Shown: positions 1 to 64,000 of the stretch, piece by piece | Numbering within the stretch: position 1 is the stretch's first letter | How the letters are laid out: each line of letters begins with the position of its first letter | Origin: Prorocentrum cordatum | Taxonomy: Eukaryota; Sar; Dinophyceae; Prorocentrales; Prorocentraceae | DNA length: 64,000 bases | Direction: 5' to 3' | Assembly: GCA_963575745.1 (NCBI GenBank) | Contig: CAUYUJ010022440.1 | Location: 1 to 64,000 of the forward strand | Translations under genes and position numbers: made by a program | Notes under the pieces: generated by a model | Databases searched by the model: none | The model's input: the letters and a program-made list of their open reading frames with translations, nothing else | What the model was told of the DNA's origin: nothing

Positions 1-411
1 ACATGTATCGATTTGCACACATCAGGCGCCTTTGTCGGTCGATTCCAGAGCTCGGAACTCGGTTTTCTGCTCGAACCAGGTCCGCAAAACTATTCTATTA
101 TTCGAGTTGATACTGTCGGTTTTCTGCACTTAACTCGGGCTGTAGGGGGGCTGCAGGGCTCGGAATCACATGAGTGGATTCGCAGACATCAGACGCGGCC
201 GCCTGTCGCATTCAGAGGTCTGAACTCGGTTTGACTCGAACTGGGTTGCGAAACTGTTTGTTTTTTGTTAGCGTTATCTTGAAAGGTCTGAAATCGCTTG
301 GGCTGAAAAACTAGTCGTTCTTTGGCGTTTTTTCTCACACTTTATATTCTCAGGAAGCTCTACGAGTCCCCCGGCGGTAAGAAAGGTTGACGGTTTACCG
401 CCGGCGCCCAG
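1..411 (+). mobile_element. 3' part of a type 1 Helitron-like element (5' end outside window)
   Basis: The block holds two degenerate ~176-bp monomers and then the type 1 tail: an AT-rich stretch, GGAAGCTCTACGAGT, the hairpin and the CCAG terminus at 411. The start is cut off by the window edge. Confidence 0.7.
371..411 (+). repeat. 3'-terminal hairpin of the Helitron-like elements (prototype of about 55 copies)
   Basis: The arms CCGGCGGTAA and TTACCGCCGG enclose a loop containing AGGTTGACGG; CGCCCAG follows and ends the element. Other plus-strand copies begin near 1848, 2720, 3142, 3481, 4711, 5161, 5557, 5896, 6231, 7728, 8011, 9049, 10157, 10675, 11728, 12059, 13270, 14600, 15826, 19799, 20965, 21273, 22281, 26665, 33527, 33998, 34267, 35326, 35670, 35904, 36675, 37931, 39140, 40317, 41590, 41926, 42463, 42747, 43750, 44085, 44595, 44938 and 45060. 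Inverted copies lie near 6812, 23159, 23477, 24808, 25107, 26203, 45187, 45365 and 45937. Copies near 16766/18536, 27420/33345 and 49303 are split or cut by LINE insertions. T-type copies carry the compensated arms CCGGCGGTGA / TCACCGCCGG. Confidence 0.9.
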
Positions 412-732
412 TAATGGTAACTTTTGGTGGTTTTGCGATTTTTTGAAAGATATTTCACACCTGTAAGCAATTATGAGGCCTCTCTGTCTTAATATGAGCT
501 CTCTAGGCGCACTTTCACTGTCAAAACACTTGGCGCAACTATCTTCGTATCGACATGCAAAAAAAACATGTTTTCTCTTTTTCCAGAAACGCTTCCAGAA
601 GCCCTCTCTTTTGATGCTCAGCACGCTACAGAGCTGATATGCACAGAAACTGGTTCAGAATCGTCAGTTGCGTTTGTCTGTCCAATCCAGAGCTCTGAAC
701 TTGGCCTTCTGCCCGATCTACAATCGCGAAAC
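412..732 (+). repeat. T-type fragment joined to a ~176-bp monomer fragment
   Basis: Positions 412-625 match the interior of T-type elements (…TTTTGAAAGATATTT…, then a CACTTGGCG region). Near 625 the match changes to a type 1 monomer without a visible terminus, so this looks like a recombination or deletion join. The monomer is interrupted after GCGAAAC at 732 by the next element and resumes at 2760. Confidence 0.6.
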
Positions 733-2759
733 TAACTCGTAGAGCTTTTCTTAACAAGTTATTGCTGGAAGCTTACGAGTAATTCCGGGGAGCTGGAGAG
801 CTAGTAACTCGTAGAGCTTCTCTTAGCACGTTATTGCTGGGAGCTTAAGAGTAATTCCGGGGAGCCGTAGAGCTAGTTGGCAAGAAAAATCTCGACAGAC
901 CTTTTGGTGACTTTTGGTCGGTTGAAAATTTGGTTCTCGAAATTTGAACATTCGTTTGAGCTCTAGTATTTTTTCTCATGATATTCGATCTTATTCCCGC
1001 TCGCCATCTTGATCTCAGCTCGATCGGGTGACTTTGAAGGCCAAAAAGCAGGCAGGCGGGAACGGCCGTTTCGAGTCATCTTGATACGCGCTGTCGGTTT
1101 TCTCAAGACAACTCGAGCTTCAGGACAACTGCAGAGCTGGTCAGCACAGCTAATGCATTCAGAATGATCAGGCGCGTTCGTCTGTTGAATTCAGAGGTCT
1201 GAACTCGGTCTGCTGCCCAAGCTAGGGTCGCAAATCTATTCGTATTATTCGAGTCATTGTAGCAGACACTCTCGGTTTTTCGTACTTAACTCGATCTTTG
1301 GGGCAGTCACAGAGCTGATAATCATATGAACCGATTGGAAATTCTCAAGCGCATCCGTCTGTTGAATCAAGAGCTCTGAACTCGGCCTGTTTCCCGAGCT
1401 AGATTCGCGAACCTATTGGTATTGTTCGAGTCATCTGAGAAGTGCTCTCGGTTTTCTGTACTTAAATCGTGCTGGGGAAGGGCTACAGTGCTGGTGGTCA
1501 CAAGAATCGGTTCCGAGACATCAGGCGCGTCCGTTCGTCACGAGATCTGCGAAACTGTTGTATTATTCGAGTCATCCTGAGGGTACTCTCGGTTTTCTAC
1601 TTAACTTAGGCCGTATGGGGGGCTGCAGAGCTGATAATCAGAGGAATCGATCCGCGGACATCAGACGCGTGCGCCTGTCGCATTCAGAGGTCTGAACTCG
1701 GTTTCATACTCGAGCTAGATTGGAAAACTGTTCGTTTGTTTTGTTAGAGTCATCTTGAAAGGTCTATAATCGTTTGCGCTGAAAAAATAGTCGTTCTCTG
1801 AAATTCTTTTGCACATTATATATTGTCAGGAAGCTCTACGAGTCCCCCGGCGGTAAGAAGGTTGACGGTTTACCGCCGGCGCCCAGTTGGCAAGAAAAAT
1901 CTCGACGGACCTTTTGTTGACTTTTGGTCCGTTGAAAATTATGTTCTCAAAATTTGAACATTCGTTAGAGCTCTATTATTTTTTCCCATGATATTCGATC
2001 TTATTCCCGCTCGCCATCTTGATCTCAGCTCGATCGGGTAACTTTGAAGGCCAAAAAGCAGGCAGGCGGGAACGGCCGTTTCGAGTCATCTTGATACGCG
2101 CTGTCGGTTTTCTCAAGATAACTCGAGCTGCAGGACAACTACAGAGCTGGTCAGCACAGCTAATGCATTCAGAATGATCAGGCGCGTTCGTCTGTTGAAT
2201 CCAGAGGTCTGAACTCGGTCTGCTAGCCGATCTAGGGTCGCAAAGCTATTCGTATTATTTGAGTCATTGTAGCAGACGCTCTCGGTTTTTTGTACTTAAC
2301 TCGATCTCTAGGGCAGCCATAGAGCTCATAATCACAGGAATCGATTGGGAATCATCAGTCGCGTTTGTCTATTGAACCGAGAGCTCTGAACTCGGCCTGC
2401 TGCCCGAGCTAGGTTCGCGAACCTATTGGTATTGTTCGAGTCATCCTGAGAGGTACTCTCGGTTTTCTGCACTTAACTCAGGCTGTATGGGGGGCTGCAG
2501 AGCTGGTAATCACAGGAATCGATCCGCAGACATCAGACGCGTCCGCCTGTCGCATTCAGAGGTCTGAACTCGGTTTCATACTCGAGCTCGATTGGAAAAC
2601 TGTTCGTTTGTTTTGTTAGAGTCATCTTGAGAGGTCTATAATCGCTTGGGCTGGAAAACTAGTCGTTCTCTGAAATTCTTTTCCACATTATATATTGTCA
2701 GGAAGCTCTACGAGTCCCCCGGCGGTAAGAAAGGTTGACGGTTTACCGCCGGCGCCCAG
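733..2759 (+). mobile_element. Type 1 Helitron-like element, outer, complete, carrying a nested copy
   Basis: It starts with TAACTCGTAGAGC and ends with hairpin plus CCAG. Removing it rejoins GCGAAAC (732) to TATTCGTATT (2760), which is the normal monomer sequence, with no duplicated target bases. A second type 1 element is inserted inside its GAGAGCTAG|TTGGCAAG sequence. Its own sequence is 733-804 plus 1887-2759. Confidence 0.8.
805..1886 (+). mobile_element. Type 1 Helitron-like element nested in 733-2759
   Basis: It runs 1,082 bp from TAACTCGTAGAGC to CCAG. The flanks GAGAGCTAG (to 804) and TTGGCAAGAA (from 1887) rejoin to the usual uninterrupted type 1 sequence, so there is no target duplication. 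It contains about four ~176-bp monomers. The subterminal inverted repeat is ACTCGTAGAGCTTC near the 5' end and GAAGCTCTACGAGT just before the hairpin. Confidence 0.8.
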
Positions 2760-3182
2760 TATTCGTATTGGTCGAGCCATCTTGAGAAGTGCTCTCGGTT
2801 TTCTTCACTCAACTTGCGCTGAGAGGGGGCTACAGTGCTGGTTGTCATATAAATCGATCTAAAGAGATCATGCGCGTCCGCCTGTCGAATCCAGAGCTCG
2901 GAACTCGGTCAGCTGCCCGAACTAGGTTCGCGAAACTATTGTATTGTTCGAGTTATCCTGAGAGATGCTGTCGGTTTTCTGCACTGACCTCGGGCTGTAG
3001 GGGGCTGCGGGGCTGGTAATGACAGGAGTCGATTCGCAGACATCAAACGCGCCCGCTTGTCGCATTCACTATGAATCAGAATGTTGGTAGGTGCTGTTGG
3101 TTTTCTCAACTTAAGTCGAGCTTGGAAGCTCTACGAGTTCCCCGGCGGTAACCAAGGTTGACGGTTTACCGCCGGCGCCCAG
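2760..3182 (+). repeat. Continuation of interrupted ~176-bp monomer host, with type 1-like 3' end
   Basis: Two further monomers follow the 733-2759 insertion, then a shortened tail, ACGAGTTCCCC, hairpin and CCAG at 3182. Downstream sequence starts with TTGGCCCACC, the standard interior of T-type elements. Confidence 0.65.
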
Positions 3183-3518
3183 TTGGCCCACCCGGCCAGA
3201 ACGGACAATGTGGTAACTTTTGGATGGTTTTGCGATTTTTTGAAAGATATTTGACCATTTATTTTGAGAAAGCAGATTTTTCGCACCTGTAGACGATTAT
3301 AAGGGCCTCAGCGTCTTAATATGAGCTCTCTACATGCACTTTTACTATCAAAACACTTGGCGAAACCAAATCTAGATCGACTTGAAAATGGCACGTTTTC
3401 TCTTTTTCGAGAAATGCTTCCAGAAGCCCTCTCTTTTGATACTGAGCACTCTTACTCGTGTTGGGAGCTCTACGAGGTTCCCGGCGGTGACCAGGTTGAC
3501 GGTTCACCGCCGGCGCCA
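3183..3518 (+). mobile_element. T-type Helitron-like element, 5' unit missing
   Basis: The T-type body starts at TTGGCCCACCCGG and ends with GAGCTCTACGAGGTT, the compensated hairpin (CCGGCGGTGA / TCACCGCCGG) and GGCGCCA. The first ~60 bp of a complete T-type element are absent at this place. Confidence 0.7.
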
Positions 3519-4751
3519 TTCTGGAGCGCTGAAGAGCTAGTTGGCAAGGAAAATCTCGACTGACCTTTTGGTGACTTTTGGTCGGTTGAAAATTTTGTTC
3601 TCGAAATTCAACAATTCGTTAGAGCTCTAGTATTTTTCCCGTGATATTCGATCTTATTCCCGCTCGCCATCTTGATCTCAGCTCGATCGGGTATCTTTTA
3701 CTGCGAAAAAGCGTCCCGGCGGGAACGACCGTTTCGAGTCATCTTGATACGCGTTGTCGGTATTTTGTACTTAACTCGATCTTCAGGGCAGCTACAGAGC
3801 TGGTAAGCACACCTATCGCATTCAGAATGATCAGGCGCGTTCGCCTGTTGAAGCCAGAGGTCTGAACTCGGTCTGCTAGCCGAGCTAGGTCCGCAAACCT
3901 ATTCGTATTATTCGAGTCGTCTTGACAGACGCTCTCGGTTTTCTGTACTTAACTCGAGCTGTAGGGCAGCTACAGAGCTGGTAAGCACACCAATCGCATT
4001 CAGAATTATCAGGCGCGTTCGCCTGTCGAATCGATAGGTCTGAACTCGGTCTGCTAGCCGAGCTAGGTCCGCAAACCTATTCGTATTATTCGAGTCGTCT
4101 TGGCAGACGCTCTCGGTTTTCTGTACTTAACTCAAGCTATAGGGCAGCTACAGGGCTCATTGTCACAGACATCGATGGGGAATCATCAGGCGCGTTCGTC
4201 TATCGAACCGAGAGCTCTGAACTCGGCCTTCTGCTCGAACTAGGTTCGCGAAAATATTCGTATTGTTCGAATCATCTTGAGAAGTGCTCTGAATTTTCTG
4301 CACTGAACTCGTACTGGAGGAGGGCTACAGTGCTGCGGGTCACAGATATTGATTTGCACGCATCAGGCGCGTCTGTTCGTCGATTCCAGAGCTCGGAACT
4401 CGGTCTGCTGCTCGGACTAGGTCCGCCAAGCTATTGCATTGTTGGAGTCGATATTGTCGGTTTTCTGCACTTAACTCGGGCTCTAGGGGAGCTGCAGGGC
4501 TGGGAATGACATGCGTGGATTCGCAGACATCAGACGCGCCCGCCTGTCGCATTCAGAGGTCTGAACTCGGTTCGATACTCGAACTGGGTTGCGAAACTGT
4601 TTCTTTTTTCGGTTAGAGTCATCTTGAGAGGTCTGAAATTGCTTGGGCTAAAACTAGTCGTTCTTTGGATTTTTCCACACTGTATACTGTCAGGAAGCTC
4701 TACGAGTCCCCCGGCGGTAAGAAAGGTTGACGGTTTACCGCCGGCGCCCAG
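3519..4751 (+). mobile_element. Type 1 Helitron-like element, 5' unit partial
   Basis: It starts inside the type 1 5' unit (TTCTGGAGCGCTG), continues through the conserved AT-rich segment (TATTCGATCTTATTCCCGC) and about five ~176-bp monomers, and ends with hairpin and CCAG. Confidence 0.7.
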
Positions 4752-4810
4752 TACCTCGTAGAGCTCTTCGGCAGATGAGCTAGAGGAATTCTGGCGCGGG
4801 GTGGAGCTAG
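4752..4810 (+). repeat. Solo 59-bp 5' unit of a T-type element
   Basis: It runs from TACCTCGTAGAGCTC to GGAGCTAG. The same ~60-bp unit begins every complete T-type element. Here it stands alone, because the T following its CTAG is again the first T of a new element. Confidence 0.65.
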
Positions 4811-5199
4811 TACCTCGTAGAGCTCTTCGAAATCGATGAGCTAGAGGAATTCCGGCGCGGGGTGGAGCTAGTCGGTCGACCCGGCCAGAAAGGACAAAGT
4901 GATAACTTTTGGGTGGTTTTGCAATTTTTTGAGAGATATTTGACAATTCATTTGCAGAAAGCAGATTTTTCGCACCTCTAGACGACTATGAGGGCCTCTC
5001 TGTCTTAGTATGAGCTCTGTAGGCGCACTTTTACTATGAAAACACTTGGCGGAACCATCTTCATGTCGACACGAAAAAAAATATTTTTTTCCCTTTTTTG
5101 AGAAATGCTTCCAGAAGCTCTGTCTTCGACTCAGCGCGTGAAAGGAGCTCTACGAGGTTCCCGGCGGTGACCAGGTTGACGGTTCACCGTCGGCGCCAG
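4811..5199 (+). mobile_element. Complete T-type Helitron-like element
   Basis: It is 389 bp long, with 5' TACCTCGTAGAGCTC, 3' GAGCTCTACGAGGT, hairpin and GGCGCCAG. The right arm of the hairpin has one change (CACCGTCGG), still pairable as G-T. It contains no coding capacity. Confidence 0.75.
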
Positions 5200-5597
5200 T
5201 ACCTCGTAGAGCTCTTCGGCATCGATGAGCTAGAGGAATTCCGGCGCGGGGTGGAGCTAGTTGGCCCACCCGGCCAGAAAGGACAAAGTGGTAACTTTTG
5301 GGTGGTTTTGAGAAAAATTGAAAGATATTTGACAATTCATTTTGAGAAAGCAGATTTTTACACCGAGCATTGACATATCAACTTTGTTCCCTGAGCAGCT
5401 TAGCTCTCTAGAGTCACTTTCAGTACCAGTTCACTTAGAGCAACCATCTTCATGTTGACTCCGAAAAATCTCAACTTGAAGTTTTTGTAGGAAAGCTCCC
5501 ATAAGCTCTCGCTTTGATCCTGAGCCTTCTCACGGATGCAAGGAGCTCTACGAGGTTTCCGGCGGTGACCAGGTTGACGGTTCACCGCCGGCGCCAG
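5200..5597 (+). mobile_element. Complete T2-subtype Helitron-like element
   Basis: It has the same ends as T-type but a different middle (CACCGAGCATTGACATATC). It is about 398 bp. The region after its first 60 bp was duplicated in tandem immediately downstream. Confidence 0.7.
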
Positions 5598-5934
5598 TTG
5601 GCCGACCCGGCCGAGGCGGACAATGTGACAACTTTTGGGTGGTTTTGAGAAGAATTGAAAGATATTTGACAATTCATTTTGAGAAAGCAGATTTTTACAC
5701 CGAGCATTGACATATCAACTTTGTTCCCTGAGCAGCTTAGCTCTCTAGAGTCACTTTCAGTACCAGTTCGCTTAGAGCAACCATCTTCATGTTGACTCCG
5801 AAAAATCTCAACTTGAAGTTTTTGTAGGAAAGCTCCCATAAGCTCTCGCTTTGATCCTGAGCCTTCTCACGGATGCAAGGAGCTCTACGAGGTTTCCGGC
5901 GGTGACCAGGTTGACGGTTCACCGCCGGCGCCAG
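5598..5934 (+). repeat. 337-bp near-identical tandem copy of the T2 body
   Basis: The segment repeats the preceding T2 body at an offset of 337 bp (for example TAGCTCTCTA at 5401 and 5738) with only isolated differences. Other pairs in the stack are much more diverged, so this duplication is recent. Confidence 0.8.
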
Positions 5935-6272
5935 TTGGCCGACCCGGCCGAGGCGGACAATGTGACAACTTTTGGATGGTTTTGCAACAAATTGAAGGGT
6001 ATTTGACAATTCATTTTGAGAAAGCAGTTTTTTCGCACCTGTAAACGACTATGAGGGCCTCTCTGTCTTAGTATGAGCTCCTTAGGCGCACTTTTACTAT
6101 TGAAACACTTGGCGCAACCATCTTCATGTCGACACGAAAAAAATCAATGTTTCTCTTTTTCGAGAAATGCTTCCAGAAGCTCTCTTTTTCGACTCCGAGC
6201 ACTCTTACGCGTGGAATGAGCTCTACGAGGTTGCCGGCGGTGACCAGGTTGACGGTTCACCGCCGGCGCCAG
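5935..6272 (+). mobile_element. T-type Helitron-like element without 5' unit
   Basis: The body runs from TTGGCCGACCC to the compensated hairpin and GGCGCCAG. It holds the same AAAGATATTT / CACTTGGCGCAACC landmarks as other T-type copies. Confidence 0.65.
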
Positions 6273-6328
6273 TTGGTCGACTCGACCAGAAAAGAAGATG
6301 TGATAACTTTTGGCCGGTTTAGCTAAGA

Positions 6329-7766
6329 TAACTCGTAGAGCTCCCCTTAGCAAGTTATTGCTGGAAGCTTTAGAGTAATTCCGAAGCGCTGGAGAGCTAG
6401 TTGGCAAGAAAAATCTCGACAGAACTTTTGATGACTTTTGGTCGGTTGAAAATTTTGTTCTCGAAATTTGACCATTCGTTAGAGCTCTAGTATTTTTTCC
6501 CGTGATATTCGATCTTATTCCCGCTCGCCATCTTGATCTCAGCTCGATCGGGTGAATATCACTGTCAAAAAGCACTCTGGCGGGATCGCCCGTTTGGAGT
6601 CATCTTGATACGCGCTGACGGTTTTCTGAACATAACTCGAGCTTCAGGGCAGCTACAGAGCTGGTAAGCACACCTATCGCATTCAGAATCATGAGGCGCG
6701 TTCGTCTGTTGAATCCAGAGGTCTGAACTCGGTCTGCTAGCCGAGCTAGGTCTGCAAACCTATTCGTATTATTCAAGTCATCTTGACAGAAACTCTCGGT
6801 TTTTTGTATTGGCGCCGGCGGTGAACCGTCAACCTGGTCACCGCCGGGAACCTCGTAGAGCTCCTTTCACGCGTCGGAGTCGGAAGAAAAAGCCTCTGGA
6901 AGCATTTCTCGAAAAAGAGAAAAATTGATTTTTTTCGTGTCGACATGAAGATGGTTCCGCCAAGTGTTTTGATTGTGAAAATACGCCTACAGAGCTCATA
7001 CTAAGACAGAGAGGCCCTCATAGTCGTTTACAGGTGCGAAAAATCTGCTTTCTCAAAACGAATTGTCAAATATCTTTGAACAAATTGCAAAACCACCCAA
7101 AAGTTATCACTTTGTCCTTTCTGGCCGGGTCGACCAACTAGCTCCAGTCCGCGCCGGAATTCCTCTAGCTCATCGATGCCGAAGAGCTCTACGAGGTACT
7201 TAAGTCGAGCTGTAGGACAGCTACAGAGCCGATATTTACAGAAACCGATTCAGAATCATCAGTTGCGTTTGTCTGTCGAATTCAGAGCTCTGAACTCGGT
7301 CTGCTGCCCGATCTAGAATCGCGAAACTATTCGTATTGCTCGAACCATCTTGAGAAATGCTCTATGTTTCCTCCATTCAACTCGCGCTGAGGGGAGGCTA
7401 CAGTGCTGGTGGTCACAGGATTCGATTTGAAGACATCAGACGCGTCCGCCTGTCGAATCCAGAGCTCGGAACTCGGTCTGCTGCCCGAATTAGGTCTGCA
7501 AAACTATTGTATTGTTGGAGTCATCCTGAGAGGTGCTGTCAGTTTTCTGCACTCAACTCTGGCTGTAGGGGGGCTGCAGGGCTGGTAATGACAGGAGTCG
7601 ACTCGCAGACATCAGACGCGTCCGCCTGTCGCATTGAGAGGTCACAAAATATTCACTATGAGTCAGAATGTTGGTAGGTGCTCGGCGTTCTCAACTTCAG
7701 TCGAGCTGGAAGCTCTACGAGTCTCCCGGCGGTAACCAAGGTTGACGGTTTACCGCCGGCGTCCAG
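6329..7766 (+). mobile_element. Type 1 Helitron-like element at an A^T site
   Basis: It begins TAACTCGTAGAGC and ends with hairpin and CCAG. It is inserted exactly between A (6328) and T (7767) of the T-type host without target duplication. It is itself interrupted by an inverted T-type element at 6809-7198. Confidence 0.8.
6809..7198 (-). mobile_element. Complete T-type Helitron-like element, inverted, inside a monomer
   Basis: On the minus strand it reads TACCTCGTAGAGCTC … GGCGCCAA, 390 bp. The surrounding monomer halves, ending GTA at 6808 and starting CTTAAG at 7199, rejoin to GTACTTAAG, the usual monomer sequence. This is one of the cleanest empty-site reconstructions in the window. Confidence 0.8.
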
Positions 7767-8048
7767 TTCGAAAGATATTTGACAATTCATTTTGAGAAAG
7801 CAGAATTTTACTCCGAGCATTTGGAATATGAACTTCGTTTCCTGAGCATCTGAGCTCTCTAGAGCCAGATTTAGTATTAGTTGACTTGGAGGAAGCGACG
7901 TTCGACAAAAACAGAAAAATGTGATTTTTCGAGTTTCTCGGGTCTTGCCCTGGACGCTTCCTTGATGCTTACTGAGGAGCGCCGTGTGCGAGAAGAGCTC
8001 TACGAGGGCGCCGGCGGTAACCTGGTTGACGGTTTACCGCCGGTTCCC

Positions 8049-9088
8049 ATTCCGGGGAGCTGGAGAGCTAGTTGGCAAGAAAAATCTCGACGGACCTTTT
8101 GCTGACTTTTGGTCGGTTGAAAATGTGGTTCTTAAAATTTGAACATTCGTTAGAGCTCTAGTATTTTTTCCTATGATATTCGATCTTATTCCCGCTCGCC
8201 ATCTTGATCCTAGCTCGATCGGGTAACTTTGAAGGCCAAAAAGCAGGCGGGAACGATCGTTTCGAGTCATCTTGATACGCGCTGTCGGTTCCCTCAAGAT
8301 AACTCGAGCTTCAGGACACCTACAGAGCTGGTCAGCACAGCTTATGCATTCAGAATGATCAGCCGCGTTCGCCTGTTGAATCCAGAGGTCTGAACTCCTA
8401 GCCGAGCTAGGGTCGCAAACCTATTCGTATTATTCGAGTCATTGTAGCAGACGCTCTCGGTTTTTCGTACTTAACTCGATCTGTAGGGCAGCCACAGAGC
8501 TGATGATTGAGAATTATCAGGCGCGTTCGTCTGTTGAATCAAGAGCTCTGAACTCGGCCTGCTTTCCGAGCTAGCTTCGCCAACCTATTGGTATTGTTCG
8601 AGTCATCTTGAGAAGTGCTTTCGGTTTTCTGTACTTAAACCGTGCTGGGGGAGGGCTACAGTGCTGCTGGTCACAGAAATCGATTTCGAGACATCAGGCG
8701 CGTCCGTTCGTCGAACCGAGAGCACGGAACTCGGTCTGCTGCTCGAACGAGATCCGCGAAACTGTTCTATTATTCGAGTCATCCTGAGAGGTGCTCTCGG
8801 TTTTCTGCATTTAACTCAGGCTGTATGGGGGGCTGCAGAGCTGGTAATCACAGGAATCGATCCGCAGACATCAGACGCGTCCGTCTGTCGCATTCAGAGG
8901 TCTGAACTCGGTTTCATACTCGAGCTCGATTGGAAAACTGTTCGTTTCTTTTGTTAGAGTCATCTTGAGAGGTCTATAATCGCTTGGGCTGAAAAACTAG
9001 TCGTTCTCTAAAATTCTTTCTATATGTCAGGAAGCTCTACGAGTCCCCCGGCGGTAAGAAAGGTTGACGGTTTACCGCCGGCGCCCAG
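8049..9088 (+). mobile_element. Type 1 Helitron-like element, 5' unit partial
   Basis: It starts at TTCCGGGGAGCTGG inside the 5' unit. It then has the conserved AT-rich segment, four or five ~176-bp monomers, a tail, hairpin and CCAG at 9088. Confidence 0.7.
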
Positions 9089-10196
9089 TAACTCGTAGAG
9101 CTTCCCTTAGCAAGTTATTGCTGGAAGCTTAAGAGTAATTCGGGAGCGCTGGAGAGCTAGTTGGCAAGAAAAATCTCGACGGACCTTTTGGTGACTTTTG
9201 GTCGGTTGAAAATTTCGTTCTCAAAATTTGACCATTCGTTAGAGCTCTAGTATTTCTTCCCGTGATATTCGATCTTATTCCCGCTCGCCATCTTGATCTC
9301 AGCTCGATCGGGTAATTTTTACTGCCAAAAAGCGTCCCGGCGGGAACGGCAGTTTCGAGTTATCTTGATACGCGTTGTCGGTATTCTGTAATTAAGTCGA
9401 GCTATAGGGCAGCTACAGAGCTGGTAAGCACACCTATCGCATTCAGAATTATCACGCGCGTTCGCCTGTTGAATCCAGAGGTCTGAACTCGGTCTGCTAG
9501 CCGAGCTAGGTCCGCAAACCTATTCGTATTATTCGAGTCATCTTGACAGACGCTCTCGGTTTTCTGTTCTTAACTCGAGCTGTAGCGCAGCTACAGGGCT
9601 CATTGTCACAGATATCGATGGGGAATCATCAGTCGCGTTCGTCTATTGAACCGAGAGCTCTGAACTCGGCCTGCTACCCGAGCTAGGTTCGCGAAACTAT
9701 TCGTATTGTCCGAATCATCTTGGGAAGTGCTCTGAATTTTCTGCACTCAACTCGTGCTGGGGGAGGGCTACAGTGCTGCGGGTCACATATATCGATTTGC
9801 ACACATCAGGCGCGTCTGTCGGTCGATTCCAGAGCTCGGAACTCGGTCTGCTGCTCGAACTAGGTCCGCATAACTATTCTATTATCCGAGTCGATACTGT
9901 CGGTTTTCTGCACTTAACTCGGGCTGTAGGGGGCTGCAGGGCTGGGAATCACATGAGTGGATTCGCAGACATCAGACACGCCCGCCTGTTGCGTTCAGAG
10001 ATCTGAACTCGGTTTGATACTCGAACTGGGTTACGAAACTGTTTGTTTTTTGTTAGCGTTATCTTGAGAGGTCTGAAATCGCTTGGGCTGAAAAACTAGT
10101 CGTTCTTTGGAGTTTTTTTCCACACTATATATTGTCAGGAAGCTCTACGAGTCCCCCGGCGGTAAGAAAGGTTGACGGTTTACCGCCGGCGCCCAG
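9089..10196 (+). mobile_element. Complete type 1 Helitron-like element (reference copy)
   Basis: It is 1,108 bp without internal insertion. Order: TAACTCGTAGAGCTTCC; small hairpin (AGCTTCC, GCAA / TTGC, GGAAGCT); GGAGAGCTAGTTGGCAAG; AT-rich segment; four ~176-bp monomers; AT-rich tail; GGAAGCTCTACGAGT; 10-bp hairpin; CCAG. The 15-bp subterminal inverted repeats are perfect. No transposase or helicase is encoded. Confidence 0.8.
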
Positions 10197-10712
10197 TTGG
10201 CCGACCGCGCATTAAGAGACAATGTGGTAACTTTGGGTCGAGTTTCTAATGTTTCTGCACAATTTGGAAATTCGTTTTGAGAACGGTTATTTTTCTCACG
10301 TGTAGTAGGTTATGCCGCGACTGCCAGTTAAATTCTCAGGCCGGTAGCTGCAATATTATTATCAAAACACTTGCTGGAACCGTCGGCCGTTTCGAGTCAT
10401 CTTGGCGCGCATTAACGGTTTCTGTATTTATCTTGGGATATAGGACAGCTGCAGAGCTGATACTTACAGAAAGCAATTGGGAATCATGATGCACGTTTAT
10501 CTGTTCGATCTACAGCTCTGAACTCGGTCTGCTGCTCGAGCTCGGTCCGCAAACTTATTTGTATTATTCGAGTCATTTAACGAGTATTGTTCGTTTTCTG
10601 AACTGAACTCGATATCTTGAAAGAAAATCAATGTGTAGTGGGCAGAGCCACGCAAGAAAGCTCTACGAGGCTTCCGGTGGTAACCTGGTTGACGGTTTAC
10701 CGCTGGCTGCCA
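10197..10712 (+). repeat. Composite of T-type fragments and one monomer with a T3-like end
   Basis: It begins like a T-type body and changes to a shortened monomer around 10,390. It ends with a hairpin whose arms (CCGGTGGTAA / TTACCGCTGG) differ from consensus on both sides yet can still pair with G-T wobbles. Confidence 0.55.
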
Positions 10713-11767
10713 TTCCGAAGCGCTGGAGAGCTAGTTGGCAAGAAAAATCTCGACGGACCTTTTGATGACTTTTGGTCGGTTGAAAATTTTGTTCTCGAAA
10801 TTCAACAATTCGTTTGAGCTCTAGTATTTTTTTCCGTGATATTCGATCTTATTCCCGCTCGCCATCTTGATCTCAGCTCGATCGGGTACATTTTACTGCC
10901 AAAAAGCGTCCCGGCGGGAACGGCCGTTTCGAGTCATCTTGTCACACGTTGTCGGTATTTTGTACTTAACTCGAGCTGTAGAGCAGCCACAGAGCTGGTA
11001 AGCACACCTATCGCATTCAGAATTATCAGGCGCGTTCGCCTGTGAAATCCAGAGGTCTGAACTCGGTCTGCTAGCCGAGCTAGGTCCGCAAACCTATTCG
11101 TATTATTCGAGTCATCTTGACAGGCGCTCTCGGGTTTCTGTACTTAACTCGAGCTGTAGGGCAGCTACAGGGCTCATTGTCACAGACATCGATGGGGAAT
11201 CATCAGTTGCGTTCGTCCATTGAATCGAGAGCTCTGAACTCGGCCTGCTGTCCCAGCTAGGTTCGCGAAGCTATTCGTATTCTGCGTATTATCTTGAGAA
11301 GTGCTCTCAATTTTCTGCACTCAACTCGTGCTGGGGGAGGGCTACAGTGCTGCGGTTTACAGATATCGATTTCCACACCTCAGACGCGTCGGTCGGTCGA
11401 TTCGAAAGCTCCGAACTCGGTCTGCTGCTCGAACTAGGTTCGCGAAACTATTCTAGTATTCGAGTCGATACTGTCGGTTTTCTGCACAGAAACTCGGGCT
11501 GTAGGGGGGCTGCAGGGCTGCGAATCACATGAGTGTTCGCAGAATCAGACGCGCCCGCCTGTCGCATTCAGAGGTCTGAACTCGGTTTGATACTCGAAAT
11601 GGGTTGCGAAACTATTTGTTTTTTGTTACAGTCATCTGGAGGGGTCTGAAATCGCTTGGGCTGAAAAACTAGTCGTTCTTTGAGGTTTTCCCACACTATA
11701 TACTGTCAGGAAGCTCTACGAGTCCCCCGGCGGTAAGAAAGGTTGACGGTTTACCGCCGGCGCCCAG
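10713..11767 (+). mobile_element. Type 1 Helitron-like element, 5' unit partial
   Basis: It starts inside the 5' unit (TTCCGAAGCGCTGG), then has the AT-rich segment, about four monomers, hairpin and CCAG. Confidence 0.65.
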
Positions 11768-12098
11768 TTGGCCAACCCGGCCCGGGCGGACAATGTGGTG
11801 ACCAGGGGTCGGTTTTTCGAAGATGACGAGAGATTTTGAAGTTCGTTTTGTGAATTTGAATTTTTATTCTGTGCAGTGAATCATGGCGCTTTCGATGGTG
11901 CAAATCTGAGGGCCATAGCTGCAGTATTTCGATCAAAACACTACGGGGAATCAACATGGTGTATGACCGAAAATAATATTCCTTCATTTTTCAAGCTGGA
12001 TTGAGCAGCGTTTTCTGCTCTCGAAACCGAATTCGCCTATTCGGAGCTCTACGAGAGTCCCGGCGGTAACCTGGTTGACGGTTTACCGCCGGATCCCA
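11768..12098 (+). mobile_element. T5-subtype element
   Basis: T-type ends with an unrelated-looking middle (GATGACGAGAGATTTTGAAG, ATCATGGCGCTTTCGATGG). The same subtype recurs in inverted orientation at about 26,200-26,590, which shows it is a real subfamily. Confidence 0.6.
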
Positions 12099-13309
12099 TC
12101 TCGACGGACCTTTTGGTGACTTTTGCTCGGTTGAAAAATTTGTTCTCGGTTCAACAATTCGTTTGAGCTCTAGTATTTGTTCCCGTGATATTCGATCTTA
12201 TTCCCGCTCGCCATCTTGATCTCAGCTCGATCGGGTACCTTTCACTGCCAAAAAGCGTCCCGGCGGGATCGGCTGTTTCGAGTCATCTTGATACGCGTTG
12301 TCGGTATTTTCTACGTAACTCGAGCTGTAGGGCAGCTACAGTGCTGGTAAGCACACCTATCGCACTCAGAATCATCAGGCGCGTTCGCCTGTTGAATCCA
12401 TAGGTCTGAACTCGGTCTGCTAGTCGAGCTAGGTCCGCAAACCTATTCGTATTATTCGAGTCAACTTGATACGCGTTGTCGGTATTTTCTACTTAACTCG
12501 ATCTGTAGGGCAGCTACAGTGCTGGTAAGCACACCTATCGCACTCAGAATCATCAGGCGCGTTCGCCTGTTGAATCGATAGGTCTGAACTCGGTCTGCTA
12601 GCCGAGCTAGGTCCGCAAACCTATTCGTATTATTCGAGTCAACTTGACAAACGCTCTCGGTTTTCTGTACTTAACTCGAGTTGTAGGGCAGCTACAGAGC
12701 CTATAGTCACAGAAATCGATTGGGAATTATCGGGCGCGTTTGTCTGTTGTATCGAGAGCTCTGAACTCGGCCTGTTGCCCGAGCTAGGTTCGCGAAACTA
12801 TACGTATTGTCCGAATAATCGTGAAAAGTGCCTTCAATTTTCAGCACTCAACCCGTGCTGGGGGAGGGCTACAGTGCTGCGGGTCATAGAAATCGATTTC
12901 CACACATCAGGCGCGTTCGTTGGTCGATTCGAGAGCTGAGAACTTGGTCTGCTGCTCGAAACAGGTCCGCGAAACTATTGTATTATTCGAGTCATCCTGA
13001 GAGATGCTGTCGTTTTTCTGCACTTAACTCGGGCTGTAGGGGGGCTGCAGGGCTGGTAATCACATGAGTCGATTTGCAGACATCAGACGCGTACGCCTGT
13101 CGCATTGAGAGGTCTGAACTCGGTCTGATACTCGAACTGGGTTGCGAAACTGTTTTTTTTTTTTTGGTTAGAGTCATCTTGAGAGGTCTGAAATCGCTTG
13201 GGCTGAAAACTAGTCGTTCTCTGGATTTTTTCTCACACTATATACTGTCAGGAAGCTCTACGAGTCCCCCGGCGGTAAGAAAGGTTGACGGTTTACCGCC
13301 GGCGCCCAG
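12099..13309 (+). mobile_element. Type 1 Helitron-like element, 5' end missing
   Basis: It starts at TCTCGACGGACC, so the first ~85 bp are absent. It includes the AT-rich segment, about five monomers, hairpin and CCAG. Confidence 0.65.
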
Positions 13310-14664
13310 TAACTCGTAGAGCTTCCCCTAGCAAGTTATTGCTGGAAGCTGAAGAGTAACTCGTAGAGCTTCCCTTAGCAAGTTCTTGCTGGAAGCTTGA
13401 GAGTAATTCCGGAGCGCTGGAGAGCTAGTTGGCAAGAAAAATCTCGACGGACCTGGTGACTTTTGCTCGGTTGAAAATTTTGTTCTCGAAATTCAACAAT
13501 TCGTTTCAGCTCTAGTATTTTTTCCCGTGATATTCGATCTTATTCCCGCTCGCCATCTTGATCTCAGCTCGATCGGGTACATTTTACTGCCAAAAAGCGT
13601 CCCGGCGGGATCGGCCGTTTCGAGTCATCTTGATACGCGTTGTCGGTATTTTGTTCTTAACTCGAGCTGTAGGGCAGCTACATAGCTGGTAAGCACACCT
13701 ATCGTATTGAGAATTATCAGGCGCGTTCGCCCGTTGAATCCAGAGGTCTGAACTCGGTCTGCTAGCCGAGCTAGGTCCGCAAACCTATTCGTATTATTCG
13801 AGTCGTCTTGACAGACGCTCTCGGTTTTCTGTACTTAACTCGATCTGTAGGGCAGCTACAGAGCTGGTAAGCACACCTATCGCATTCAGAATCATCAGGC
13901 GCGTTCGCCTGTTGAATCCAGAGGTCTGAACTCGGTCTGCTAGCCGAGCTAGGTCCGCAAACCTATTCGTATTATTCGAGTTGTCTTGACAAACGCTCTC
14001 GGTTTTCTGTACTTAACTCGAGCTGTAGGGCAGCTACAGGGCTCATTGTCACAGACATCGATGGGGAATCATCAGTCGCGTTCGTCTATTGAACCGAGAG
14101 CTCTGAACTCGGCCTGCTGCCCTAGCTAGGTTCGCGAAACTATTCGTATTGTCCGAATCATCTTGAGACGTGCTCTCAATTTTCTACACTCAACTCGTGC
14201 TGGGGGAGGGCTACAGTGCTGCGGGTCACAGATATCGATTTGCACACATCAGGCGCGTCTGTTGGTCGATTCAGAGCTCGGAACTCGGTCTGCTGCTCGA
14301 ACTAGGTCCGCGAAACTATTCTATTATTCGAGTCGATACTGTCGGTTTTCTGCACTTAACTCGGGCTGTAGGGGAGCTGCAGGGCTGGGAATCACATGAG
14401 TGGATTCGCAGACATCAGACGCGCCCGCCTGTCGCATTGAGAGGTCTGAACTCGGTTCGATACTCGAACTGGGTTGCGAAACTGTTTGTTTTTTGGTTAG
14501 AGTCATCTTGAGAGGTCTGAAATCGCTTCGGCTGAAAAACTAGTCGTTCTTTGGATTTTTTTCCACACTATATACTGTCAGGAAGCTCTACAAGTCCCCC
14601 GGCGGTAAGAAAGGTTGACGGTTTACCGCCGGCGCCCAGTAATTCCGGGGCGCTGGAGAGCTAG
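13310..14664 (+). mobile_element. 5' unit of a type 1 element interrupted by 13357-14639
   Basis: Positions 13310-13356 (TAACTCGTAGAGC … GAAGAG) and 14640-14664 (TAATTCCGGGGCG … GAGCTAG) together form a normal type 1 5' unit once the nested element is removed. Confidence 0.7.
13357..14639 (+). mobile_element. Complete type 1 Helitron-like element
   Basis: It is 1,283 bp from TAACTCGTAGAGC to CCAG, inserted between GAAGAG and TAATTCC without target duplication. It contains about five ~176-bp monomers. Confidence 0.75.
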
Positions 14665-14808
14665 TACCTCGTAGAGCTCTGCGGCATCGATGAGCTAGAG
14701 GAATGACTCGTAGAGCTTCCCTAAGCTAGTTGCTGGAAGCTTAAGAGTATTTCCTGCGCGCTGGAGAGCTAGTTGGCAAGAATAATCTCGACGGAACTTT
14801 TGCTGACT

Positions 14809-15867
14809 TGACTCGTAGAGCTTCCCAAAGCTAGTTGCTGGAAGCTTAAGAGTAATTCCGGCGCGCTGGAGAGCTAGTTGGCTCGAATAAAAATAACTGA
14901 ACTTTTCACAACTTTTAGTCGGTTGAAAATTTTGTTCTCGACATTCAACAATTCGTTTGTGCTCTAGTATTTTTTCCCGTGATATTCGATCTTATTCCCG
15001 CTCGTCATCTTGATCTCAGCTCGATCGGGTATCTTTTACGGCCAGAAAGCACACTGGCGGGATCGGCCGTTTCGAGTCATCTTGATACGCGTTGTCGGTA
15101 TTTTGTACTTAACTCGAGCTGTAGGACAGCTACAGAGCTGGTAAGCACAGCTAATCGATGTAGAATGATTAGCTGCGTTCGCCTGTTGAATCCAGAGCTC
15201 TGAACTCGGTTTGCTAGCCGAGCTAGGTCCGCAAACCTATTCGTATTATTCAAGTCATCTTGATTCGCACTGTCGGTATTCTGAACTTAACTCGAGATAT
15301 AGGACAGCTACAGAGCTGGTAAGCACGCCTCATCGACTCAGAATCATCAGGCGCGTTCGGCTGTTCCAACCAGAGGTCTGAACTCGGTCTGCTAGCCGAG
15401 CCAGGTCCGCAAACCCATTCGTATTATTCGAATCATCTTGATAGGCGCTCTCGGTTTCCTGTACTTAACTCGAGCTATAGGACAGCTACAGGGCTGATAG
15501 TTAAGAAACCGATTCAGAATGATCAGTCGCGTTTGTCTGTCGAATCCAGAGCTCTGAACTCGGTCTGCTGCGCGATCCAGAATCACGAAACTGTTCGTAT
15601 TCTTCCAGTCATCTTGAGAGCAACTGTCGGCGTTCTGCACTTAACTCGGGCTGTAGGGAGGCTGCAGGGCGGGTAATCACAGGGATCGATTCGGAGACAT
15701 CAGACGCGTCCGTCTGTCGCATTCAGAGATCTGAACTCGGTCTGATACTCGAGTTGGGCTGAAAAACTATTCGTTCTCTGCAATTTTTTTCGGCATTATA
15801 TGTTGTCAGGAAGCTCTACGAGTCCCCCGGCGGTAACAAAGGTTGACGGTTTACCGCCGGCGCCCAG
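14809..15867 (+). mobile_element. Complete type 1 Helitron-like element, 1,059 bp
   Basis: It runs from TGACTCGTAGAGC to CCAG. The host flanks GCTGACT and TTTGGTCGG rejoin perfectly to the conserved GCTGACTTTTGGTCGG of other type 1 copies, with no target duplication. Confidence 0.85.
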
Positions 15868-16768
15868 TTTGGTCGGTTGAAAATTTTGTTCTCAAAATTC
15901 AACCATTCGTTTGAGCTCTAGTATTGATTCCCGTGATATTCGATCAAATTCCCGCTCGCCATCTTGATCTCAGCTCGATCGGGTGAATATTACTATCGAA
16001 AAGCACTCTGGCGGGATCGGCCGTTTCGAGTCATCTTGATACGCGCTGACGGTTTTCTGAACATAACTCGAGCTTCAGGACAGCTACAGAGCTGGTAAGC
16101 ACAGCCAATGGATGTAGAATTGAAAGGCGCGTTCGCCTGTTGAATCCCGAGGTCTGAACTCGGTCTGTTGGCCGAGCTAGGTTTGCAAACCTGTTCGTAT
16201 TATTCGAGTCATCTAAACAGGAACTCTCGGTTTTCTGTACTTAACTCGAGCTGTAGGACTGCGGCAGAGCTGATATTTACAGAAATCGATTGGGAATCAT
16301 GAGTTGCGATTGTCTGTCGAATCCAGAGCTCTGAACTCTGTCTGCTGCCCGATCTAGAATCGCGAAACTATTAGTATTGGTCGAGTCATCTTAGAAGTGC
16401 TCTTGGTTTTTTCACTTAACTCGCGCTGAGGGGGGCTACAGTGCTTCTTGTCACAGGACTCGATTTGAAGACACCAGACGCGTCCGCCTTTCGAATACAG
16501 AGCTCGGAACTCGGCCTGCTGCCCGAATCAGGTCTGCAAAACCATTGTATTATTCGATTCATCTTGAGAGGTGCTGTCGGTTTTCTGCACTTAACTGGGG
16601 CTGTAGGGGGGCTGCAGGGCTGGTAATGCCAGAAGTCGATTCGCAGATATCAGACGCGTCCGCCTGTCGCATTCAGAGGTCGAAAAATATTGACTGTAAG
16701 TCGGAATGTTCGAAGGTGCTGTCGGTTCTCTCAACTTAAGTCGAGGTAGGAAGCTCTACGAGTTCCCC

Positions 16769-16791
16769 GGCTCAAGCCATTTCGGCTCAAG
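16769..16791 (+). other. Tandem relict spliced leader of LINE-1
   Basis: GGCTCAAG is followed directly by CCATTTCGGCTCAAG. The 15-nt unit differs at one position from the 3' part of the dinoflagellate spliced leader (CCATTTTGGCTCAAG). The junction AG|CC is the AG inside the leader itself, which can serve as a new acceptor site. This is the arrangement expected after two rounds of trans-splicing and retroposition. Confidence 0.85.
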
Positions 16792-16847
16792 CTGCATTGT
16801 GCAGTCAGGAGTCTTTGGTTCCTCATACTGTACACGGTGCTCTCACT

Positions 16848-17678
16848 ATGAGGGACGACGGCGGCGCCGCGTTGGCTGCTTCTCTTGTGGAGGCAGCGGT
16901 CCGCGCTGCTGTTCAGGCAGGTGCCCCGCGCAGGACTGTCGCAGCCGCCGCGGCTGCCGTGGCCTCGGTCATGGCGGCGACGCGGTGTGGCGTTGGTCCG
17001 GCGCAGGGCGCCCCTGATCCCGCTGCCGCCGGTTCGGCCGGATCACGGCGGCAGCGGAGGAGGCTGAGGAAGAAAATTATGACGTGCAGGTCGGGGCAGG
17101 ATGCTGTCCTTGGGGAGCCTGTCGGGCAGACCCTAAAGGCTGATCAGGATGTTGATCATGAGATATCTTGTTATCACAGGTCCAGTGTTGATCATGGCGC
17201 CTCTGATTTTCATGTTGGGAGCTCGTCATCTAGGCGAGTCCAGTTTGATGATCGGTCTTCAGTGGTTTCTTATGAGATACCCCTTCAAGCGAGGCTGAGA
17301 CCCATATCGAGGAGGCCGAAGAAGAAAACTATGAGTTGCAGGTCGATGGATGACAATACTGAGAGTATCCAGGAAGCCATAGTAGTTCAGGGTAGTAAAA
17401 TCGATAATGTTCAGACCCAGGAACAGAGGAAAGTGATGTTAGCGCAGGAGAAGGATCCTTTTAATCAGATGATGATGAAGCATGTTTGGAAAACGGAGGA
17501 TGCACATGAGGATCTCATCCATGTTGTTCAATCGACGAAGACTGACATCAAAAGAGTTGATGACACACTTAAGTTGCATACGGAGCGCATGGGAGAATCA
17601 GATGCACGGACAGATATTCTGGAGAAACAGGTTAAGCAAATTTTGGCTGGACAAGGACGAGGACAAGGACGAGGATAA
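16848..17678 (+). CDS. LINE-1 ORF1-like protein (276 aa)
   Basis: The first ATG of the frame is at 16848; the frame is open from 16797. The N-terminal ~65 residues are alanine-rich, followed by a basic RRQRRRLRKK stretch. A short motif occurs twice (RKKIMTCRSGQD, then KKKTMSCRSMDD), indicating an internal duplication. From MDDNTESIQEAI onward the protein matches the coiled-coil region of LINE-3 ORF1 (MDDNTERIQDAI, then KIDNVQ). The C-terminal nucleic-acid-binding part of ORF1 is missing. The ending, GQGRGQGRG, comes from a 12-bp repeat at the deletion junction. By family knowledge ORF1 proteins bind LINE RNA. Whether this truncated form is made is unknown. Confidence 0.6.
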   Translation: MRDDGGAALAASLVEAAVRAAVQAGAPRRTVAAAAAAVASVMAATRCGVGPAQGAPDPAAAGSAGSRRQRRRLRKKIMTCRSGQDAVLGEPVGQTLKADQDVDHEISCYHRSSVDHGASDFHVGSSSSRRVQFDDRSSVVSYEIPLQARLRPISRRPKKKTMSCRSMDDNTESIQEAIVVQGSKIDNVQTQEQRKVMLAQEKDPFNQMMMKHVWKTEDAHEDLIHVVQSTKTDIKRVDDTLKLHTERMGESDARTDILEKQVKQILAGQGRGQGRG

Positions 17679-17679
17679 G

Positions 17680-18015
17680 GATGATGGAGTGGGCAGCAAC
17701 AGATGTCAGGATGGTATCGGGCAGCAGCCCAACGAGTATTCGAATCTTTACAGGTATGGTGCCATCGATTGTGGTTTCGATGGTGGAGTGTCGACGGCGG
17801 GTGTCGGAGTCGGTTGCTGTATTGATGTCGGTCGTGTCTCGCGGACGTGTCGTAAGCCGAGCTCTAGAGATATTGTGTGGACGGAGGTGTATAGTGCTGC
17901 TTTCTCTTTCGACAACAATGCTTCAGTTACTGTTGCCGAACTGTCGGCGATTGAACTTATCATTGATGTTCTTCAACGGGTTCTTCACACATACTTTGAG
18001 TTTGAACTTTTGTGA
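17680..18015 (+). pseudogene. LINE-1 fragment of RNase H-like C-terminal domain
   Basis: In the frame ending at TGA 18013-18015, residues read FDGG … GVGVGCCIDVG … IVWTEVYSAAFS … VTVAELSAIEL. This aligns along its length with the last ~90 residues of LINE-3 (FDGG … GVGVGCWIDVG … IIWTEVYSAAFS). It keeps both an aspartate in FDGG and a glutamate in AELSAIE, positions expected to be catalytic in RNase H. The N-terminal portion with GDS and RAD motifs is deleted. It is out of frame with ORF1. Confidence 0.75.
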
Positions 18016-18535
18016 CTTGTGTTTGCGTTGCTTTCTTCATGCTTGTGTGTTCATGCATGCACGCGTGTCGAATAAGAGCTTCGCTTGTTGGCCACTTGTT
18101 GCATGCATTATTGTTTGTGATCGCCTCGCGTGGTCTTTTTGTTTGTTATTGTGACTGCCTCGTGTGGTTATTCAGTGCATCTTTATTCAGTGCAGCGAAG
18201 GCTGTAATGCTTGTATCTCATTTGTTCTTCTTTTCCTCATTTTATCTCTCATTGAGCTCTAACAATTCAGTGTGTGCATGTTCAGTCCTTGGCCAGGTCT
18301 CCTGGCTCTCTTGTCGTAGTCTTAGTCTTGCCTCTTCAGTGTTCTCACTGTTGTAGGGTTTAATTTTAGTTCCGCCTCATCAGTTTCGCAACTGCTCGAG
18401 GGTGAACACTTTGGAGTCTTCTATGTGATGTGCTCCCACAGGCTGTGCCGAACTTCTTTAAGAGACTTCGATTCGCCTGATACTTTGTTGGACCTGGCCT
18501 CAGGGCCAATATGGTCCCAGCAAAGACGCAAAAAA
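18016..18535 (+). other. LINE-1 3' untranslated region
   Basis: About 520 nt without a convincing frame, T/G-rich at first (repeated TTGTG, CATGCATGCACG). It ends with a strong hairpin: GGACC pairs with GGTCC and TGGCC with GGCCA around TCAG, followed by CAGCAAAGACGCAAAAAA. LINE-2 ends with the similar GAGCAAAGCAAAAAA. A shared 3' end of this sort is the usual recognition signal for target-primed reverse transcription. Confidence 0.6.
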
Positions 18536-18642
18536 CCAAGGTTGACGGTTTGCCGCCGGCGCCCAATTCCGGCGCGGGGTGGAGCTAGTTGGCCCACCCG
18601 GCCGAGGCGGACAATGTAACTCGTAGAGCTTCCCTTAGCAAG

Positions 18643-19833
18643 TAACTCGTAGAGCTTCCCTCCAGTTGTTGCTGGAAGCAAAAGAGTAATTCCGGGGCGC
18701 TGGAGAGCTAGTTGGCAAGAAAAATCTCGACGGACCTTTTGCTGACTTTTCGTCGGTTGAATTTTTTTCTCAAAATTTGAGCATTCGTTAGAGTTCTAGT
18801 ATTTTTTCCCATGATATTCGATATTATTCCCACTCGCCATCTTGATCTCAGCTCGAGCGGGTACCTTTTACTGCCAAAAAGCAGGCAGGCGGGATCGACC
18901 GTTTCGAGTCATCGTGATACGTGCTGTCGGTTTTATCAAGATAACTCGAGCTTCAGGACAGCTACAGAGCTGATGAGCACAGCTAATCGATGCAGAATGA
19001 TCAGGCGCGTTCGCCTTTTGAACCCAGAGGGCTGAAGTCGGTCTGCTGGCCGAGCTAGGTCTGCAAACCTATTCGTACTATTCGAGTCATCTTGACAGAC
19101 GCTCTCGGTTTATGTACTCAACTCGAGCTGCAGGACAGCTACGTAGCTGATACGTACAAAATCCGATCAGAATTATCAGTGGCCGTTGTCTGTTGAATCC
19201 AGAGCTCTGAACTCGGTCTTCTGCCCGATCTAGAATTGCGAAAGTATTCGTATTGTTCGAGTCGCTTGCGAGATGCTGTCGGTTCTTTGCACTTAACTCG
19301 GGCTGTAGGGGGGCTGCATGGCTGGTAATCACTGGAATCGATTCGGAGACATCAGGCGCGTTCGCCTGCGGAATCCAGAGCTCTGAACTCGGTCTGTTGC
19401 CCGAACTAGGTCCGCGAAGCTCTCCCTATTGTTCGAGTCATTCTGAGAGGTGCTGTCGGTTTCCTGCACTTAACCCGGAAGCAGGGGGGGCTGCAGGGCT
19501 GGTAATGACAGGGATCGATTCAGAGACATCAGACGCGTCCGACCTGAACTTGGTCTGATACTCGAACTAGGTTTGCCAAACTATTCGTATTGTTCGAGTC
19601 CTCTTGAGAGGTGCTGTCGATTTACGCACGTAACTCGGGCAGTAGGAGAGCTACAGAGCTCGTGCAGAAGACAATCTGGAAGCATCGGGGGCGTTCGGCT
19701 GTTGCATCCGAGAGGTCTGAAATTGCCTGGGCTGAAAAGCTATTTTTTCTGTGTAATTTCTTTCGACATTATTTGTTGTGAGGAAGCTCTACGAGTCCCC
19801 CGGCGGTAAGAAAGGTTGACCGCCGGCGCCCAG
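18643..19833 (+). mobile_element. Type 1 Helitron-like element, nested
   Basis: It is 1,191 bp, inserted between CTTAGCAAG and TTATTGCTGG of the outer element's 5' unit, with clean rejoining. Its terminal hairpin has lost part of the loop and right arm (GGTTGACCGCCGG), so this copy can no longer form the full stem. Confidence 0.75.
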
Positions 19834-20239
19834 TTATTGCTGGAAGCTTGAGTAATTCCGGGGCGCTGGAGAGCTAGTTGGCAAGAAAAATCTCGACGGA
19901 CCTTTTGGTGACTTTTGGTCGGTTGAAAATTTTGTTCTCGAAATTCAACAATTCGTTTGAGCTCTAGTATTTTTCCCGTGATATTCGATCTTATTCCCGC
20001 TCGCCATCTTGATCTCAGCTCGATCGGGTACCTTTTACTGCCAAAAGCAGGCAGGCGGGATCGGCCGTTTCAAGTCATCTTGTCACGCGGTGTCGGTTTT
20101 CTCCCGATAACTCGAGCTTCAGGACAGCTAAAGAGCTGGTAAGCACAGCTAATCGATTCAGAATGATCAGGCGCGTTCGCCTGTTGAAGCCAGAGGTTTG
20201 AATTCGGTCTGCTAGCCGAGCTAGGTGCGCAAACCTATT

Positions 20240-20770
20240 CGTATTATTCGAGTCATCTCGACAGACGCTCTCGGTTTTCTGTACTTAACTCGAGCTACAG
20301 GACAGCTAAAGAGCCGCTACGTACAGAATCGGATTCAGAATCATCAGTTGCCGTTGTCTGTTGAATGCAGAGCTCTGAACTCGGTCTGCTGCCCGATCTA
20401 GAATCGCGAAACTATTCGTATTGTTCGAGTCACTTGCGAGATACTGTCGGTTCTCTGGACTTAACTCGGGCTGTAGGGGGGCTGCATGGCTGGTAATCAC
20501 TGGAATCGATTCGGAGACGTCAGGCGCGTTCGCCTGCGGAATCCAGAGCTCCGACCTCGGTCTGTTGCCCGAACTAGGTCCGCGAAACTATTCGTATTGT
20601 TCGAGTCATCCTGAGAGATGCTGTCGGTTTCCTGCACTTAACTCGGCTGCAGGGGGGGCTGCAGGGCTGGTAATCACAGGGATCGATTCAGAGACATCAG
20701 ACGCGTCCGCCTGTCGCATGCAGAGGTCTGAACTCGGTCTGATGCTCGAACTAGGTTTGCCAAACTATTC
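20240..20770 (+). repeat. Reference stretch of the ~176-bp internal tandem monomer
   Basis: CGTATT(A/G)TTCGAG recurs at 20240, 20416, 20593 and 20770 (periods 176, 177, 177). Elsewhere periods of 175-177 are seen, for example 48739, 48914 and 49091. Each monomer carries three potential hairpins: CTGTAG…CTACAG, CAGGCG-CGTT-CGCCTG, and CTCGG…CCGAG. Monomers are clearly diverged from each other and occur in runs of about three to six inside type 1 elements. Confidence 0.85.
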
Positions 20771-21312
20771 GTATTGTTCGAGTCATCTTGAGAGGTGCTG
20801 TCGATTTACGCACGTTTTTCGGGCTGTAGAAGAGCTACAGAGCTCGTAAAGAAGACACTCCAGAAGCATCGGGGGCGTTCGGCTGTTGCATCCGAGAGGT
20901 CTGAAATTGCCTGGGCTGAAAAGCTATTTTTTACGTGAAATTTCTTTCGACATTATATGTTGTCGGTAAGAAAGGTTGACGGCTTACCGCCGGCGCCCAG
21001 TGGTAACTTTTGGGTGGTTGTCCGAATATTTGAAAGATATTTAACCATTTTTTTTGAGAAAGCAGATTTTTCGCACCTGTAGTGGGTTAAGGCGCGCCTG
21101 CCAGTAAAATTTCCAGATCCGTAGCTGTAGTATTACTATCAAAACACTTGGAGGAATCAACGTTGGATAAAAACAGAAAAACGTGATTTTTCGAGTTTCT
21201 CAGGTCTTGCTCTAGACGCTTTCTTCATGCTTCTTGATGAGCGCCGTGTGAGAAAAGAGCTCTACGAGGGCCCCGGAGGTAACCTGGTTGACGGTTTACC
21301 GCCGGTTCCCAG

Positions 21313-22321
21313 TAATTCTGGCGCGCTGGAGAGCTAGTTGGCTCGAAAAAAAAGAACTGAACTTTTCACAACTTTTGGTCGGTTGAAAATTTTGTTCTCG
21401 AAATTCAACAATTCGTTTGTGCTCTAGTAGTTTTCCCGTGATATTCGATCTTATTCCCGCTCGTCATCTTGATCTCAGCTCGATCGGGTATCTTTTACTG
21501 CCAAAAAGCACACTGGCGGGATCGGCCGTTTCGAGTCATCTTGATACGCGTTGTCGGTATCTTGTACTTAACTCTGTAGGACAGCTACAGAGCTGCTAAG
21601 CACAGCTAATCGATGTAGAATGATTAGATGCGTCCGCCTGTTGAATCCAGAGCTCTAAACTCGGTTTGCTAGCCGAGCTAGGTCCGCAAACCTATTCGTA
21701 TTATTCAAGTCATCTTGATTCGCACTGTCGGTATTCTGAACTTAACTCGAGATATAGGACAGCTACAGAGCTGGTAAGCACGCCGTATCGACTCAGAATC
21801 ATCAGGCGCGTTCGGCTGTTCCAACCAGAGGTCTGAACTCGGTCTGCTAGCCGAGCCAGGTCCGCAAACCTATTCGTATTATTCGAATCATCTTGATAGG
21901 CGCTCTAGGTTTCCTGTACTTAACTCGAGCTATAGGACAGCTACAGGGCTGATAGTTACAGCAACCGATTCAGAATCATCAGCCGCGTTTGTCTGTCGAA
22001 TCCAGAGCTCTGAACTCGGTCTGCTGCGCGATCCAGAATCACGAAGCTGTTCGTATTCTTCCAGTCATCTTGAGAGTTACTGTTGGCGTTCTGCACTTAA
22101 CTCGGGCTGTAGGGAGTCTGCATGGCGGGTAATCACAGGAATCGATTCGGAGACATCAGACGCGTCCGTCTGTCGCATTCAGAGGTCTGAACTCGGTCTG
22201 ATACTCGAGTTGGGCTGAAAAACTATTCGTTCTCTGCAATTTTTTTCGACATTATATGTTGTCAGGAAGCTCTACGAGTTCCGGCGGTAACAAAGGTTGA
22301 CGGTTTACCGCCGGCGCCCAG
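21313..22321 (+). mobile_element. Type 1 Helitron-like element, 5' unit partial
   Basis: It begins TAATTCTGGCGCGCTGG inside the 5' unit, has a variant leader (TTGGCTCGAAAAAAAAG), about four monomers, and ends with hairpin and CCAG at 22321. Confidence 0.65.
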
Positions 22322-23156
22322 TTGGCAAGAACAATCCTGACGAACCTTTTGGTGACTTTTGGTCAGTTAAAAAAAATTGTTCTCAAAATTTATACATTCG
22401 TTAGAGCTCTAGATTTTTCCCATGATATTCGATCTCATTCTCGCCCGCCATCTTCATCTCAGCTCGATCGGGTAGCTTTTACTGCCAAAAAGCACACGGG
22501 CGGGATCAGCCGTTTCGAGTTATCTTGATAGGCGGGACGGTTTTCTCAAGATAACTCGAGCTTCATGACAGCTACAGAGCTGGTAAGCACAGCTAATCGA
22601 TTCTGAATGATCAGGCGCGTTCGCCTGTTGAACGCAGAGGTCTGAACTCGGTCTGCTAGCCGAGCTAGGTCCGCAAAGCTATTCGTATTATTTGAGTCAT
22701 CTTGGCAGACGCTCTCGGTTTTCTGTACTTATCTCGAGCTACAGGACAGCTACAGAGCTGATACGTACAGAATCTGATCTGATTCAGAATCATCAGTGGC
22801 CGTTGTCTGTTGGCCGATCTAGAACCGCGAAACTATTCGTATTGTTCGAGTCATCTTGAGAGATGCTGTCGGTTCTCTGCACTTAACTCGGGCTGTAGGG
22901 GGCTGCCTGGCTGGTAATCGCTGGAATGGATTCGTAGACATCAGACGGTTCCGCCTTTCGAATCCAGAGCTCCGAAATCTGTCTGCTGCCCAAACTAGGT
23001 CCCGAAACTATTCGTATTGTTCGAGTCATCCTGAGAGGTGCTGTCGGTTCCCTGCACTTAACTCGGGCTGTAGGGGGGCTGCAGGGCTGGTAATCATAGG
23101 AATCGATTCAGAGACATCAGACGCGTCCGCCTGTCGCATGCAGGAGAGATCTGAAA

Positions 23157-26100
23157 CTGGCGCCGTCGGTGAACCGTGAACCTGGTCACCGCCGGGAACC
23201 TCGTAGAGCTCCTTGCATCCGTGAGAAAGCTCAGCATCAAAGCCAGAGCTTCTGGGAGCTTTTCTACAACAACTTCAAGTTGAGATTTTTCGGAGTCAAC
23301 ATGAAGTCGGTCCCTCCAAGTGAACTGGTACTAAAAATTGCTCTAGAGGGCTGAGCTGCTCAGAGAAGAAAGTTCATATCTCAATGCTCAGAGTAAAAAT
23401 TTGCTTTCCTAAAAATGAATTGTCAAAACCACCCAAAAGTTATCGCATTGTCCGCCTCGGCCAGGTCGACCAACTGGGCGCCGGCGGTAAACCGTCAACC
23501 TTTGTTACCGCCGCGGGACTCGTAGAGCTTCCTGACAACATATAATGTAGAAAAAATTACACTCAAAAAATAGTTTTTCAGCCCAAGCAATTTCAAACCT
23601 CTCGGATGCAACAGCCGACCGCCCCCGATGTTTCTGGATTCTCTTCTGTACGAGCTCTGTAGCTCTCCCACAGCCCGAGTTACGTGCGAAAATCGACAGC
23701 ATTTCTCAAGATGGCTCGAATAATACAAAAAGTTTGGCAATCCTAGTTCGAGTGTCAGACCGATCTCAGACCTCTGCATGCGATAGGTAGACGCGTCTGA
23801 TGTCTGCGAATCGACTCCTGTGATTACCAGCCCAACAGCCCCCCCCTACAGCCCGAGTTAAGTGCAGGAAACCGACAGCACCTGTCAGGATGACTCGAAC
23901 AATGCGAATATTTTCGCAGACCTAGTTTCAGAGTTCGAAGCTCTGGATTCGAAAGGCGGGCGCGCCTGATGTCTCCGAATCGATTCTAGTGATTACCAGC
24001 CATGCAGCTGCCCTACAGCCCGAGTTAAGTGCAGAGAACCAACAGCATCTCTCAAGATAACTCGAACAACACGAATAGTTTGTGCGATTCTAGATCGGGC
24101 AGCAGACCGAGTTCAGAGTCTGGAGTGAAAAGACAAGGGCCACTGATGATTCTGAAGCAGATTCTGTACGTATCAGCTCTGTACTGTCCTTTAGCTCGAC
24201 TTGAAACCCAGAGCGTCTCTCAAGATAACTCGAATAATACGAATAGGTTTGCGGACCTAGCTCGGCTAGCAGACCGAGTTCAGACCTCTGGATTCAACAG
24301 GCGAACGCGCCTGATTATTCTGAATCAGTTAGCTGTGCTTACCAGCTCTGTACCTGTCCTGAAGCTCGATTTATCTTGAGAAAACCGTCTCCGCGTGACA
24401 AGCTGACGGGCGATCCCGCCGCAGTGCTTTTTGGCAGTAAAAGGCATCCGATCGAGCTCAGATCAAGATAGCGAGCGGGAATAAGTCGAATATCACGGGA
24501 AAAAATAATAGAGCTCTAACGAATGATTGAATTTCGAGAACCGAATTTTCAGCCGACCGAAAGTCATCAAAATGTCCGTCGAGATTTTTCTTGCCAACTA
24601 GCTCTCCAGCGGCCCGGAATTACTCTTAAGGGAAGCTCTACGAGTTACTAGCTCCACTCCGCGCCCGAATTCCTCTAGCTCATCGATGCCGAAGAGCTCT
24701 ACGAGGTACTAGAGCTCTGACAAATGGTCAAATTTCGAGAACAAAATTTTCAACCGACCAAAAGTCACCACTTGGTAGCGTCCAAAACCCGAAGAGCGAC
24801 TGGGAACCGGCGGTAAACCGTCAACCAAGTTACCGCCGGGCACCTCGTAGAGCTCTCTTCTTACACAGCGCTCCTCCGAACGCGTGAAGGAAGCTTCTGA
24901 AGCGAGAGCCGAAAAATTTGAAAAATGACGATTTTTCGGTTTTCATACAGTGGGTTCCTCCAAGTGTTTTGATAGTAATACTGGACCTAGAGCCAAAAAA
25001 GATTACCAGCAGGTGCGCCATAGCATAGTACAGGGAATAAAAAATCTCACTTCTAAAAACGAACTTCAAAATTTTGCATAAAGTAAACTTGGTAGCATCC
25101 AACTGGGCGCCGGCGGTATACCGTCAACCTTTCTTACCGCCGGGGGACTCGTAGAGCTTCCTGACAACATATAATGTAAATACACTGAAAAAATAGATGT
25201 TTCAGCCCAAGCAATTTCAAACCTCTCGGATGCAACAGCCAAACTACAGCCCGAGTTTCGTGCGTAAATCGACAGCACCTCTCAAGATGACTCGAAAAAT
25301 ACGAATAGTTTGGCAAACCTAGCTCGAATATCACACCGAGATCAGACCTCTGCATGCCACAGGCGGACGCGTCTGATGTCTCTGAATCGATCCCTTACCA
25401 GCCCTGAAGCCCCCCCTACAGCCCGAGTTAAGTGCAGGAAACCGACAGCACCTCTCAACATGACTTGAACAATACGAATAGTTTTGCGGACCTAGTTCGT
25501 GCAGCGGACAGAGTTCAGAAATCTAGATTCGGAAGGCGAACGCGCCTGATGTTCCGAATCGATTCCAGTGGTAACGAGCCATGCAGCCACCCTACAGCCC
25601 GAGTTAAGTGCAGAGAACCGACAGCATCTCTAAAGATGACTCGAACGATACGAATAGTTTTGCGATTCTAGATTGGGCAGCAGACCGAGTTCAGAGCTCT
25701 GGATTCAATAGACAACGGCCACTGATCATTCTGAATCGGATTCTGTAGCTGTAGCTCGAGTTAAGTACAGAAAACCGAGAGCGTCTGTCAAGATGACTCG
25801 AATAATGCGAATAGATTTGCGGACATAGCTCGGCTAGCAGACCGATTTCAGACCTCTGGAATCAACAGGCGAACGCGCCTGATCATTCTGAATCCATAAG
25901 CTGTGCTGACCATCTCTGTAGCTGCCCTGAAGCTCGAGTTATCTTAAGACAACCGTCACCGCGTGTCAAGATGACTCGAAACGGCCGATCCCGCCGGAGT
26001 GCTTTTTGGCAGTAAAAGCTACCCGATCGAGCTGAGATCAAGATGGCGAGCGGGAATAAGATCGAATATCACGGGAAAACATATTAGAGCTATAACGAAT

Positions 26101-26591
26101 TGCTGAATTTCGAGAACAGAATTTTCAACCGACCAAAAGTCATCAAAAGGTCCGTCGAGATTTTTCTTGCCAACTAGCTCTCCAGCGCCCCGGAACTGGG
26201 AACCGGCGGTAAACCGTCAACCAGGTTACCGCCGGGACCCTCGTAGAGCTCTGCATAGAACAGGTCGAGATAACAGCAGAAAAAAGCTTCTGCATACTAG
26301 CTTGAAACATAAAGACATGTTTTTTTTCGGTCGTACACAATGGTGGTTCCCCCTAGTCTTTTAATCGAAATAATGCAGCTAGGGCCCTGAGAATTGCACC
26401 ATCGAAAGCGCCATGATTCACTGCATAGAATAGAAATTCAAATTTGCGAAACGAATTTCAAAATCTCTCGCCATCTTCGAAAAAACCGACCCCAGGTCAT
26501 CACTTTGTCTGCCCGGGCCGGGTTGGCCAACTAGCTGCACCCCGCGCCGGAATTCCTCTAGCTCATCGATGCCGAAGAGCTCTACGAGGTA
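23157..26591 (-). mobile_element. 3.4-kb composite of Helitron-like elements inserted in reverse orientation
   Basis: Read on the minus strand the block begins TACCTCGTAGAGCTC (26591 downward) and ends GGCGCCAG (23157). Within it lie, in that order, a T5 element, a type 1 element (hairpin near 25107), a T3 element (hairpin near 24808), a solo 5' unit (about 24,650-24,712), a second type 1 element (hairpin near 23477) and a T2 element. The flanks CTGAAA and TTGCTTGGG rejoin exactly to the uninterrupted tail of other type 1 copies, at an A^T site with no duplication. Confidence 0.75.
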
Positions 26592-27428
26592 TTGCTTGGG
26601 CTGATTTTTTTTCTCTGCAATTTGTTTCAACATTATATGTTGTCAGGAAGCTCTACGAGTCCCCCGGCGGTAACAAAGGTTGACGGTTTACCGCCGGCGC
26701 CCAGTGTTGATATGCGTTGTCGGTATTTTGCACTTAACTCGAGCTGTACGGCAGTTACAGAGCTTATTCTCACAGAAATCGATTGCGAATCATCAGGCGT
26801 GTTCGTCTGTTCCATCTAGAGGTTTGAACTCGGTCTGCTAGCCGAGCTAGGTCCGCAAAACTATTCCTATTGTTCGAGTTATCTTGTGAGATGCTGTCTG
26901 TTTTCTGCACTTAACTCGAGCTGTAAGAGGGCTTCAGGGCTGGTAATCACTGGAATCGATTTTAAGACATCAGTCGCGTCTGCCTGCCGCATTCGAGCTC
27001 TGAACTCGTGCTATGTCCGCAGAACTATTCGAATTGTTAGAGTTATTCCAGAGGTGCAGTCGGTTTTCTGCACTTAACTCGGGCTCTAAGGGGGCTGCAG
27101 GGCTGGCAATCACAGGAATCGATTCCGATACATCAGGCGCGTCCGTCTGTTGCATTCAGAGGTCTGAACTTGATCTGATTCTGGAGCTAGATTCGCGAAC
27201 GTATTTCTGTTGTTTGAGTGATCTTGATAGGTGCTGTCGATTTTCGCACATAAATCAGGCTGTAGGAGAGCTACAGAGCTCGTGCGCACAGGAAACGATT
27301 CAGAAGTATGAGGGGCGTTCGGCTGTTGCATCGAGAGGTCTGAAATCGCTTGGGCTGAAAAACTGTTCGTTCTCTGGATTTTTTTGACATTATATATGGT
27401 CAGGAAGCTCTACGAGTCCCCCGGCGGT

Positions 27429-27439
27429 AACAAAGGTTG
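27429..27439 (+). repeat. Left target-site duplication of LINE-2
   Basis: AACAAAGGTTG, 11 bp, is identical to 33345-33355. It lies in the loop side of the type 1 terminal hairpin. The last G may be shared with the leader relic. Confidence 0.85.
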
Positions 27440-27476
27440 GCTCAAGGCGTGGTTGCTCAAGGCGTGGTTGCTCTTC
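27439..27476 (+). other. Triple relict spliced leader of LINE-2
   Basis: GGCTCAAG (27439-27446) is followed by GCGTGGTTGCTCAAG and GCGTGGTTGCTCTTC. The unit length is exactly 15 nt, as in LINE-1. The first 15-nt unit matches 10 of 15 positions of the leader's 3' part, all at the conserved GCTCAAG end plus three others. The two units are nearly identical to each other, so a diverged leader may have been used. Confidence 0.7.
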
Positions 27477-27795
27477 GCATCCGACAGGGGTTTTAAACTC
27501 TGCCTGGACCTCGCCTCCAGTTTAGAGCCCCTACGCCAGCAAAGTTGTGTTTCGCTTACGTTACGAGGGCATACACGCATCAAGCCCCTTGGGTAGTGGG
27601 CTTCCTAGCTTCCCTCTTGCCAGTTTTCAATCAGCTGAATCTTGTTGTGCACTCAGGACGCGTTGCAGATAGCAGATTCATCTTGTTTGTGGCAATTTCT
27701 TCAGTTGCACTTGTACTTTGTCTCCTTGCCTCGTTCTCTTTCACATTGCAGTTATGGAGGAAATGACAAAATAAGAGGAGTTGGACATCGAAGGT

Positions 27796-28926
27796 ATGGG
27801 AGGGGATGATCTTCAAAGCAAGATCCGTGGGGGTATACCGCCAGGTCTCTTGGATGCAGCAGCGGGAGCAGCAGGTGGACTTTTGGAGGAAGAAAAGGAT
27901 GCTAAACGTCGTCGTCAGAGTGAGTTGGCACGGCAGCAGCGTGAGCAGGCATTGATTCAACAACAGCATCAGCAGCTGAATCCTCAGTTGGCGGCACTCT
28001 CGCAGCTGCTCGATTCGAAGTTTGCCACACAAAAGGATAATTTTCAGTCTATCATGCAAGGTGAAGTTGCGCCGATCAAACTGAAGTTGGAAGAGCACAG
28101 TACCGATTTGCAACGCCTCAATGCACAGGTGCAGTCACAGCAGAGACAGTTAGAAGCCCTCCAAAGTAAAACGAATGCCGATGCCTCAACAGTTGCTTCA
28201 TCACGTGGGACTGGGTCGGGGAATCCTGGCTTCCAGTTCCAGGGTACTCGTGGGGAGTTTGGCTTCAAGGGTCCGAGGCCAACCTTTCAACCAACGATGA
28301 TAACTTTAAAAGGATGGGCACGCACAGCGTCAGAAGAGCTTCATAAAAGATCCAAGGCTTTACTCCCTGGAGCGGTGGCCCAGCGCCTCCTTGCGACTCT
28401 GTTTCAAAGAGCGAATTGCTTGGCGCACGTGGATGAGACAAAAACGAATGATGAGAACAGTAAGAACCCCATGGGATGTTATCAGCTCAAGATATGTTTC
28501 AAAGCCACGGCGACGAAGGATATGATGTGGGACTTTCGCAAAGCGTTCATTCAATGTTTCGAGCAGAAAGCCATCTTTGAAGATCCACACGATGCGACCA
28601 CGTACAGCCACATCTGTGATGAAAGGATCACGGTTACGGAGGAGGCCTCTCCGTGGCAAGAACCGCACATCAAAGCTGCTGGCAAATTCAAGGCCCTATT
28701 CTATAAACATCGTTCGTGTGCCAGCGCCTTTGTAAAGGTGGAAAAATATGGACCCCCAGCCACGTTTCTATGGGCTTACCCGTCCGAGCAGCACCTGCAA
28801 AAGGGACAGTGTGTTGCCTCATGGAAGCCTGATCGTGCAGTGGGTTGGAAGATTGATGAGGATATGATCAAGGAAGTCGATCCAAACTTCAAACTGGGGG
28901 ATTTCAAAGCTGATCTCATGAGTTGA
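27796..28926 (+). CDS. LINE-2 ORF1 protein (about 376 aa)
   Basis: The frame opens after TAA 27772-27774 and the first ATG is at 27796. Residues ~30-130 form a glutamine-rich coiled coil (EEEKDAKRRRQSELARQQRE, then heptad-like LNAQVQSQQRQLEALQSK). A glycine-rich linker follows, then a globular C-terminal domain of ~200 residues (WARTASEELHKRSK … GKFKALFYKHR … KYGPPATFLW). The last part aligns with LINE-3 ORF1 (GRFCGTIRSM … GEMGPPKSTIW). By analogy it is the RNA-binding, trimer-forming LINE ORF1 product. It ends with TGA-C and the endonuclease frame continues in the same frame. Confidence 0.75.
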   Translation: MGGDDLQSKIRGGIPPGLLDAAAGAAGGLLEEEKDAKRRRQSELARQQREQALIQQQHQQLNPQLAALSQLLDSKFATQKDNFQSIMQGEVAPIKLKLEEHSTDLQRLNAQVQSQQRQLEALQSKTNADASTVASSRGTGSGNPGFQFQGTRGEFGFKGPRPTFQPTMITLKGWARTASEELHKRSKALLPGAVAQRLLATLFQRANCLAHVDETKTNDENSKNPMGCYQLKICFKATATKDMMWDFRKAFIQCFEQKAIFEDPHDATTYSHICDERITVTEEASPWQEPHIKAAGKFKALFYKHRSCASAFVKVEKYGPPATFLWAYPSEQHLQKGQCVASWKPDRAVGWKIDEDMIKEVDPNFKLGDFKADLMS

Positions 28927-29514
28927 CGGTGCCCTGGCAAGTGGCACGAACAATTGGCTGAGGTTGATCGCTCAATTTTCAGCTGGAACGTTCGATTGCT
29001 AGGGACTGCACAATGCCACGAGATTTTCGCCCAGGTCTTCAATTCATGCAATGTGATTCTCCTTCAAGAGTGCCAGTTTGTCTCCGATTGTGTTGCTGAG
29101 GAACACGGTTGGAATCTTTGGCGCTCCTCTTGTGAGCGAGCTTGCGTGGGCCTCCGAGGTGTTTGGAAGGATGGTGTCCAACACGAGGCCAGAGGCGACC
29201 GTTGGGTTGCCGTTGTTTGCTCTAATGCCATCTTTCTCTCTCTTTACTTGCCCCAGAAGTATTTGCATGGAAAGTCTCGTGAGCAGTTTTTGCGTACGCT
29301 TAGTGTATACCAAGAAGTGCTGAGGGATGCAGCGCTCAATGTTGCCAGATTGAAAAAGCAGTTTCGAATTCAGGATGTTGTTTTAGGAACTGATGCTAAT
29401 GTAGAGGTCGAGCCTCAGGTTTTCCACATGTCTCAGGCTGTCTCGGGTTCTAGTGTTGTAGGTGTGCCTATTTGTCCCTCGTACGAGGGATGGCGGATTT
29501 CAGAGGCGATCTAA
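28927..29514 (+). pseudogene. LINE-2 ORF2, N-terminal APE endonuclease part
   Basis: The frame is contiguous with ORF1 across its TGA and has no ATG before the first catalytic motif. Motifs in order: SWNVR (Asn), LLQECQ (Glu), WVAVVCSN … LSLYLP, and GTDANVEVEP (Asp and Asn). The remaining motifs (YDYIGVPSSW and SDHGLLHL) are in the next frame, starting around 29,460-29,500, so a frameshift splits the domain. The fold corresponds to the AP-endonuclease-like nuclease that nicks target DNA in LINE elements. Confidence 0.8.
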
Positions 29515-31381
29515 GGAGTTTGCTTTGGAGCTCAGTGAGGCTCTGACTTTCACTATTGGCACCCTGGGCCTCCAGTTGGCCAACACCTTCAACCCTACGA
29601 GGCTCCCTACCTGGCGCTCTGCTAAATGGGCTCGCTACAGGCACCTACCCCAAGAACAGCAGTACTCTCACGTCTACGACTACATAGGTGTACCTTCGTC
29701 TTGGGGAGCTCCGGAGGTCTCCGTCTTGTGGCCACAGCCGGGGGCAGCGCGTATGTCTGGTAGGTCGGCCTCGAGCTTTTGGAGTGATCATGGTCTGTTA
29801 CACTTGCGTATCCCTGCTCGTGTCTTGCCTCGTCGAGTTGTGCGTCCCAATCCTGTCCGCAACACACGTTGGCACGTTCAGTCTCATCGTGTACCTCTTT
29901 TGCGCTATGCGGTTGATGCAGCCCTGGTGACTGGCAGCAGCCAGACAGAACAGACCGATTGGAGTGGACACACGGGTCTCTCGCCCACGGAGCTAGGTGA
30001 CAAGATTCGACAGCCTTGTGAGGAAATCGGCGAGGTCCCCACCAAAGCCGACCTCACCCCGAAAGTTTCTGAAAAGTATGTTGCCGCTCGGGAGGCTGCA
30101 CTTGAGATGAGGAGAAAGAGAAATATGGGTGAACGCACGGAGGAGGAGTTCAAGAAGGCGAGGAGGAGGTACAGATATGAGAGGAGGAAGCATGGGAGGA
30201 ATATCTTGGAGTATGAGTTCCGTCCAGGTCTACAGCATCGAACTTACCTTAAGACGCTCAAAGTTGAGGGAGTTCACACTTGGGACAAGTCTAAGTGGGA
30301 GAAGGCCCTCAGAGCGCACGGCTTGGCCATGTACACTGATGAACATGAGCGTGCACGCACAAACAGTAAGCTTGAGGAGATGAGGAAGAGGTTGCAGGAG
30401 GTGAATGTGCAGGAGTACCAACCTATCGATATCGGCCTGCTCATGCGTGCTAGGTCTCGTCTTCGTTCAGGAAAGGCCGTAGGTAAGGACAACATCAGCG
30501 TCTCCATGCTTAAGCACATCCCTTGGTCAGGTTGCCTCCAAGTCTTGCGGTGCTTTCAGCAGCTGTTTATGCGCGAGTATTGCACACCCACAGCATGGCG
30601 CCATATATGTATACAGCTTATGCCGAAGTCTGTGAAGACTTGCGAATTCAATGACACACGAGCTTTATCATTATTATCTTGCCTGTCAAAATGGTATATG
30701 TCATGTCTCACCTTGGTGGCCGTGGACCATCTCAAACGGAGTGTTGCCCCCGAGGTCATGCTCTTCGGGTTTGTTGCTGGAAGACGGACACACGATATTA
30801 CTGGTGGTTTGAAGAGAGTTGCTCAGCACGCGACGGAATGGGGTAAGTCATATTGTATGCACATGGCGAGCTTAGACGTGTATCGTGCTTTTGATAACGT
30901 ACAGGTGGCCGACGTTGCTGACTGCCTGGAGGAGTTGAGGTTTCCACCTGAACTTAGTTATGCGCTCATGGAGGGCCTAGCTGAGAACAGGGCCGATTTA
31001 TCCTTCCAGCAGGTGGACGTCTCGGACATAGCTTGGGATAGTTGTATCCGCACAGGTAGTGTTGAGGCCCCGCTCTTTTGGCTGTGTGAGAGTGTGCTCA
31101 TGTTCCGTTCTGTGGTCTTGAGTTGGCAGGAGCGGGGGATGGGAGTGCAGTTGACGCAGCAGGCAGGGACTCGTCATCTTACACATGCGATTTGGGCCGA
31201 CAATGTTCTGTTGTGTGCCAGAGATCAGAGCGAGTTGACGACCATGATTGCGGAGATCAGTATCCCACTTTATCACAGAAAGTACAGATGGAAACCGAGT
31301 AGCTTGCAGTTTATTCGCTTTGGCTATGATGAGCCTGGGACTGAGAGTTTGGACGTCTCTTTTGCGTTGCCGAATTCCTAG
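29462..31381 (+). pseudogene. LINE-2 ORF2, endonuclease C-terminus and reverse transcriptase
   Basis: Residues ~1-130 finish the endonuclease (YDYIGVP, SDHGLL). A basic linker (ARRRYRYERRKHGR) follows, then the RT domain: RSRLRSGKAVGKDNIS (motif 1/2 region), MPKSVKTCEFNDTRALSLLS, FVAGRRTHD, motif A SLDVYRAFDN (Asp ~472), motif B GSVEAPLFWL, motif C WADN at ~578-581. The usual Y/F-A-D-D is WADN here and in LINE-3. The frame is closed by TAG 31379-31381, but conserved sequence (RLEILGTILDNS) continues in frame beyond it. Confidence 0.85.
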
Positions 31382-31745
31382 GACAAGCGTCAGAGAGTGA
31401 CTATAACGTTGCAGCAGACAGTCCGTTTGGAAATACTTGGCACGATTCTTGATAACAGCATGCGACAACATGAGGACTTGAATCATCGGATTTCTCGCTC
31501 AAAAGGCGTTTTGGCAAGATAAGAAGTATTACATGTGCCATGGTATTAAGTTGAAGAAAAGATTGATGCGATACGACTCACGTGTAAGAAGCCGATTATT
31601 GTTTGCAGTGGAAGGGATGACAGCTGACAAAAATGGTATTGAATCGATTCATGCGTTTGAAGGCCGCTTACTTTCGAAGATGGTATGGAGACGGAAACGT
31701 GACACCGAGAGTTGGCCACAGTTTTTTTTCAGAGCGTGTACTTGA
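31382..31745 (+). pseudogene. LINE-2 reverse transcriptase C-terminal region in broken frames
   Basis: After the TAG the same frame continues to a TAA near 31,522 with sequence like the LINE-3 thumb region. A second piece in another frame (about 31,533-31,745) contains IHAFEGRLLSKMVWRRKRD, matching LINE-3 LNAFEGWCLCRMFRRPRRE. At least one stop and one frameshift are therefore present in this copy. Confidence 0.65.
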
Positions 31746-32638
31746 CGGGGCGGAAAGCACTCAGGACAGCTCAGATGCCGAGTGCGTCTCAGCTCTTTCT
31801 TTTCAAACAGTGGAGTTGGGCAAAGGATGTGGCGACGACAACTGCTCAAAACGGGATCCGCCAAGTTGATGACGCCCAGCCTACAATTGATCCAATGGAA
31901 ATGGGTGGTGCAGTGTCTCTTGATATGGATGGGATGTCTCAGAATGCGGGTGCTACTGCACCGATTACCACGGACTTGATGTCTCAGAATGCGGGTGCGG
32001 TCGTACCGATTACCACGGATTCGATGTCTTTGAATGCGGGTGCTGCTGTACCGATTACCAGAGATCTGAAGCGACGGAGGGTGACTGTTATTGTGGCCCC
32101 TGTCCTTACTGCCCGAGGGGACCTCGCCGTTGCTCAGCCAGAGGGTCAGGAGAACAGCGCCACGAGTCAGAACCGACGACGGCTTATCTCTCAGGCGCCC
32201 CGTGCTGCTGCCAAAAGGAGCAAGACTGCTCCCACACCTGCACCAACGCCATCATCATCATCAGCCCCTACACCAGCGCCAGCAGCCATGCGAAGCAGGT
32301 TTCGAAGGGATATGGTGGGGGCGAGTGCGGATGACCCTTTCTTGCAGGCTCGTTACACGATGATGCGTGCCGCCAGCCCGTGGACACAGCAGATGGATGC
32401 CGTTATTCGCACCTATAACTCGCAGGAAGCACGATCCTTTACACGTCGAAGGGAAGGTGGAAAAACGGTGGGACTTCGTCCGTGGGGCTTGCCATTTGAA
32501 ACGGTGGGTGGAGATGCTTGGTATGATACTCTTGAGTGGACTCAGGCAGGGTGGAGATGTTTTATCCGTTCGTTGCTTTCGGAATGGGACCTTCAACATG
32601 TTTTAGAATATGCTCACCTGCCTGAACCAAAACCCTGA
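31712..32638 (+). pseudogene. LINE-2 linker region between reverse transcriptase and RNase H
   Basis: The frame of 308 aa is in frame with the RNase H-like domain downstream and separated from it only by TGA 32636-32638. It contains a 15-residue motif three times in tandem (MSQNAGATAPITTDL and variants, DNA ~31,930-32,065), a proline/serine/alanine-rich low-complexity stretch (APTPAPTPSSSSAPTP), and a tryptophan-rich end. No enzyme motif is recognised. In LINE-3 the corresponding linker is different and lacks the repeat. Confidence 0.55.
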
Positions 32639-33301
32639 AGGCCGAAAAACGACGAGGAGGAGGTGGAGGGGACGGAGGAGAGAAATAATGAGATTGCAAA
32701 GCGGCTCGCCTTTAACTTCGAGAATGCCAGCGTCTGGAACTACGAGGCTGAAGGGATTCCCGTCGAGCTCTGTGGTGACTCCCAGGTGGTAGTGAACTGG
32801 CTGGTGGGACAATATGTATGTACGACGGAAGTATATTGTGAGACCATTGCACACATTCAAAGTATATTATACAGATTACACTTGAACTACCGCGTGAATC
32901 TGAGGCCGCCGTCTTGGGGTTTAGATCCTTGGAAGTGGTTTTATCGTGAGGGAAACGAGCGTGCTGATGCTGAAACTTGGAAGGCCCGCACGGGCCAGAA
33001 CCATCGTATTTTCGACCCGTGCAGTCATACTCTCAGAAGGGAACAAATAAAGGGGATTCGCGGCTACTTCCATGGTGGTCGTTCCTCCCACGGTGTTGGC
33101 ATTGGTTGGGTTATTGACTTATTCGTGCTCCCCCTCCCTGCTCTTCAACAGTCTCAAGGCTCTTGGCTATTCAACATAGCCTCCGAGGCTGCCGCCATCC
33201 CGCCGACCTGCACGGTTAGTCAAGCTGAGCTCTTGGCCAGCAACCGCCTCGCTGAAGGTGTCGAGCACCTGCTGCTCCTCTGCTGCGGACCTGAATCCTG
33301 A
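32639..33301 (+). pseudogene. LINE-2 RNase H-like domain with unusual motif order
   Basis: Open from the TGA at 32636 to TGA 33299-33301. Motifs in order: a helix with NNEIAKRLAF; GIPVELCGDSQVVVNWLVG (Asp of the third RNase H motif); FYREGNERADAETW (last motif); then YFHGGRSSHGVGIGWVI, which resembles the first RNase H strand (Asp replaced by His here); then TVSQAELLASNRLAEG, resembling the Glu helix. In ordinary RNase H the DG and Glu motifs come first. LINE-3 shows the same order, so it is not a rearrangement of this copy. Confidence 0.65.
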
Positions 33302-33344
33302 GCGGGGGCTCCTTTGTCCCTGTGGGCTCCGAGCAAAGCAAAAA
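33302..33344 (+). other. LINE-2 3' end
   Basis: Only ~43 nt separate the last stop from the target duplication. The end GGGCTCCGAGCAAAGC plus A-run resembles the LINE-1 end (CCCAGCAAAGACGC plus A-run), supporting common 3'-end recognition although the coding parts are distant. Confidence 0.6.
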
Positions 33345-33355
33345 AACAAAGGTTG
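33345..33355 (+). repeat. Right target-site duplication of LINE-2
   Basis: AACAAAGGTTG is identical to 27429-27439. The host hairpin continues with ACAGTTTACCGCCGG (one change from consensus ACGG). Confidence 0.85.
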
Positions 33356-33377
33356 ACAGTTTACCGCCGGCGCCCAG

Positions 33378-35368
33378 TTTTCAGGCTCATAGGTGCAGTA
33401 TCACTATCGAGAACCGGCGTTGATAAAAACAGAAAAACATGTTTTTTCGAGTTTTTCGTTTCTCGCTCCAGAAGCTTTCTTCATGAGTTCCGACAATTGC
33501 TGTGCAAGGAAAGAGCTCTACGGGATCTCCGGCGGTAACCAGGTTGACGGTTTACCGCCGGTTCCCAATCCTGGCTAGAGGAGCTAGATGAGCTAGAGGA
33601 ATTCCGGCGCGGGGTGGAGCTAGTTGGCCCACCCGGCCAAGGCGGACAATGTGACAACTTTTGGGTGGTTTTGCGAATATTTGAAAGATATAGCTCTTAG
33701 AGCTCTTCGGCATCGATGAGCTAAAGGAATTCCGGCGCGGGGTGTAGCTAGTTGGTCGACCCGGCCAGAAAGGACATTTTGAGAAATCAGATTTTTACTC
33801 CGAGCAGTAGTATCTTAATTTTGTTCTCCGAGCAGCTCAGCTCTTTCGAGACAGTGTTACTACCAAACATTTGGAGGAACCGACGTCACGTTGAAACCGA
33901 GAAATGCAAATCTGATGTTTTTCTAGGAATGCTCTGAGAAGCGGTCTGCCTTGAATCTGAGCATTTTTACGCGTGCAAGGAGCTCCACGAGCTTCCCGGT
34001 GGTGACCAGGTTTACGGTTCACCGCCGGCGCCAGTTTGACAATTCATTTTGAGAAACCAGATTTTCCGCACCTGTAGTGGTTTTTCCGCGTCTGCCAGTA
34101 AAATTTTCAGGTCTGTAGGTGCAGTATTACTATCAAAAGACCTGGGGGAACCGACGTTGAGTAAAAGCATAAAGACGTGTTTTTTTGAGTTTTTTCTTTC
34201 TCGCTCCAGAAGCTTTCTCTCCGTGTTCCGACGATCGTCGTGCAAGAAAAGAGCTCTACGAGGTTCCCGGCGGTAGCCAGGTTGACGGTTTGCCGCCGGT
34301 TTCAGTATGAGGCGCGTTCGTCTGTTGCATTCAGAAGCCTGAGCTCGGTCTGCTACTCTAGGTCTGTCAAACTATTTGTGTTATACCTCGTGGAGCTCTT
34401 CGACAATATGAGCTAAGAGGAATACCTCGTAGAGCTCTTCGGCATCGATGAGCTAGAGGAATTCCGGCGCGGGGTGGAGCTAGTTGGCCCAGCCGGCCGA
34501 GGCGGACAATGTGACAACTTTTGGGTGGTTTTGCGAATATTTGAAAGATATTTGATAATTTATTTTGAGAAACCAGATTTTTCGCACCTGTAGTGGGTTT
34601 TGCCGCGTCTGCCAGTAAAATTTCGAGGTCTGTAGGTGCAGTATCTTGACAGGCGCTCTCGGTTTTCTGTACTCAACTCGAGCTACAGGACAGCTAAAGA
34701 GCTGATACGTGCAGCATCTGATTCAGAATCATCAGTGGCCGTTGTCTGTTGAATGCAGAGCTCTGAACTCGGTCTGCTGCCCGATCTAGAATCGCGGAAC
34801 TATTCGTATTGTTCGAGTCGCTTGCGAGATGCTGTCGGTTCTCTGCACTTAACTCGGGCTGTAGGGGGGCTGCATGGCTGGTAATCACTGGAATCGATTC
34901 GAGACATCAGGCGCGTTCGCCTGCGGAATCCAGAGCTCCGAACTCGGCCTGTTGCCCGAACTAGGTCCGCGAAACTATTCGTATTGTTCGAGTCATCCTG
35001 AGAGGTGCTGTCGGGTTCCTGCCCTTAACTCGGGCTGTAGGGGGGGCTGCAGGGCTGGTAATCACAGGGATCGATTCAGAGACATCAGACGCGTCCGCTA
35101 GGTTTGCCAAACTATTCGTATTGTTCGAGTCTTGAGAGGTGCTGTCGATTCACGCACGTAACTTGGGCTGTAGGAGAGCTACAGAGCTCGTACAGAAGAG
35201 AATCTAGAAGCATCGGGGGCGTTCGGCTGTTGCATCGGAGAGGTCTCAAATTGCCTGGGCTGAAAGACTATTTTTTCTGTGTAATTTCTTTCGACATTAT
35301 ATGTTGTCAGGAAGCTCTACGAGTCCCCCGGCGGTAACAAAGGTTGACGGTTTACCGCCGGCGCCCAG
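33378..35368 (+). repeat. Mosaic of T/T3 elements, solo 5' units and a type 1 tail
   Basis: T3 bodies end near 33,568 and 34,302; a T-type body ends near 34,034 (hairpin arms CCGGTGGTGA / TCACCGCCGG). Solo 5' units begin at 34384 and 34423, the second after GAGGAA. Near 34,645 a T body passes into ~176-bp monomers without termini, then four monomers lead to a type 1 hairpin and CCAG at 35368. A tandem 5'-unit variant at 33,692 starts TAGCTCTTAGAGC after AAAGATA. Confidence 0.6.
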
Positions 35369-35710
35369 TTGGCCTTCCCGGCGAGAAAGGACAAAGTGAT
35401 GACTTTTGGCTGGTGTTGCGAATATTTGAAGGATATTTGACAATTCATTTTAAGAAAGCAGATTTTTACTCCGAGCGTTGGTATCTTAACTTTATTCTGC
35501 GAGCAGCTCAGCTCTTCCGAGACACTTTTACTATCTAAACATGAAGGAACTGACGTCACGTTGACACCGAGAAATGCAAATATGATGTTTATTTTTTTTC
35601 TAGAAATGCTCTGAGAAGCCGTCTGCTTGAATCTCAGCATTCTTACGCGTGCAAGGAGCTCTACGAGGTTCCCGGCGGTGACCAGGTTGACGGTTCACCG
35701 CCGGCGCCAG
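35369..35710 (+). mobile_element. T2-subtype element without 5' unit
   Basis: The T2 body (ACTCCGAGCGTTGGTATC) ends with AGGAGCTCTACGAGGTT, the compensated hairpin and GGCGCCAG. Confidence 0.65.
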
Positions 35711-35941
35711 TGGGTTTTGCCGCGTCTGCCAGTAAAAATTTGAGGTCTGTAGGTGCAGTATTAATATTCAAAGACTTGGGGGAACCGACGTTGAGTAAAA
35801 TCAGAAAAACGTGATTTTTTTTTCAGTTTTTTCTTTCTCGCTCCAGAAGCTTTCTCTTTGTTCCGACGATCGCCGTGCAAGGAAAGAGCTCTACGAGGTT
35901 CCCGGCGGTAGCCAGGTTGACGGTTTACCGCCGGTTCCAGT
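35711..35941 (+). mobile_element. T3-subtype element, 5' end missing
   Basis: It starts TGGGTTTTGCCGCG and ends with AAAGAGCTCTACGAGGTT, hairpin and GGTTCCAG. No coding capacity is seen. Confidence 0.6.
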
Positions 35942-36714
35942 TCGAGCGCAGGGTGAAGCTAGGTGGCAGACCCGACGTTAAGAGACAATGTTCCCAGAGA
36001 GCTCGCTGAGAGCTAGAGGGTTTAATATTAGAAGCTGGACGGAGTGGTTGTCAGGAGCTCCTCCGCGGCGCTGCACGTTCCCCGCAGAGACTCCGGCGAC
36101 CCGGCAACGGGTCCGGGAGGCCGGCGAGCTTCCACGCGTGCCTGCACGCGCGCAGCGACGCGTGGATACGTTTCTGGCAGCACTGCAGCAGCGCAGCAGG
36201 GGAGCTTCCCAGAGCGCCAGAAGAGCTTTGAGAGCATTGGAGGGCTTGCAGAAGAGCATACTGGTGTGTTTGCGGCCCTTTGCTCTCCGGGTTTTTTTCC
36301 GGAGAGCTCGCTGAGAGCTAGAGAGTTTAAGATTAGAAGCCGGACGGTGGTGTGCCCGCCAGGAGCTCCTCCACGGCGGTCCACAGGCCTCACAGAGGTT
36401 CGTTTGAGCAGGCAGTGGACGCTACCAAGTGACGACTTGGGATTGGTTTTTCCCGGGGGGCTGAGAGCTAGAGGGTTTAAAAAGTAGAAGCCGGACGGTG
36501 GTGGTGCCAGCGGCCCATCTCCGCCGCTCCACGATCCCCGCAGCGCCTCGCCGGCAACGTATCCGGGAGAGCTTCCGGCAAGCTTTCACGCGTGCCTGCA
36601 CACGTGCAGACGCGCATGGAAGCTCTTCCTGTCGATTCTAACCACTCTCACGCGTGGAAGGAGCCCGAGGTTCCGGCGATGACCAGGTTGACGGTTCACC
36701 GCCGGCGCCAGTCC
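35942..36714 (+). repeat. GC-rich module, three degenerate units
   Basis: Three units begin near 35,990, 36,295 and 36,460 with GAGCTCGCTGAGAGCTAGAG or a close variant and GGGTTTAA, followed by GAAGC(C/T)GGACGG. Each leads into GC-rich sequence with ACGCGTGCCTGCAC. The composition differs sharply from the Helitron-like stack. A T-type tail with hairpin closes the block at 36,714. Related sequence recurs at 46.4-46.9 kb. No believable gene is seen. Confidence 0.6.
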
Positions 36715-36755
36715 GGGGTCTCGACGCTTCCAAGTAACTCGTATCCCTTAGCAAG

Positions 36756-37972
36756 TAACTCGTAGAGCTTCCCTTAGCAAGTTGTTTCTGGAAGCTTAAG
36801 AGTAATTCCGGGGCGCTGGAGAGCTAGTTGGCAAGAAAAATCTCGACGGACATTTTGAGGAATTTTGGTCGGTTGAAAATTTTGTTCTCGAAATTCAACC
36901 ATTCGTTAGAGCTCTCTTTTTTTTTTCCCGTGATATTCGATCTTATTCCCGCTCGCCATCTTGATCTCAGCTCGATCGGGTACCTTTTACTGCCAAAAAG
37001 CGTCCAGGCGGGATCGGCCGTTTCGGGTCATCTTGTCACGCGCCGTTGGTTTACTCAAGATAACTCGAGCTTCAGGACAGCTACAGAGCTGGTAAGCACA
37101 GCTAATCGATTGAGAATGATCAGGCGCGTTCGCCTGTTGAACCCAGAGGTCTGAACTCGGTCTGCTAGCCGAGCTAGGTCCGCAAACCTATTCGTTTTGT
37201 TAGAGTCATCTTGAGACGCTCTCGATTTTCTGTACTTAACTCGAGCTACAGGACAGCTACAGAGCTGATACGTACAGAATCTGATTCAGAATCATCAGTT
37301 GCCGTTGTCTGTTGAATCCAGAGCTCTGAACTCGGTCTGCTGCCCGATCTTGAATCGCGAAACTATTCGTATTGTTCGAGTCATCTTGAGAGATGCTGTC
37401 GGTTCTCTGCACTCAACTCGGGCTGTGGGGGGGCTGCATGGCTGGTTTTGACTGGAACCGATTTGGAGACATCAGGTGCGTCCGCCTTTCGAATCCAGAA
37501 CTCCGAACTCTGTCTGTTGCCCGAACTAGGTCCGCGAAACTATTCGTATTATTCGAGTCATCCTGAGAGGTGCTGTCGGTTTCCTGCACTTAACTCGGGC
37601 TGTAAAGGGGCTGCAGGGCTGGTAATCACTGGAATCGATTCAGAGACATCAGACGCGTCCGCCTGTCGCATGCAGAGGTCTGAACTCGGTCTGATACTCG
37701 AGCTAGATTTGCCAACCTATTCGTATTGTTCGAGTCATCTTGAGAGGTGCTGTCGAATTACGCACGTAACTCGGGCTGTAGGAGAGCTACAGAGCTCGTA
37801 CAGCAATCCAGAAGCATCGGGGGCGTTCGGCTGTTACATCGGAGAGGTCTGAAATTGCTTGGGCTGAAAAACTATTTTTTCAGTGTAATTTTTTTCGACA
37901 TTATATGTTGTCAGGAAGCTCTACGAGTCCCCCGGCGGTAACAAAGGTTGACGGTTTCCCGCCGGCGCCCAG
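36756..37972 (+). mobile_element. Type 1 Helitron-like element, nested, 1,217 bp
   Basis: Its termini are TAACTCGTAGAGC and CCAG. It is inserted at CTTAGCAAG^TT, the same position used by 18643-19833 in another copy. The hairpin right arm is TTCCCGCCGG, one mismatch. Confidence 0.75.
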
Positions 37973-37987
37973 TTCTTGCTGGAAGCT

Positions 37988-39183
37988 TGACCCGCAGAGC
38001 TTCCCAAAGCTAGCAGCTGGAAGCTTAAGAGTAATTCGGCGAGCTAGCTGAAGAAAAATCTCGACGGATTTTTTGGTGACTTTTGCTCAGTTGAAAATTA
38101 TGAATTCGTTTGAGCTCTAGTATTTTTTCCCGTGATATTCGATCTTATTGCCGCTCGCCATCTTGATGTCAGCTCGATCGGATGAATATCACTATCGAAA
38201 AGCATTGTGGCAGTATCGGCCATTTCGAGGCATCTTGATACCCACTGTCGGTATATTAGACTTGACTCGAGATACAGGACAGCTACAGAGCTGGTAAGCA
38301 CACCTTATCGATTCAGAATGATCAGCCGCGTTTATCTGTTGCATCCAGAGGTGTGAACTCGGTCTGCTAGCCGAGCTAGGTCCGCAAACCTACTTGGATT
38401 ATTTGAGTCATCTTGACAGGCGCTCTCGGTTTTCTGTTCTTAACTCGAGCTATATGACAACTACAGAGCTGATGCTGACAGAAACTGATTCATAGTCATC
38501 AGTCGCATTTGTCTGTTGAATCGAGAGCTCTGAACTCAGTCCGCTGCCCGCTCCAGAATCGCGAAACTATTCGTATTGTTCGAGTTATCTTGAGAGGTGC
38601 TGTCGGTTTTCTGTACTTAACTCAGGTTGTAGAGGGGCTACAGTGCTGGTAGCCACAGAAACCGATCCGAAGAGATCAGGCGCGTCCGCCTGTCGAATAC
38701 AGAGCTCAGAACTCGGTCTGCTGCCCGAACTAGGTCCACGAAACTATTCGTATTGTTCGAGTCATCCTGAGATGCTGTCGGTTTTCTGCACTTAACTCGA
38801 GCTGTAGGGGGCTGTAGGGCTGGTAATCACAGGAATCGATTCGGAGACATCAGACGCGTTCGCCTGTTGCATTCAGAGGCCTGAACTCGGTCTGATACTC
38901 GAGCTAGGTATGCCAAACTATTCGATTTGTTCGAGTCATCTTCAGAGGTGCTGTCGATTTACGCACGTATCTCGGGCTGTAGAACAGCCACAGGACAGAG
39001 CTCGTACATAAGACAATCCAGAAGCATCGGGGGCGTTCTGCTGTTGCATCGAGAGGTCGGAAATCGCTTGGGCTGAAAAATTTGTCGTTCTCTGCAATGT
39101 TTTTTTCGACATTATATATTGTCAGGAAGCTCTACGAGTCCCCCGGCGGTAAGGAAGGTTGACGGTTTACCGCCGGCGCCCAG
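37988..39183 (+). mobile_element. Type 1 Helitron-like element, nested, 1,196 bp
   Basis: It begins with the diverged 5' end TGACCCGCAGAGC and ends with hairpin and CCAG. The host GGAAGCT^TTAGAGTAATT is restored on removal, with no duplication. Confidence 0.7.
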
Positions 39184-40357
39184 TTAGAGTAATTCCAGGG
39201 CGCTGGAGAGCTAGTTGGCAAGAAAAATCTCGACGGATCTTTTGCTGACTTTTGGTCGGTTGAAAATTTTGTTCCCGAAATTCCTCAATTCGTTTGAGCT
39301 CTAGTATTCTTTCCCGTGATATTCGATCTTATTCCCGCTCGCCATCTTGATCTCAGCTCGATCGGGTACCTTTTACTGCCAAAAAGCGTCCAGGCGGGAT
39401 CGGCCGTCTCGGGTCATCTTGATACGCGCTGTCGGTATATCGGACTTAACTCGAGATACAGGACAGCTACAGAGCTGGCAAGCACACCTTATCGATTCAG
39501 AATGATCAAGCGCGTTCATCTGTTGCATCCAGAGGTCTGAACTCGGTCTGCTAGCCGAGCTAGGTCCGCAAACCTATTCGTATTATTCGAATCATTTTGA
39601 GAAGCGCTCTCGGTATTCTGTACTTAACTCGAGCTGTAGGACAGCTACAGAGATCATACTGACAGGGACCGATTTAGAATTATCATTCGCGTTTGTCTGT
39701 TGAATCTAGAGCTCTGAACTCGGTCTGCTGCCCGGCTATCTTATTGTTCGTAATGTTCGAGTTATTCTGAGAGGTGCTGTCGGTTTTTCTGCACTTCACT
39801 CGGGCGGTAGGGGGCCTACAGTGCTGGTGGTCACAGGGCTCGATTTGAAGAGATCAGGCGCGTCTGCCTGTCGAATCCAGAGCTCGGAACTCGGTCTGCT
39901 GCCCGAACTAGGTCCGCGAAACTATTCGTTTTGTTCGAGTTGTCCCGAGAGGTGCTGTCGGTTTTCTGCACTTAACTCGGGCTGTAGGGGGGCTGCAGGG
40001 CTGGTAATCACAGGAATCGATTCGGAGACATCAGACGCGTCCGCCTGTCGCATTCAGAGCTCTGAAATCGGTCTTATATTCGAGCTGGGTTTTCCAAACT
40101 ATTCGATTTGTTCGAGTCATCTTGAGCGGTGCTGTCGATTCACGCACGTAACTCGGGCTGTAGGAGAGCTACAGAGCTCGTGCAGAAGACAATCCAGAAG
40201 CATTGGGGGGCGTTCGGCTGTTGCATCGAGAGGTCTGAAATCGCTTGGGCTGAAGAACTGTTCGTTCCCTGCAATTTTTTTCACATGACATATTGTCGGG
40301 AAGCTCTACGAGTCCCCCGGCGGTAAGAAAGGTTGACGGTTTACCGCCGGCGCCCAG

Positions 40358-41967
40358 TACCTCGTAGAGCTCTTCGTTATCGATGAGCTAGAGGAATTCC
40401 GGCGCGGGGTGGAGCTAGTAACTCGTAGAGCTTCCCTTAGCAAGTTGTTGCTGGAAGAGTAATTCCGGGGCGCTGGAGAGCTAGTTGGCAAGAAAAATCT
40501 CGACTGACCTTTTGCTGACTTTTGGTCGGTTGAAAATTTTGTTCTCGAAATTCAACCATTCGTTTGAGCTCTAGTATTCTTTCCCGTGATATTCGATATT
40601 ATTCCCGCTCGCCATCTTGATCTCAGCTCGATCGGGTACCTTTCACTGCCAAAAAGCACACGGGCGGGATCGGCCGTCTCGAGTCATCTTGATACGCGCT
40701 GTCGGTAGATTGGACTGAACTCGAGATACAGGACAGCCACAGAGCTGGTAAGCACACCTTATCGATTCAGAATGATCAGGCGCGTTCGTCTGTTGCATCC
40801 AGAGGTCTGAACTCGGTCTGCTAGCCGAGCTAGGTCCGCAAACCTATTCGTATTATTCGAGTCATCTTGACAGACGCCCTCGGTTTTTTGTACTTAACTC
40901 GAGCTATAGGACAGCTACAGAGCTGATACTTACAGAAACTGATTCAGAATCACCAGTCGCGTTTCTCTGTTGAATCCAGAGCTCTGAACTCGGTCCGCTG
41001 CCCGATCTAGAATCGCGAAACCATTCGTATTGTTGTAGTCATCTTGAGAGGTGCTGTCGGTTTTCTGCACTTAACTCGGGCTGTAGGGGGGCTGGAGCGC
41101 TGGTGGTCACAGGAATCGATTTGGAGACATCAGGCGCGTTGCCTGTCGAATCCAGAGCTCGGGACTCGGTCTGCTGCCCGAACTAGGTCCGCGAAACTAT
41201 TCGTATTCTTCGAGTCATCCTGAGAGGTGCTGTCGGTTTTCTGCACTTGACTCGGGCTTTAGGGGGGCTGCAGGGCTGGTAATCACAGGAATCGATTCGG
41301 AGACATCAGACCCGTCCGCCTGTCGCATTCAGAGGTCTGAACTCGGTCTGCTACTCGAGCTTGATTCGCGAAACTGTTCTTATTGTTCGAGTCATCTTGA
41401 GAGGTGCTGTCGATTTACGCACGTAACTCGGGCTGTAGGAGAGCTACAGAGCTCGTGCAGAAGACAATCCAGAAGCATCGGGGGCGTTCGGCTGTTGCAG
41501 CGAGAGGTCTGCAATCGCTTGGGCTGAAAAACTATTCGTTCTCCGTAATTGTTTTTCGACATTATATATTGTCAGGAAGCTCTACGAGTCCCCCGGCGGT
41601 AAGAAAGGTTGACGGTTTACCGCTGGCGCCCAGTTGGTCGACCCGACCAGAAAGGACAAAGATGACTTTGGGTCGGTTTTGCTCAGATTTGAAAGATATT
41701 TGACAATGTATTTTGAGGAAGCAGATTTTTCGCACCTGTAAACGACTATGAGGGGCTCTGCGTCTTAATATAGGCTCGGTAGGCGCACATTTACTATCAA
41801 AACACTTGGAGGAAACAACTTCATTTTGACATGAAAAAAAAGAATATTCTATTTGTTCGAGAAATGTCTCCAGAAGCTTACTCTTTTAAGTATCAGCACT
41901 CTGACGTGGAAGGAGCTCTACGAGGTTCCCGGCGGTGACCAGGTTGACGGTTCACCGCCGGCGCCAG
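40358..41967 (+). mobile_element. Complete T-type element interrupted by 40419-41633
   Basis: The 5' unit (40358-40418, TACCTCGTAGAGCTC … GGAGCTAG) and body (41634-41967, TTGGTCGACCC … GGCGCCAG) together give 395 bp, the length of undisturbed T-type copies. This shows that the solo unit and T body belong to one element. Confidence 0.75.
40419..41633 (+). mobile_element. Complete type 1 Helitron-like element
   Basis: It is 1,215 bp, inserted at GAGCTAG^TTGG of a T-type element without duplication. It contains about five monomers. The hairpin right arm is CCGCTGG, a wobble-compatible change. Confidence 0.8.
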
Positions 41968-44900
41968 TGCTGAGATTTTAAAGATATACCTCGTAGAGAG
42001 CTCTTCGGCTTCGATGAGCTAGAGGAATTCCGGCGCGGGGTGAAGCTAGTTGATCGACCCGACCAAAAGAGACAATGCGGTGTCTTTGGGTCGGTTTTGC
42101 TAATACCTCGTAGAGCTCTTCGGCATGGATGAGCTAGGGGAATTCCGGCGCAGGGTGGAGCTAGTTGGCCGACCCGGCCAGAAAGGACAAAGTGATGACT
42201 TTTGGGTGGTTTTGCGAAAAGTTGAAGGATATTTGACAATTCATTTTGAGAAAGCAGATTCTTCGCACCTGTAGTGGGTTATGGCGCGTCCGCCAGTAAA
42301 TTATCAGGCCCATAGGTGCAGTATTATTATTGAAACACTTGGAGGAACCGACATTGGATCAAAACAGAAACACGTGATTTTTCGAGTTTCTGAGGTCTTG
42401 CTCTGGACGTTTTCTTCATGTTTACCGAGGAGCGCCGTGTGAGGAAAGAGCTCTACAAGGGCCCCGGCGGTAACCTGGTTGACGGTTTACCGCCGGTTTC
42501 CAGTATTTGAAAGATATTTGACAATTCATTTTGAGAAACCAGATTTTTCCCACCTGTAAACGAATATGAGGGCCTCTGCGTCTTAATATGAGCTCTGTGG
42601 GCGCATATTTACTATCAAAACACTTGGGGGAACCAACTTCATGTCGACATGAAAAAAAAATATATTCAATTTTTCGAGAAATGCCTCCAGAAGCTCTCTC
42701 TCCCGACTCTGAGCTTTCTCACGCGTGACAAGAGCTCTTCGAGGTTCCCGGCGGTGACCAGGTTGACGGTTCACCGCCAGCGCCAGTCGTAGAGCTCTTC
42801 CGAGGAATTCCGGCGTTGGGTGGAGCTAGTTGGTCGACCCGACCAGAACGGACGCCGGCGCCAGTTGGCCGAGCCGACCAAAAGAGACAATGTGGTAACT
42901 TTGGATGGGTTTTGCTGAAATGTCAAAATACATTTGGAGAACGGGTATTTTTCTCACGTGTAGTGGGAAATGCCGCGTCTGCCAGTTAAATTCTCAGGTC
43001 TGTAGCTGCAATATTATTATCAAAAGACTTGCAGGAACCAACTGCGTTCCGAGTCATCTTCAGACGCGTTGACGGTTTTCTGTCCTCAACTCGAGATTTC
43101 GAAGCTACAGAGCTGATATTTACAGAAACCGATTCAGAATCATCGGGTGCGTTCGTCTGTTACTCCAGAGGCCTCAACTCGGTCTGCTACTCGAGCTGGG
43201 TCCGTCAAACTATTTGTGTTATTCGAGTCATCTTGACCAGTGCTATCGGTTTTCTCTACTCAAGATTCAGATAAGCTACAGAGCTGGTGTGCACATAAAC
43301 TGATTCATTATCACGAGGCGCGTGCGTCTGTTGCATCGAGAGGCCTGAACTCGTTCTGCTACTCGAGCTAGGTCCAGCACACTATTCGTCTGAATTTTTC
43401 TGTGAGGCGCTGTCGGTGTCTGCACTCTACTAGCTGTAGCACAGCTACAGAGCTGGTACGCACAGAAACCCATACAGAATCATCGAGGGCGTTTGGCTGA
43501 AGCATCTGGAGCTCTGAGCAGAGTCTGCTTCTCGAGCTAAGTCCGCAAAAATATTTGTATGCGACCCATTTTTTTTAATGCCGCGTCTGTCAGTCAAATT
43601 CTCAGGTCCATAGGTGCAGTAACTTGGGGGAACCGACAAATAATGAAAACAGAAACGTCGTGATTTTTCGAGTTTGTTCAGTTCTCGCTTTGGAAGCTTC
43701 CTTCATGTGTTCCGAGGAGCGCTGTGCAAGAAAAGAGCTCTACGAGGTGCCCGGCGGTGACCTGGTTAACGGTTTACCGCCGGTTTCCAGTTGGTCGACC
43801 CGGCCAGAAAAGAAGATGTGTTAACTTTGGGTCGGTTTTGCTACGATTTGAAAGATATTTGACAATTCATTTTGAGAAAGCAGATTTTTCGCACCTGTGG
43901 ACGACTATGAGGGCCTCTGCATCTTGATATGAGCTCTGTAGGCGCGCTTCCACTATCAAACACTTGGGGGGACCACTTCTTGTCGACATGAAAAAATCAA
44001 TGTTCAATTTTTCGAGAAATGCCTCCAGAAGCTCTCTCTTTCGACTCTGAGCACTTTGGTGCGTGGAAGGTTCTACGAGGTTCCGGCGGTGACCAGGTTG
44101 ACGGTTCACCGCCGGCACCAGTTGGTCGACCCGACCAAAAGAGACAATCTGTCAACTTTGGGTTAGTTTTGCTTTGATTTGAAAGATATTTGACCATTTA
44201 TTTTAAGAACGGCATTTTTCTCTCGCGTAGTACCTCGTAGAGCTCTTCGGCATCGATGAGCCAGAGGAATTCCGGCGCGGGGTGGAGCTAGTTGGTCGAC
44301 CCGACGAGAAGAGACAATGTGACAACTTTGTGTCGGTTTTGCTGGTATTTGAAAAGTATTTGACCATTCATTTTGAGAAAGCAGATTTTTACGCCGAGCA
44401 TTGACGTGTGAAATTTCTTCCCAGAGCAGCTCAGCTCTCTAGAGCCAGTTTTACTATCGGAAAAAAAGGAGGAACCGACATGACGTTGACACCGAAAAAT
44501 ACAAATGCGACATTTTTTCTAGAAATTCTCCGAGAAGCTGTCTGCTTTCAATCTGAGCACTTTTAGGCGTGGAAGGAGCTCTACGAGGTTCCCGGCGGTG
44601 ACCAGGTTGACGGTTCACCGCCGGCGCCAGTTGATGAGCTTGAGGAATTCCGGCGCGGGGTGGAGCTAGTTGGATCACCCGGCCCGGGTGGGCAAAGTCT
44701 TAACCTTTGCTCAGTTTTCCTAAGATTTGAAAGATATTTGATTATTCATTTTTAGAAACCAGATTTTTCGCACCTGTAGTGGGTTATCCCGCTGCCAGTA
44801 TTACTGTCAAAACACTGGGAGGAACCGACATTGGATGAAAACAGAAAAACTTGTTATTTCGAGTTTTTCGTTTCTCGCTCCAGAAGCTCTCTTCATGTGT

Positions 44901-45105
44901 TCCGTCGATCGCCGCGAGATAAGAGCACTACGAGGTTCCCGGCGGTAGCCGGGCTGACGGTTTACCGCCGGTTCCCAGTGATTTTTCGAGGGGTCGTGCT
45001 CCAGACGCTTCCTTCATGTGTACCGAGGAGCGGTGCGAGAAAGAAGCTCTACGAGGGCCCGGGCGGTAACCTGGTTGACGGTTTACGGCCAGTTCCCAGT
45101 CTAAA
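41968..45105 (+). repeat. Mosaic of T-type and T3 elements, with two monomer runs
   Basis: 3' ends (hairpin plus CCAG or CCAGT) occur near 42,500, 42,785, 43,792, 44,120, 44,632, 44,978 and 45,102. 5' ends occur after AAAGATA (41,988), GCTAA (42,112) and CGTAG (44,229), always before T. Positions ~43,040-43,560 hold three diverged ~176-bp monomers. No coding gene is supported; short frames are chance openings. Confidence 0.6.
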
Positions 45106-46437
45106 ACCCTCTAGCTTTCAGAGAGCTCTCTGGGAAAAACCGACCCAAAGTCACCGCGTTGTCTCTTGAGGTCGTTCGGCCAACTGGGAACCCGCGGTAA
45201 ACCGTCAACCAGGTTAACGCCGGGCACCTCGTAGAGCTCTTTTCTTGGACAGCGCTTATCGGAACACATAAAGGAAGCTTCCGAAGCGAGAGTCAAAAAT
45301 TTGAAAAATCACGATTTTTCGGTTTTCATCCAAAGTGGATTCGTGCAAGTGTTTTCATAGTACTGGCACCGGCGGTGAACCGTCAACCTGGTCACCGCCG
45401 GGAACCTCGTAGAGCTCCTTGCACGCGTGAGAGTGCTCGGAGTCGAAGGAGAGAGTTTCTGGAGGGATTTCTGAAAAAATTGAACATTCATTTATTTCAT
45501 GTCGACGTAGAGTTCGTTCTCCCAAGTGTTTCGATAGTAAAAGTGCGCCTGCAGAGCTCATATTAAGACGCAGAGGCCCTCACAGTCGTCCACAGGTGCG
45601 AAAAATCTGCTTTCTCAAAATACATAGTCAAATATCCTTCAAATATTCACAACACCATTCAAAAGTTGTCACTTTGTCCTTTCTGGTCGGGTCGACCAAC
45701 TAGCTCCACCCCGCGCCGGAATTCCTCTAGCTCATCGATGCCGAAGAGCTCTTCGAGGTAATACTGCACCTAGGGACCTGAGAATTTGACTGGCAGACGC
45801 GGCATAACCCACTCCCCTTCCTCCCTCCCCGCCTGCTTGTCGAAAAAGTTTATCAGATCACTCAGGAAAAAAACGCATTTTTTAGTGTCGATCCAGAGTC
45901 GGTTCCTCTAAGTTTTTCGATAGTAATACTGGGAACCTGCGGTGAACCGTCAACCAGGTTACCGCCGGGGCCCTCGTAGAGCTCTTTTCTCGCACGGCGC
46001 TCCTCGGTACACATGAAGGAAGAGTCTGGAGGAAGACCCCAAAAATTCAAACATCACGATTTTATGTTTTTATCTAAAGACGGTTCCGCCAAGTGTTTTG
46101 AGAGTAATACTGCACCTACGGACCTGAGAATTTCAGTGGCAGATGCGGCATAACCAATTACAGGTGCGAAAAATCTGCTTTCTCAAAATGAATGGTCAAA
46201 TATCTTTCGGATCTTTGCAAAACCGGCCCAATGTTGTCACATTGTCCTTTCTGGCCGGGTCGATCAACTAGCTCCACCCCGCGCCGGAATTCCTCTAGCT
46301 CATCGATGCCGAAGAGCTCTACGAGGTATTGCCTCGCTCCCCGCGCCAGAATCCCTCTAGCTCATCGATGCCGGAGAGCTCTACGAGGTATTACTCTGAA
46401 GCTTCCAGCAACTAGCTAAGAGAAGCTCTACGAGTTA
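45106..46437 (-). repeat. Inverted mosaic of T-type and T3 elements with solo 5' units
   Basis: Minus-oriented hairpins lie near 45,187, 45,365 and 45,937. Inverted 5' units end in CTCTACGAGGTA near 46,330 and 46,391 and in CTCTACGAGTTA at 46,437. Orientation is opposite to most of the stack, as in the 23.2-26.6 kb block. Confidence 0.6.
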
Positions 46438-48298
46438 CGCCCAGGAGCGCCACCTGGAATGGCTAGGCGTTGAAGCGGAGTCTGGAGGTGGTGCCTCGGC
46501 TGCAGCCAGCAGCTCAGGCGGCGGCCCTGCTGCTCCCGCGGCATTGCAGGCGGCGGAGGTGGCGGCTGCCAGCCTGCCCCTGCAGCAGCCAGCCTCGAAG
46601 AGAGCTGAGCTTCTCGGCGTGCACGGGAACGCCGAGGAGAGGTCGGCGGAGGTGGGCTGTTGGCGGGCACCACCACTTTCTGGCTTCTAATCTAAAACCC
46701 TACTGCTCCCAGGGAGCTCTCCGGGAAACTTCTGCAGCGCTGCCAGGAACGCCTCCACGCGTGCCTGAACGCGCGCAGGCACGCGTGGGCGTGTGCCGGA
46801 AGCGCTCCCGGACACGCTGCGAAGTTTTGCAAGCTGCTGCGGGGATTCCGGAGCGGCGAAGATGGGCTGCTGGCAGGAACAACCACCGTCCGGCTTGCAC
46901 CCTAAAACCCTGTAGCATATTAGAGCCGGCGGCGCTGAGTGGCCCCGAAGCATTGTCTTTCCGGCGCCTTGCAGGAAACCTCGCGGCCCGCTTGGGTGCG
47001 CAGTGTGTCCCGAGAAGCGTTTTCATATTCGTTCCCAGAACGCGTTCTGGGGGCACTTCCGAAAAATCTTTGAAGCTCTCTGGAAGCTCCTGCGAAGCTT
47101 TTTCTTCGGCGTGCAAGCTCCAGGGGTTTGCTTTTCAGCGCTCTTTCAAGCGCTCCCCGCAATCATCTTGCGGGCTGTGGCATCTGGTTTGCTTCGAAAG
47201 GTTGGAAAGAGCTAAGAGGGTTCAGATTGAGAGCCCGGAGACGCACTGAAGCTCGTTCGGACTTCCGGCAGGCTCAAGGGCTCTGTATATTTCCGCATGT
47301 CGAGAGGATGGTGGAAGCCACGGCGCGTATCTCAAGTCTTTAAATGAAGGTGTTTGCTCCGCGCGAGAAACTTGCTGCACTGAGTGAAATCTTGCCAGAG
47401 AAGCCCGCGCGCTTCGAAAAGGGCGTTTCGAAGGAGCTTCGAGGGGGCTGCGAGGGGCCGCGGGAGACAGGCTTGCGGCACGCGTATTGGGAACGAGTAG
47501 AAAAACGCTCTCGGGGCGCTTTCCCCTCAAGCAGCTCGCTGCGACGCTGCTTGACCGGGGGCTCTGGAGAGGAGCTCGCGTGGCCCTGCCTGCCGGCTTT
47601 TCATCTAACGACTCTCATTGCTTTCTAAGAAGGTATCCAGCATTTTTCAGCTCTGACCCAACCAGGAGGTCCACGATATATAGCGACGCAGGCTAAGACG
47701 CGTAGAACTCTCCTGGGAGACGCCTGCAAGGGCGCTGTGCAGCATTCCTGGGGAGCATGTGAGCTTTAGTACTGTGATGTCCTAAACTGGATGGTGACGC
47801 GATCCGATGGGCGTGGAAGGCTTAGGAAAAATACGCTTGCGGGGACGCTGGGAATATGCTCTTGAGACCATGGAGCTTTGTACGAGCTCCGAAAGTGCTT
47901 CGAAGACCTTGAGGACATTCTGTCGGGCGCGCGTATTCGGAACAGGTGCGGGCACGCTCTCGGGGCACGTTAGAGGCTCAAGCAGGCCGCTTCGAGGCTG
48001 CTTGGCCGGCGCTGGAAAGCGCTGCCAGGCCACTTCGCTGCTGGCTGGAAATCTCAAGGCCTTTTGCTTTTTGGAGAGCTATCCAAAAACTTGTGGCGTC
48101 CACTCGTTGCTCAGAATCCGATATTGTGGGGTCCGTTTGTGGTGTCTACTTGTAGAGTCCATTTCTGCAGTCCACTTGCGGATTCCAGATTCCTAATAGC
48201 AGCGCGCCAGAATGCGTGCGAAGGCCCGTCAAAGAACTCGCGAAAGAATCTGCGGACAGCTTCCAGAGGACATCCCAGGGAGCTTCCCAGCGCGCATA
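46438..48298 (+). repeat. GC-rich segment with long inverted-repeat hairpin, no clear gene
   Basis: At 46755-46788 the arms CCACGCGTGCCTG and CAGGCACGCGTGG are perfectly complementary around AACGCGCG. Related sequence lies in the 36-kb GC-rich module. Phrases such as CGCTCTCGGGGC and CGGAACAGGTGCGGGC recur near 47,030, 47,500 and 47,940, suggesting a degraded ~450-bp repeat. Several frames are open for 80-260 codons on both strands, as expected at this GC content; none has recognisable motifs. Confidence 0.5.
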
Positions 48299-48337
48299 TA
48301 CCTCGTAGAGCTCTTCGTTATCCATGAGCTAGAGGAA
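48299..48337 (+). repeat. Truncated solo T-type 5' unit
   Basis: TACCTCGTAGAGCTC … GAGGAA, interrupted by the following type 1 element at the recurrent GAGGAA^T position. Confidence 0.6.
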
Positions 48338-49307
48338 TAACTCGTAGAGCGTCCCTTAGCCAGTTGCTGGAAGCTTAAGAGTGATTCCGGCGCGCTGGAG
48401 AGCTAGTTGGCAAGAAAATCTCGACGGACTTTTTGGTGACTTTTGGTAAGTTGAAAATTTTCTTCTCGAAATTCAACCATTCGTTAGAGCCCTAGTATTT
48501 TTCCCGTGATATTCGATATTATTCCCGCTCGCCGTCTTGATATCAGCTCGATCGGGTACCTTTTACTGCCAAAAAGCGCCCAGGCGGGATCGGGCGTTTC
48601 GAGTCATCTCGACGAGCTATAGGACAGCTACAGAGCTGATACTTACAGAGCCCGATTCAAAATCATCAGTCGCGTCTGTCTGTTGAATCCAGAGCTCTGA
48701 ACTCGGTCTGCTGCCCGAGCTAGGTTCGCGGAGCTATTCGTATTGTTCGAGTAATCTTGAGAGATGCTGTCAGTTTTCTGTACTTAACTCGGGCTGTAGG
48801 GGGGCTACAGGGCTGGTATTTACAGGAATCGATTTAGAGACATCGCGCGTCCGCCTGTCGAATCCAGAGCTTCGAACTCGGTCTGCTGCCCGAGCTAGGT
48901 CCGCGAAACTATTCGTATTGTTCGAGTCATCTTGAGAGGTGCTGTCGGTTTTCTGCTTTTAACTCGGGCTGTAGGGGTGCTGCAGGGCTGGCAATCACAG
49001 GAATTGATTCGGAGACATCAGGCGCGTCCGCCTGTCGCATTCAGAGGTCTGAACTCAGTCTGATACTCGAGCTAGGTTCGCGAACCTATTCGTATTGTTC
49101 GAGTCATCTTAAGAACTGCTGTCGATTTTCGCACGTAACTCAGGCTGTAGGAGAGCTACAGAGCTCGTACGCACAGAAAACGATCCAGAAGCATCAGCGG
49201 CGTTCGGCTGTTGCATCGAAAGGTCTGAAATCGTTTGGGCTGGAAAACTATTCGTTCCCTGCATTTTTTCGACATTATATATGGTCAGGAATCTCTACGA
49301 GTCCCCC
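48338..49307 (+). mobile_element. Type 1 Helitron-like element cut by LINE-3
   Basis: It starts TAACTCGTAGAGC, with four monomers and an AT-rich tail to TCTCTACGAGTCCCCC. LINE-3 begins exactly where the CGGCGGTAA arm would follow. The remaining hairpin and CCAG end are not found downstream. Confidence 0.75.
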
Positions 49308-49330
49308 GGCTCAAGACATCTCGGCTCTAG
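49308..49330 (+). other. Tandem relict spliced leader of LINE-3
   Basis: GGCTCAAG is followed by ACATCTCGGCTCTAG, which matches 11 of 15 positions of the leader's 3' part. Same layout and unit length as LINE-1, but older-looking. Confidence 0.75.
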
Positions 49331-49810
49331 GGTTCCTGGATTCCACGGGAGCTCAGGGGGCGTCGGCGTCGCGGGGAGACGGCGCGGCAGCCATCGCTGC
49401 CATCGGCGGGTACGGCATCTTCGAGGTTAGCAAGGCCCCTTGCCTTGTTTGCTGTGCCTGTTGTTTCTTATTGTTCGTGTGTGAAGACGGACGGATGCGA
49501 CTTTTCGGTTCTTGCGAGAAGATTTCAGCTGGAGGATATTTCACCGACAGTGCCATATCTGCAGTACTCACAGGATTACGGTCAGAAGCCAGATGCTGCT
49601 ATCGAGAGGGCGTCTCGTAAAAGACAGCTTCAGGATATTGAGAAGACCCCAGGTGACTATCCATTGGACGGAAGATTGAATACTGCCGACTCCACTCCAG
49701 ATAGTGAATCTGTTGTACTTCTCTGTGAACGGACTGTTACCCGACAGTGGTTGCACTCGTGGGGATCCGGACCTCAGTGTATTGACACAGTGCCAGAGCA
49801 TGCTGACAAA

Positions 49811-50869
49811 ATGACGGTGGATGGCGGCGCCCCTCCTGTGGAGCGTAATCGTGAGGAGGTGCTTGCTGAGAGGAAGGCCGCCTTGGGGGGGAAGGATGAC
49901 ATGCAGAGTTTACTATTGCAGATGATGCACAAGATGGATGATAACACTGAAAGGATCCAGGATGCCATAGGAGTTCAGGGAACCAAAATCGACAACGTTC
50001 AGGCCCAGGTCCAGAAGCAGGGTGTTGCGATTTCTAGCCTGGAGACTAAACAAAATCAACTTGAGACGATTGTCCAGGGGCTCCAGGGACAGGTTCGAGC
50101 GGGTTTTGTTGCCAGTGGCGCTTCGACGAGGCCTGATAACACCAGGACGGGCAGATACCAGGCTCCTGGGACCACCTACTTCTCCCCCACGTATGTCGAA
50201 CGGGTCACCAACTGGAATGACAGGGATCGGAGGTCTCAGGAGATGCTCATGTGGGAGGATGTGAAGGTGCTCATCGATAATATTACAAATCATTGTCTTT
50301 CGGATGATGATCGTGTGCACGTGTGTGTTGACGGTACAGAGCGCATCAACGCTGGTCGTTACATGTTCGGATCAGCCAAAATACAATTCAAGCCAGGGAC
50401 GGACAGGGATGTTGTCTGGAGGGTTAAACGGTGCATCGACCTTGTGACGGTACCCCCTGCCAAACGTCCCGCGCCTCCTCCAGGAATCCAGATTGCAGCA
50501 CCACAGTGCCTCATTGAGAATATGAAGCAGATAATCAACCCTGAGTCGATCAAAGTCAGCGTCGAGTGCCCCGAGTGGAAGAGGGACCACGTTAAGGCAG
50601 TGGGGCGATTCTGCGGCACTATTCGGAGCATGTGTACACAGATTGGTATAGAGGCCATTGCTGTGCGAGGTGAAATGGGACCGCCCAAATCTACTATATG
50701 GACTGTGCCCACGACTGCCGCTCCGAGGCCTATGCTGCTGGCCGAGTTTACCACGACACGGGCGACATGGGAGGTATCGAGTGAGAGTGTCGACAGATTG
50801 CACCAACTAATACCTGCGTTTACTAAGACGAAGGCTGATAGCGAGACGGAAGTCAATAGGAGGGTGTGA
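49811..50869 (+). CDS. LINE-3 ORF1 protein (352 aa from first ATG)
   Basis: The frame is open from 49445, but the first ATG is at 49811, and homology to LINE-1 begins shortly after it (MDDNTERIQDAI). Residues ~35-95 form a coiled coil (QAQVQKQGVAISSLETKQNQ). A linker follows, then a C-terminal domain (RINAGRYMFGSAKIQF … WKRDHVKAVGRFCGTIRSM … GEMGPPKSTIW) that aligns with LINE-2 ORF1. The expected role is binding the element RNA. It ends with TGA-C, and ORF2 lies in the same frame after a second stop 24 nt later. Confidence 0.75.
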   Translation: MTVDGGAPPVERNREEVLAERKAALGGKDDMQSLLLQMMHKMDDNTERIQDAIGVQGTKIDNVQAQVQKQGVAISSLETKQNQLETIVQGLQGQVRAGFVASGASTRPDNTRTGRYQAPGTTYFSPTYVERVTNWNDRDRRSQEMLMWEDVKVLIDNITNHCLSDDDRVHVCVDGTERINAGRYMFGSAKIQFKPGTDRDVVWRVKRCIDLVTVPPAKRPAPPPGIQIAAPQCLIENMKQIINPESIKVSVECPEWKRDHVKAVGRFCGTIRSMCTQIGIEAIAVRGEMGPPKSTIWTVPTTAAPRPMLLAEFTTTRATWEVSSESVDRLHQLIPAFTKTKADSETEVNRRV

Positions 50870-50893
50870 CGACGACGACGCCGTACACCGTAG

Positions 50894-51862
50894 GGGATCC
50901 GACTGGGCAGTTGGGACCTCAATCAGGCGGGGTCGGCCAACTTCAAGGGGAATGAGATCCTGAGGAGCCCCTCAATGCGTGATAGCATCTGGGGTGTTCA
51001 GGAATGCCAGAATCTTTTTGGAGGCAAATTCGATGCATATATCAGACGGTGTGGCCTATCATATCGTGTGAGTTGTGACGATAAGTGTGGGTTACTATTT
51101 AACAAAGAGTGGAGTACATGTGTGCGTGAATCAATATGTCAATATGAATGGTTCTGTGTGGTGGTCTTTGGTAGTGGTAGTGCCCCTGTGATAGTTGCCT
51201 CTGCGTATCTTCCCGACCCCGGCGTCGACAACGCCGTTGATGTGCAGTGCGGGGCTTTGGACACGCTCGAGCCAATTATCCTCACTCTGCGCAGCCGCTG
51301 GAAAGGGGCGACTGTCTCTGTGCTGCTCGATGCCAACGTCGAGCTACCCCCAGCAACTCAGCTGCAGTGCCCACGCACTGGGACAGTCTATGAGGCGGTG
51401 GGAAGTGCTACCAAGGAGGAGAGGAGGACTTGCGAGGAGGGAGGTGCACAACGGGAGAGGAGGGACGTACGACAACAGTTGCGCGAGCGTGTTCTCTGCT
51501 TTTTAGGGCGCCTGGGGATGAAGGCTGCCAATTCGTTCTTGCCACGACGACTACATACATGGGAGAGTTACGGAATATCTCGGTGGGGGACGTGTAAGAA
51601 GGTTCTTGATTACATTTTTGTTCCCAGGACGTGGGTGATCGATAAGATGACGGTGGAAACGATCATGAGTAATGGGGGAAAGGCTAATCGTAGTCGCCTT
51701 AGCGACCATGGCCTGCTTCAGGGGACTTTTAGTGACCCAGGCGCTGAGCTGGTCAAACGTAGTATCCCGACGGCAGCTCGTGAAAAGAGTTTGGTGGGTT
51801 ATAAGACGGTGAATTGGGGGGGGGCCTCAATATGGCGCGAAAGGAAATCGATCGGGTCTTAG
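50894..51862 (+). CDS. LINE-3 ORF2, APE endonuclease part
   Basis: Open from TAG 50891-50893. Upstream of the first ATG (50975) lies SWDLNQAGSANFKGNEIL, equivalent to the first endonuclease motif, so the ATG is not the natural start. Later motifs: GVQECQ (Glu), VIVASAYLPDPG, LLDANVEL (Asp/Asn), KAANSF … LHTWE, LDYIFVP, RSRLSDHGLL (Asp-His). These form a complete AP-endonuclease-like set. The frame passes into the RT frame near 51,815-51,825 at a run of nine G. Confidence 0.8.
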   Translation, partial: GIRLGSWDLNQAGSANFKGNEILRSPSMRDSIWGVQECQNLFGGKFDAYIRRCGLSYRVSCDDKCGLLFNKEWSTCVRESICQYEWFCVVVFGSGSAPVIVASAYLPDPGVDNAVDVQCGALDTLEPIILTLRSRWKGATVSVLLDANVELPPATQLQCPRTGTVYEAVGSATKEERRTCEEGGAQRERRDVRQQLRERVLCFLGRLGMKAANSFLPRRLHTWESYGISRWGTCKKVLDYIFVPRTWVIDKMTVETIMSNGGKANRSRLSDHGLLQGTFSDPGAELVKRSIPTAAREKSLVGYKTVNWGGASIWRERKSIGS

Positions 51863-53724
51863 GAGATGCCAATGCTACTTGTTCTCCAGGGGACCTTCTG
51901 TCGACCACCATTCGGGCTTGTACTGGGCAGGAGGAAATCAAATGCACGACTGCTTCCACGGGACGGGGATTACCGCCAGTTTGGCCAGCGGGGCTCACGG
52001 CCTGCCAGGAGATTCTGCGACGGAGGCCTCTGCCTGCGTCAGTGGACGTACCCAGCTTGCGCAGACGTGCCAACGGACTTCGGAGGGAGTATCGTGCGGC
52101 GTTGGCCGCGTGGTCTTCCCCTGCCTCCAGGCGCAAATTACGGCACGGTATCAAGCACCTCATTGTGCAGGGACGGATATCTGAGGACAGGGAGGAGTGG
52201 GTGGATGAGATCAGAGCGCATACCAGACAGAGATATACTTCGGAGGAGGTCAGAGGACGGGGTATGGAGATGTTGGAGGAGTTGAGGAAGGATGCACACC
52301 GGAATCTATGTGACGGGTACTGCACTGAGGGACTGACAATGGCAGTGGTATGCCAGGCACGGTCACGTCTCAAGTCCATGCGCGCCACGGGCCCCGACAG
52401 GCTGCCTTGTGAACTACTCAAGGCATTGCCGTGGGCGACTTTGCGCAGCGTAGCTCGGATGTTTGATGAGATATTTCGTTTGACACGGCAGTATCCGCAG
52501 GACTGGAGGCAGATTTTGATTGCCTTCATGCCCAAGCTGCCGAGCTTGACATCACTGACAGATGCACGGTACCTCTGTCTGCAAAACAGTCTCAGCCGTT
52601 GGTACTCTGCTTGTGTGGCGATCTTGGTCGAACAATTTGTGTCTCGAGCTGGCCTCATGGGACCTCTGGGCATCTATGGCTTCCAGGAGGGACGTAAGAC
52701 GGTGGAAATTGTGGGGGCCCTCAAGGCTCTTGCTCAACATGGGGACATCTGGGGAAAGGATCAGACGGTCCATATCGCTAACGCCGATATCAAACAAGCG
52801 TTCGACCATTGCAGCCTTCAAAACGCCAAGAGAGCTATGCGCCATGCCAATATTCCTGCCTATCTCCAGTATGCCTTGCTTGCACCGCTGGTATGCACTA
52901 CGGGGTCGTTAGTTGTCGAGGGTATGGCCATGCACAACATCAACTGGGGCGTCTGTATACGGACGGGCGGCCCTGAGGGGCCCCTTCTCTTTAACCTTAT
53001 CATCTGTGCCATGTGGGGACCTATATTTCGGGGTTGGGGCAGTCGAGGAGTGGGGTATGTGCTGGAGGGCGTCTGTGGAGAGTGTGAGCGACGGACAGTC
53101 GTGAACCACTTTGTGTGGGCGGACAATTGCTACCTTGTCTCTGCCTCCTCAACCGTGCTGGCTCAGATGATTCACGATCTAACCCTACCACTACATGACT
53201 GGGGGATGAGATGGAAGGATAGCAGCCTGTTGTATATGACATGTGGGGAGACTGCGAGAGTGGACGGAGACGGACATATACTTGCCATTGAGGATTTGTG
53301 TATACCTGCGTGCTCTGGATATCAGGGCTTTAGACTTCGACGTGTGTGCAGAATGAAAGTATTGGGGCATGAGGTTTTCTCCACCTACCTTGTGCCCGCG
53401 TATCCTGATGTAGAATATCGCATCAAAGAGGCTCGTGCTTGTTTCATTGGACAGTCGGATTTCTTTCGTAACAGAGCGGTTGCTGTTCGTGATAAGTTTT
53501 GTCGTTATCAGGACAAGGTGCAGAGTATGGCGTTGTATTGTCTAGAGACATGTGTTGCTGATATTTCCTCATTACATATGCTCAATGCCTTCGAGGGATG
53601 GTGTTTGTGCCGTATGTTTCGACGGCCGAGGAGGGAGGAGGAGACGATGGCGGGCTGGAGCCGACGACGGTACCATGAGGCCAGAGAGCAATTTCGAGCT
53701 TACGGATTTACGAGTTTGGTGTAG
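51814..53724 (+). CDS. LINE-3 ORF2, reverse transcriptase
   Basis: 636 codons in a frame shifted from the endonuclease. RT motifs in order: ARSRLKSMRATGPDRLPCEL, LIAFMPKLPSLTSLTDAR, IYGFQEGRKTVE, motif A NADIKQAFDHC (Asp ~325 and 331), motif B GGPEGPLLFNLI, motif C WADN at ~435-438, then the thumb and a basic C-terminal region (FRRPRREEETMAGWSRRR). It has the domain layout of LINE RTs that copy RNA at a nicked target. WADN replaces YxDD as in LINE-2. The start is unknown: the listed beginning is a frame opening within the G-run, not an initiation site. Confidence 0.88.
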   Translation: MGGGLNMARKEIDRVLGDANATCSPGDLLSTTIRACTGQEEIKCTTASTGRGLPPVWPAGLTACQEILRRRPLPASVDVPSLRRRANGLRREYRAALAAWSSPASRRKLRHGIKHLIVQGRISEDREEWVDEIRAHTRQRYTSEEVRGRGMEMLEELRKDAHRNLCDGYCTEGLTMAVVCQARSRLKSMRATGPDRLPCELLKALPWATLRSVARMFDEIFRLTRQYPQDWRQILIAFMPKLPSLTSLTDARYLCLQNSLSRWYSACVAILVEQFVSRAGLMGPLGIYGFQEGRKTVEIVGALKALAQHGDIWGKDQTVHIANADIKQAFDHCSLQNAKRAMRHANIPAYLQYALLAPLVCTTGSLVVEGMAMHNINWGVCIRTGGPEGPLLFNLIICAMWGPIFRGWGSRGVGYVLEGVCGECERRTVVNHFVWADNCYLVSASSTVLAQMIHDLTLPLHDWGMRWKDSSLLYMTCGETARVDGDGHILAIEDLCIPACSGYQGFRLRRVCRMKVLGHEVFSTYLVPAYPDVEYRIKEARACFIGQSDFFRNRAVAVRDKFCRYQDKVQSMALYCLETCVADISSLHMLNAFEGWCLCRMFRRPRREEETMAGWSRRRYHEAREQFRAYGFTSLV

Positions 53725-53744
53725 CGATTTCTCCGTATGTAAGG

Positions 53745-54824
53745 ATGCTGCAGGTTTCATTTCTATATTGTGCTGGTTCTCATGGGGATATATCTTCGAC
53801 GCAGCGTACGTGGAGAGATCACCAAATGACTACGGTTGCGTACGGCCCACTGTGGGACAGGCTCAGAACCGATGCTTCGGAGTGCCTGCGGTGTATGTTT
53901 CGCTTCCAGGAGGCTTCGCAGCTCAAAAGGAGGCATGTCAGCTCAGGTAGAGCTATTGGCCAGGGATGCTGGCAATTTTCTTTCTGCGAATTCTACGGAC
54001 TCACATGGTGGGAGTCCTTTGTGCCGACAGATGCTGCGTATTTTCAGTTCTGCGAGCACGTGTGTACACGGGCGATGCTGAGCTTTTTTCAGAAGAGAAA
54101 AGGGTACGGTACAACAGGTGGGGCCCTGCAGGAGGTACATACAATCACACAAAACGACTTGCACACCTATGGGGCTCAAGAGGGCACTCCAGCTTTCAAC
54201 GACAAATTGGCCAAAAGTATTGCGTTACAAAATATGAAGGAGGTTGTGTACGACCTCGACTCATTTGGGATCCCTGTGTACATCTCTGGGGACAGTCTTC
54301 TGGTGGTGTCTTGGCTTCAGGGTGTCAGGAGGGTGCTTAATCGTACGTGTCAAGATAGGATCAACAGAATGATAAATCAACTTGACAACATGTGTCAGAG
54401 GTTTGGAATTAGGCCTGCTTCTCATGGGAGGGAAATTGTCGACCACACATATAGGGAATGGAACACGCGTGCAGATGTACTCACTCATACGGCCCGTGTC
54501 GGGCCACCAGTGATTCGGGATAGGATCGGGCTTTACGCCCCTCAGTTAGATCAGGTGTTTCGCGTTTGTGCCATCAGAGCTGGATTCGATGGTGGCCTCT
54601 CTTGCGACGGCGTGGGAGTAGGGTGCTGGATAGATGTTGGACGGATATCGAGGCTCTCAAGGCAGCCACTCAGCCATGAGATTATCTGGACGGAGGTGTA
54701 TAGTGCGGCGTTCTCGATTGATCCAACTTCAACAGTGACAGATGCCAGGATCTCGGCCGTTGAGCATACGATTATGATCTCGCCGCGGGTTGTACATGCG
54801 TATTTCGGACAGGATATGATGTGA
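53745..54824 (+). CDS. LINE-3 RNase H-like domain with unusual motif order (359 aa)
   Basis: First ATG at 53745, in a frame different from the RT. Residues ~150-175 are a helix (FNDKLAKSIALQNMKEVV), then GIPVYISGDSLLVVSWLQG (Asp of the GDS motif), YREWNTRADVLTH (last RNase H motif), and only afterwards AGFDGGLSCDGVGVGCWIDVG (first-strand motif) with WTEVYSAAFS and a helix TDARISAVEHTI at the C-terminus. The Glu position is not conserved in this copy but is present in LINE-1 and LINE-2. The order matches LINE-2 and suggests a circularly permuted RNase H fold. Confidence 0.65.
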   Translation: MLQVSFLYCAGSHGDISSTQRTWRDHQMTTVAYGPLWDRLRTDASECLRCMFRFQEASQLKRRHVSSGRAIGQGCWQFSFCEFYGLTWWESFVPTDAAYFQFCEHVCTRAMLSFFQKRKGYGTTGGALQEVHTITQNDLHTYGAQEGTPAFNDKLAKSIALQNMKEVVYDLDSFGIPVYISGDSLLVVSWLQGVRRVLNRTCQDRINRMINQLDNMCQRFGIRPASHGREIVDHTYREWNTRADVLTHTARVGPPVIRDRIGLYAPQLDQVFRVCAIRAGFDGGLSCDGVGVGCWIDVGRISRLSRQPLSHEIIWTEVYSAAFSIDPTSTVTDARISAVEHTIMISPRVVHAYFGQDMM

Positions 54825-54919
54825 ATAAGTGATTGTGCTCACCCACGCCTTGCCTGCGTGTGTGTCGTGTGTGTGTGTGCTTGACCTCGCATCCTCCTAA
54901 TAAGAGCTGGCTCTCGCCC
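54825..54919 (+). other. Transition region after LINE-3
   Basis: TG-rich sequence (CGTGTGTGTCGTGTGTG). A few words (AATAAGAGCT) resemble the LINE-1 3' UTR, so some tens of bases may still be element sequence. The Helitron-like repeats do not resume. This is the composition and repeat-content boundary of the window. Confidence 0.45.
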
Positions 54920-55114
54920 ATGCGGGGACCTCCGCGCCCCGCCCTGGTTTTCTCCGACGCACCCAACGACGTCCCCACGACCTCCCCTCCACGCCGCCGC
55001 CGCCGTCGGCAGCGCCCTCCGTGGGGCGCCGACGCCCACTTCGGCCACGGCCAGAGCCGGACCGACAGCGAGGACTTCAAGTACTGCGGGCCCTCGCCGC
55101 TGGTGTCCTCTTAG
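54920..55114 (+). CDS. Possible short coding piece (64 aa), unknown function
   Basis: ATG 54920 to TAG 55112-55114. Third codon positions are almost all G or C (for example GTT TTC TCC GAC), and composition is mixed (… DAHFGHGQSRTDSEDFKY …), unlike the simple repeats nearby. An arginine run RRRRRR is present. No family is recognised. At this GC content an open frame of 64 codons is weak evidence; it could equally be chance or an exon fragment. Confidence 0.25.
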   Translation: MRGPPRPALVFSDAPNDVPTTSPPRRRRRRQRPPWGADAHFGHGQSRTDSEDFKYCGPSPLVSS

Positions 55115-55764
55115 AACCCCCATCGGCGGACCACCGAGTCTGGTGGCCCCCATTTCGGCCCCCCTGCCTGGTCGCCCCCCGCCCGTCCCCCTCGGTGGTC
55201 CACCCTGGGGAGTCCGCGAGCCGCCTGGACCGCGGCGCTCCGTCGCCTCTCTCTTATCCCTTCCTCCCATCGCCTGCTTCCTCGTTTCGCCTCCCTTTTC
55301 GGTTTCCCTTCGCGTCGCTCTTTTCTGGTCCCGCTTGCGGGCCCGCCTACGACCGTCCGAGCCAGATTCCCCGAGGCCCCCCCTCGCGCGCCAAACAGTG
55401 GGGCGGGGGGGGGGCGATGAGGACATCTCTCAAGGGAACCAATTGCCACCATCACCATCACCAGGAGGGAGGAGGAGAAGGAGGAGAAGGAGTTGGAGGA
55501 GGAGGAGCAGGAGGGAAAGGAGGAAGAGGAAAAGGAAACGGAAAACCAGTGTAAACCCAAGACTCACCAACGATGTTGGAAAACATCCTTCCTCAACGCT
55601 CCCTCTTCATAGGTTTCTACAAGGGTTCATGTCCATTGGGGGAAATGCTCTGTTGGGGGATAGCCGTGTGAGACTCGTGACGCGTGCCGGGACGCCCGCC
55701 GTTCTCGGCATTCAACGCCACGAGTCAACCCGATTGTTGCGTCTTGACGATCTCTAATCGTCTA
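55115..55764. other. GC-rich stretch with a GGA-rich tract, nothing recognised
   Basis: Pyrimidine-rich, GC-rich DNA to ~55,430, containing C and G runs. A purine (GGA)-rich tract occupies ~55,462-55,550. Positions 55,560-55,764 are plain sequence without repeats or motifs. Open frames of 150-200 codons exist on both strands but overlap each other and read through low complexity. Confidence 0.5.
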
Positions 55765-55769
55765 ACCAT

Positions 55770-56190
55770 ACGAGTCCGCGAAGTTGTTGCCATTCTTTGA
55801 AGCGAATTTGCGCGGCTCGAAGGCGGGAGCCACATTTGAAAACAAACCGCCTTCAACTCGTCAAACCCTTGAGCATTTTACAGTAAATTTGCGCCGCGCT
55901 AACAGGCGGGAGCCGCATTTTGGAAACGACTTGTCCTCAGTCCGTGAAGCCGTTGCAAATTTTTGAAACGAATGTGCGCGGCGTTACGGCGAGAGCCACA
56001 TATTGAAAACGACATTGTTTTTCATCGTTGATGACCCTGCAAACTGTTAAAACGAATGTGCGCGGCGCGGAAGCGAGAGCCACATTTTGAAAACGACCTG
56101 TCCTTAATCTTTGAGGGCCGTGCAGATCGGTAAAACGACTGTGCGCGGCGCTCAGGCGAGAACCACATTTCGAAGAGCCATTCATAAGTG
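55770..56190 (+). repeat. 83-bp tandem repeat, five degenerate units
   Basis: The landmark G(G/A)GAGCC(A/G)CAT recurs at 55825, 55908, 55991, 56075 and (as GAGAACCACAT) 56158, spacing 83-84 bp. Each unit also has CGAATGTGCGCGGCG and GAAAACGAC. The units are diverged. Confidence 0.85.
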
Positions 56191-56275
56191 GTAAGGAAGT
56201 CTAGGGCGAAACGCCCGGGCCGCCCTTCCGACCGGCGTCGAGGTGCGGCAGGAAACAGTTATTCATAAGGAAAAT

Positions 56276-56281
56276 GCTGGG

Positions 56282-56312
<31 letters not shown>

Positions 56313-56549
56313 GAGGAGGAGGCCGAGAACGAGGAGGAAGAGGAGGGGGAGGAGTAGGAGGAGGAGGACGAGAAGGAGGAGGAGGAGGAAGGAAAGGAGC
56401 AGGAGGAGGCGAAAGGAGGAATAGAAGGAGGAGGAGGAGGAGGAAGGAAAGGAGCAGGAGGAAGAACAGAAGGATGAAGGAGGAGGAAAATAAGGAGGAG
56501 GAGCAGGAGGACGAGGAGGAGGAGGAGGAGGAGGAAGAGGAGGGCGGGC

Positions 56550-56550
<1 letters not shown>
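56276..56550 (+). repeat. GGA-rich purine tract
   Basis: About 275 bp of almost uninterrupted A/G with GGA/GAG repeats. A polypurine strand of this length can form triplexes; no gene is implied. Confidence 0.9.
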
Positions 56551-56852
<302 letters not shown>

Positions 56853-56930
56853 GAGGAGGAGGAGGAGGAGGAGGAGGAGGAGGAGGAGGAGGAGGAGGGG
56901 AGGAGGGGAGGCGGAGGGGGAGGAGTTAAG

Positions 56931-57099
56931 AGGAGGAAGAGGGGTCAGAAGGAGAAGCATGTGGAACAATTTCGGTTAACGGTTGGCGTGCCCACCTCGC
57001 CCCGCCCGTGCCGGAGCCCGCGGCGCGCGGACGGATGCTGCGGATGCTGCACCTGCACGCCAGGACGGCCGCCGCCGAGGAAGATGATAAGGATGATGG
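56931..57099 (+). other. Unique spacer between microsatellites
   Basis: A GC-rich, non-repetitive stretch (CACCTCGCCCCGCCCGTGCC …). No feature is recognised. Confidence 0.4.
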
Positions 57100-57108
57100 C
57101 GACGACCC

Positions 57109-57161
<53 letters not shown>

Positions 57162-57210
57162 GTGATGATGAGGACTTATATATATGTATATATATATATA
57201 TATATATATT
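57100..57210 (+). repeat. GAT microsatellite and TA dinucleotide run
   Basis: (GAT)n at ~57,109-57,170 followed by an alternating TA tract at ~57,177-57,210. The TA run ends where the duplicated segment starts. Confidence 0.9.
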
Positions 57211-58165
57211 CCCCAAACAGCTTGCTGAACGGGGTGCTGTTGTGATAGAAACTAACTGCGGCCAAGGGAACGCGGAGCAGAGACATCCTCACACAAATTT
57301 TATGGTTTTGGCCGTTTTGCTTGAGACATCCTCACAACTCTCGTTTCTGAGTTGGCCGGGATTGGCCGTTTCGCCTGAGATATCCTCGAAAAGATGCGCT
57401 CCGGGACGCCGCGCGAGAGGTGGTCCGGGCCGTTTCGTTTGAGACATCCTCGAAACTCTGAGCCCCGAGGTGCCGTGCGAGAGGTGGTCGGGGCCGCTTC
57501 GCCTGAGACATCCTCGAATCTCTGAGATCTGCGATGCCTTGCGCGAGGTGGTCCGGCCCGTTTCGCCTGAGACCTCCTCGAAACTCTGACTTCGGAGATG
57601 CCGCGCGAGAGGTGGTCCGGCACGTTTCGCCTGAGACATCCTCGAACTTCTGAGCTCTGAGATGCCCTGCGCGAGGTGGTCCGGCCTGTCTCGCCTGAGA
57701 CATCCTTGCAACTCTGAGCTCTGAGATGCCGTGCGCAAGGTGGTCCGGCCTGTTTCGCACAAGACATTCTCGCAACTCTGAGCTCTCAGATGCTGCGCGA
57801 GAGGTGGTCCAGCCTGGGGGCCCAGAAGACCACATGTTACATATCCTCCATGGGACCCTGCGAGCCTCAGGAGGCCCCAGAGAGGTCCAGGAGGCCGCAG
57901 GACGCCCAGGACAGGCCCCAGGGGCCCCCAGGAGATTCCCAGGAGGCTCCCAGGAGGCCCCAGGAGGCCCTCTATCAGAACGTGTCAAGTTAATACACAT
58001 GCGGTGTCGATTCGTTGATTTTTCCTGCTCTTGTGCCCCCCCCCCCCATTTTGAGGGGCCCAAGCGGCCACAGGTTAGATATCCCCCCTGGGAGCCCCAA
58101 GATGCTTCAGGAAACCTTAGGTGGGGTCCAGGAGGCCACAGGAGGCCCAGGAGGAAGCCCCAGGA
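57210..58165 (+). repeat. Segmental duplication, copy A
   Basis: It begins TCCCCAAACAGCTTGCTGAAC and corresponds to 59,619-60,575 at an offset of 2,409 bp (2,408 after a poly-C length difference). Differences are scattered single bases. It includes a 64-bp array and the first CCAGGAGG block. Confidence 0.85.
57283..57810 (+). repeat. 64-bp satellite array, about eight units
   Basis: GACATCCTC or close variants recur at 57443, 57507, 57571, 57635, 57699 and 57763, exactly 64 bp apart. The unit includes GAGGTGGTCCGGCCCGTTTCG, CCTGAGACATCCTCG and CTCTGAGCTC. Smaller three-unit clusters of the same satellite lie at ~58,200-58,385, 58,840-59,025, 59,225-59,400, 60,912-61,100 and 61,540-61,725. 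Confidence 0.92.
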
Positions 58166-58200
58166 GGTCACCAGGAGGTCCCAGGAGGCCCCAGGAGGCC
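57850..58200 (+). repeat. CCAGGAGG-rich block (first of five)
   Basis: Short degenerate CCCAGGAGGC units flank a conserved ~80-bp core (CAGAACGTGTCAAGTTAATAC … TGATTTTTCCTGCTC) and a C run. Further copies lie at ~58,505-58,840, 60,268-60,600, 60,600-60,912 and 61,205-61,540. Confidence 0.85.
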
Positions 58201-59170
58201 CCCGCAACTCGGAGCTCTGAGACGCCGCGCTCGAGGTGGTCCGGTCCGTTTCGCCTGAGACTTCCTCGCACCACGTTTCGCCAGAGACATCGTCGCAACT
58301 CTGGGGTCCGAGATGCCGCGCGCGAGGTGGTCCAGCCCGTTACGCTGGAGACATCCTCGCAACTCTAGGCTCCGAGATGCCGTTCGGGATGAAGAGGAGG
58401 TGGAGGAGGAGGAGGAGGAGGAGGAGGAGGAGGAGGAGGAGGAGGAGATGGAAGGGAGAAGGAGGAGGCGGATGATGTGCATGAGGGAGCAGGCAGGAGG
58501 AGGGGGAGGCCCCAGAGAGCTCCAGGAGGCCGCAGGACGCCCAGGACAGGCCCCAGGGGTCCCCAGGAGATTCCTAGGAGGCTCCCAGGAGGCCCCAGGA
58601 GGCCGCCTATCAGAACGTGTCAAGTTAATACACATCCGGTGTCGATTTGTCGATTTTTCGTGCTCTTGTGCCCCCCCCTCCATTTGGAGAGGCCCAAACG
58701 GCCACAGGTTTGATATCCACCCTGGGAGCCCCAAGAGGCTTCAGGAAACCCCAGGTGGAGTTCAGGAGGCCACAGGAGGCCCAGGAGGAAGCCCCAGGAG
58801 GTCCCCAGGAGGCCCCAGGAGGCACCAGGAGGCCCCCGCAACTCGGAGCTCTGAGACGCCGCGCTCGAGGTGGTCCGGCCCGTTTCGCCTGAGACTTCCT
58901 CGCAGCACGTTTGCCCGAGAAATCGTCGCAACTCTGGGGTCCGAGATGCCGCGCGCGAGGTGGTCCAGCCCGTTACGCTGGAGACATCCTCGCAACTCTA
59001 GGCTCCGAGATGCCGTTCGGGATGAAGAGGAGGTCGAGGAGGAGGAGGAGGAGGAGGAGGAGGAGGAGGAGAAGGAGAAGGAAGGGAGAAGGAGGAGGCG
59101 GATGATGTGCATGAGGGAGCAAGCAGGAGGAGGGGGAGGAGGAGGAGGAGGAGGAGGGAGAAGGAAGGGA
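58200..59170 (+). repeat. Higher-order repeat: 64-bp cluster, GGA tract, CCAGGAGG block
   Basis: The marker GGAGCTCTGAGACGCC occurs at 58211 and 58845 (634 bp apart), and again at 60922 and 61548 (626 bp apart). Each higher-order unit is three 64-bp units, then GATGAAGAGGAGGT with a GGA tract and GATGATGTGCATGAGGGAGC, then a CCAGGAGG block. Confidence 0.8.
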
Positions 59171-59618
59171 GTTGCAGGAGAGGACCTAACGGGAAGCGAG
59201 TGCGATGTGGACTTGTCAAAACGTGTGCGAAAGATTGTCCGGCCCGTTTCGTTTGAGACATCCTTCCAATACTGAGCTCCAAGATGTCGCTCGCGAGGTG
59301 GTCCGGCCCGTTTCGATTGAGCCATCCTCGCAATGCGAGGCTCGAAGATGTTGCGCGCGAGATGGTCTGGCCCATTCTGCCTGAGACGTTTCGTAGCACA
59401 GGAGCTCCAATCACAACCTCTCTCATTCCTTCTCCCGCCTCCCTCTTCCCACTTCCCGCCTGGTTCCTCTTCCCTCCTCCCTCCTCCCGCCTCCCGCCTC
59501 CCGCTGCTGCGCCTCTGCCTCCGCCTCCCCGTCCCCGCCGTCGTCGTTTCTGCCGCCTCAGCATCCGTCATGCGCGCACTGCCTTCCGCCCTCCCCAGAC
59601 ATCCGACGTCACGATTTT
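59171..59618 (+). other. Mostly unique spacer with a 64-bp cluster
   Basis: Three 64-bp satellite units at ~59,225-59,400, followed by a CTCCC-rich stretch. No gene is recognised; long frames on both strands overlap each other. Confidence 0.5.
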
Positions 59619-60575
59619 TCCCCAAACAGCTTGCTGAACGGGGTGCTGTTGTGATAGAAACTAACTCCGGCCGAGGGAAGGCGGAGCAGAGACATCCTCA
59701 CACAAATTTTATGGTTTTGGCCGTTTTGCTTGAGACATCCTCACAACTCTCGTTTCTGAGTTGGCCGGGATTGGCCGTTTCGCCTGAGACATCCTCGAAA
59801 AGATGCGCTCCGGAACGCCGCGCGAGAGGTGGTCCGGGCCGTTTCGCTTGAGACATCCTCGAAACTCTGAGCCCCGAGGTGCCGTGCGAGAGGTGGTCCG
59901 GGCCGTTTCGCCTGAGACATCCTCGAAACTCTGAGCTCTGCGATGCCTTGCGCGAGGTGGTCCGGCCCGTTTCGCCTGAGACATCCTCGAAACTCTGACT
60001 TCGGAGATGCCGCGCGAGAGGTGGTCCGGCCCGTTTCGCCTGAGACATCCTCGAACTTCTGAGCTCTGAGATGCCCTGCGCGAGGTGGTCCAGCCCGTCT
60101 CGCCTGAGACATCCTTGCAACTCTGAGCTCTGAGATGCCGTGCGCAAGGTGGTCCGGCCTGTTTCGCACAAGACATTCTCGCAACTCTGAGCTCTCAGAT
60201 GCTGCGCGAGAGGTGGTCCAGCCTGGGCGCCCAGAAGACCACATGTTACATATCCTCCATGGGACCCTGCGAGCCTCAGGAGGCCCCAGAGAGGTCCAGG
60301 AGGCCGCAGGACGCCCAGGACAGGCCCCAGGGGCCCCCAGGAGATTCCCAGGAGGCTCCCAGGAGGCCCCAGGAGGCCCTCTATCAGAACGTGTCAAGTT
60401 AATACACATCCGGTGTCGATTCGTTGATTTTTCCTGCTCTTGTGCCCCCCCCTCCATTTTGAGGGGCCCAAGCGGCCACAGGTTAGATATCCCCCCTGGG
60501 AGCCCCAAGATGCTTCAGGAAACCTTAGGTGGAGTTCAGGAGGCCACAGGAGGCCCAGGAGGAAGCTCCAGGAGG
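59619..60575 (+). repeat. Segmental duplication, copy B
   Basis: Counterpart of 57,210-58,165. It contains the second eight-unit 64-bp array (~59,692-60,220). Confidence 0.85.
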
Positions 60576-61790
60576 TCCCCAGGAGGCCCAGGAGGCACCA
60601 GGAGGCCGCAGGACGCCCAGGACAGGCCCCAGGGGTCTCCAGGAGATTCCCAGGAGGCTCCCAGGAGGCCCCAGGAGGCCGCCTATCAGAACGTGTCAAG
60701 TTAATACACATCCGGTGTCGATTCGTTGATTTTTCCTGCTCTTGTGCCCCCCCCCTCCATTTGGAGAGGCCCAAACGGCCACAGGTTAGATATCCCCCCT
60801 GGGAGCCCCAAGAGGCTTCAGGAAACCCCAGGTGGAGTTCAGGAGGCCACAGGAGGCCCAGGAGGAAGCTCCAGGAGGTCCCCAGGAGGCCCCAGGAGGC
60901 ACCAGGAGGCCCCCGCAACTCGGAGCTCTGAGACGCCGCGCTCGAGGTGGTCCGGCCCGTTTCGCCTGAGACTTCCTCGCACCACGTTTCGCCCGAGACA
61001 TCGTCGCAACTCTGGGGTCCGAGATGCCGCGCGCGAGGTGGTCCAGCCCGTTACGCTGGAGACATCCTCGCAACTCTAGGCTCCGAGATGCCGTTCGGGA
61101 TGAAGAGGAGGTGGAGGAGGAGGAGGAGGAGGAGGAGGAGGAGGAGGAGATGGAAGGGAGAAGGAGGAGGCGGATGATGTGCATGAGGGAGCAGGCAGGA
61201 GGAGGGGGAGGCCCCAGAGAGCTTCAGGAGGCCGCAGGACGCCCAGGACAGGCCCCAAGGGGTCCGCAGGAGATTCCCAGGAGGCTCCCAGGAGGCCCCA
61301 GGAGGCCCCCTATCAGAACGTGTCAAGTTAATTCACATCCGGTGTCGATTCGTTGATTTTTCCTGCTCTTGTGGCCCCCCCTGTATTTTGAGGGGCCCAA
61401 GCGGCCACAGGTTAGATATCCCCCCTGGGAGCCCCAAGAGGCTTCAGGAAACCCCAGGTGGAGTTCAGGAGGCCACAGGAGGCCCAGGAGGAAGCCCCAG
61501 GAGGTCCCCAGGAGGCCCCAGGAGGCACCAGGAGGCCCCCGCAACTCGGAGCTCTGAGACGCCGCGCTCGAGGTGGTCCGGCCCGTTTCGCCTGAGACTT
61601 CCTCGCACCACGTTTCGCCCGAGACATCGTCGCATCTCTGGGGTCCGAGATGCCGCGCGCGAGGTGGTCCAGCCCGTCACGCTGGAGACATCCTCGCAAG
61701 TCTGGGCTCCGAGATGCCTTTCGGGATGAAGAGGAGGTGGAGGAGGAGGAGGAGGAGGAGGAGGAGGAGGAGGAGGAGGAGGAGGAGGCA
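60575..61790 (+). repeat. Further higher-order units of 64-bp, GGA and CCAGGAGG repeats
   Basis: Two more higher-order units, ending in a pure GGA tract at ~61,728-61,788. The left-hand copies are not identical, so this is not a simple assembly repetition. Confidence 0.8.
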
Positions 61791-62268
61791 TGTTTGAACA
61801 TGCCATGCCAGCCCGCACTGGACGGGCACGCAATCGACCTTGGAAACCGCAGTGGGTCTAAAAACCCTGTTTGGGGATACTGCACTCTGGCTATACTTTG
61901 TATTATCTTAGCTAGATTATAGATATAACTACAAACATACACTACACATACATTTACACATACATATCCACATCCACATACACACATTGATACACATATG
62001 CATGACATTTGCATTCACATGTACGTGTATATGTGCCGTACGCATACACAGGCACGCACTTTCACATTTCCCCATGTATTTATACACGAATTTATCTATT
62101 TGATGAATCATGCATTCATACACTCATGTCTTTATGTAAGTATATAATTGGTATATATGTGTACAGATGTATTTGTGTGTGTGTGTCTGTGGGGGGAACA
62201 TACACATTTTTTGTTATCTAACCGTTTATATGTAGTTTTTGCTCCCGAGCTGTTAAACATGGCGAGCA
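61791..62268 (+). other. AT-rich unique stretch with CACATA-type simple sequence
   Basis: From ~61,930 to 62,200 alternating purine-pyrimidine words (CACATACA, GTATATATGTG) dominate. No open frame or RNA gene is convincing. Confidence 0.5.
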
Positions 62269-62271
62269 GTT

Positions 62272-62338
<67 letters not shown>
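62269..62338 (+). repeat. GTT microsatellite (about 22-23 units)
   Basis: An uninterrupted TTG/GTT run. Frames reading polyvaline, polyleucine or polyasparagine through it are not genes. Confidence 0.95.
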
Positions 62339-63414
62339 ACGCTCCTGAAGACCCTCGCAGGGCGCCAGGCCGTCGGAATACGACCCAGGAGGGAAAGTCG
62401 GCCCCAGGGAATGGGTCGAGACCTTGGGTCCGACGCCGCGGAAAATGTCGCGACGCCCGGGGTATGGGTAGGAGGGGGACCAAGGCTAGGTGCTCGAGGA
62501 TGGAGTTTTGTGGGCGTCTCTGGGCTCCAGGGACCTTCGGAGACTGCGGGGGGCCGCCCGCGAGGACCTCGAGAGGCCTCCGGACGAGGAGGGTGCAGGG
62601 GGAGGAGGAGAAGGAGAAGGACGAGGATCATGTTTGAATCAGGTAGAAGTAGGCCTCAAACTATTTGAACAACTTTCAAGCAAACAATAGCAGTAAGCGA
62701 ATCTTGATTTTCAAAAAGAGGGGTGGGGCGTCCCGTTTTCGAGGCAGCGCAAGAGTCGAGGAAAGCGCGCAGATGAGCGACGGGTTCTGTTCCCATGAGG
62801 AACCAGTGCGTTCCGTCGCCCAGTAGGCTTCACTGGCGTTGCCTCTGGGAGGGTGCTGTTCTTGATCCGTGGATCTGGCGCCCATGCGCCAGAGGCACAG
62901 ATCCGTAATCCGTGCTATCGTGTGTGGTCGGCTCTTTTGGTGGCCAATGGCGCTTTGTAGAAGGGGACCGACAACATCGAGGGGAAGCGGCAGGGGCCAG
63001 TGTGCCATGTGGGGCCCAGAATCTGGATGAAAAGCAAAGATTGGAGCATGGGAAGGAGACATGGCCTGGAGGAGGCAGGGCAAGTGGTATTGGCGGGGGA
63101 GGGGGAGGTGGAAGGTGAGGCGGAGGAGGACAATTCTTTGTCGGAGAACTGTTAATACGTTCTCGGTTGCAGTAGTGCGAATTCGCATTCCCCTTACCTT
63201 CAAGCATCTCTATCGGCCGCAAGTTGGTTTATGAGGAAGTTCCGCGCATGTGTGGTCGCTTGCGCATGTATGGCCCTGGGCGTGCACTTTGTAGCGTCAG
63301 TAGATCTTCCTCACAAAACGTGAATGCCCTAGTGGTTCCTCTCGTCGGTGTGCATCTCTGGCGTAATCACGTGTCGCTTCTGCGCAGTCAGCGCGCATTG
63401 CGCAACCTGTTTGG
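62339..63414. other. No gene recognised
   Basis: Moderately GC-rich, largely unique sequence with short GGA-rich patches (62,590-62,625; 63,085-63,130). Frames up to 175 codons occur on the minus strand without motifs or consistent composition. Confidence 0.4.
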
Positions 63415-63930
63415 ATGTGTTGCTTTCGCTTGCGCGCAGCGCTCTCACCAGCATCTCATCACTTAAACAACATCGTAATTATTGACTCTCCGCGTGTCCC
63501 CACCAGCCCTGACAACCTGGTATACAACATGACCTGGGCCACCCTGGTCTGGTCCGTCGGCCTGGGCACCTCCTGGGACACCCCCCAGTGCCAGATCTCC
63601 CCCAATGAGCTTCCCCCACGGCCACGGGTCCAGGGAAGAACCGCCAGGCGACCCCAGAACAAAGGTCGCTGCACCCCCTCCGACCTCCAGAACCAGGTAC
63701 CCCAAGCATGGTGTTCCGGGACCAGGACCTGCTCGCGCCACCTCGTCTACCCTGGCTTTGACACCTCGGCCGGCCTTTTGCAGGGTCACGAGGGACCTGC
63801 ACAGCACCGCGCCGGATCGGCTTGCTCGACCCCAACGGCCACAGTATGTCCACCGAGAGGCCCGCTGTGCCCTCATTATCATGCTGCTCATGAAACGCGG
63901 GCGACGGGCACACCTCTGGCCCTTCCCTGA
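63415..63930 (+). CDS. Possible coding region (up to 171 aa), unknown
   Basis: From ~63,500 on, codons such as GAC AAC CTG GTA TAC AAC ATG ACC TGG GCC ACC have strongly GC-rich third positions, and residues are mixed (DNLVYNMTWATLVWSVGL), unlike the repeats nearby. CCCACCAG at ~63,499-63,506 could be an intron acceptor. The later part is more coding-like in another plus frame (HREARCALIIMLLMKRGRR), so a frameshift or intron would be needed. No family is recognised. Confidence 0.3.
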   Translation: MCCFRLRAALSPASHHLNNIVIIDSPRVPTSPDNLVYNMTWATLVWSVGLGTSWDTPQCQISPNELPPRPRVQGRTARRPQNKGRCTPSDLQNQVPQAWCSGTRTCSRHLVYPGFDTSAGLLQGHEGPAQHRAGSACSTPTATVCPPRGPLCPHYHAAHETRATGTPLALP

Positions 63931-64000
63931 CCCCTCTGGGTCCGGAGACACCCTCGAGGCCATCCTTGGGATCTGCTGCCCCTGGCAAAACGACCATCGA

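Follow-up and report, generated by a model that had tools for sequence, protein, structure and literature searches.

The window, the whole 64-kb stretch of DNA analysed, carries three LINEs (LINE-1, LINE-2, and LINE-3) and 52 intact hairpins. A hairpin is about 47 nt long, and together the hairpins make up about 3.8% of the window. The hairpins belong to three types (22, 14, and 16 of types 1, 2, and 3, respectively) with GGTTGAC and GGCGGT in common, and 42 of them are on the plus strand. An empty intact type-1 target hairpin was located by the hairpin scan at 26651..26697 (+). Nearly all 52 hairpins are followed by (C)CAGT or CCAGT, and a subterminal inverted repeat is formed by the arm GAGCTCTACGAGG and its inverse complement CCTCGTAGAGCTC nearby. 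The target element has both a 3'-terminal hairpin near a constant end and a subterminal inverted repeat, which we take to be Helitron traits, and it is called Helitron-like here. Genome-wide counts were taken from the 4.13-Gb assembly containing the window. Exact copies of one intact half of a single hairpin subtype number 13,578 in this genome, in line with the high-copy home proposed in an earlier reading of the window from its letters (the sequence-only reading). For the Rep-helicase that an autonomous partner with the same ends would encode, 151 PF14214 matches were counted genome-wide (1,615 candidates, 150 scored). The hairpin query found nothing in viral contigs; genome contigs yielded a single archaeal locus, L001, judged a chance match.

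LINE-1 (16769..18533, +) is a short copy of 1.77 kb, in which an ORF1-like 5' part is joined to an RNase H-like 3' part; the reverse transcriptase was lost in the internal deletion. The 5' arm of its host hairpin, CTCTACGAGTTCCCC, was read directly at 16754..16768 (+), and the first bases of the element, GGCTCAAG, follow at 16769. Its 5' end (16769..16791, +) consists of this GGCTCAAG, a truncated spliced-leader tail, and the relict CCATTTCGGCTCAAG, which has one mismatch to CCATTTTGGCTCAAG. The 3' side of the element reads GCAAAAAACCAAGGTTGACGG, with the loop AACCAAGGTTG after the tail (18534..18544, +) and then the 3' arm ACGGTTTGCCGCCGGCGCC. At least 39 other copies related to LINE-1 were scored genome-wide by DNA homology.

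LINE-2 (27440..33344, +) is nearly full-length and begins with GCTCAAGG at 27440; its 5' end carries tandem repeats of a 15-nt unit that end in GCTCAAG. The 5' arm of its host hairpin is at 27408..27428 (+). The hairpin loop, AACAAAGGTTG, is present as an 11-bp target-site duplication at 27429..27439 and 33345..33355 (both +), as the sequence-only reading had stated, and the right copy is followed by the 3' arm ACAGTTTACCGCCGGCGCC. An endonuclease-like ORF (28954..29514, +) has LLQE and GTDAN motifs recognized by eye but no match in Pfam; the SDHGLL motif is in the ORF that overlaps it and comes next. The reverse transcriptase ORF (29462..31381, +) matches PF00078 with an E value of 2.5e-6 and 27.8 bits, just under the cut-off of 29.6 bits, and its homologues are 67-69% identical. 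In the RNase H-like C-terminal ORF (32663..33301, +), the motif order is apparently permuted. Thirty-nine other copies related to LINE-2 were scored genome-wide.

LINE-3 (49308..54918, +) has the 5' end GGCTCAAGACATCTCGGCTCTAG and starts with GGCTCAAG at 49308, abutting the host hairpin arm CTCTACGAGTCCCCC that was read directly at 49293..49307 (+). Its homology to three relatives stops at 54918 in all three comparisons, so the last ~100 nt and the right flank are absent from the window, and the junction was therefore judged at the 5' end only. The endonuclease-like ORF (50975..51862, +) has DAN (LDAN) and SDHGLL motifs by eye, with no Pfam match and no sequence match in PDB. The reverse transcriptase ORF (51814..53724, +) matches PF00078 above the cut-off of 29.6 bits (30.2 bits, E 4.6e-7) and is 44% identical to unnamed Prorocentrum cordatum proteins; an RNase H-like C-terminal ORF follows at 53745..54824 (+). 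A PDB sequence search with protein P0006 found nothing, and two LINE proteins had no matches in viral contigs. The region 46440-48300 was considered as a fourth LINE and rejected, as tblastn with eleven LINE ORFs gave no match there.

The host hairpins of all three LINEs are of type 1, and direct reading agrees with the sequence-only reading on the common 5' junction of LINE-1 and LINE-3, with an ambiguity of 2 nt (GG fits both hairpin and element). Its claim that all three elements occupy the same hairpin site holds for LINE-1 and LINE-2, and for LINE-3 at the 5' end, the 3' end being absent. With an identity of only ~32% between the reverse transcriptases of LINE-2 and LINE-3, and the site in use by both families, the preference does look old, as had been suggested. 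From the ~3.8% coverage, the chance of three independent junctions falling in hairpins is near 5e-5. The genome-wide junction tests are much stronger than this estimate.

For the 3' ends, 60 copies outside the window were chosen by body homology alone, 30 from the LINE-1 family and 30 from the LINE-2 family, out of 39 other scored copies each. The copies read are the best-scoring, hence young, ones only. All 60 end at the same loop of the Helitron-like hairpin (30/30 in each family), and the loop is followed by the other arm of the hairpin in 59 copies and by a second LINE-2 in one. Four extra copies picked by their 5' junction (the LINE-3 relatives L132-134, and L131, whose tail is not poly-A) also end at the loop, 64 of 64 in total. 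A hairpin arm is directly upstream of 28 out of 30 LINE-1-family 5' ends, the window copy included; L056, of this family, has a complete spliced leader (SL) and no hairpin, and L069 a degenerate match only. The flanks of these relatives do not scatter over unrelated sequences, so that the core of the sequence-only reading, an old insertion preference of a LINE lineage for this hairpin, passed the check proposed with it. Five of ten LINE-2 5' probes did not show a LINE-2 5' end, and in the LINE-2 copy L153 the DNA at the 5' end is not a hairpin, though the 3' end is in the loop. A simple regular expression for loop junctions flagged 19 of 30 copies, of which 18 remained on reading (L043 was a false match). 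The 2.5-kb piece 3' of L041 does not contain the 3' end of that copy. Target-site duplications were seen in the window LINE-2, L047, and L149/L150, and short deletions at arm junctions. The elements have the traits of non-LTR retrotransposons, i.e., a reverse transcriptase domain, a fixed 3' end, a variable 5' end, and a duplication or short deletion, and the junction counts at both ends reveal the strict target typical of site-specific LINEs of the APE type. The insertions found for several LINE families are nearly all at a single spot in the end hairpin of another, very abundant transposon.

The junctions would not be independent if a few loci of hairpin plus LINE had been copied together with their flanks by segmental duplication. 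Identical flanks were found in L046/L055, L016/L017, L018/L019, L072/L073, and L050/L097/L104. However, just 8 pairs among the 60 upstream flanks compared are more than 93% identical over more than 400 bp, and the 63 copies followed by a 3' arm have 57 distinct 22-nt downstream flanks. Also, hairpin types 1, 2, and 3 all host copies of the LINE-1 family, and L047, a copy with a loop junction, is flanked on either side by its own loop variant, AAGGAAGGTTG. Because the flanks are diverse, segmental duplication is refuted as the main cause, and we consider it very improbable. Even less credible is a hairpin that belongs to the LINE, or to a composite element, instead of serving as its target, a reading to which the hairpin halves at both ends of nearly all copies could lead. 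It is refuted by the empty sites, namely the 52 LINE-free hairpins of the window and the 13,578 exact hairpin halves of the genome; LINEs with little shared sequence use the same hairpins, and loop variants differ between copies yet match on both sides of L047.

What the endonuclease recognizes is a separate question. The sequence-only reading proposed that the hairpin is recognized. On a structural view of this, the cue would be the DNA hairpin or cruciform and not the loop sequence, and the three loop types used by the LINE-1 family fit this view. However, despite the many hairpins of types 2 and 3 in the window, the LINE-2 family was in type-1 loops in all 30 copies read, which points to the loop sequence as the cue, and GGTTGAC and GGCGGT are common to the types, so that sequence explains the data equally well. 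Recognition of structure is possible but rather unlikely.

Overlooked in the sequence-only reading was the identity of the 5' motif in common, GGCTCAAG, with the dinoflagellate SL tail. The junction of GAGTYCCCC with GGCTCAAG occurs 152 times genome-wide and six times with the reversed control; a hairpin arm joined to a complete SL occurs 77 times, and the control zero times. A complete SL is at the hairpin junction in L041, L044, L050, and L058, and the 5' ends of the LINEs bear DinoSL or a relict of it, as those of SL-tagged retrocopies do. The relict form CCATTTTGGCTCAAG is named in PMC12014239, where a TG splice acceptor is given as the origin of truncated relicts CTCAAG in retrogenes. Remnants of an earlier hairpin were found behind the SL in 12 of 20 sites read out of the 77, and second units with an arm remnant in 5 of 30 sites read out of the 152. 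What sets the shared 5' junction is the SL together with a short microhomology, and not just another cut by the endonuclease. The 53 hairpin 5' arms in the window have a T-rich tract and AGs at positions -6/-5, -2, and +7 relative to the arm, which match the points where the SL is seen attached, and a trans-splice acceptor seems to be provided by the target.

The SL tags at the 5' junctions could also result from general SL retroposition, in which any SL-tagged cDNA goes to hairpins and LINEs are only a part of it. This is very improbable, as only 77 of the 14,218 exact SL copies in the genome follow the CTCTACGAG arm, and among 20 sampled SL retrocopies the hairpin was found in none and (CCT)n upstream in 12. 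On the same counts, the LINE machinery was rejected as the source of general SL retrogenes.

A cycle of site-specific target-primed insertion, read-through, SL trans-splicing, and re-insertion into a new hairpin is, taken as a whole, highly probable. The site, orientation, duplication, SL at the junction, and earlier-hairpin remnants are as read from the sequences; we infer the type and cut of the endonuclease, read-through transcription, the use of the AGs, and a selective advantage. Several old non-LTR families with an apurinic-type endonuclease would insert site-specifically and sense-oriented, with the loop of the Helitron-like terminal hairpin at the 3' end as their target. A nick in the bottom strand at the left margin of this loop, GGCGGT^AANNAAGGTTG, would be the place where the 3' end of the LINE RNA primes (target-primed reverse transcription). 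On the second side, either the loop would be duplicated, giving the ~11-bp target-site duplication, or, with an RNA starting with the SL, the cDNA end would join the 5' arm via CC(G)/GG microhomology with the loss of a few bases. The inserted copy would then be transcribed by read-through from the Helitron-like element, and the SL would be added to its pre-mRNA with AGs in the 3' end of the Helitron-like element as acceptors (TGTCAG|GAAG|CTCTACGAG|T). Re-insertion into a new hairpin would leave the old hairpin remnant behind the SL. It is somewhat probable, in addition, that the Helitron-like 3' end is targeted as a portable trans-splice acceptor: a promoterless cDNA behind it would be read through and SL-capped, each round would leave a fragment of the old target, the 5' leader would be a heritable log of landing sites, and the LINE would parasitize another transposon for its expression.

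The known homes of target-specific LINEs are mainly rDNA, telomeres, and small RNA genes; a near case is the Xenopus element Tx1L, whose landing site is the DNA transposon Tx1D. R2 is another element that lies within its target and is co-transcribed with it, and its RNA is released by a ribozyme, whereas here trans-splicing appears to set the LINE 5' end, so that pieces of the old target travel along. SLACS/CZAR are LINEs inserting into SL genes. Like NeSL and the LINEs described here, they tie a site-specific LINE to SL trans-splicing, but their target is the SL gene, while here the LINE RNA itself carries the SL and a transposon end is the target. PMC4640811 describes NeSL insertion into SL genes, names transposons as one kind of known target for target-specific non-LTR elements, and assigns the APE-type ones to the Tx1 and R1 clades. 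The LINEs of those two clades, like the ones described here, insert precisely into repeats (PMC4640811). Here, however, the target is a Helitron-like terminal hairpin, and the 5' ends carry SL tags and earlier-target remnants. Dinoflagellate SL-tagged retrogenes, in the available parts of PMC12014239 and PMC6050394, have similar 5' SL relicts, including truncated CTCAAG followed by CCATTTTGGCTCAAG. In contrast to them, LINE relict units also hold remnants of the target arm (TCCCCC, TCTCCC, GTTCCC, and whole hairpin halves), and the LINE site is fixed, whereas most sampled SL retrocopies are in microsatellites.

Several divergent LINE families thus have a DNA transposon terminal hairpin of very high copy number as their common home. 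For a site-specific LINE without its own promoter, SL trans-splicing would be a simple answer to expression in a dinoflagellate. The LINEs also suggest another possible origin for the truncated relicts CTCAAG, which PMC12014239 attributes to a TG acceptor in retrogenes. Stacks of remnants let the insertion history of single lineages be traced back several rounds, and the endonucleases are candidates for novel nickases that cut sequence-specifically at a short, defined target.

LINE-1 (16769..18533), LINE-2 (27440..33344) and LINE-3 (49308..54918), all on the + strand of the window, were described in the sequence-only reading as inserted within the same few bases of the Helitron-like terminal hairpin, and direct reading of the window confirmed the junctions of all three. 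The window contains 52 intact hairpins with three loop types (22/14/16), and their consensus (n=52) is CTCTACGAG-NNCCC-CGGCGGTRA...GGTTGACGGT-TYACCGCCGG-CGCC(C)AGT. They form the ends of Helitron-like elements, some of them in tandem. In the assembly of 4,128,499,153 bases and 21,875 contigs to which the window belongs (contig 21591, 1-64000), the exact type-1 half CTCTACGAGTCCCCCGGCGGTAA has 13,578 copies, versus none for the reversed control. The Helitron replication-protein domain PF14214 is abundant in the genome, with at least 151 matches (best 150 of 1,615 candidates scored). At the 5' ends of Helitron-like elements (window 4750-4872 and others), ACCTCGTAGAGCTC, whose inverse complement is the GAGCTCTACGAGGT of the 3' end, lies within tandem units of 59-61 bp.

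Searches of the genome with the 3' ends of LINE-1 and LINE-2 gave 974 and 157 candidates, respectively; the best 40 of each were scored, the window copy among them, and 30 of the 39 other copies were read in each case. Eight of the LINE-1 copies have the LINE-1 tail and 22 a longer one. All 60 copies, chosen by 3'-end homology, end at the hairpin loop, and in 59 the 3' arm of the hairpin follows next. The exception is L162, where a copy of the loop closes the 3' side of the first LINE-2 and a second one, truncated at its 5' end, follows directly; apparently, two insertions entered the same loop of one hairpin. Four further copies (three LINE-3 relatives and L131) also terminate in the loop, but these were picked by their 5' hairpin junction and are not independent of it. 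L131 (copy L021) is LINE-2-like and carries in the same loop a repeated tail CGCCTAGAACGCCTAGA in place of poly-A, so use of the site is independent of an A tail. Among the 63 copies with a 3' arm, 57 downstream flanks are distinct. The loop is of type 1 in 29/29 LINE-2 copies with a 3' arm, as well as in L162, and in 25/30 copies of the LINE-1 family, where the others are type 2 or 3-like; three of these non-type-1 copies have one flank in common.

At the 5' side, the best 30 LINE-1-family copies (of 40 scored from 1,929 candidates, window copy included) were read upstream. The hairpin arm was found within 140 nt with at most two mismatches in 28 of them, 25 being exact, and in L056 and L069 no arm was found within these limits. 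By reading, 18 copies are joined at the loop, directly after GGTTG, nine at the arm, and L053 near the putative nick. Loop-joined copies connect via a leader of about 50-60 nt, except L067, which has a GCTCAAG repeat instead. One pair with identical flanks (L046/L055) occurs in this set. Ten probes at the expected full-length end of LINE-2 showed a 5' end in five cases, the rest being uninformative; it lies next to hairpin or hairpin-flank sequence in L139, L141, L145 and L149, and L153 is without a hairpin. Contrary to strict homing are three 5' ends (L056, L069 partly, and L153). The copies read are the best-scoring and hence probably young; their flanks, collected as the sequence-only reading had proposed, are not scattered.

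Dinoflagellate mRNAs begin with the spliced leader (SL) DCCGTAGCCATTTTGGCTCAAG (excerpts of PMC6616646 and PMC7245778), and its retroposed relict is CCATTTTGGCTCAAG (excerpt of PMC12014239). LINE-1 starts with GGCTCAAG-CCATTTCGGCTCAAG. The arm end GAGTYCCCC joined to GGCTCAAG has 152 genome matches versus six for the control, and the arm joined to a complete SL has 77 versus none. Thirty of the 152 loci, grouped by nucleotide sequence, form four clusters, and in every cluster one or more loci match LINE proteins of the window. In L045-L068, the leader of the loop-junction copies ends in CTCTCGAG directly before CTGCATTG, and this AG is also where the SL copies have their junction; one family therefore seems to insert two RNA forms, at different positions of the hairpin. 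Delivery of SL-tagged cDNAs at large to the hairpins could also be considered. The exact SL has 14,218 genome copies. Twenty such retrocopies (L175-L194), a selection spread over contigs within the first 100 of the listing, all lack a hairpin, and hairpin homing is thus a property of the LINEs and not of SL retroposition in general. By reading, twelve of the 20 directly follow (CCT)n-type repeats and another five follow simple repeats of other kinds, which suggests that SL-tagged cDNAs have a second retroposition route, directed to microsatellites.

Traces of an old hairpin behind the SL were present in 12 of 20 loci read from the 77 with arm and complete SL (L127 equals L129 over 554 nt). Nine (L113-L118, L121, L122, L130) retain arm and/or loop, and L112, L119 and L123 an arm-remnant unit, e.g., GTCCCCGGCTCAAG; L114 has several such units in tandem plus the arm. 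A second unit, identical to hairpin arm and SL tail combined (TCCCCC or TCTCCC + GGCTCAAG/T), is present at five of the 30 loci read from the 152. The control SL retrocopies revealed remnants in 0/20, over a span of at most about 50 nt versus 90 nt in the test set. SL attachment points coincide with AGs of the Helitron-like 3' end (TGTCAG before GAAGCTC, AAG before CTCTACGAG, CGAG before TCCCC), where a T-rich tract precedes them. Based on these observations, transcription may read through from the Helitron-like element, with SL trans-splicing then occurring at the AGs of its 3' end.

Known targets of target-specific LINEs include transposons, and the APE-type ones belong to the Tx1 and R1 clades (both from excerpts of PMC4640811). 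Searches of open-licence PMC papers found no description of the present system. Target-specific LINEs are known as a kind; to put it boldly, the mechanism of expression and recording would be what is unusual here.

LINE-2 and LINE-3 encode a reverse transcriptase (RT; PF00078; about 32% identity to each other). Upstream of it, both have an endonuclease-like ORF, identified solely from its motifs, and both end in a part that resembles RNase H. The endonuclease is putative, and so is its recognition of sequence or shape. Relatives of the LINE-3 RT include Prorocentrum cordatum proteins. LINE-1 is related to LINE-3 but carries a deletion; the RNase H parts of the two share 50% identity over 108 aa. 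Judged by motif order, the RNase H-like domain looks circularly permuted. In it (window 32663-33301 and 53745-54824), GDSxxVV...RxxNxRAD precedes FDGG...AEL, and the upstream piece weakly matches RVT_3, in the C-terminal half of that profile (E 0.1). LINE-3 is without its 3' end, and from its cut-off the window (54919-64000) is GC-rich with several tandem arrays, two of which, of period 64, are near-identical (57366-57814 and 59775-60223).
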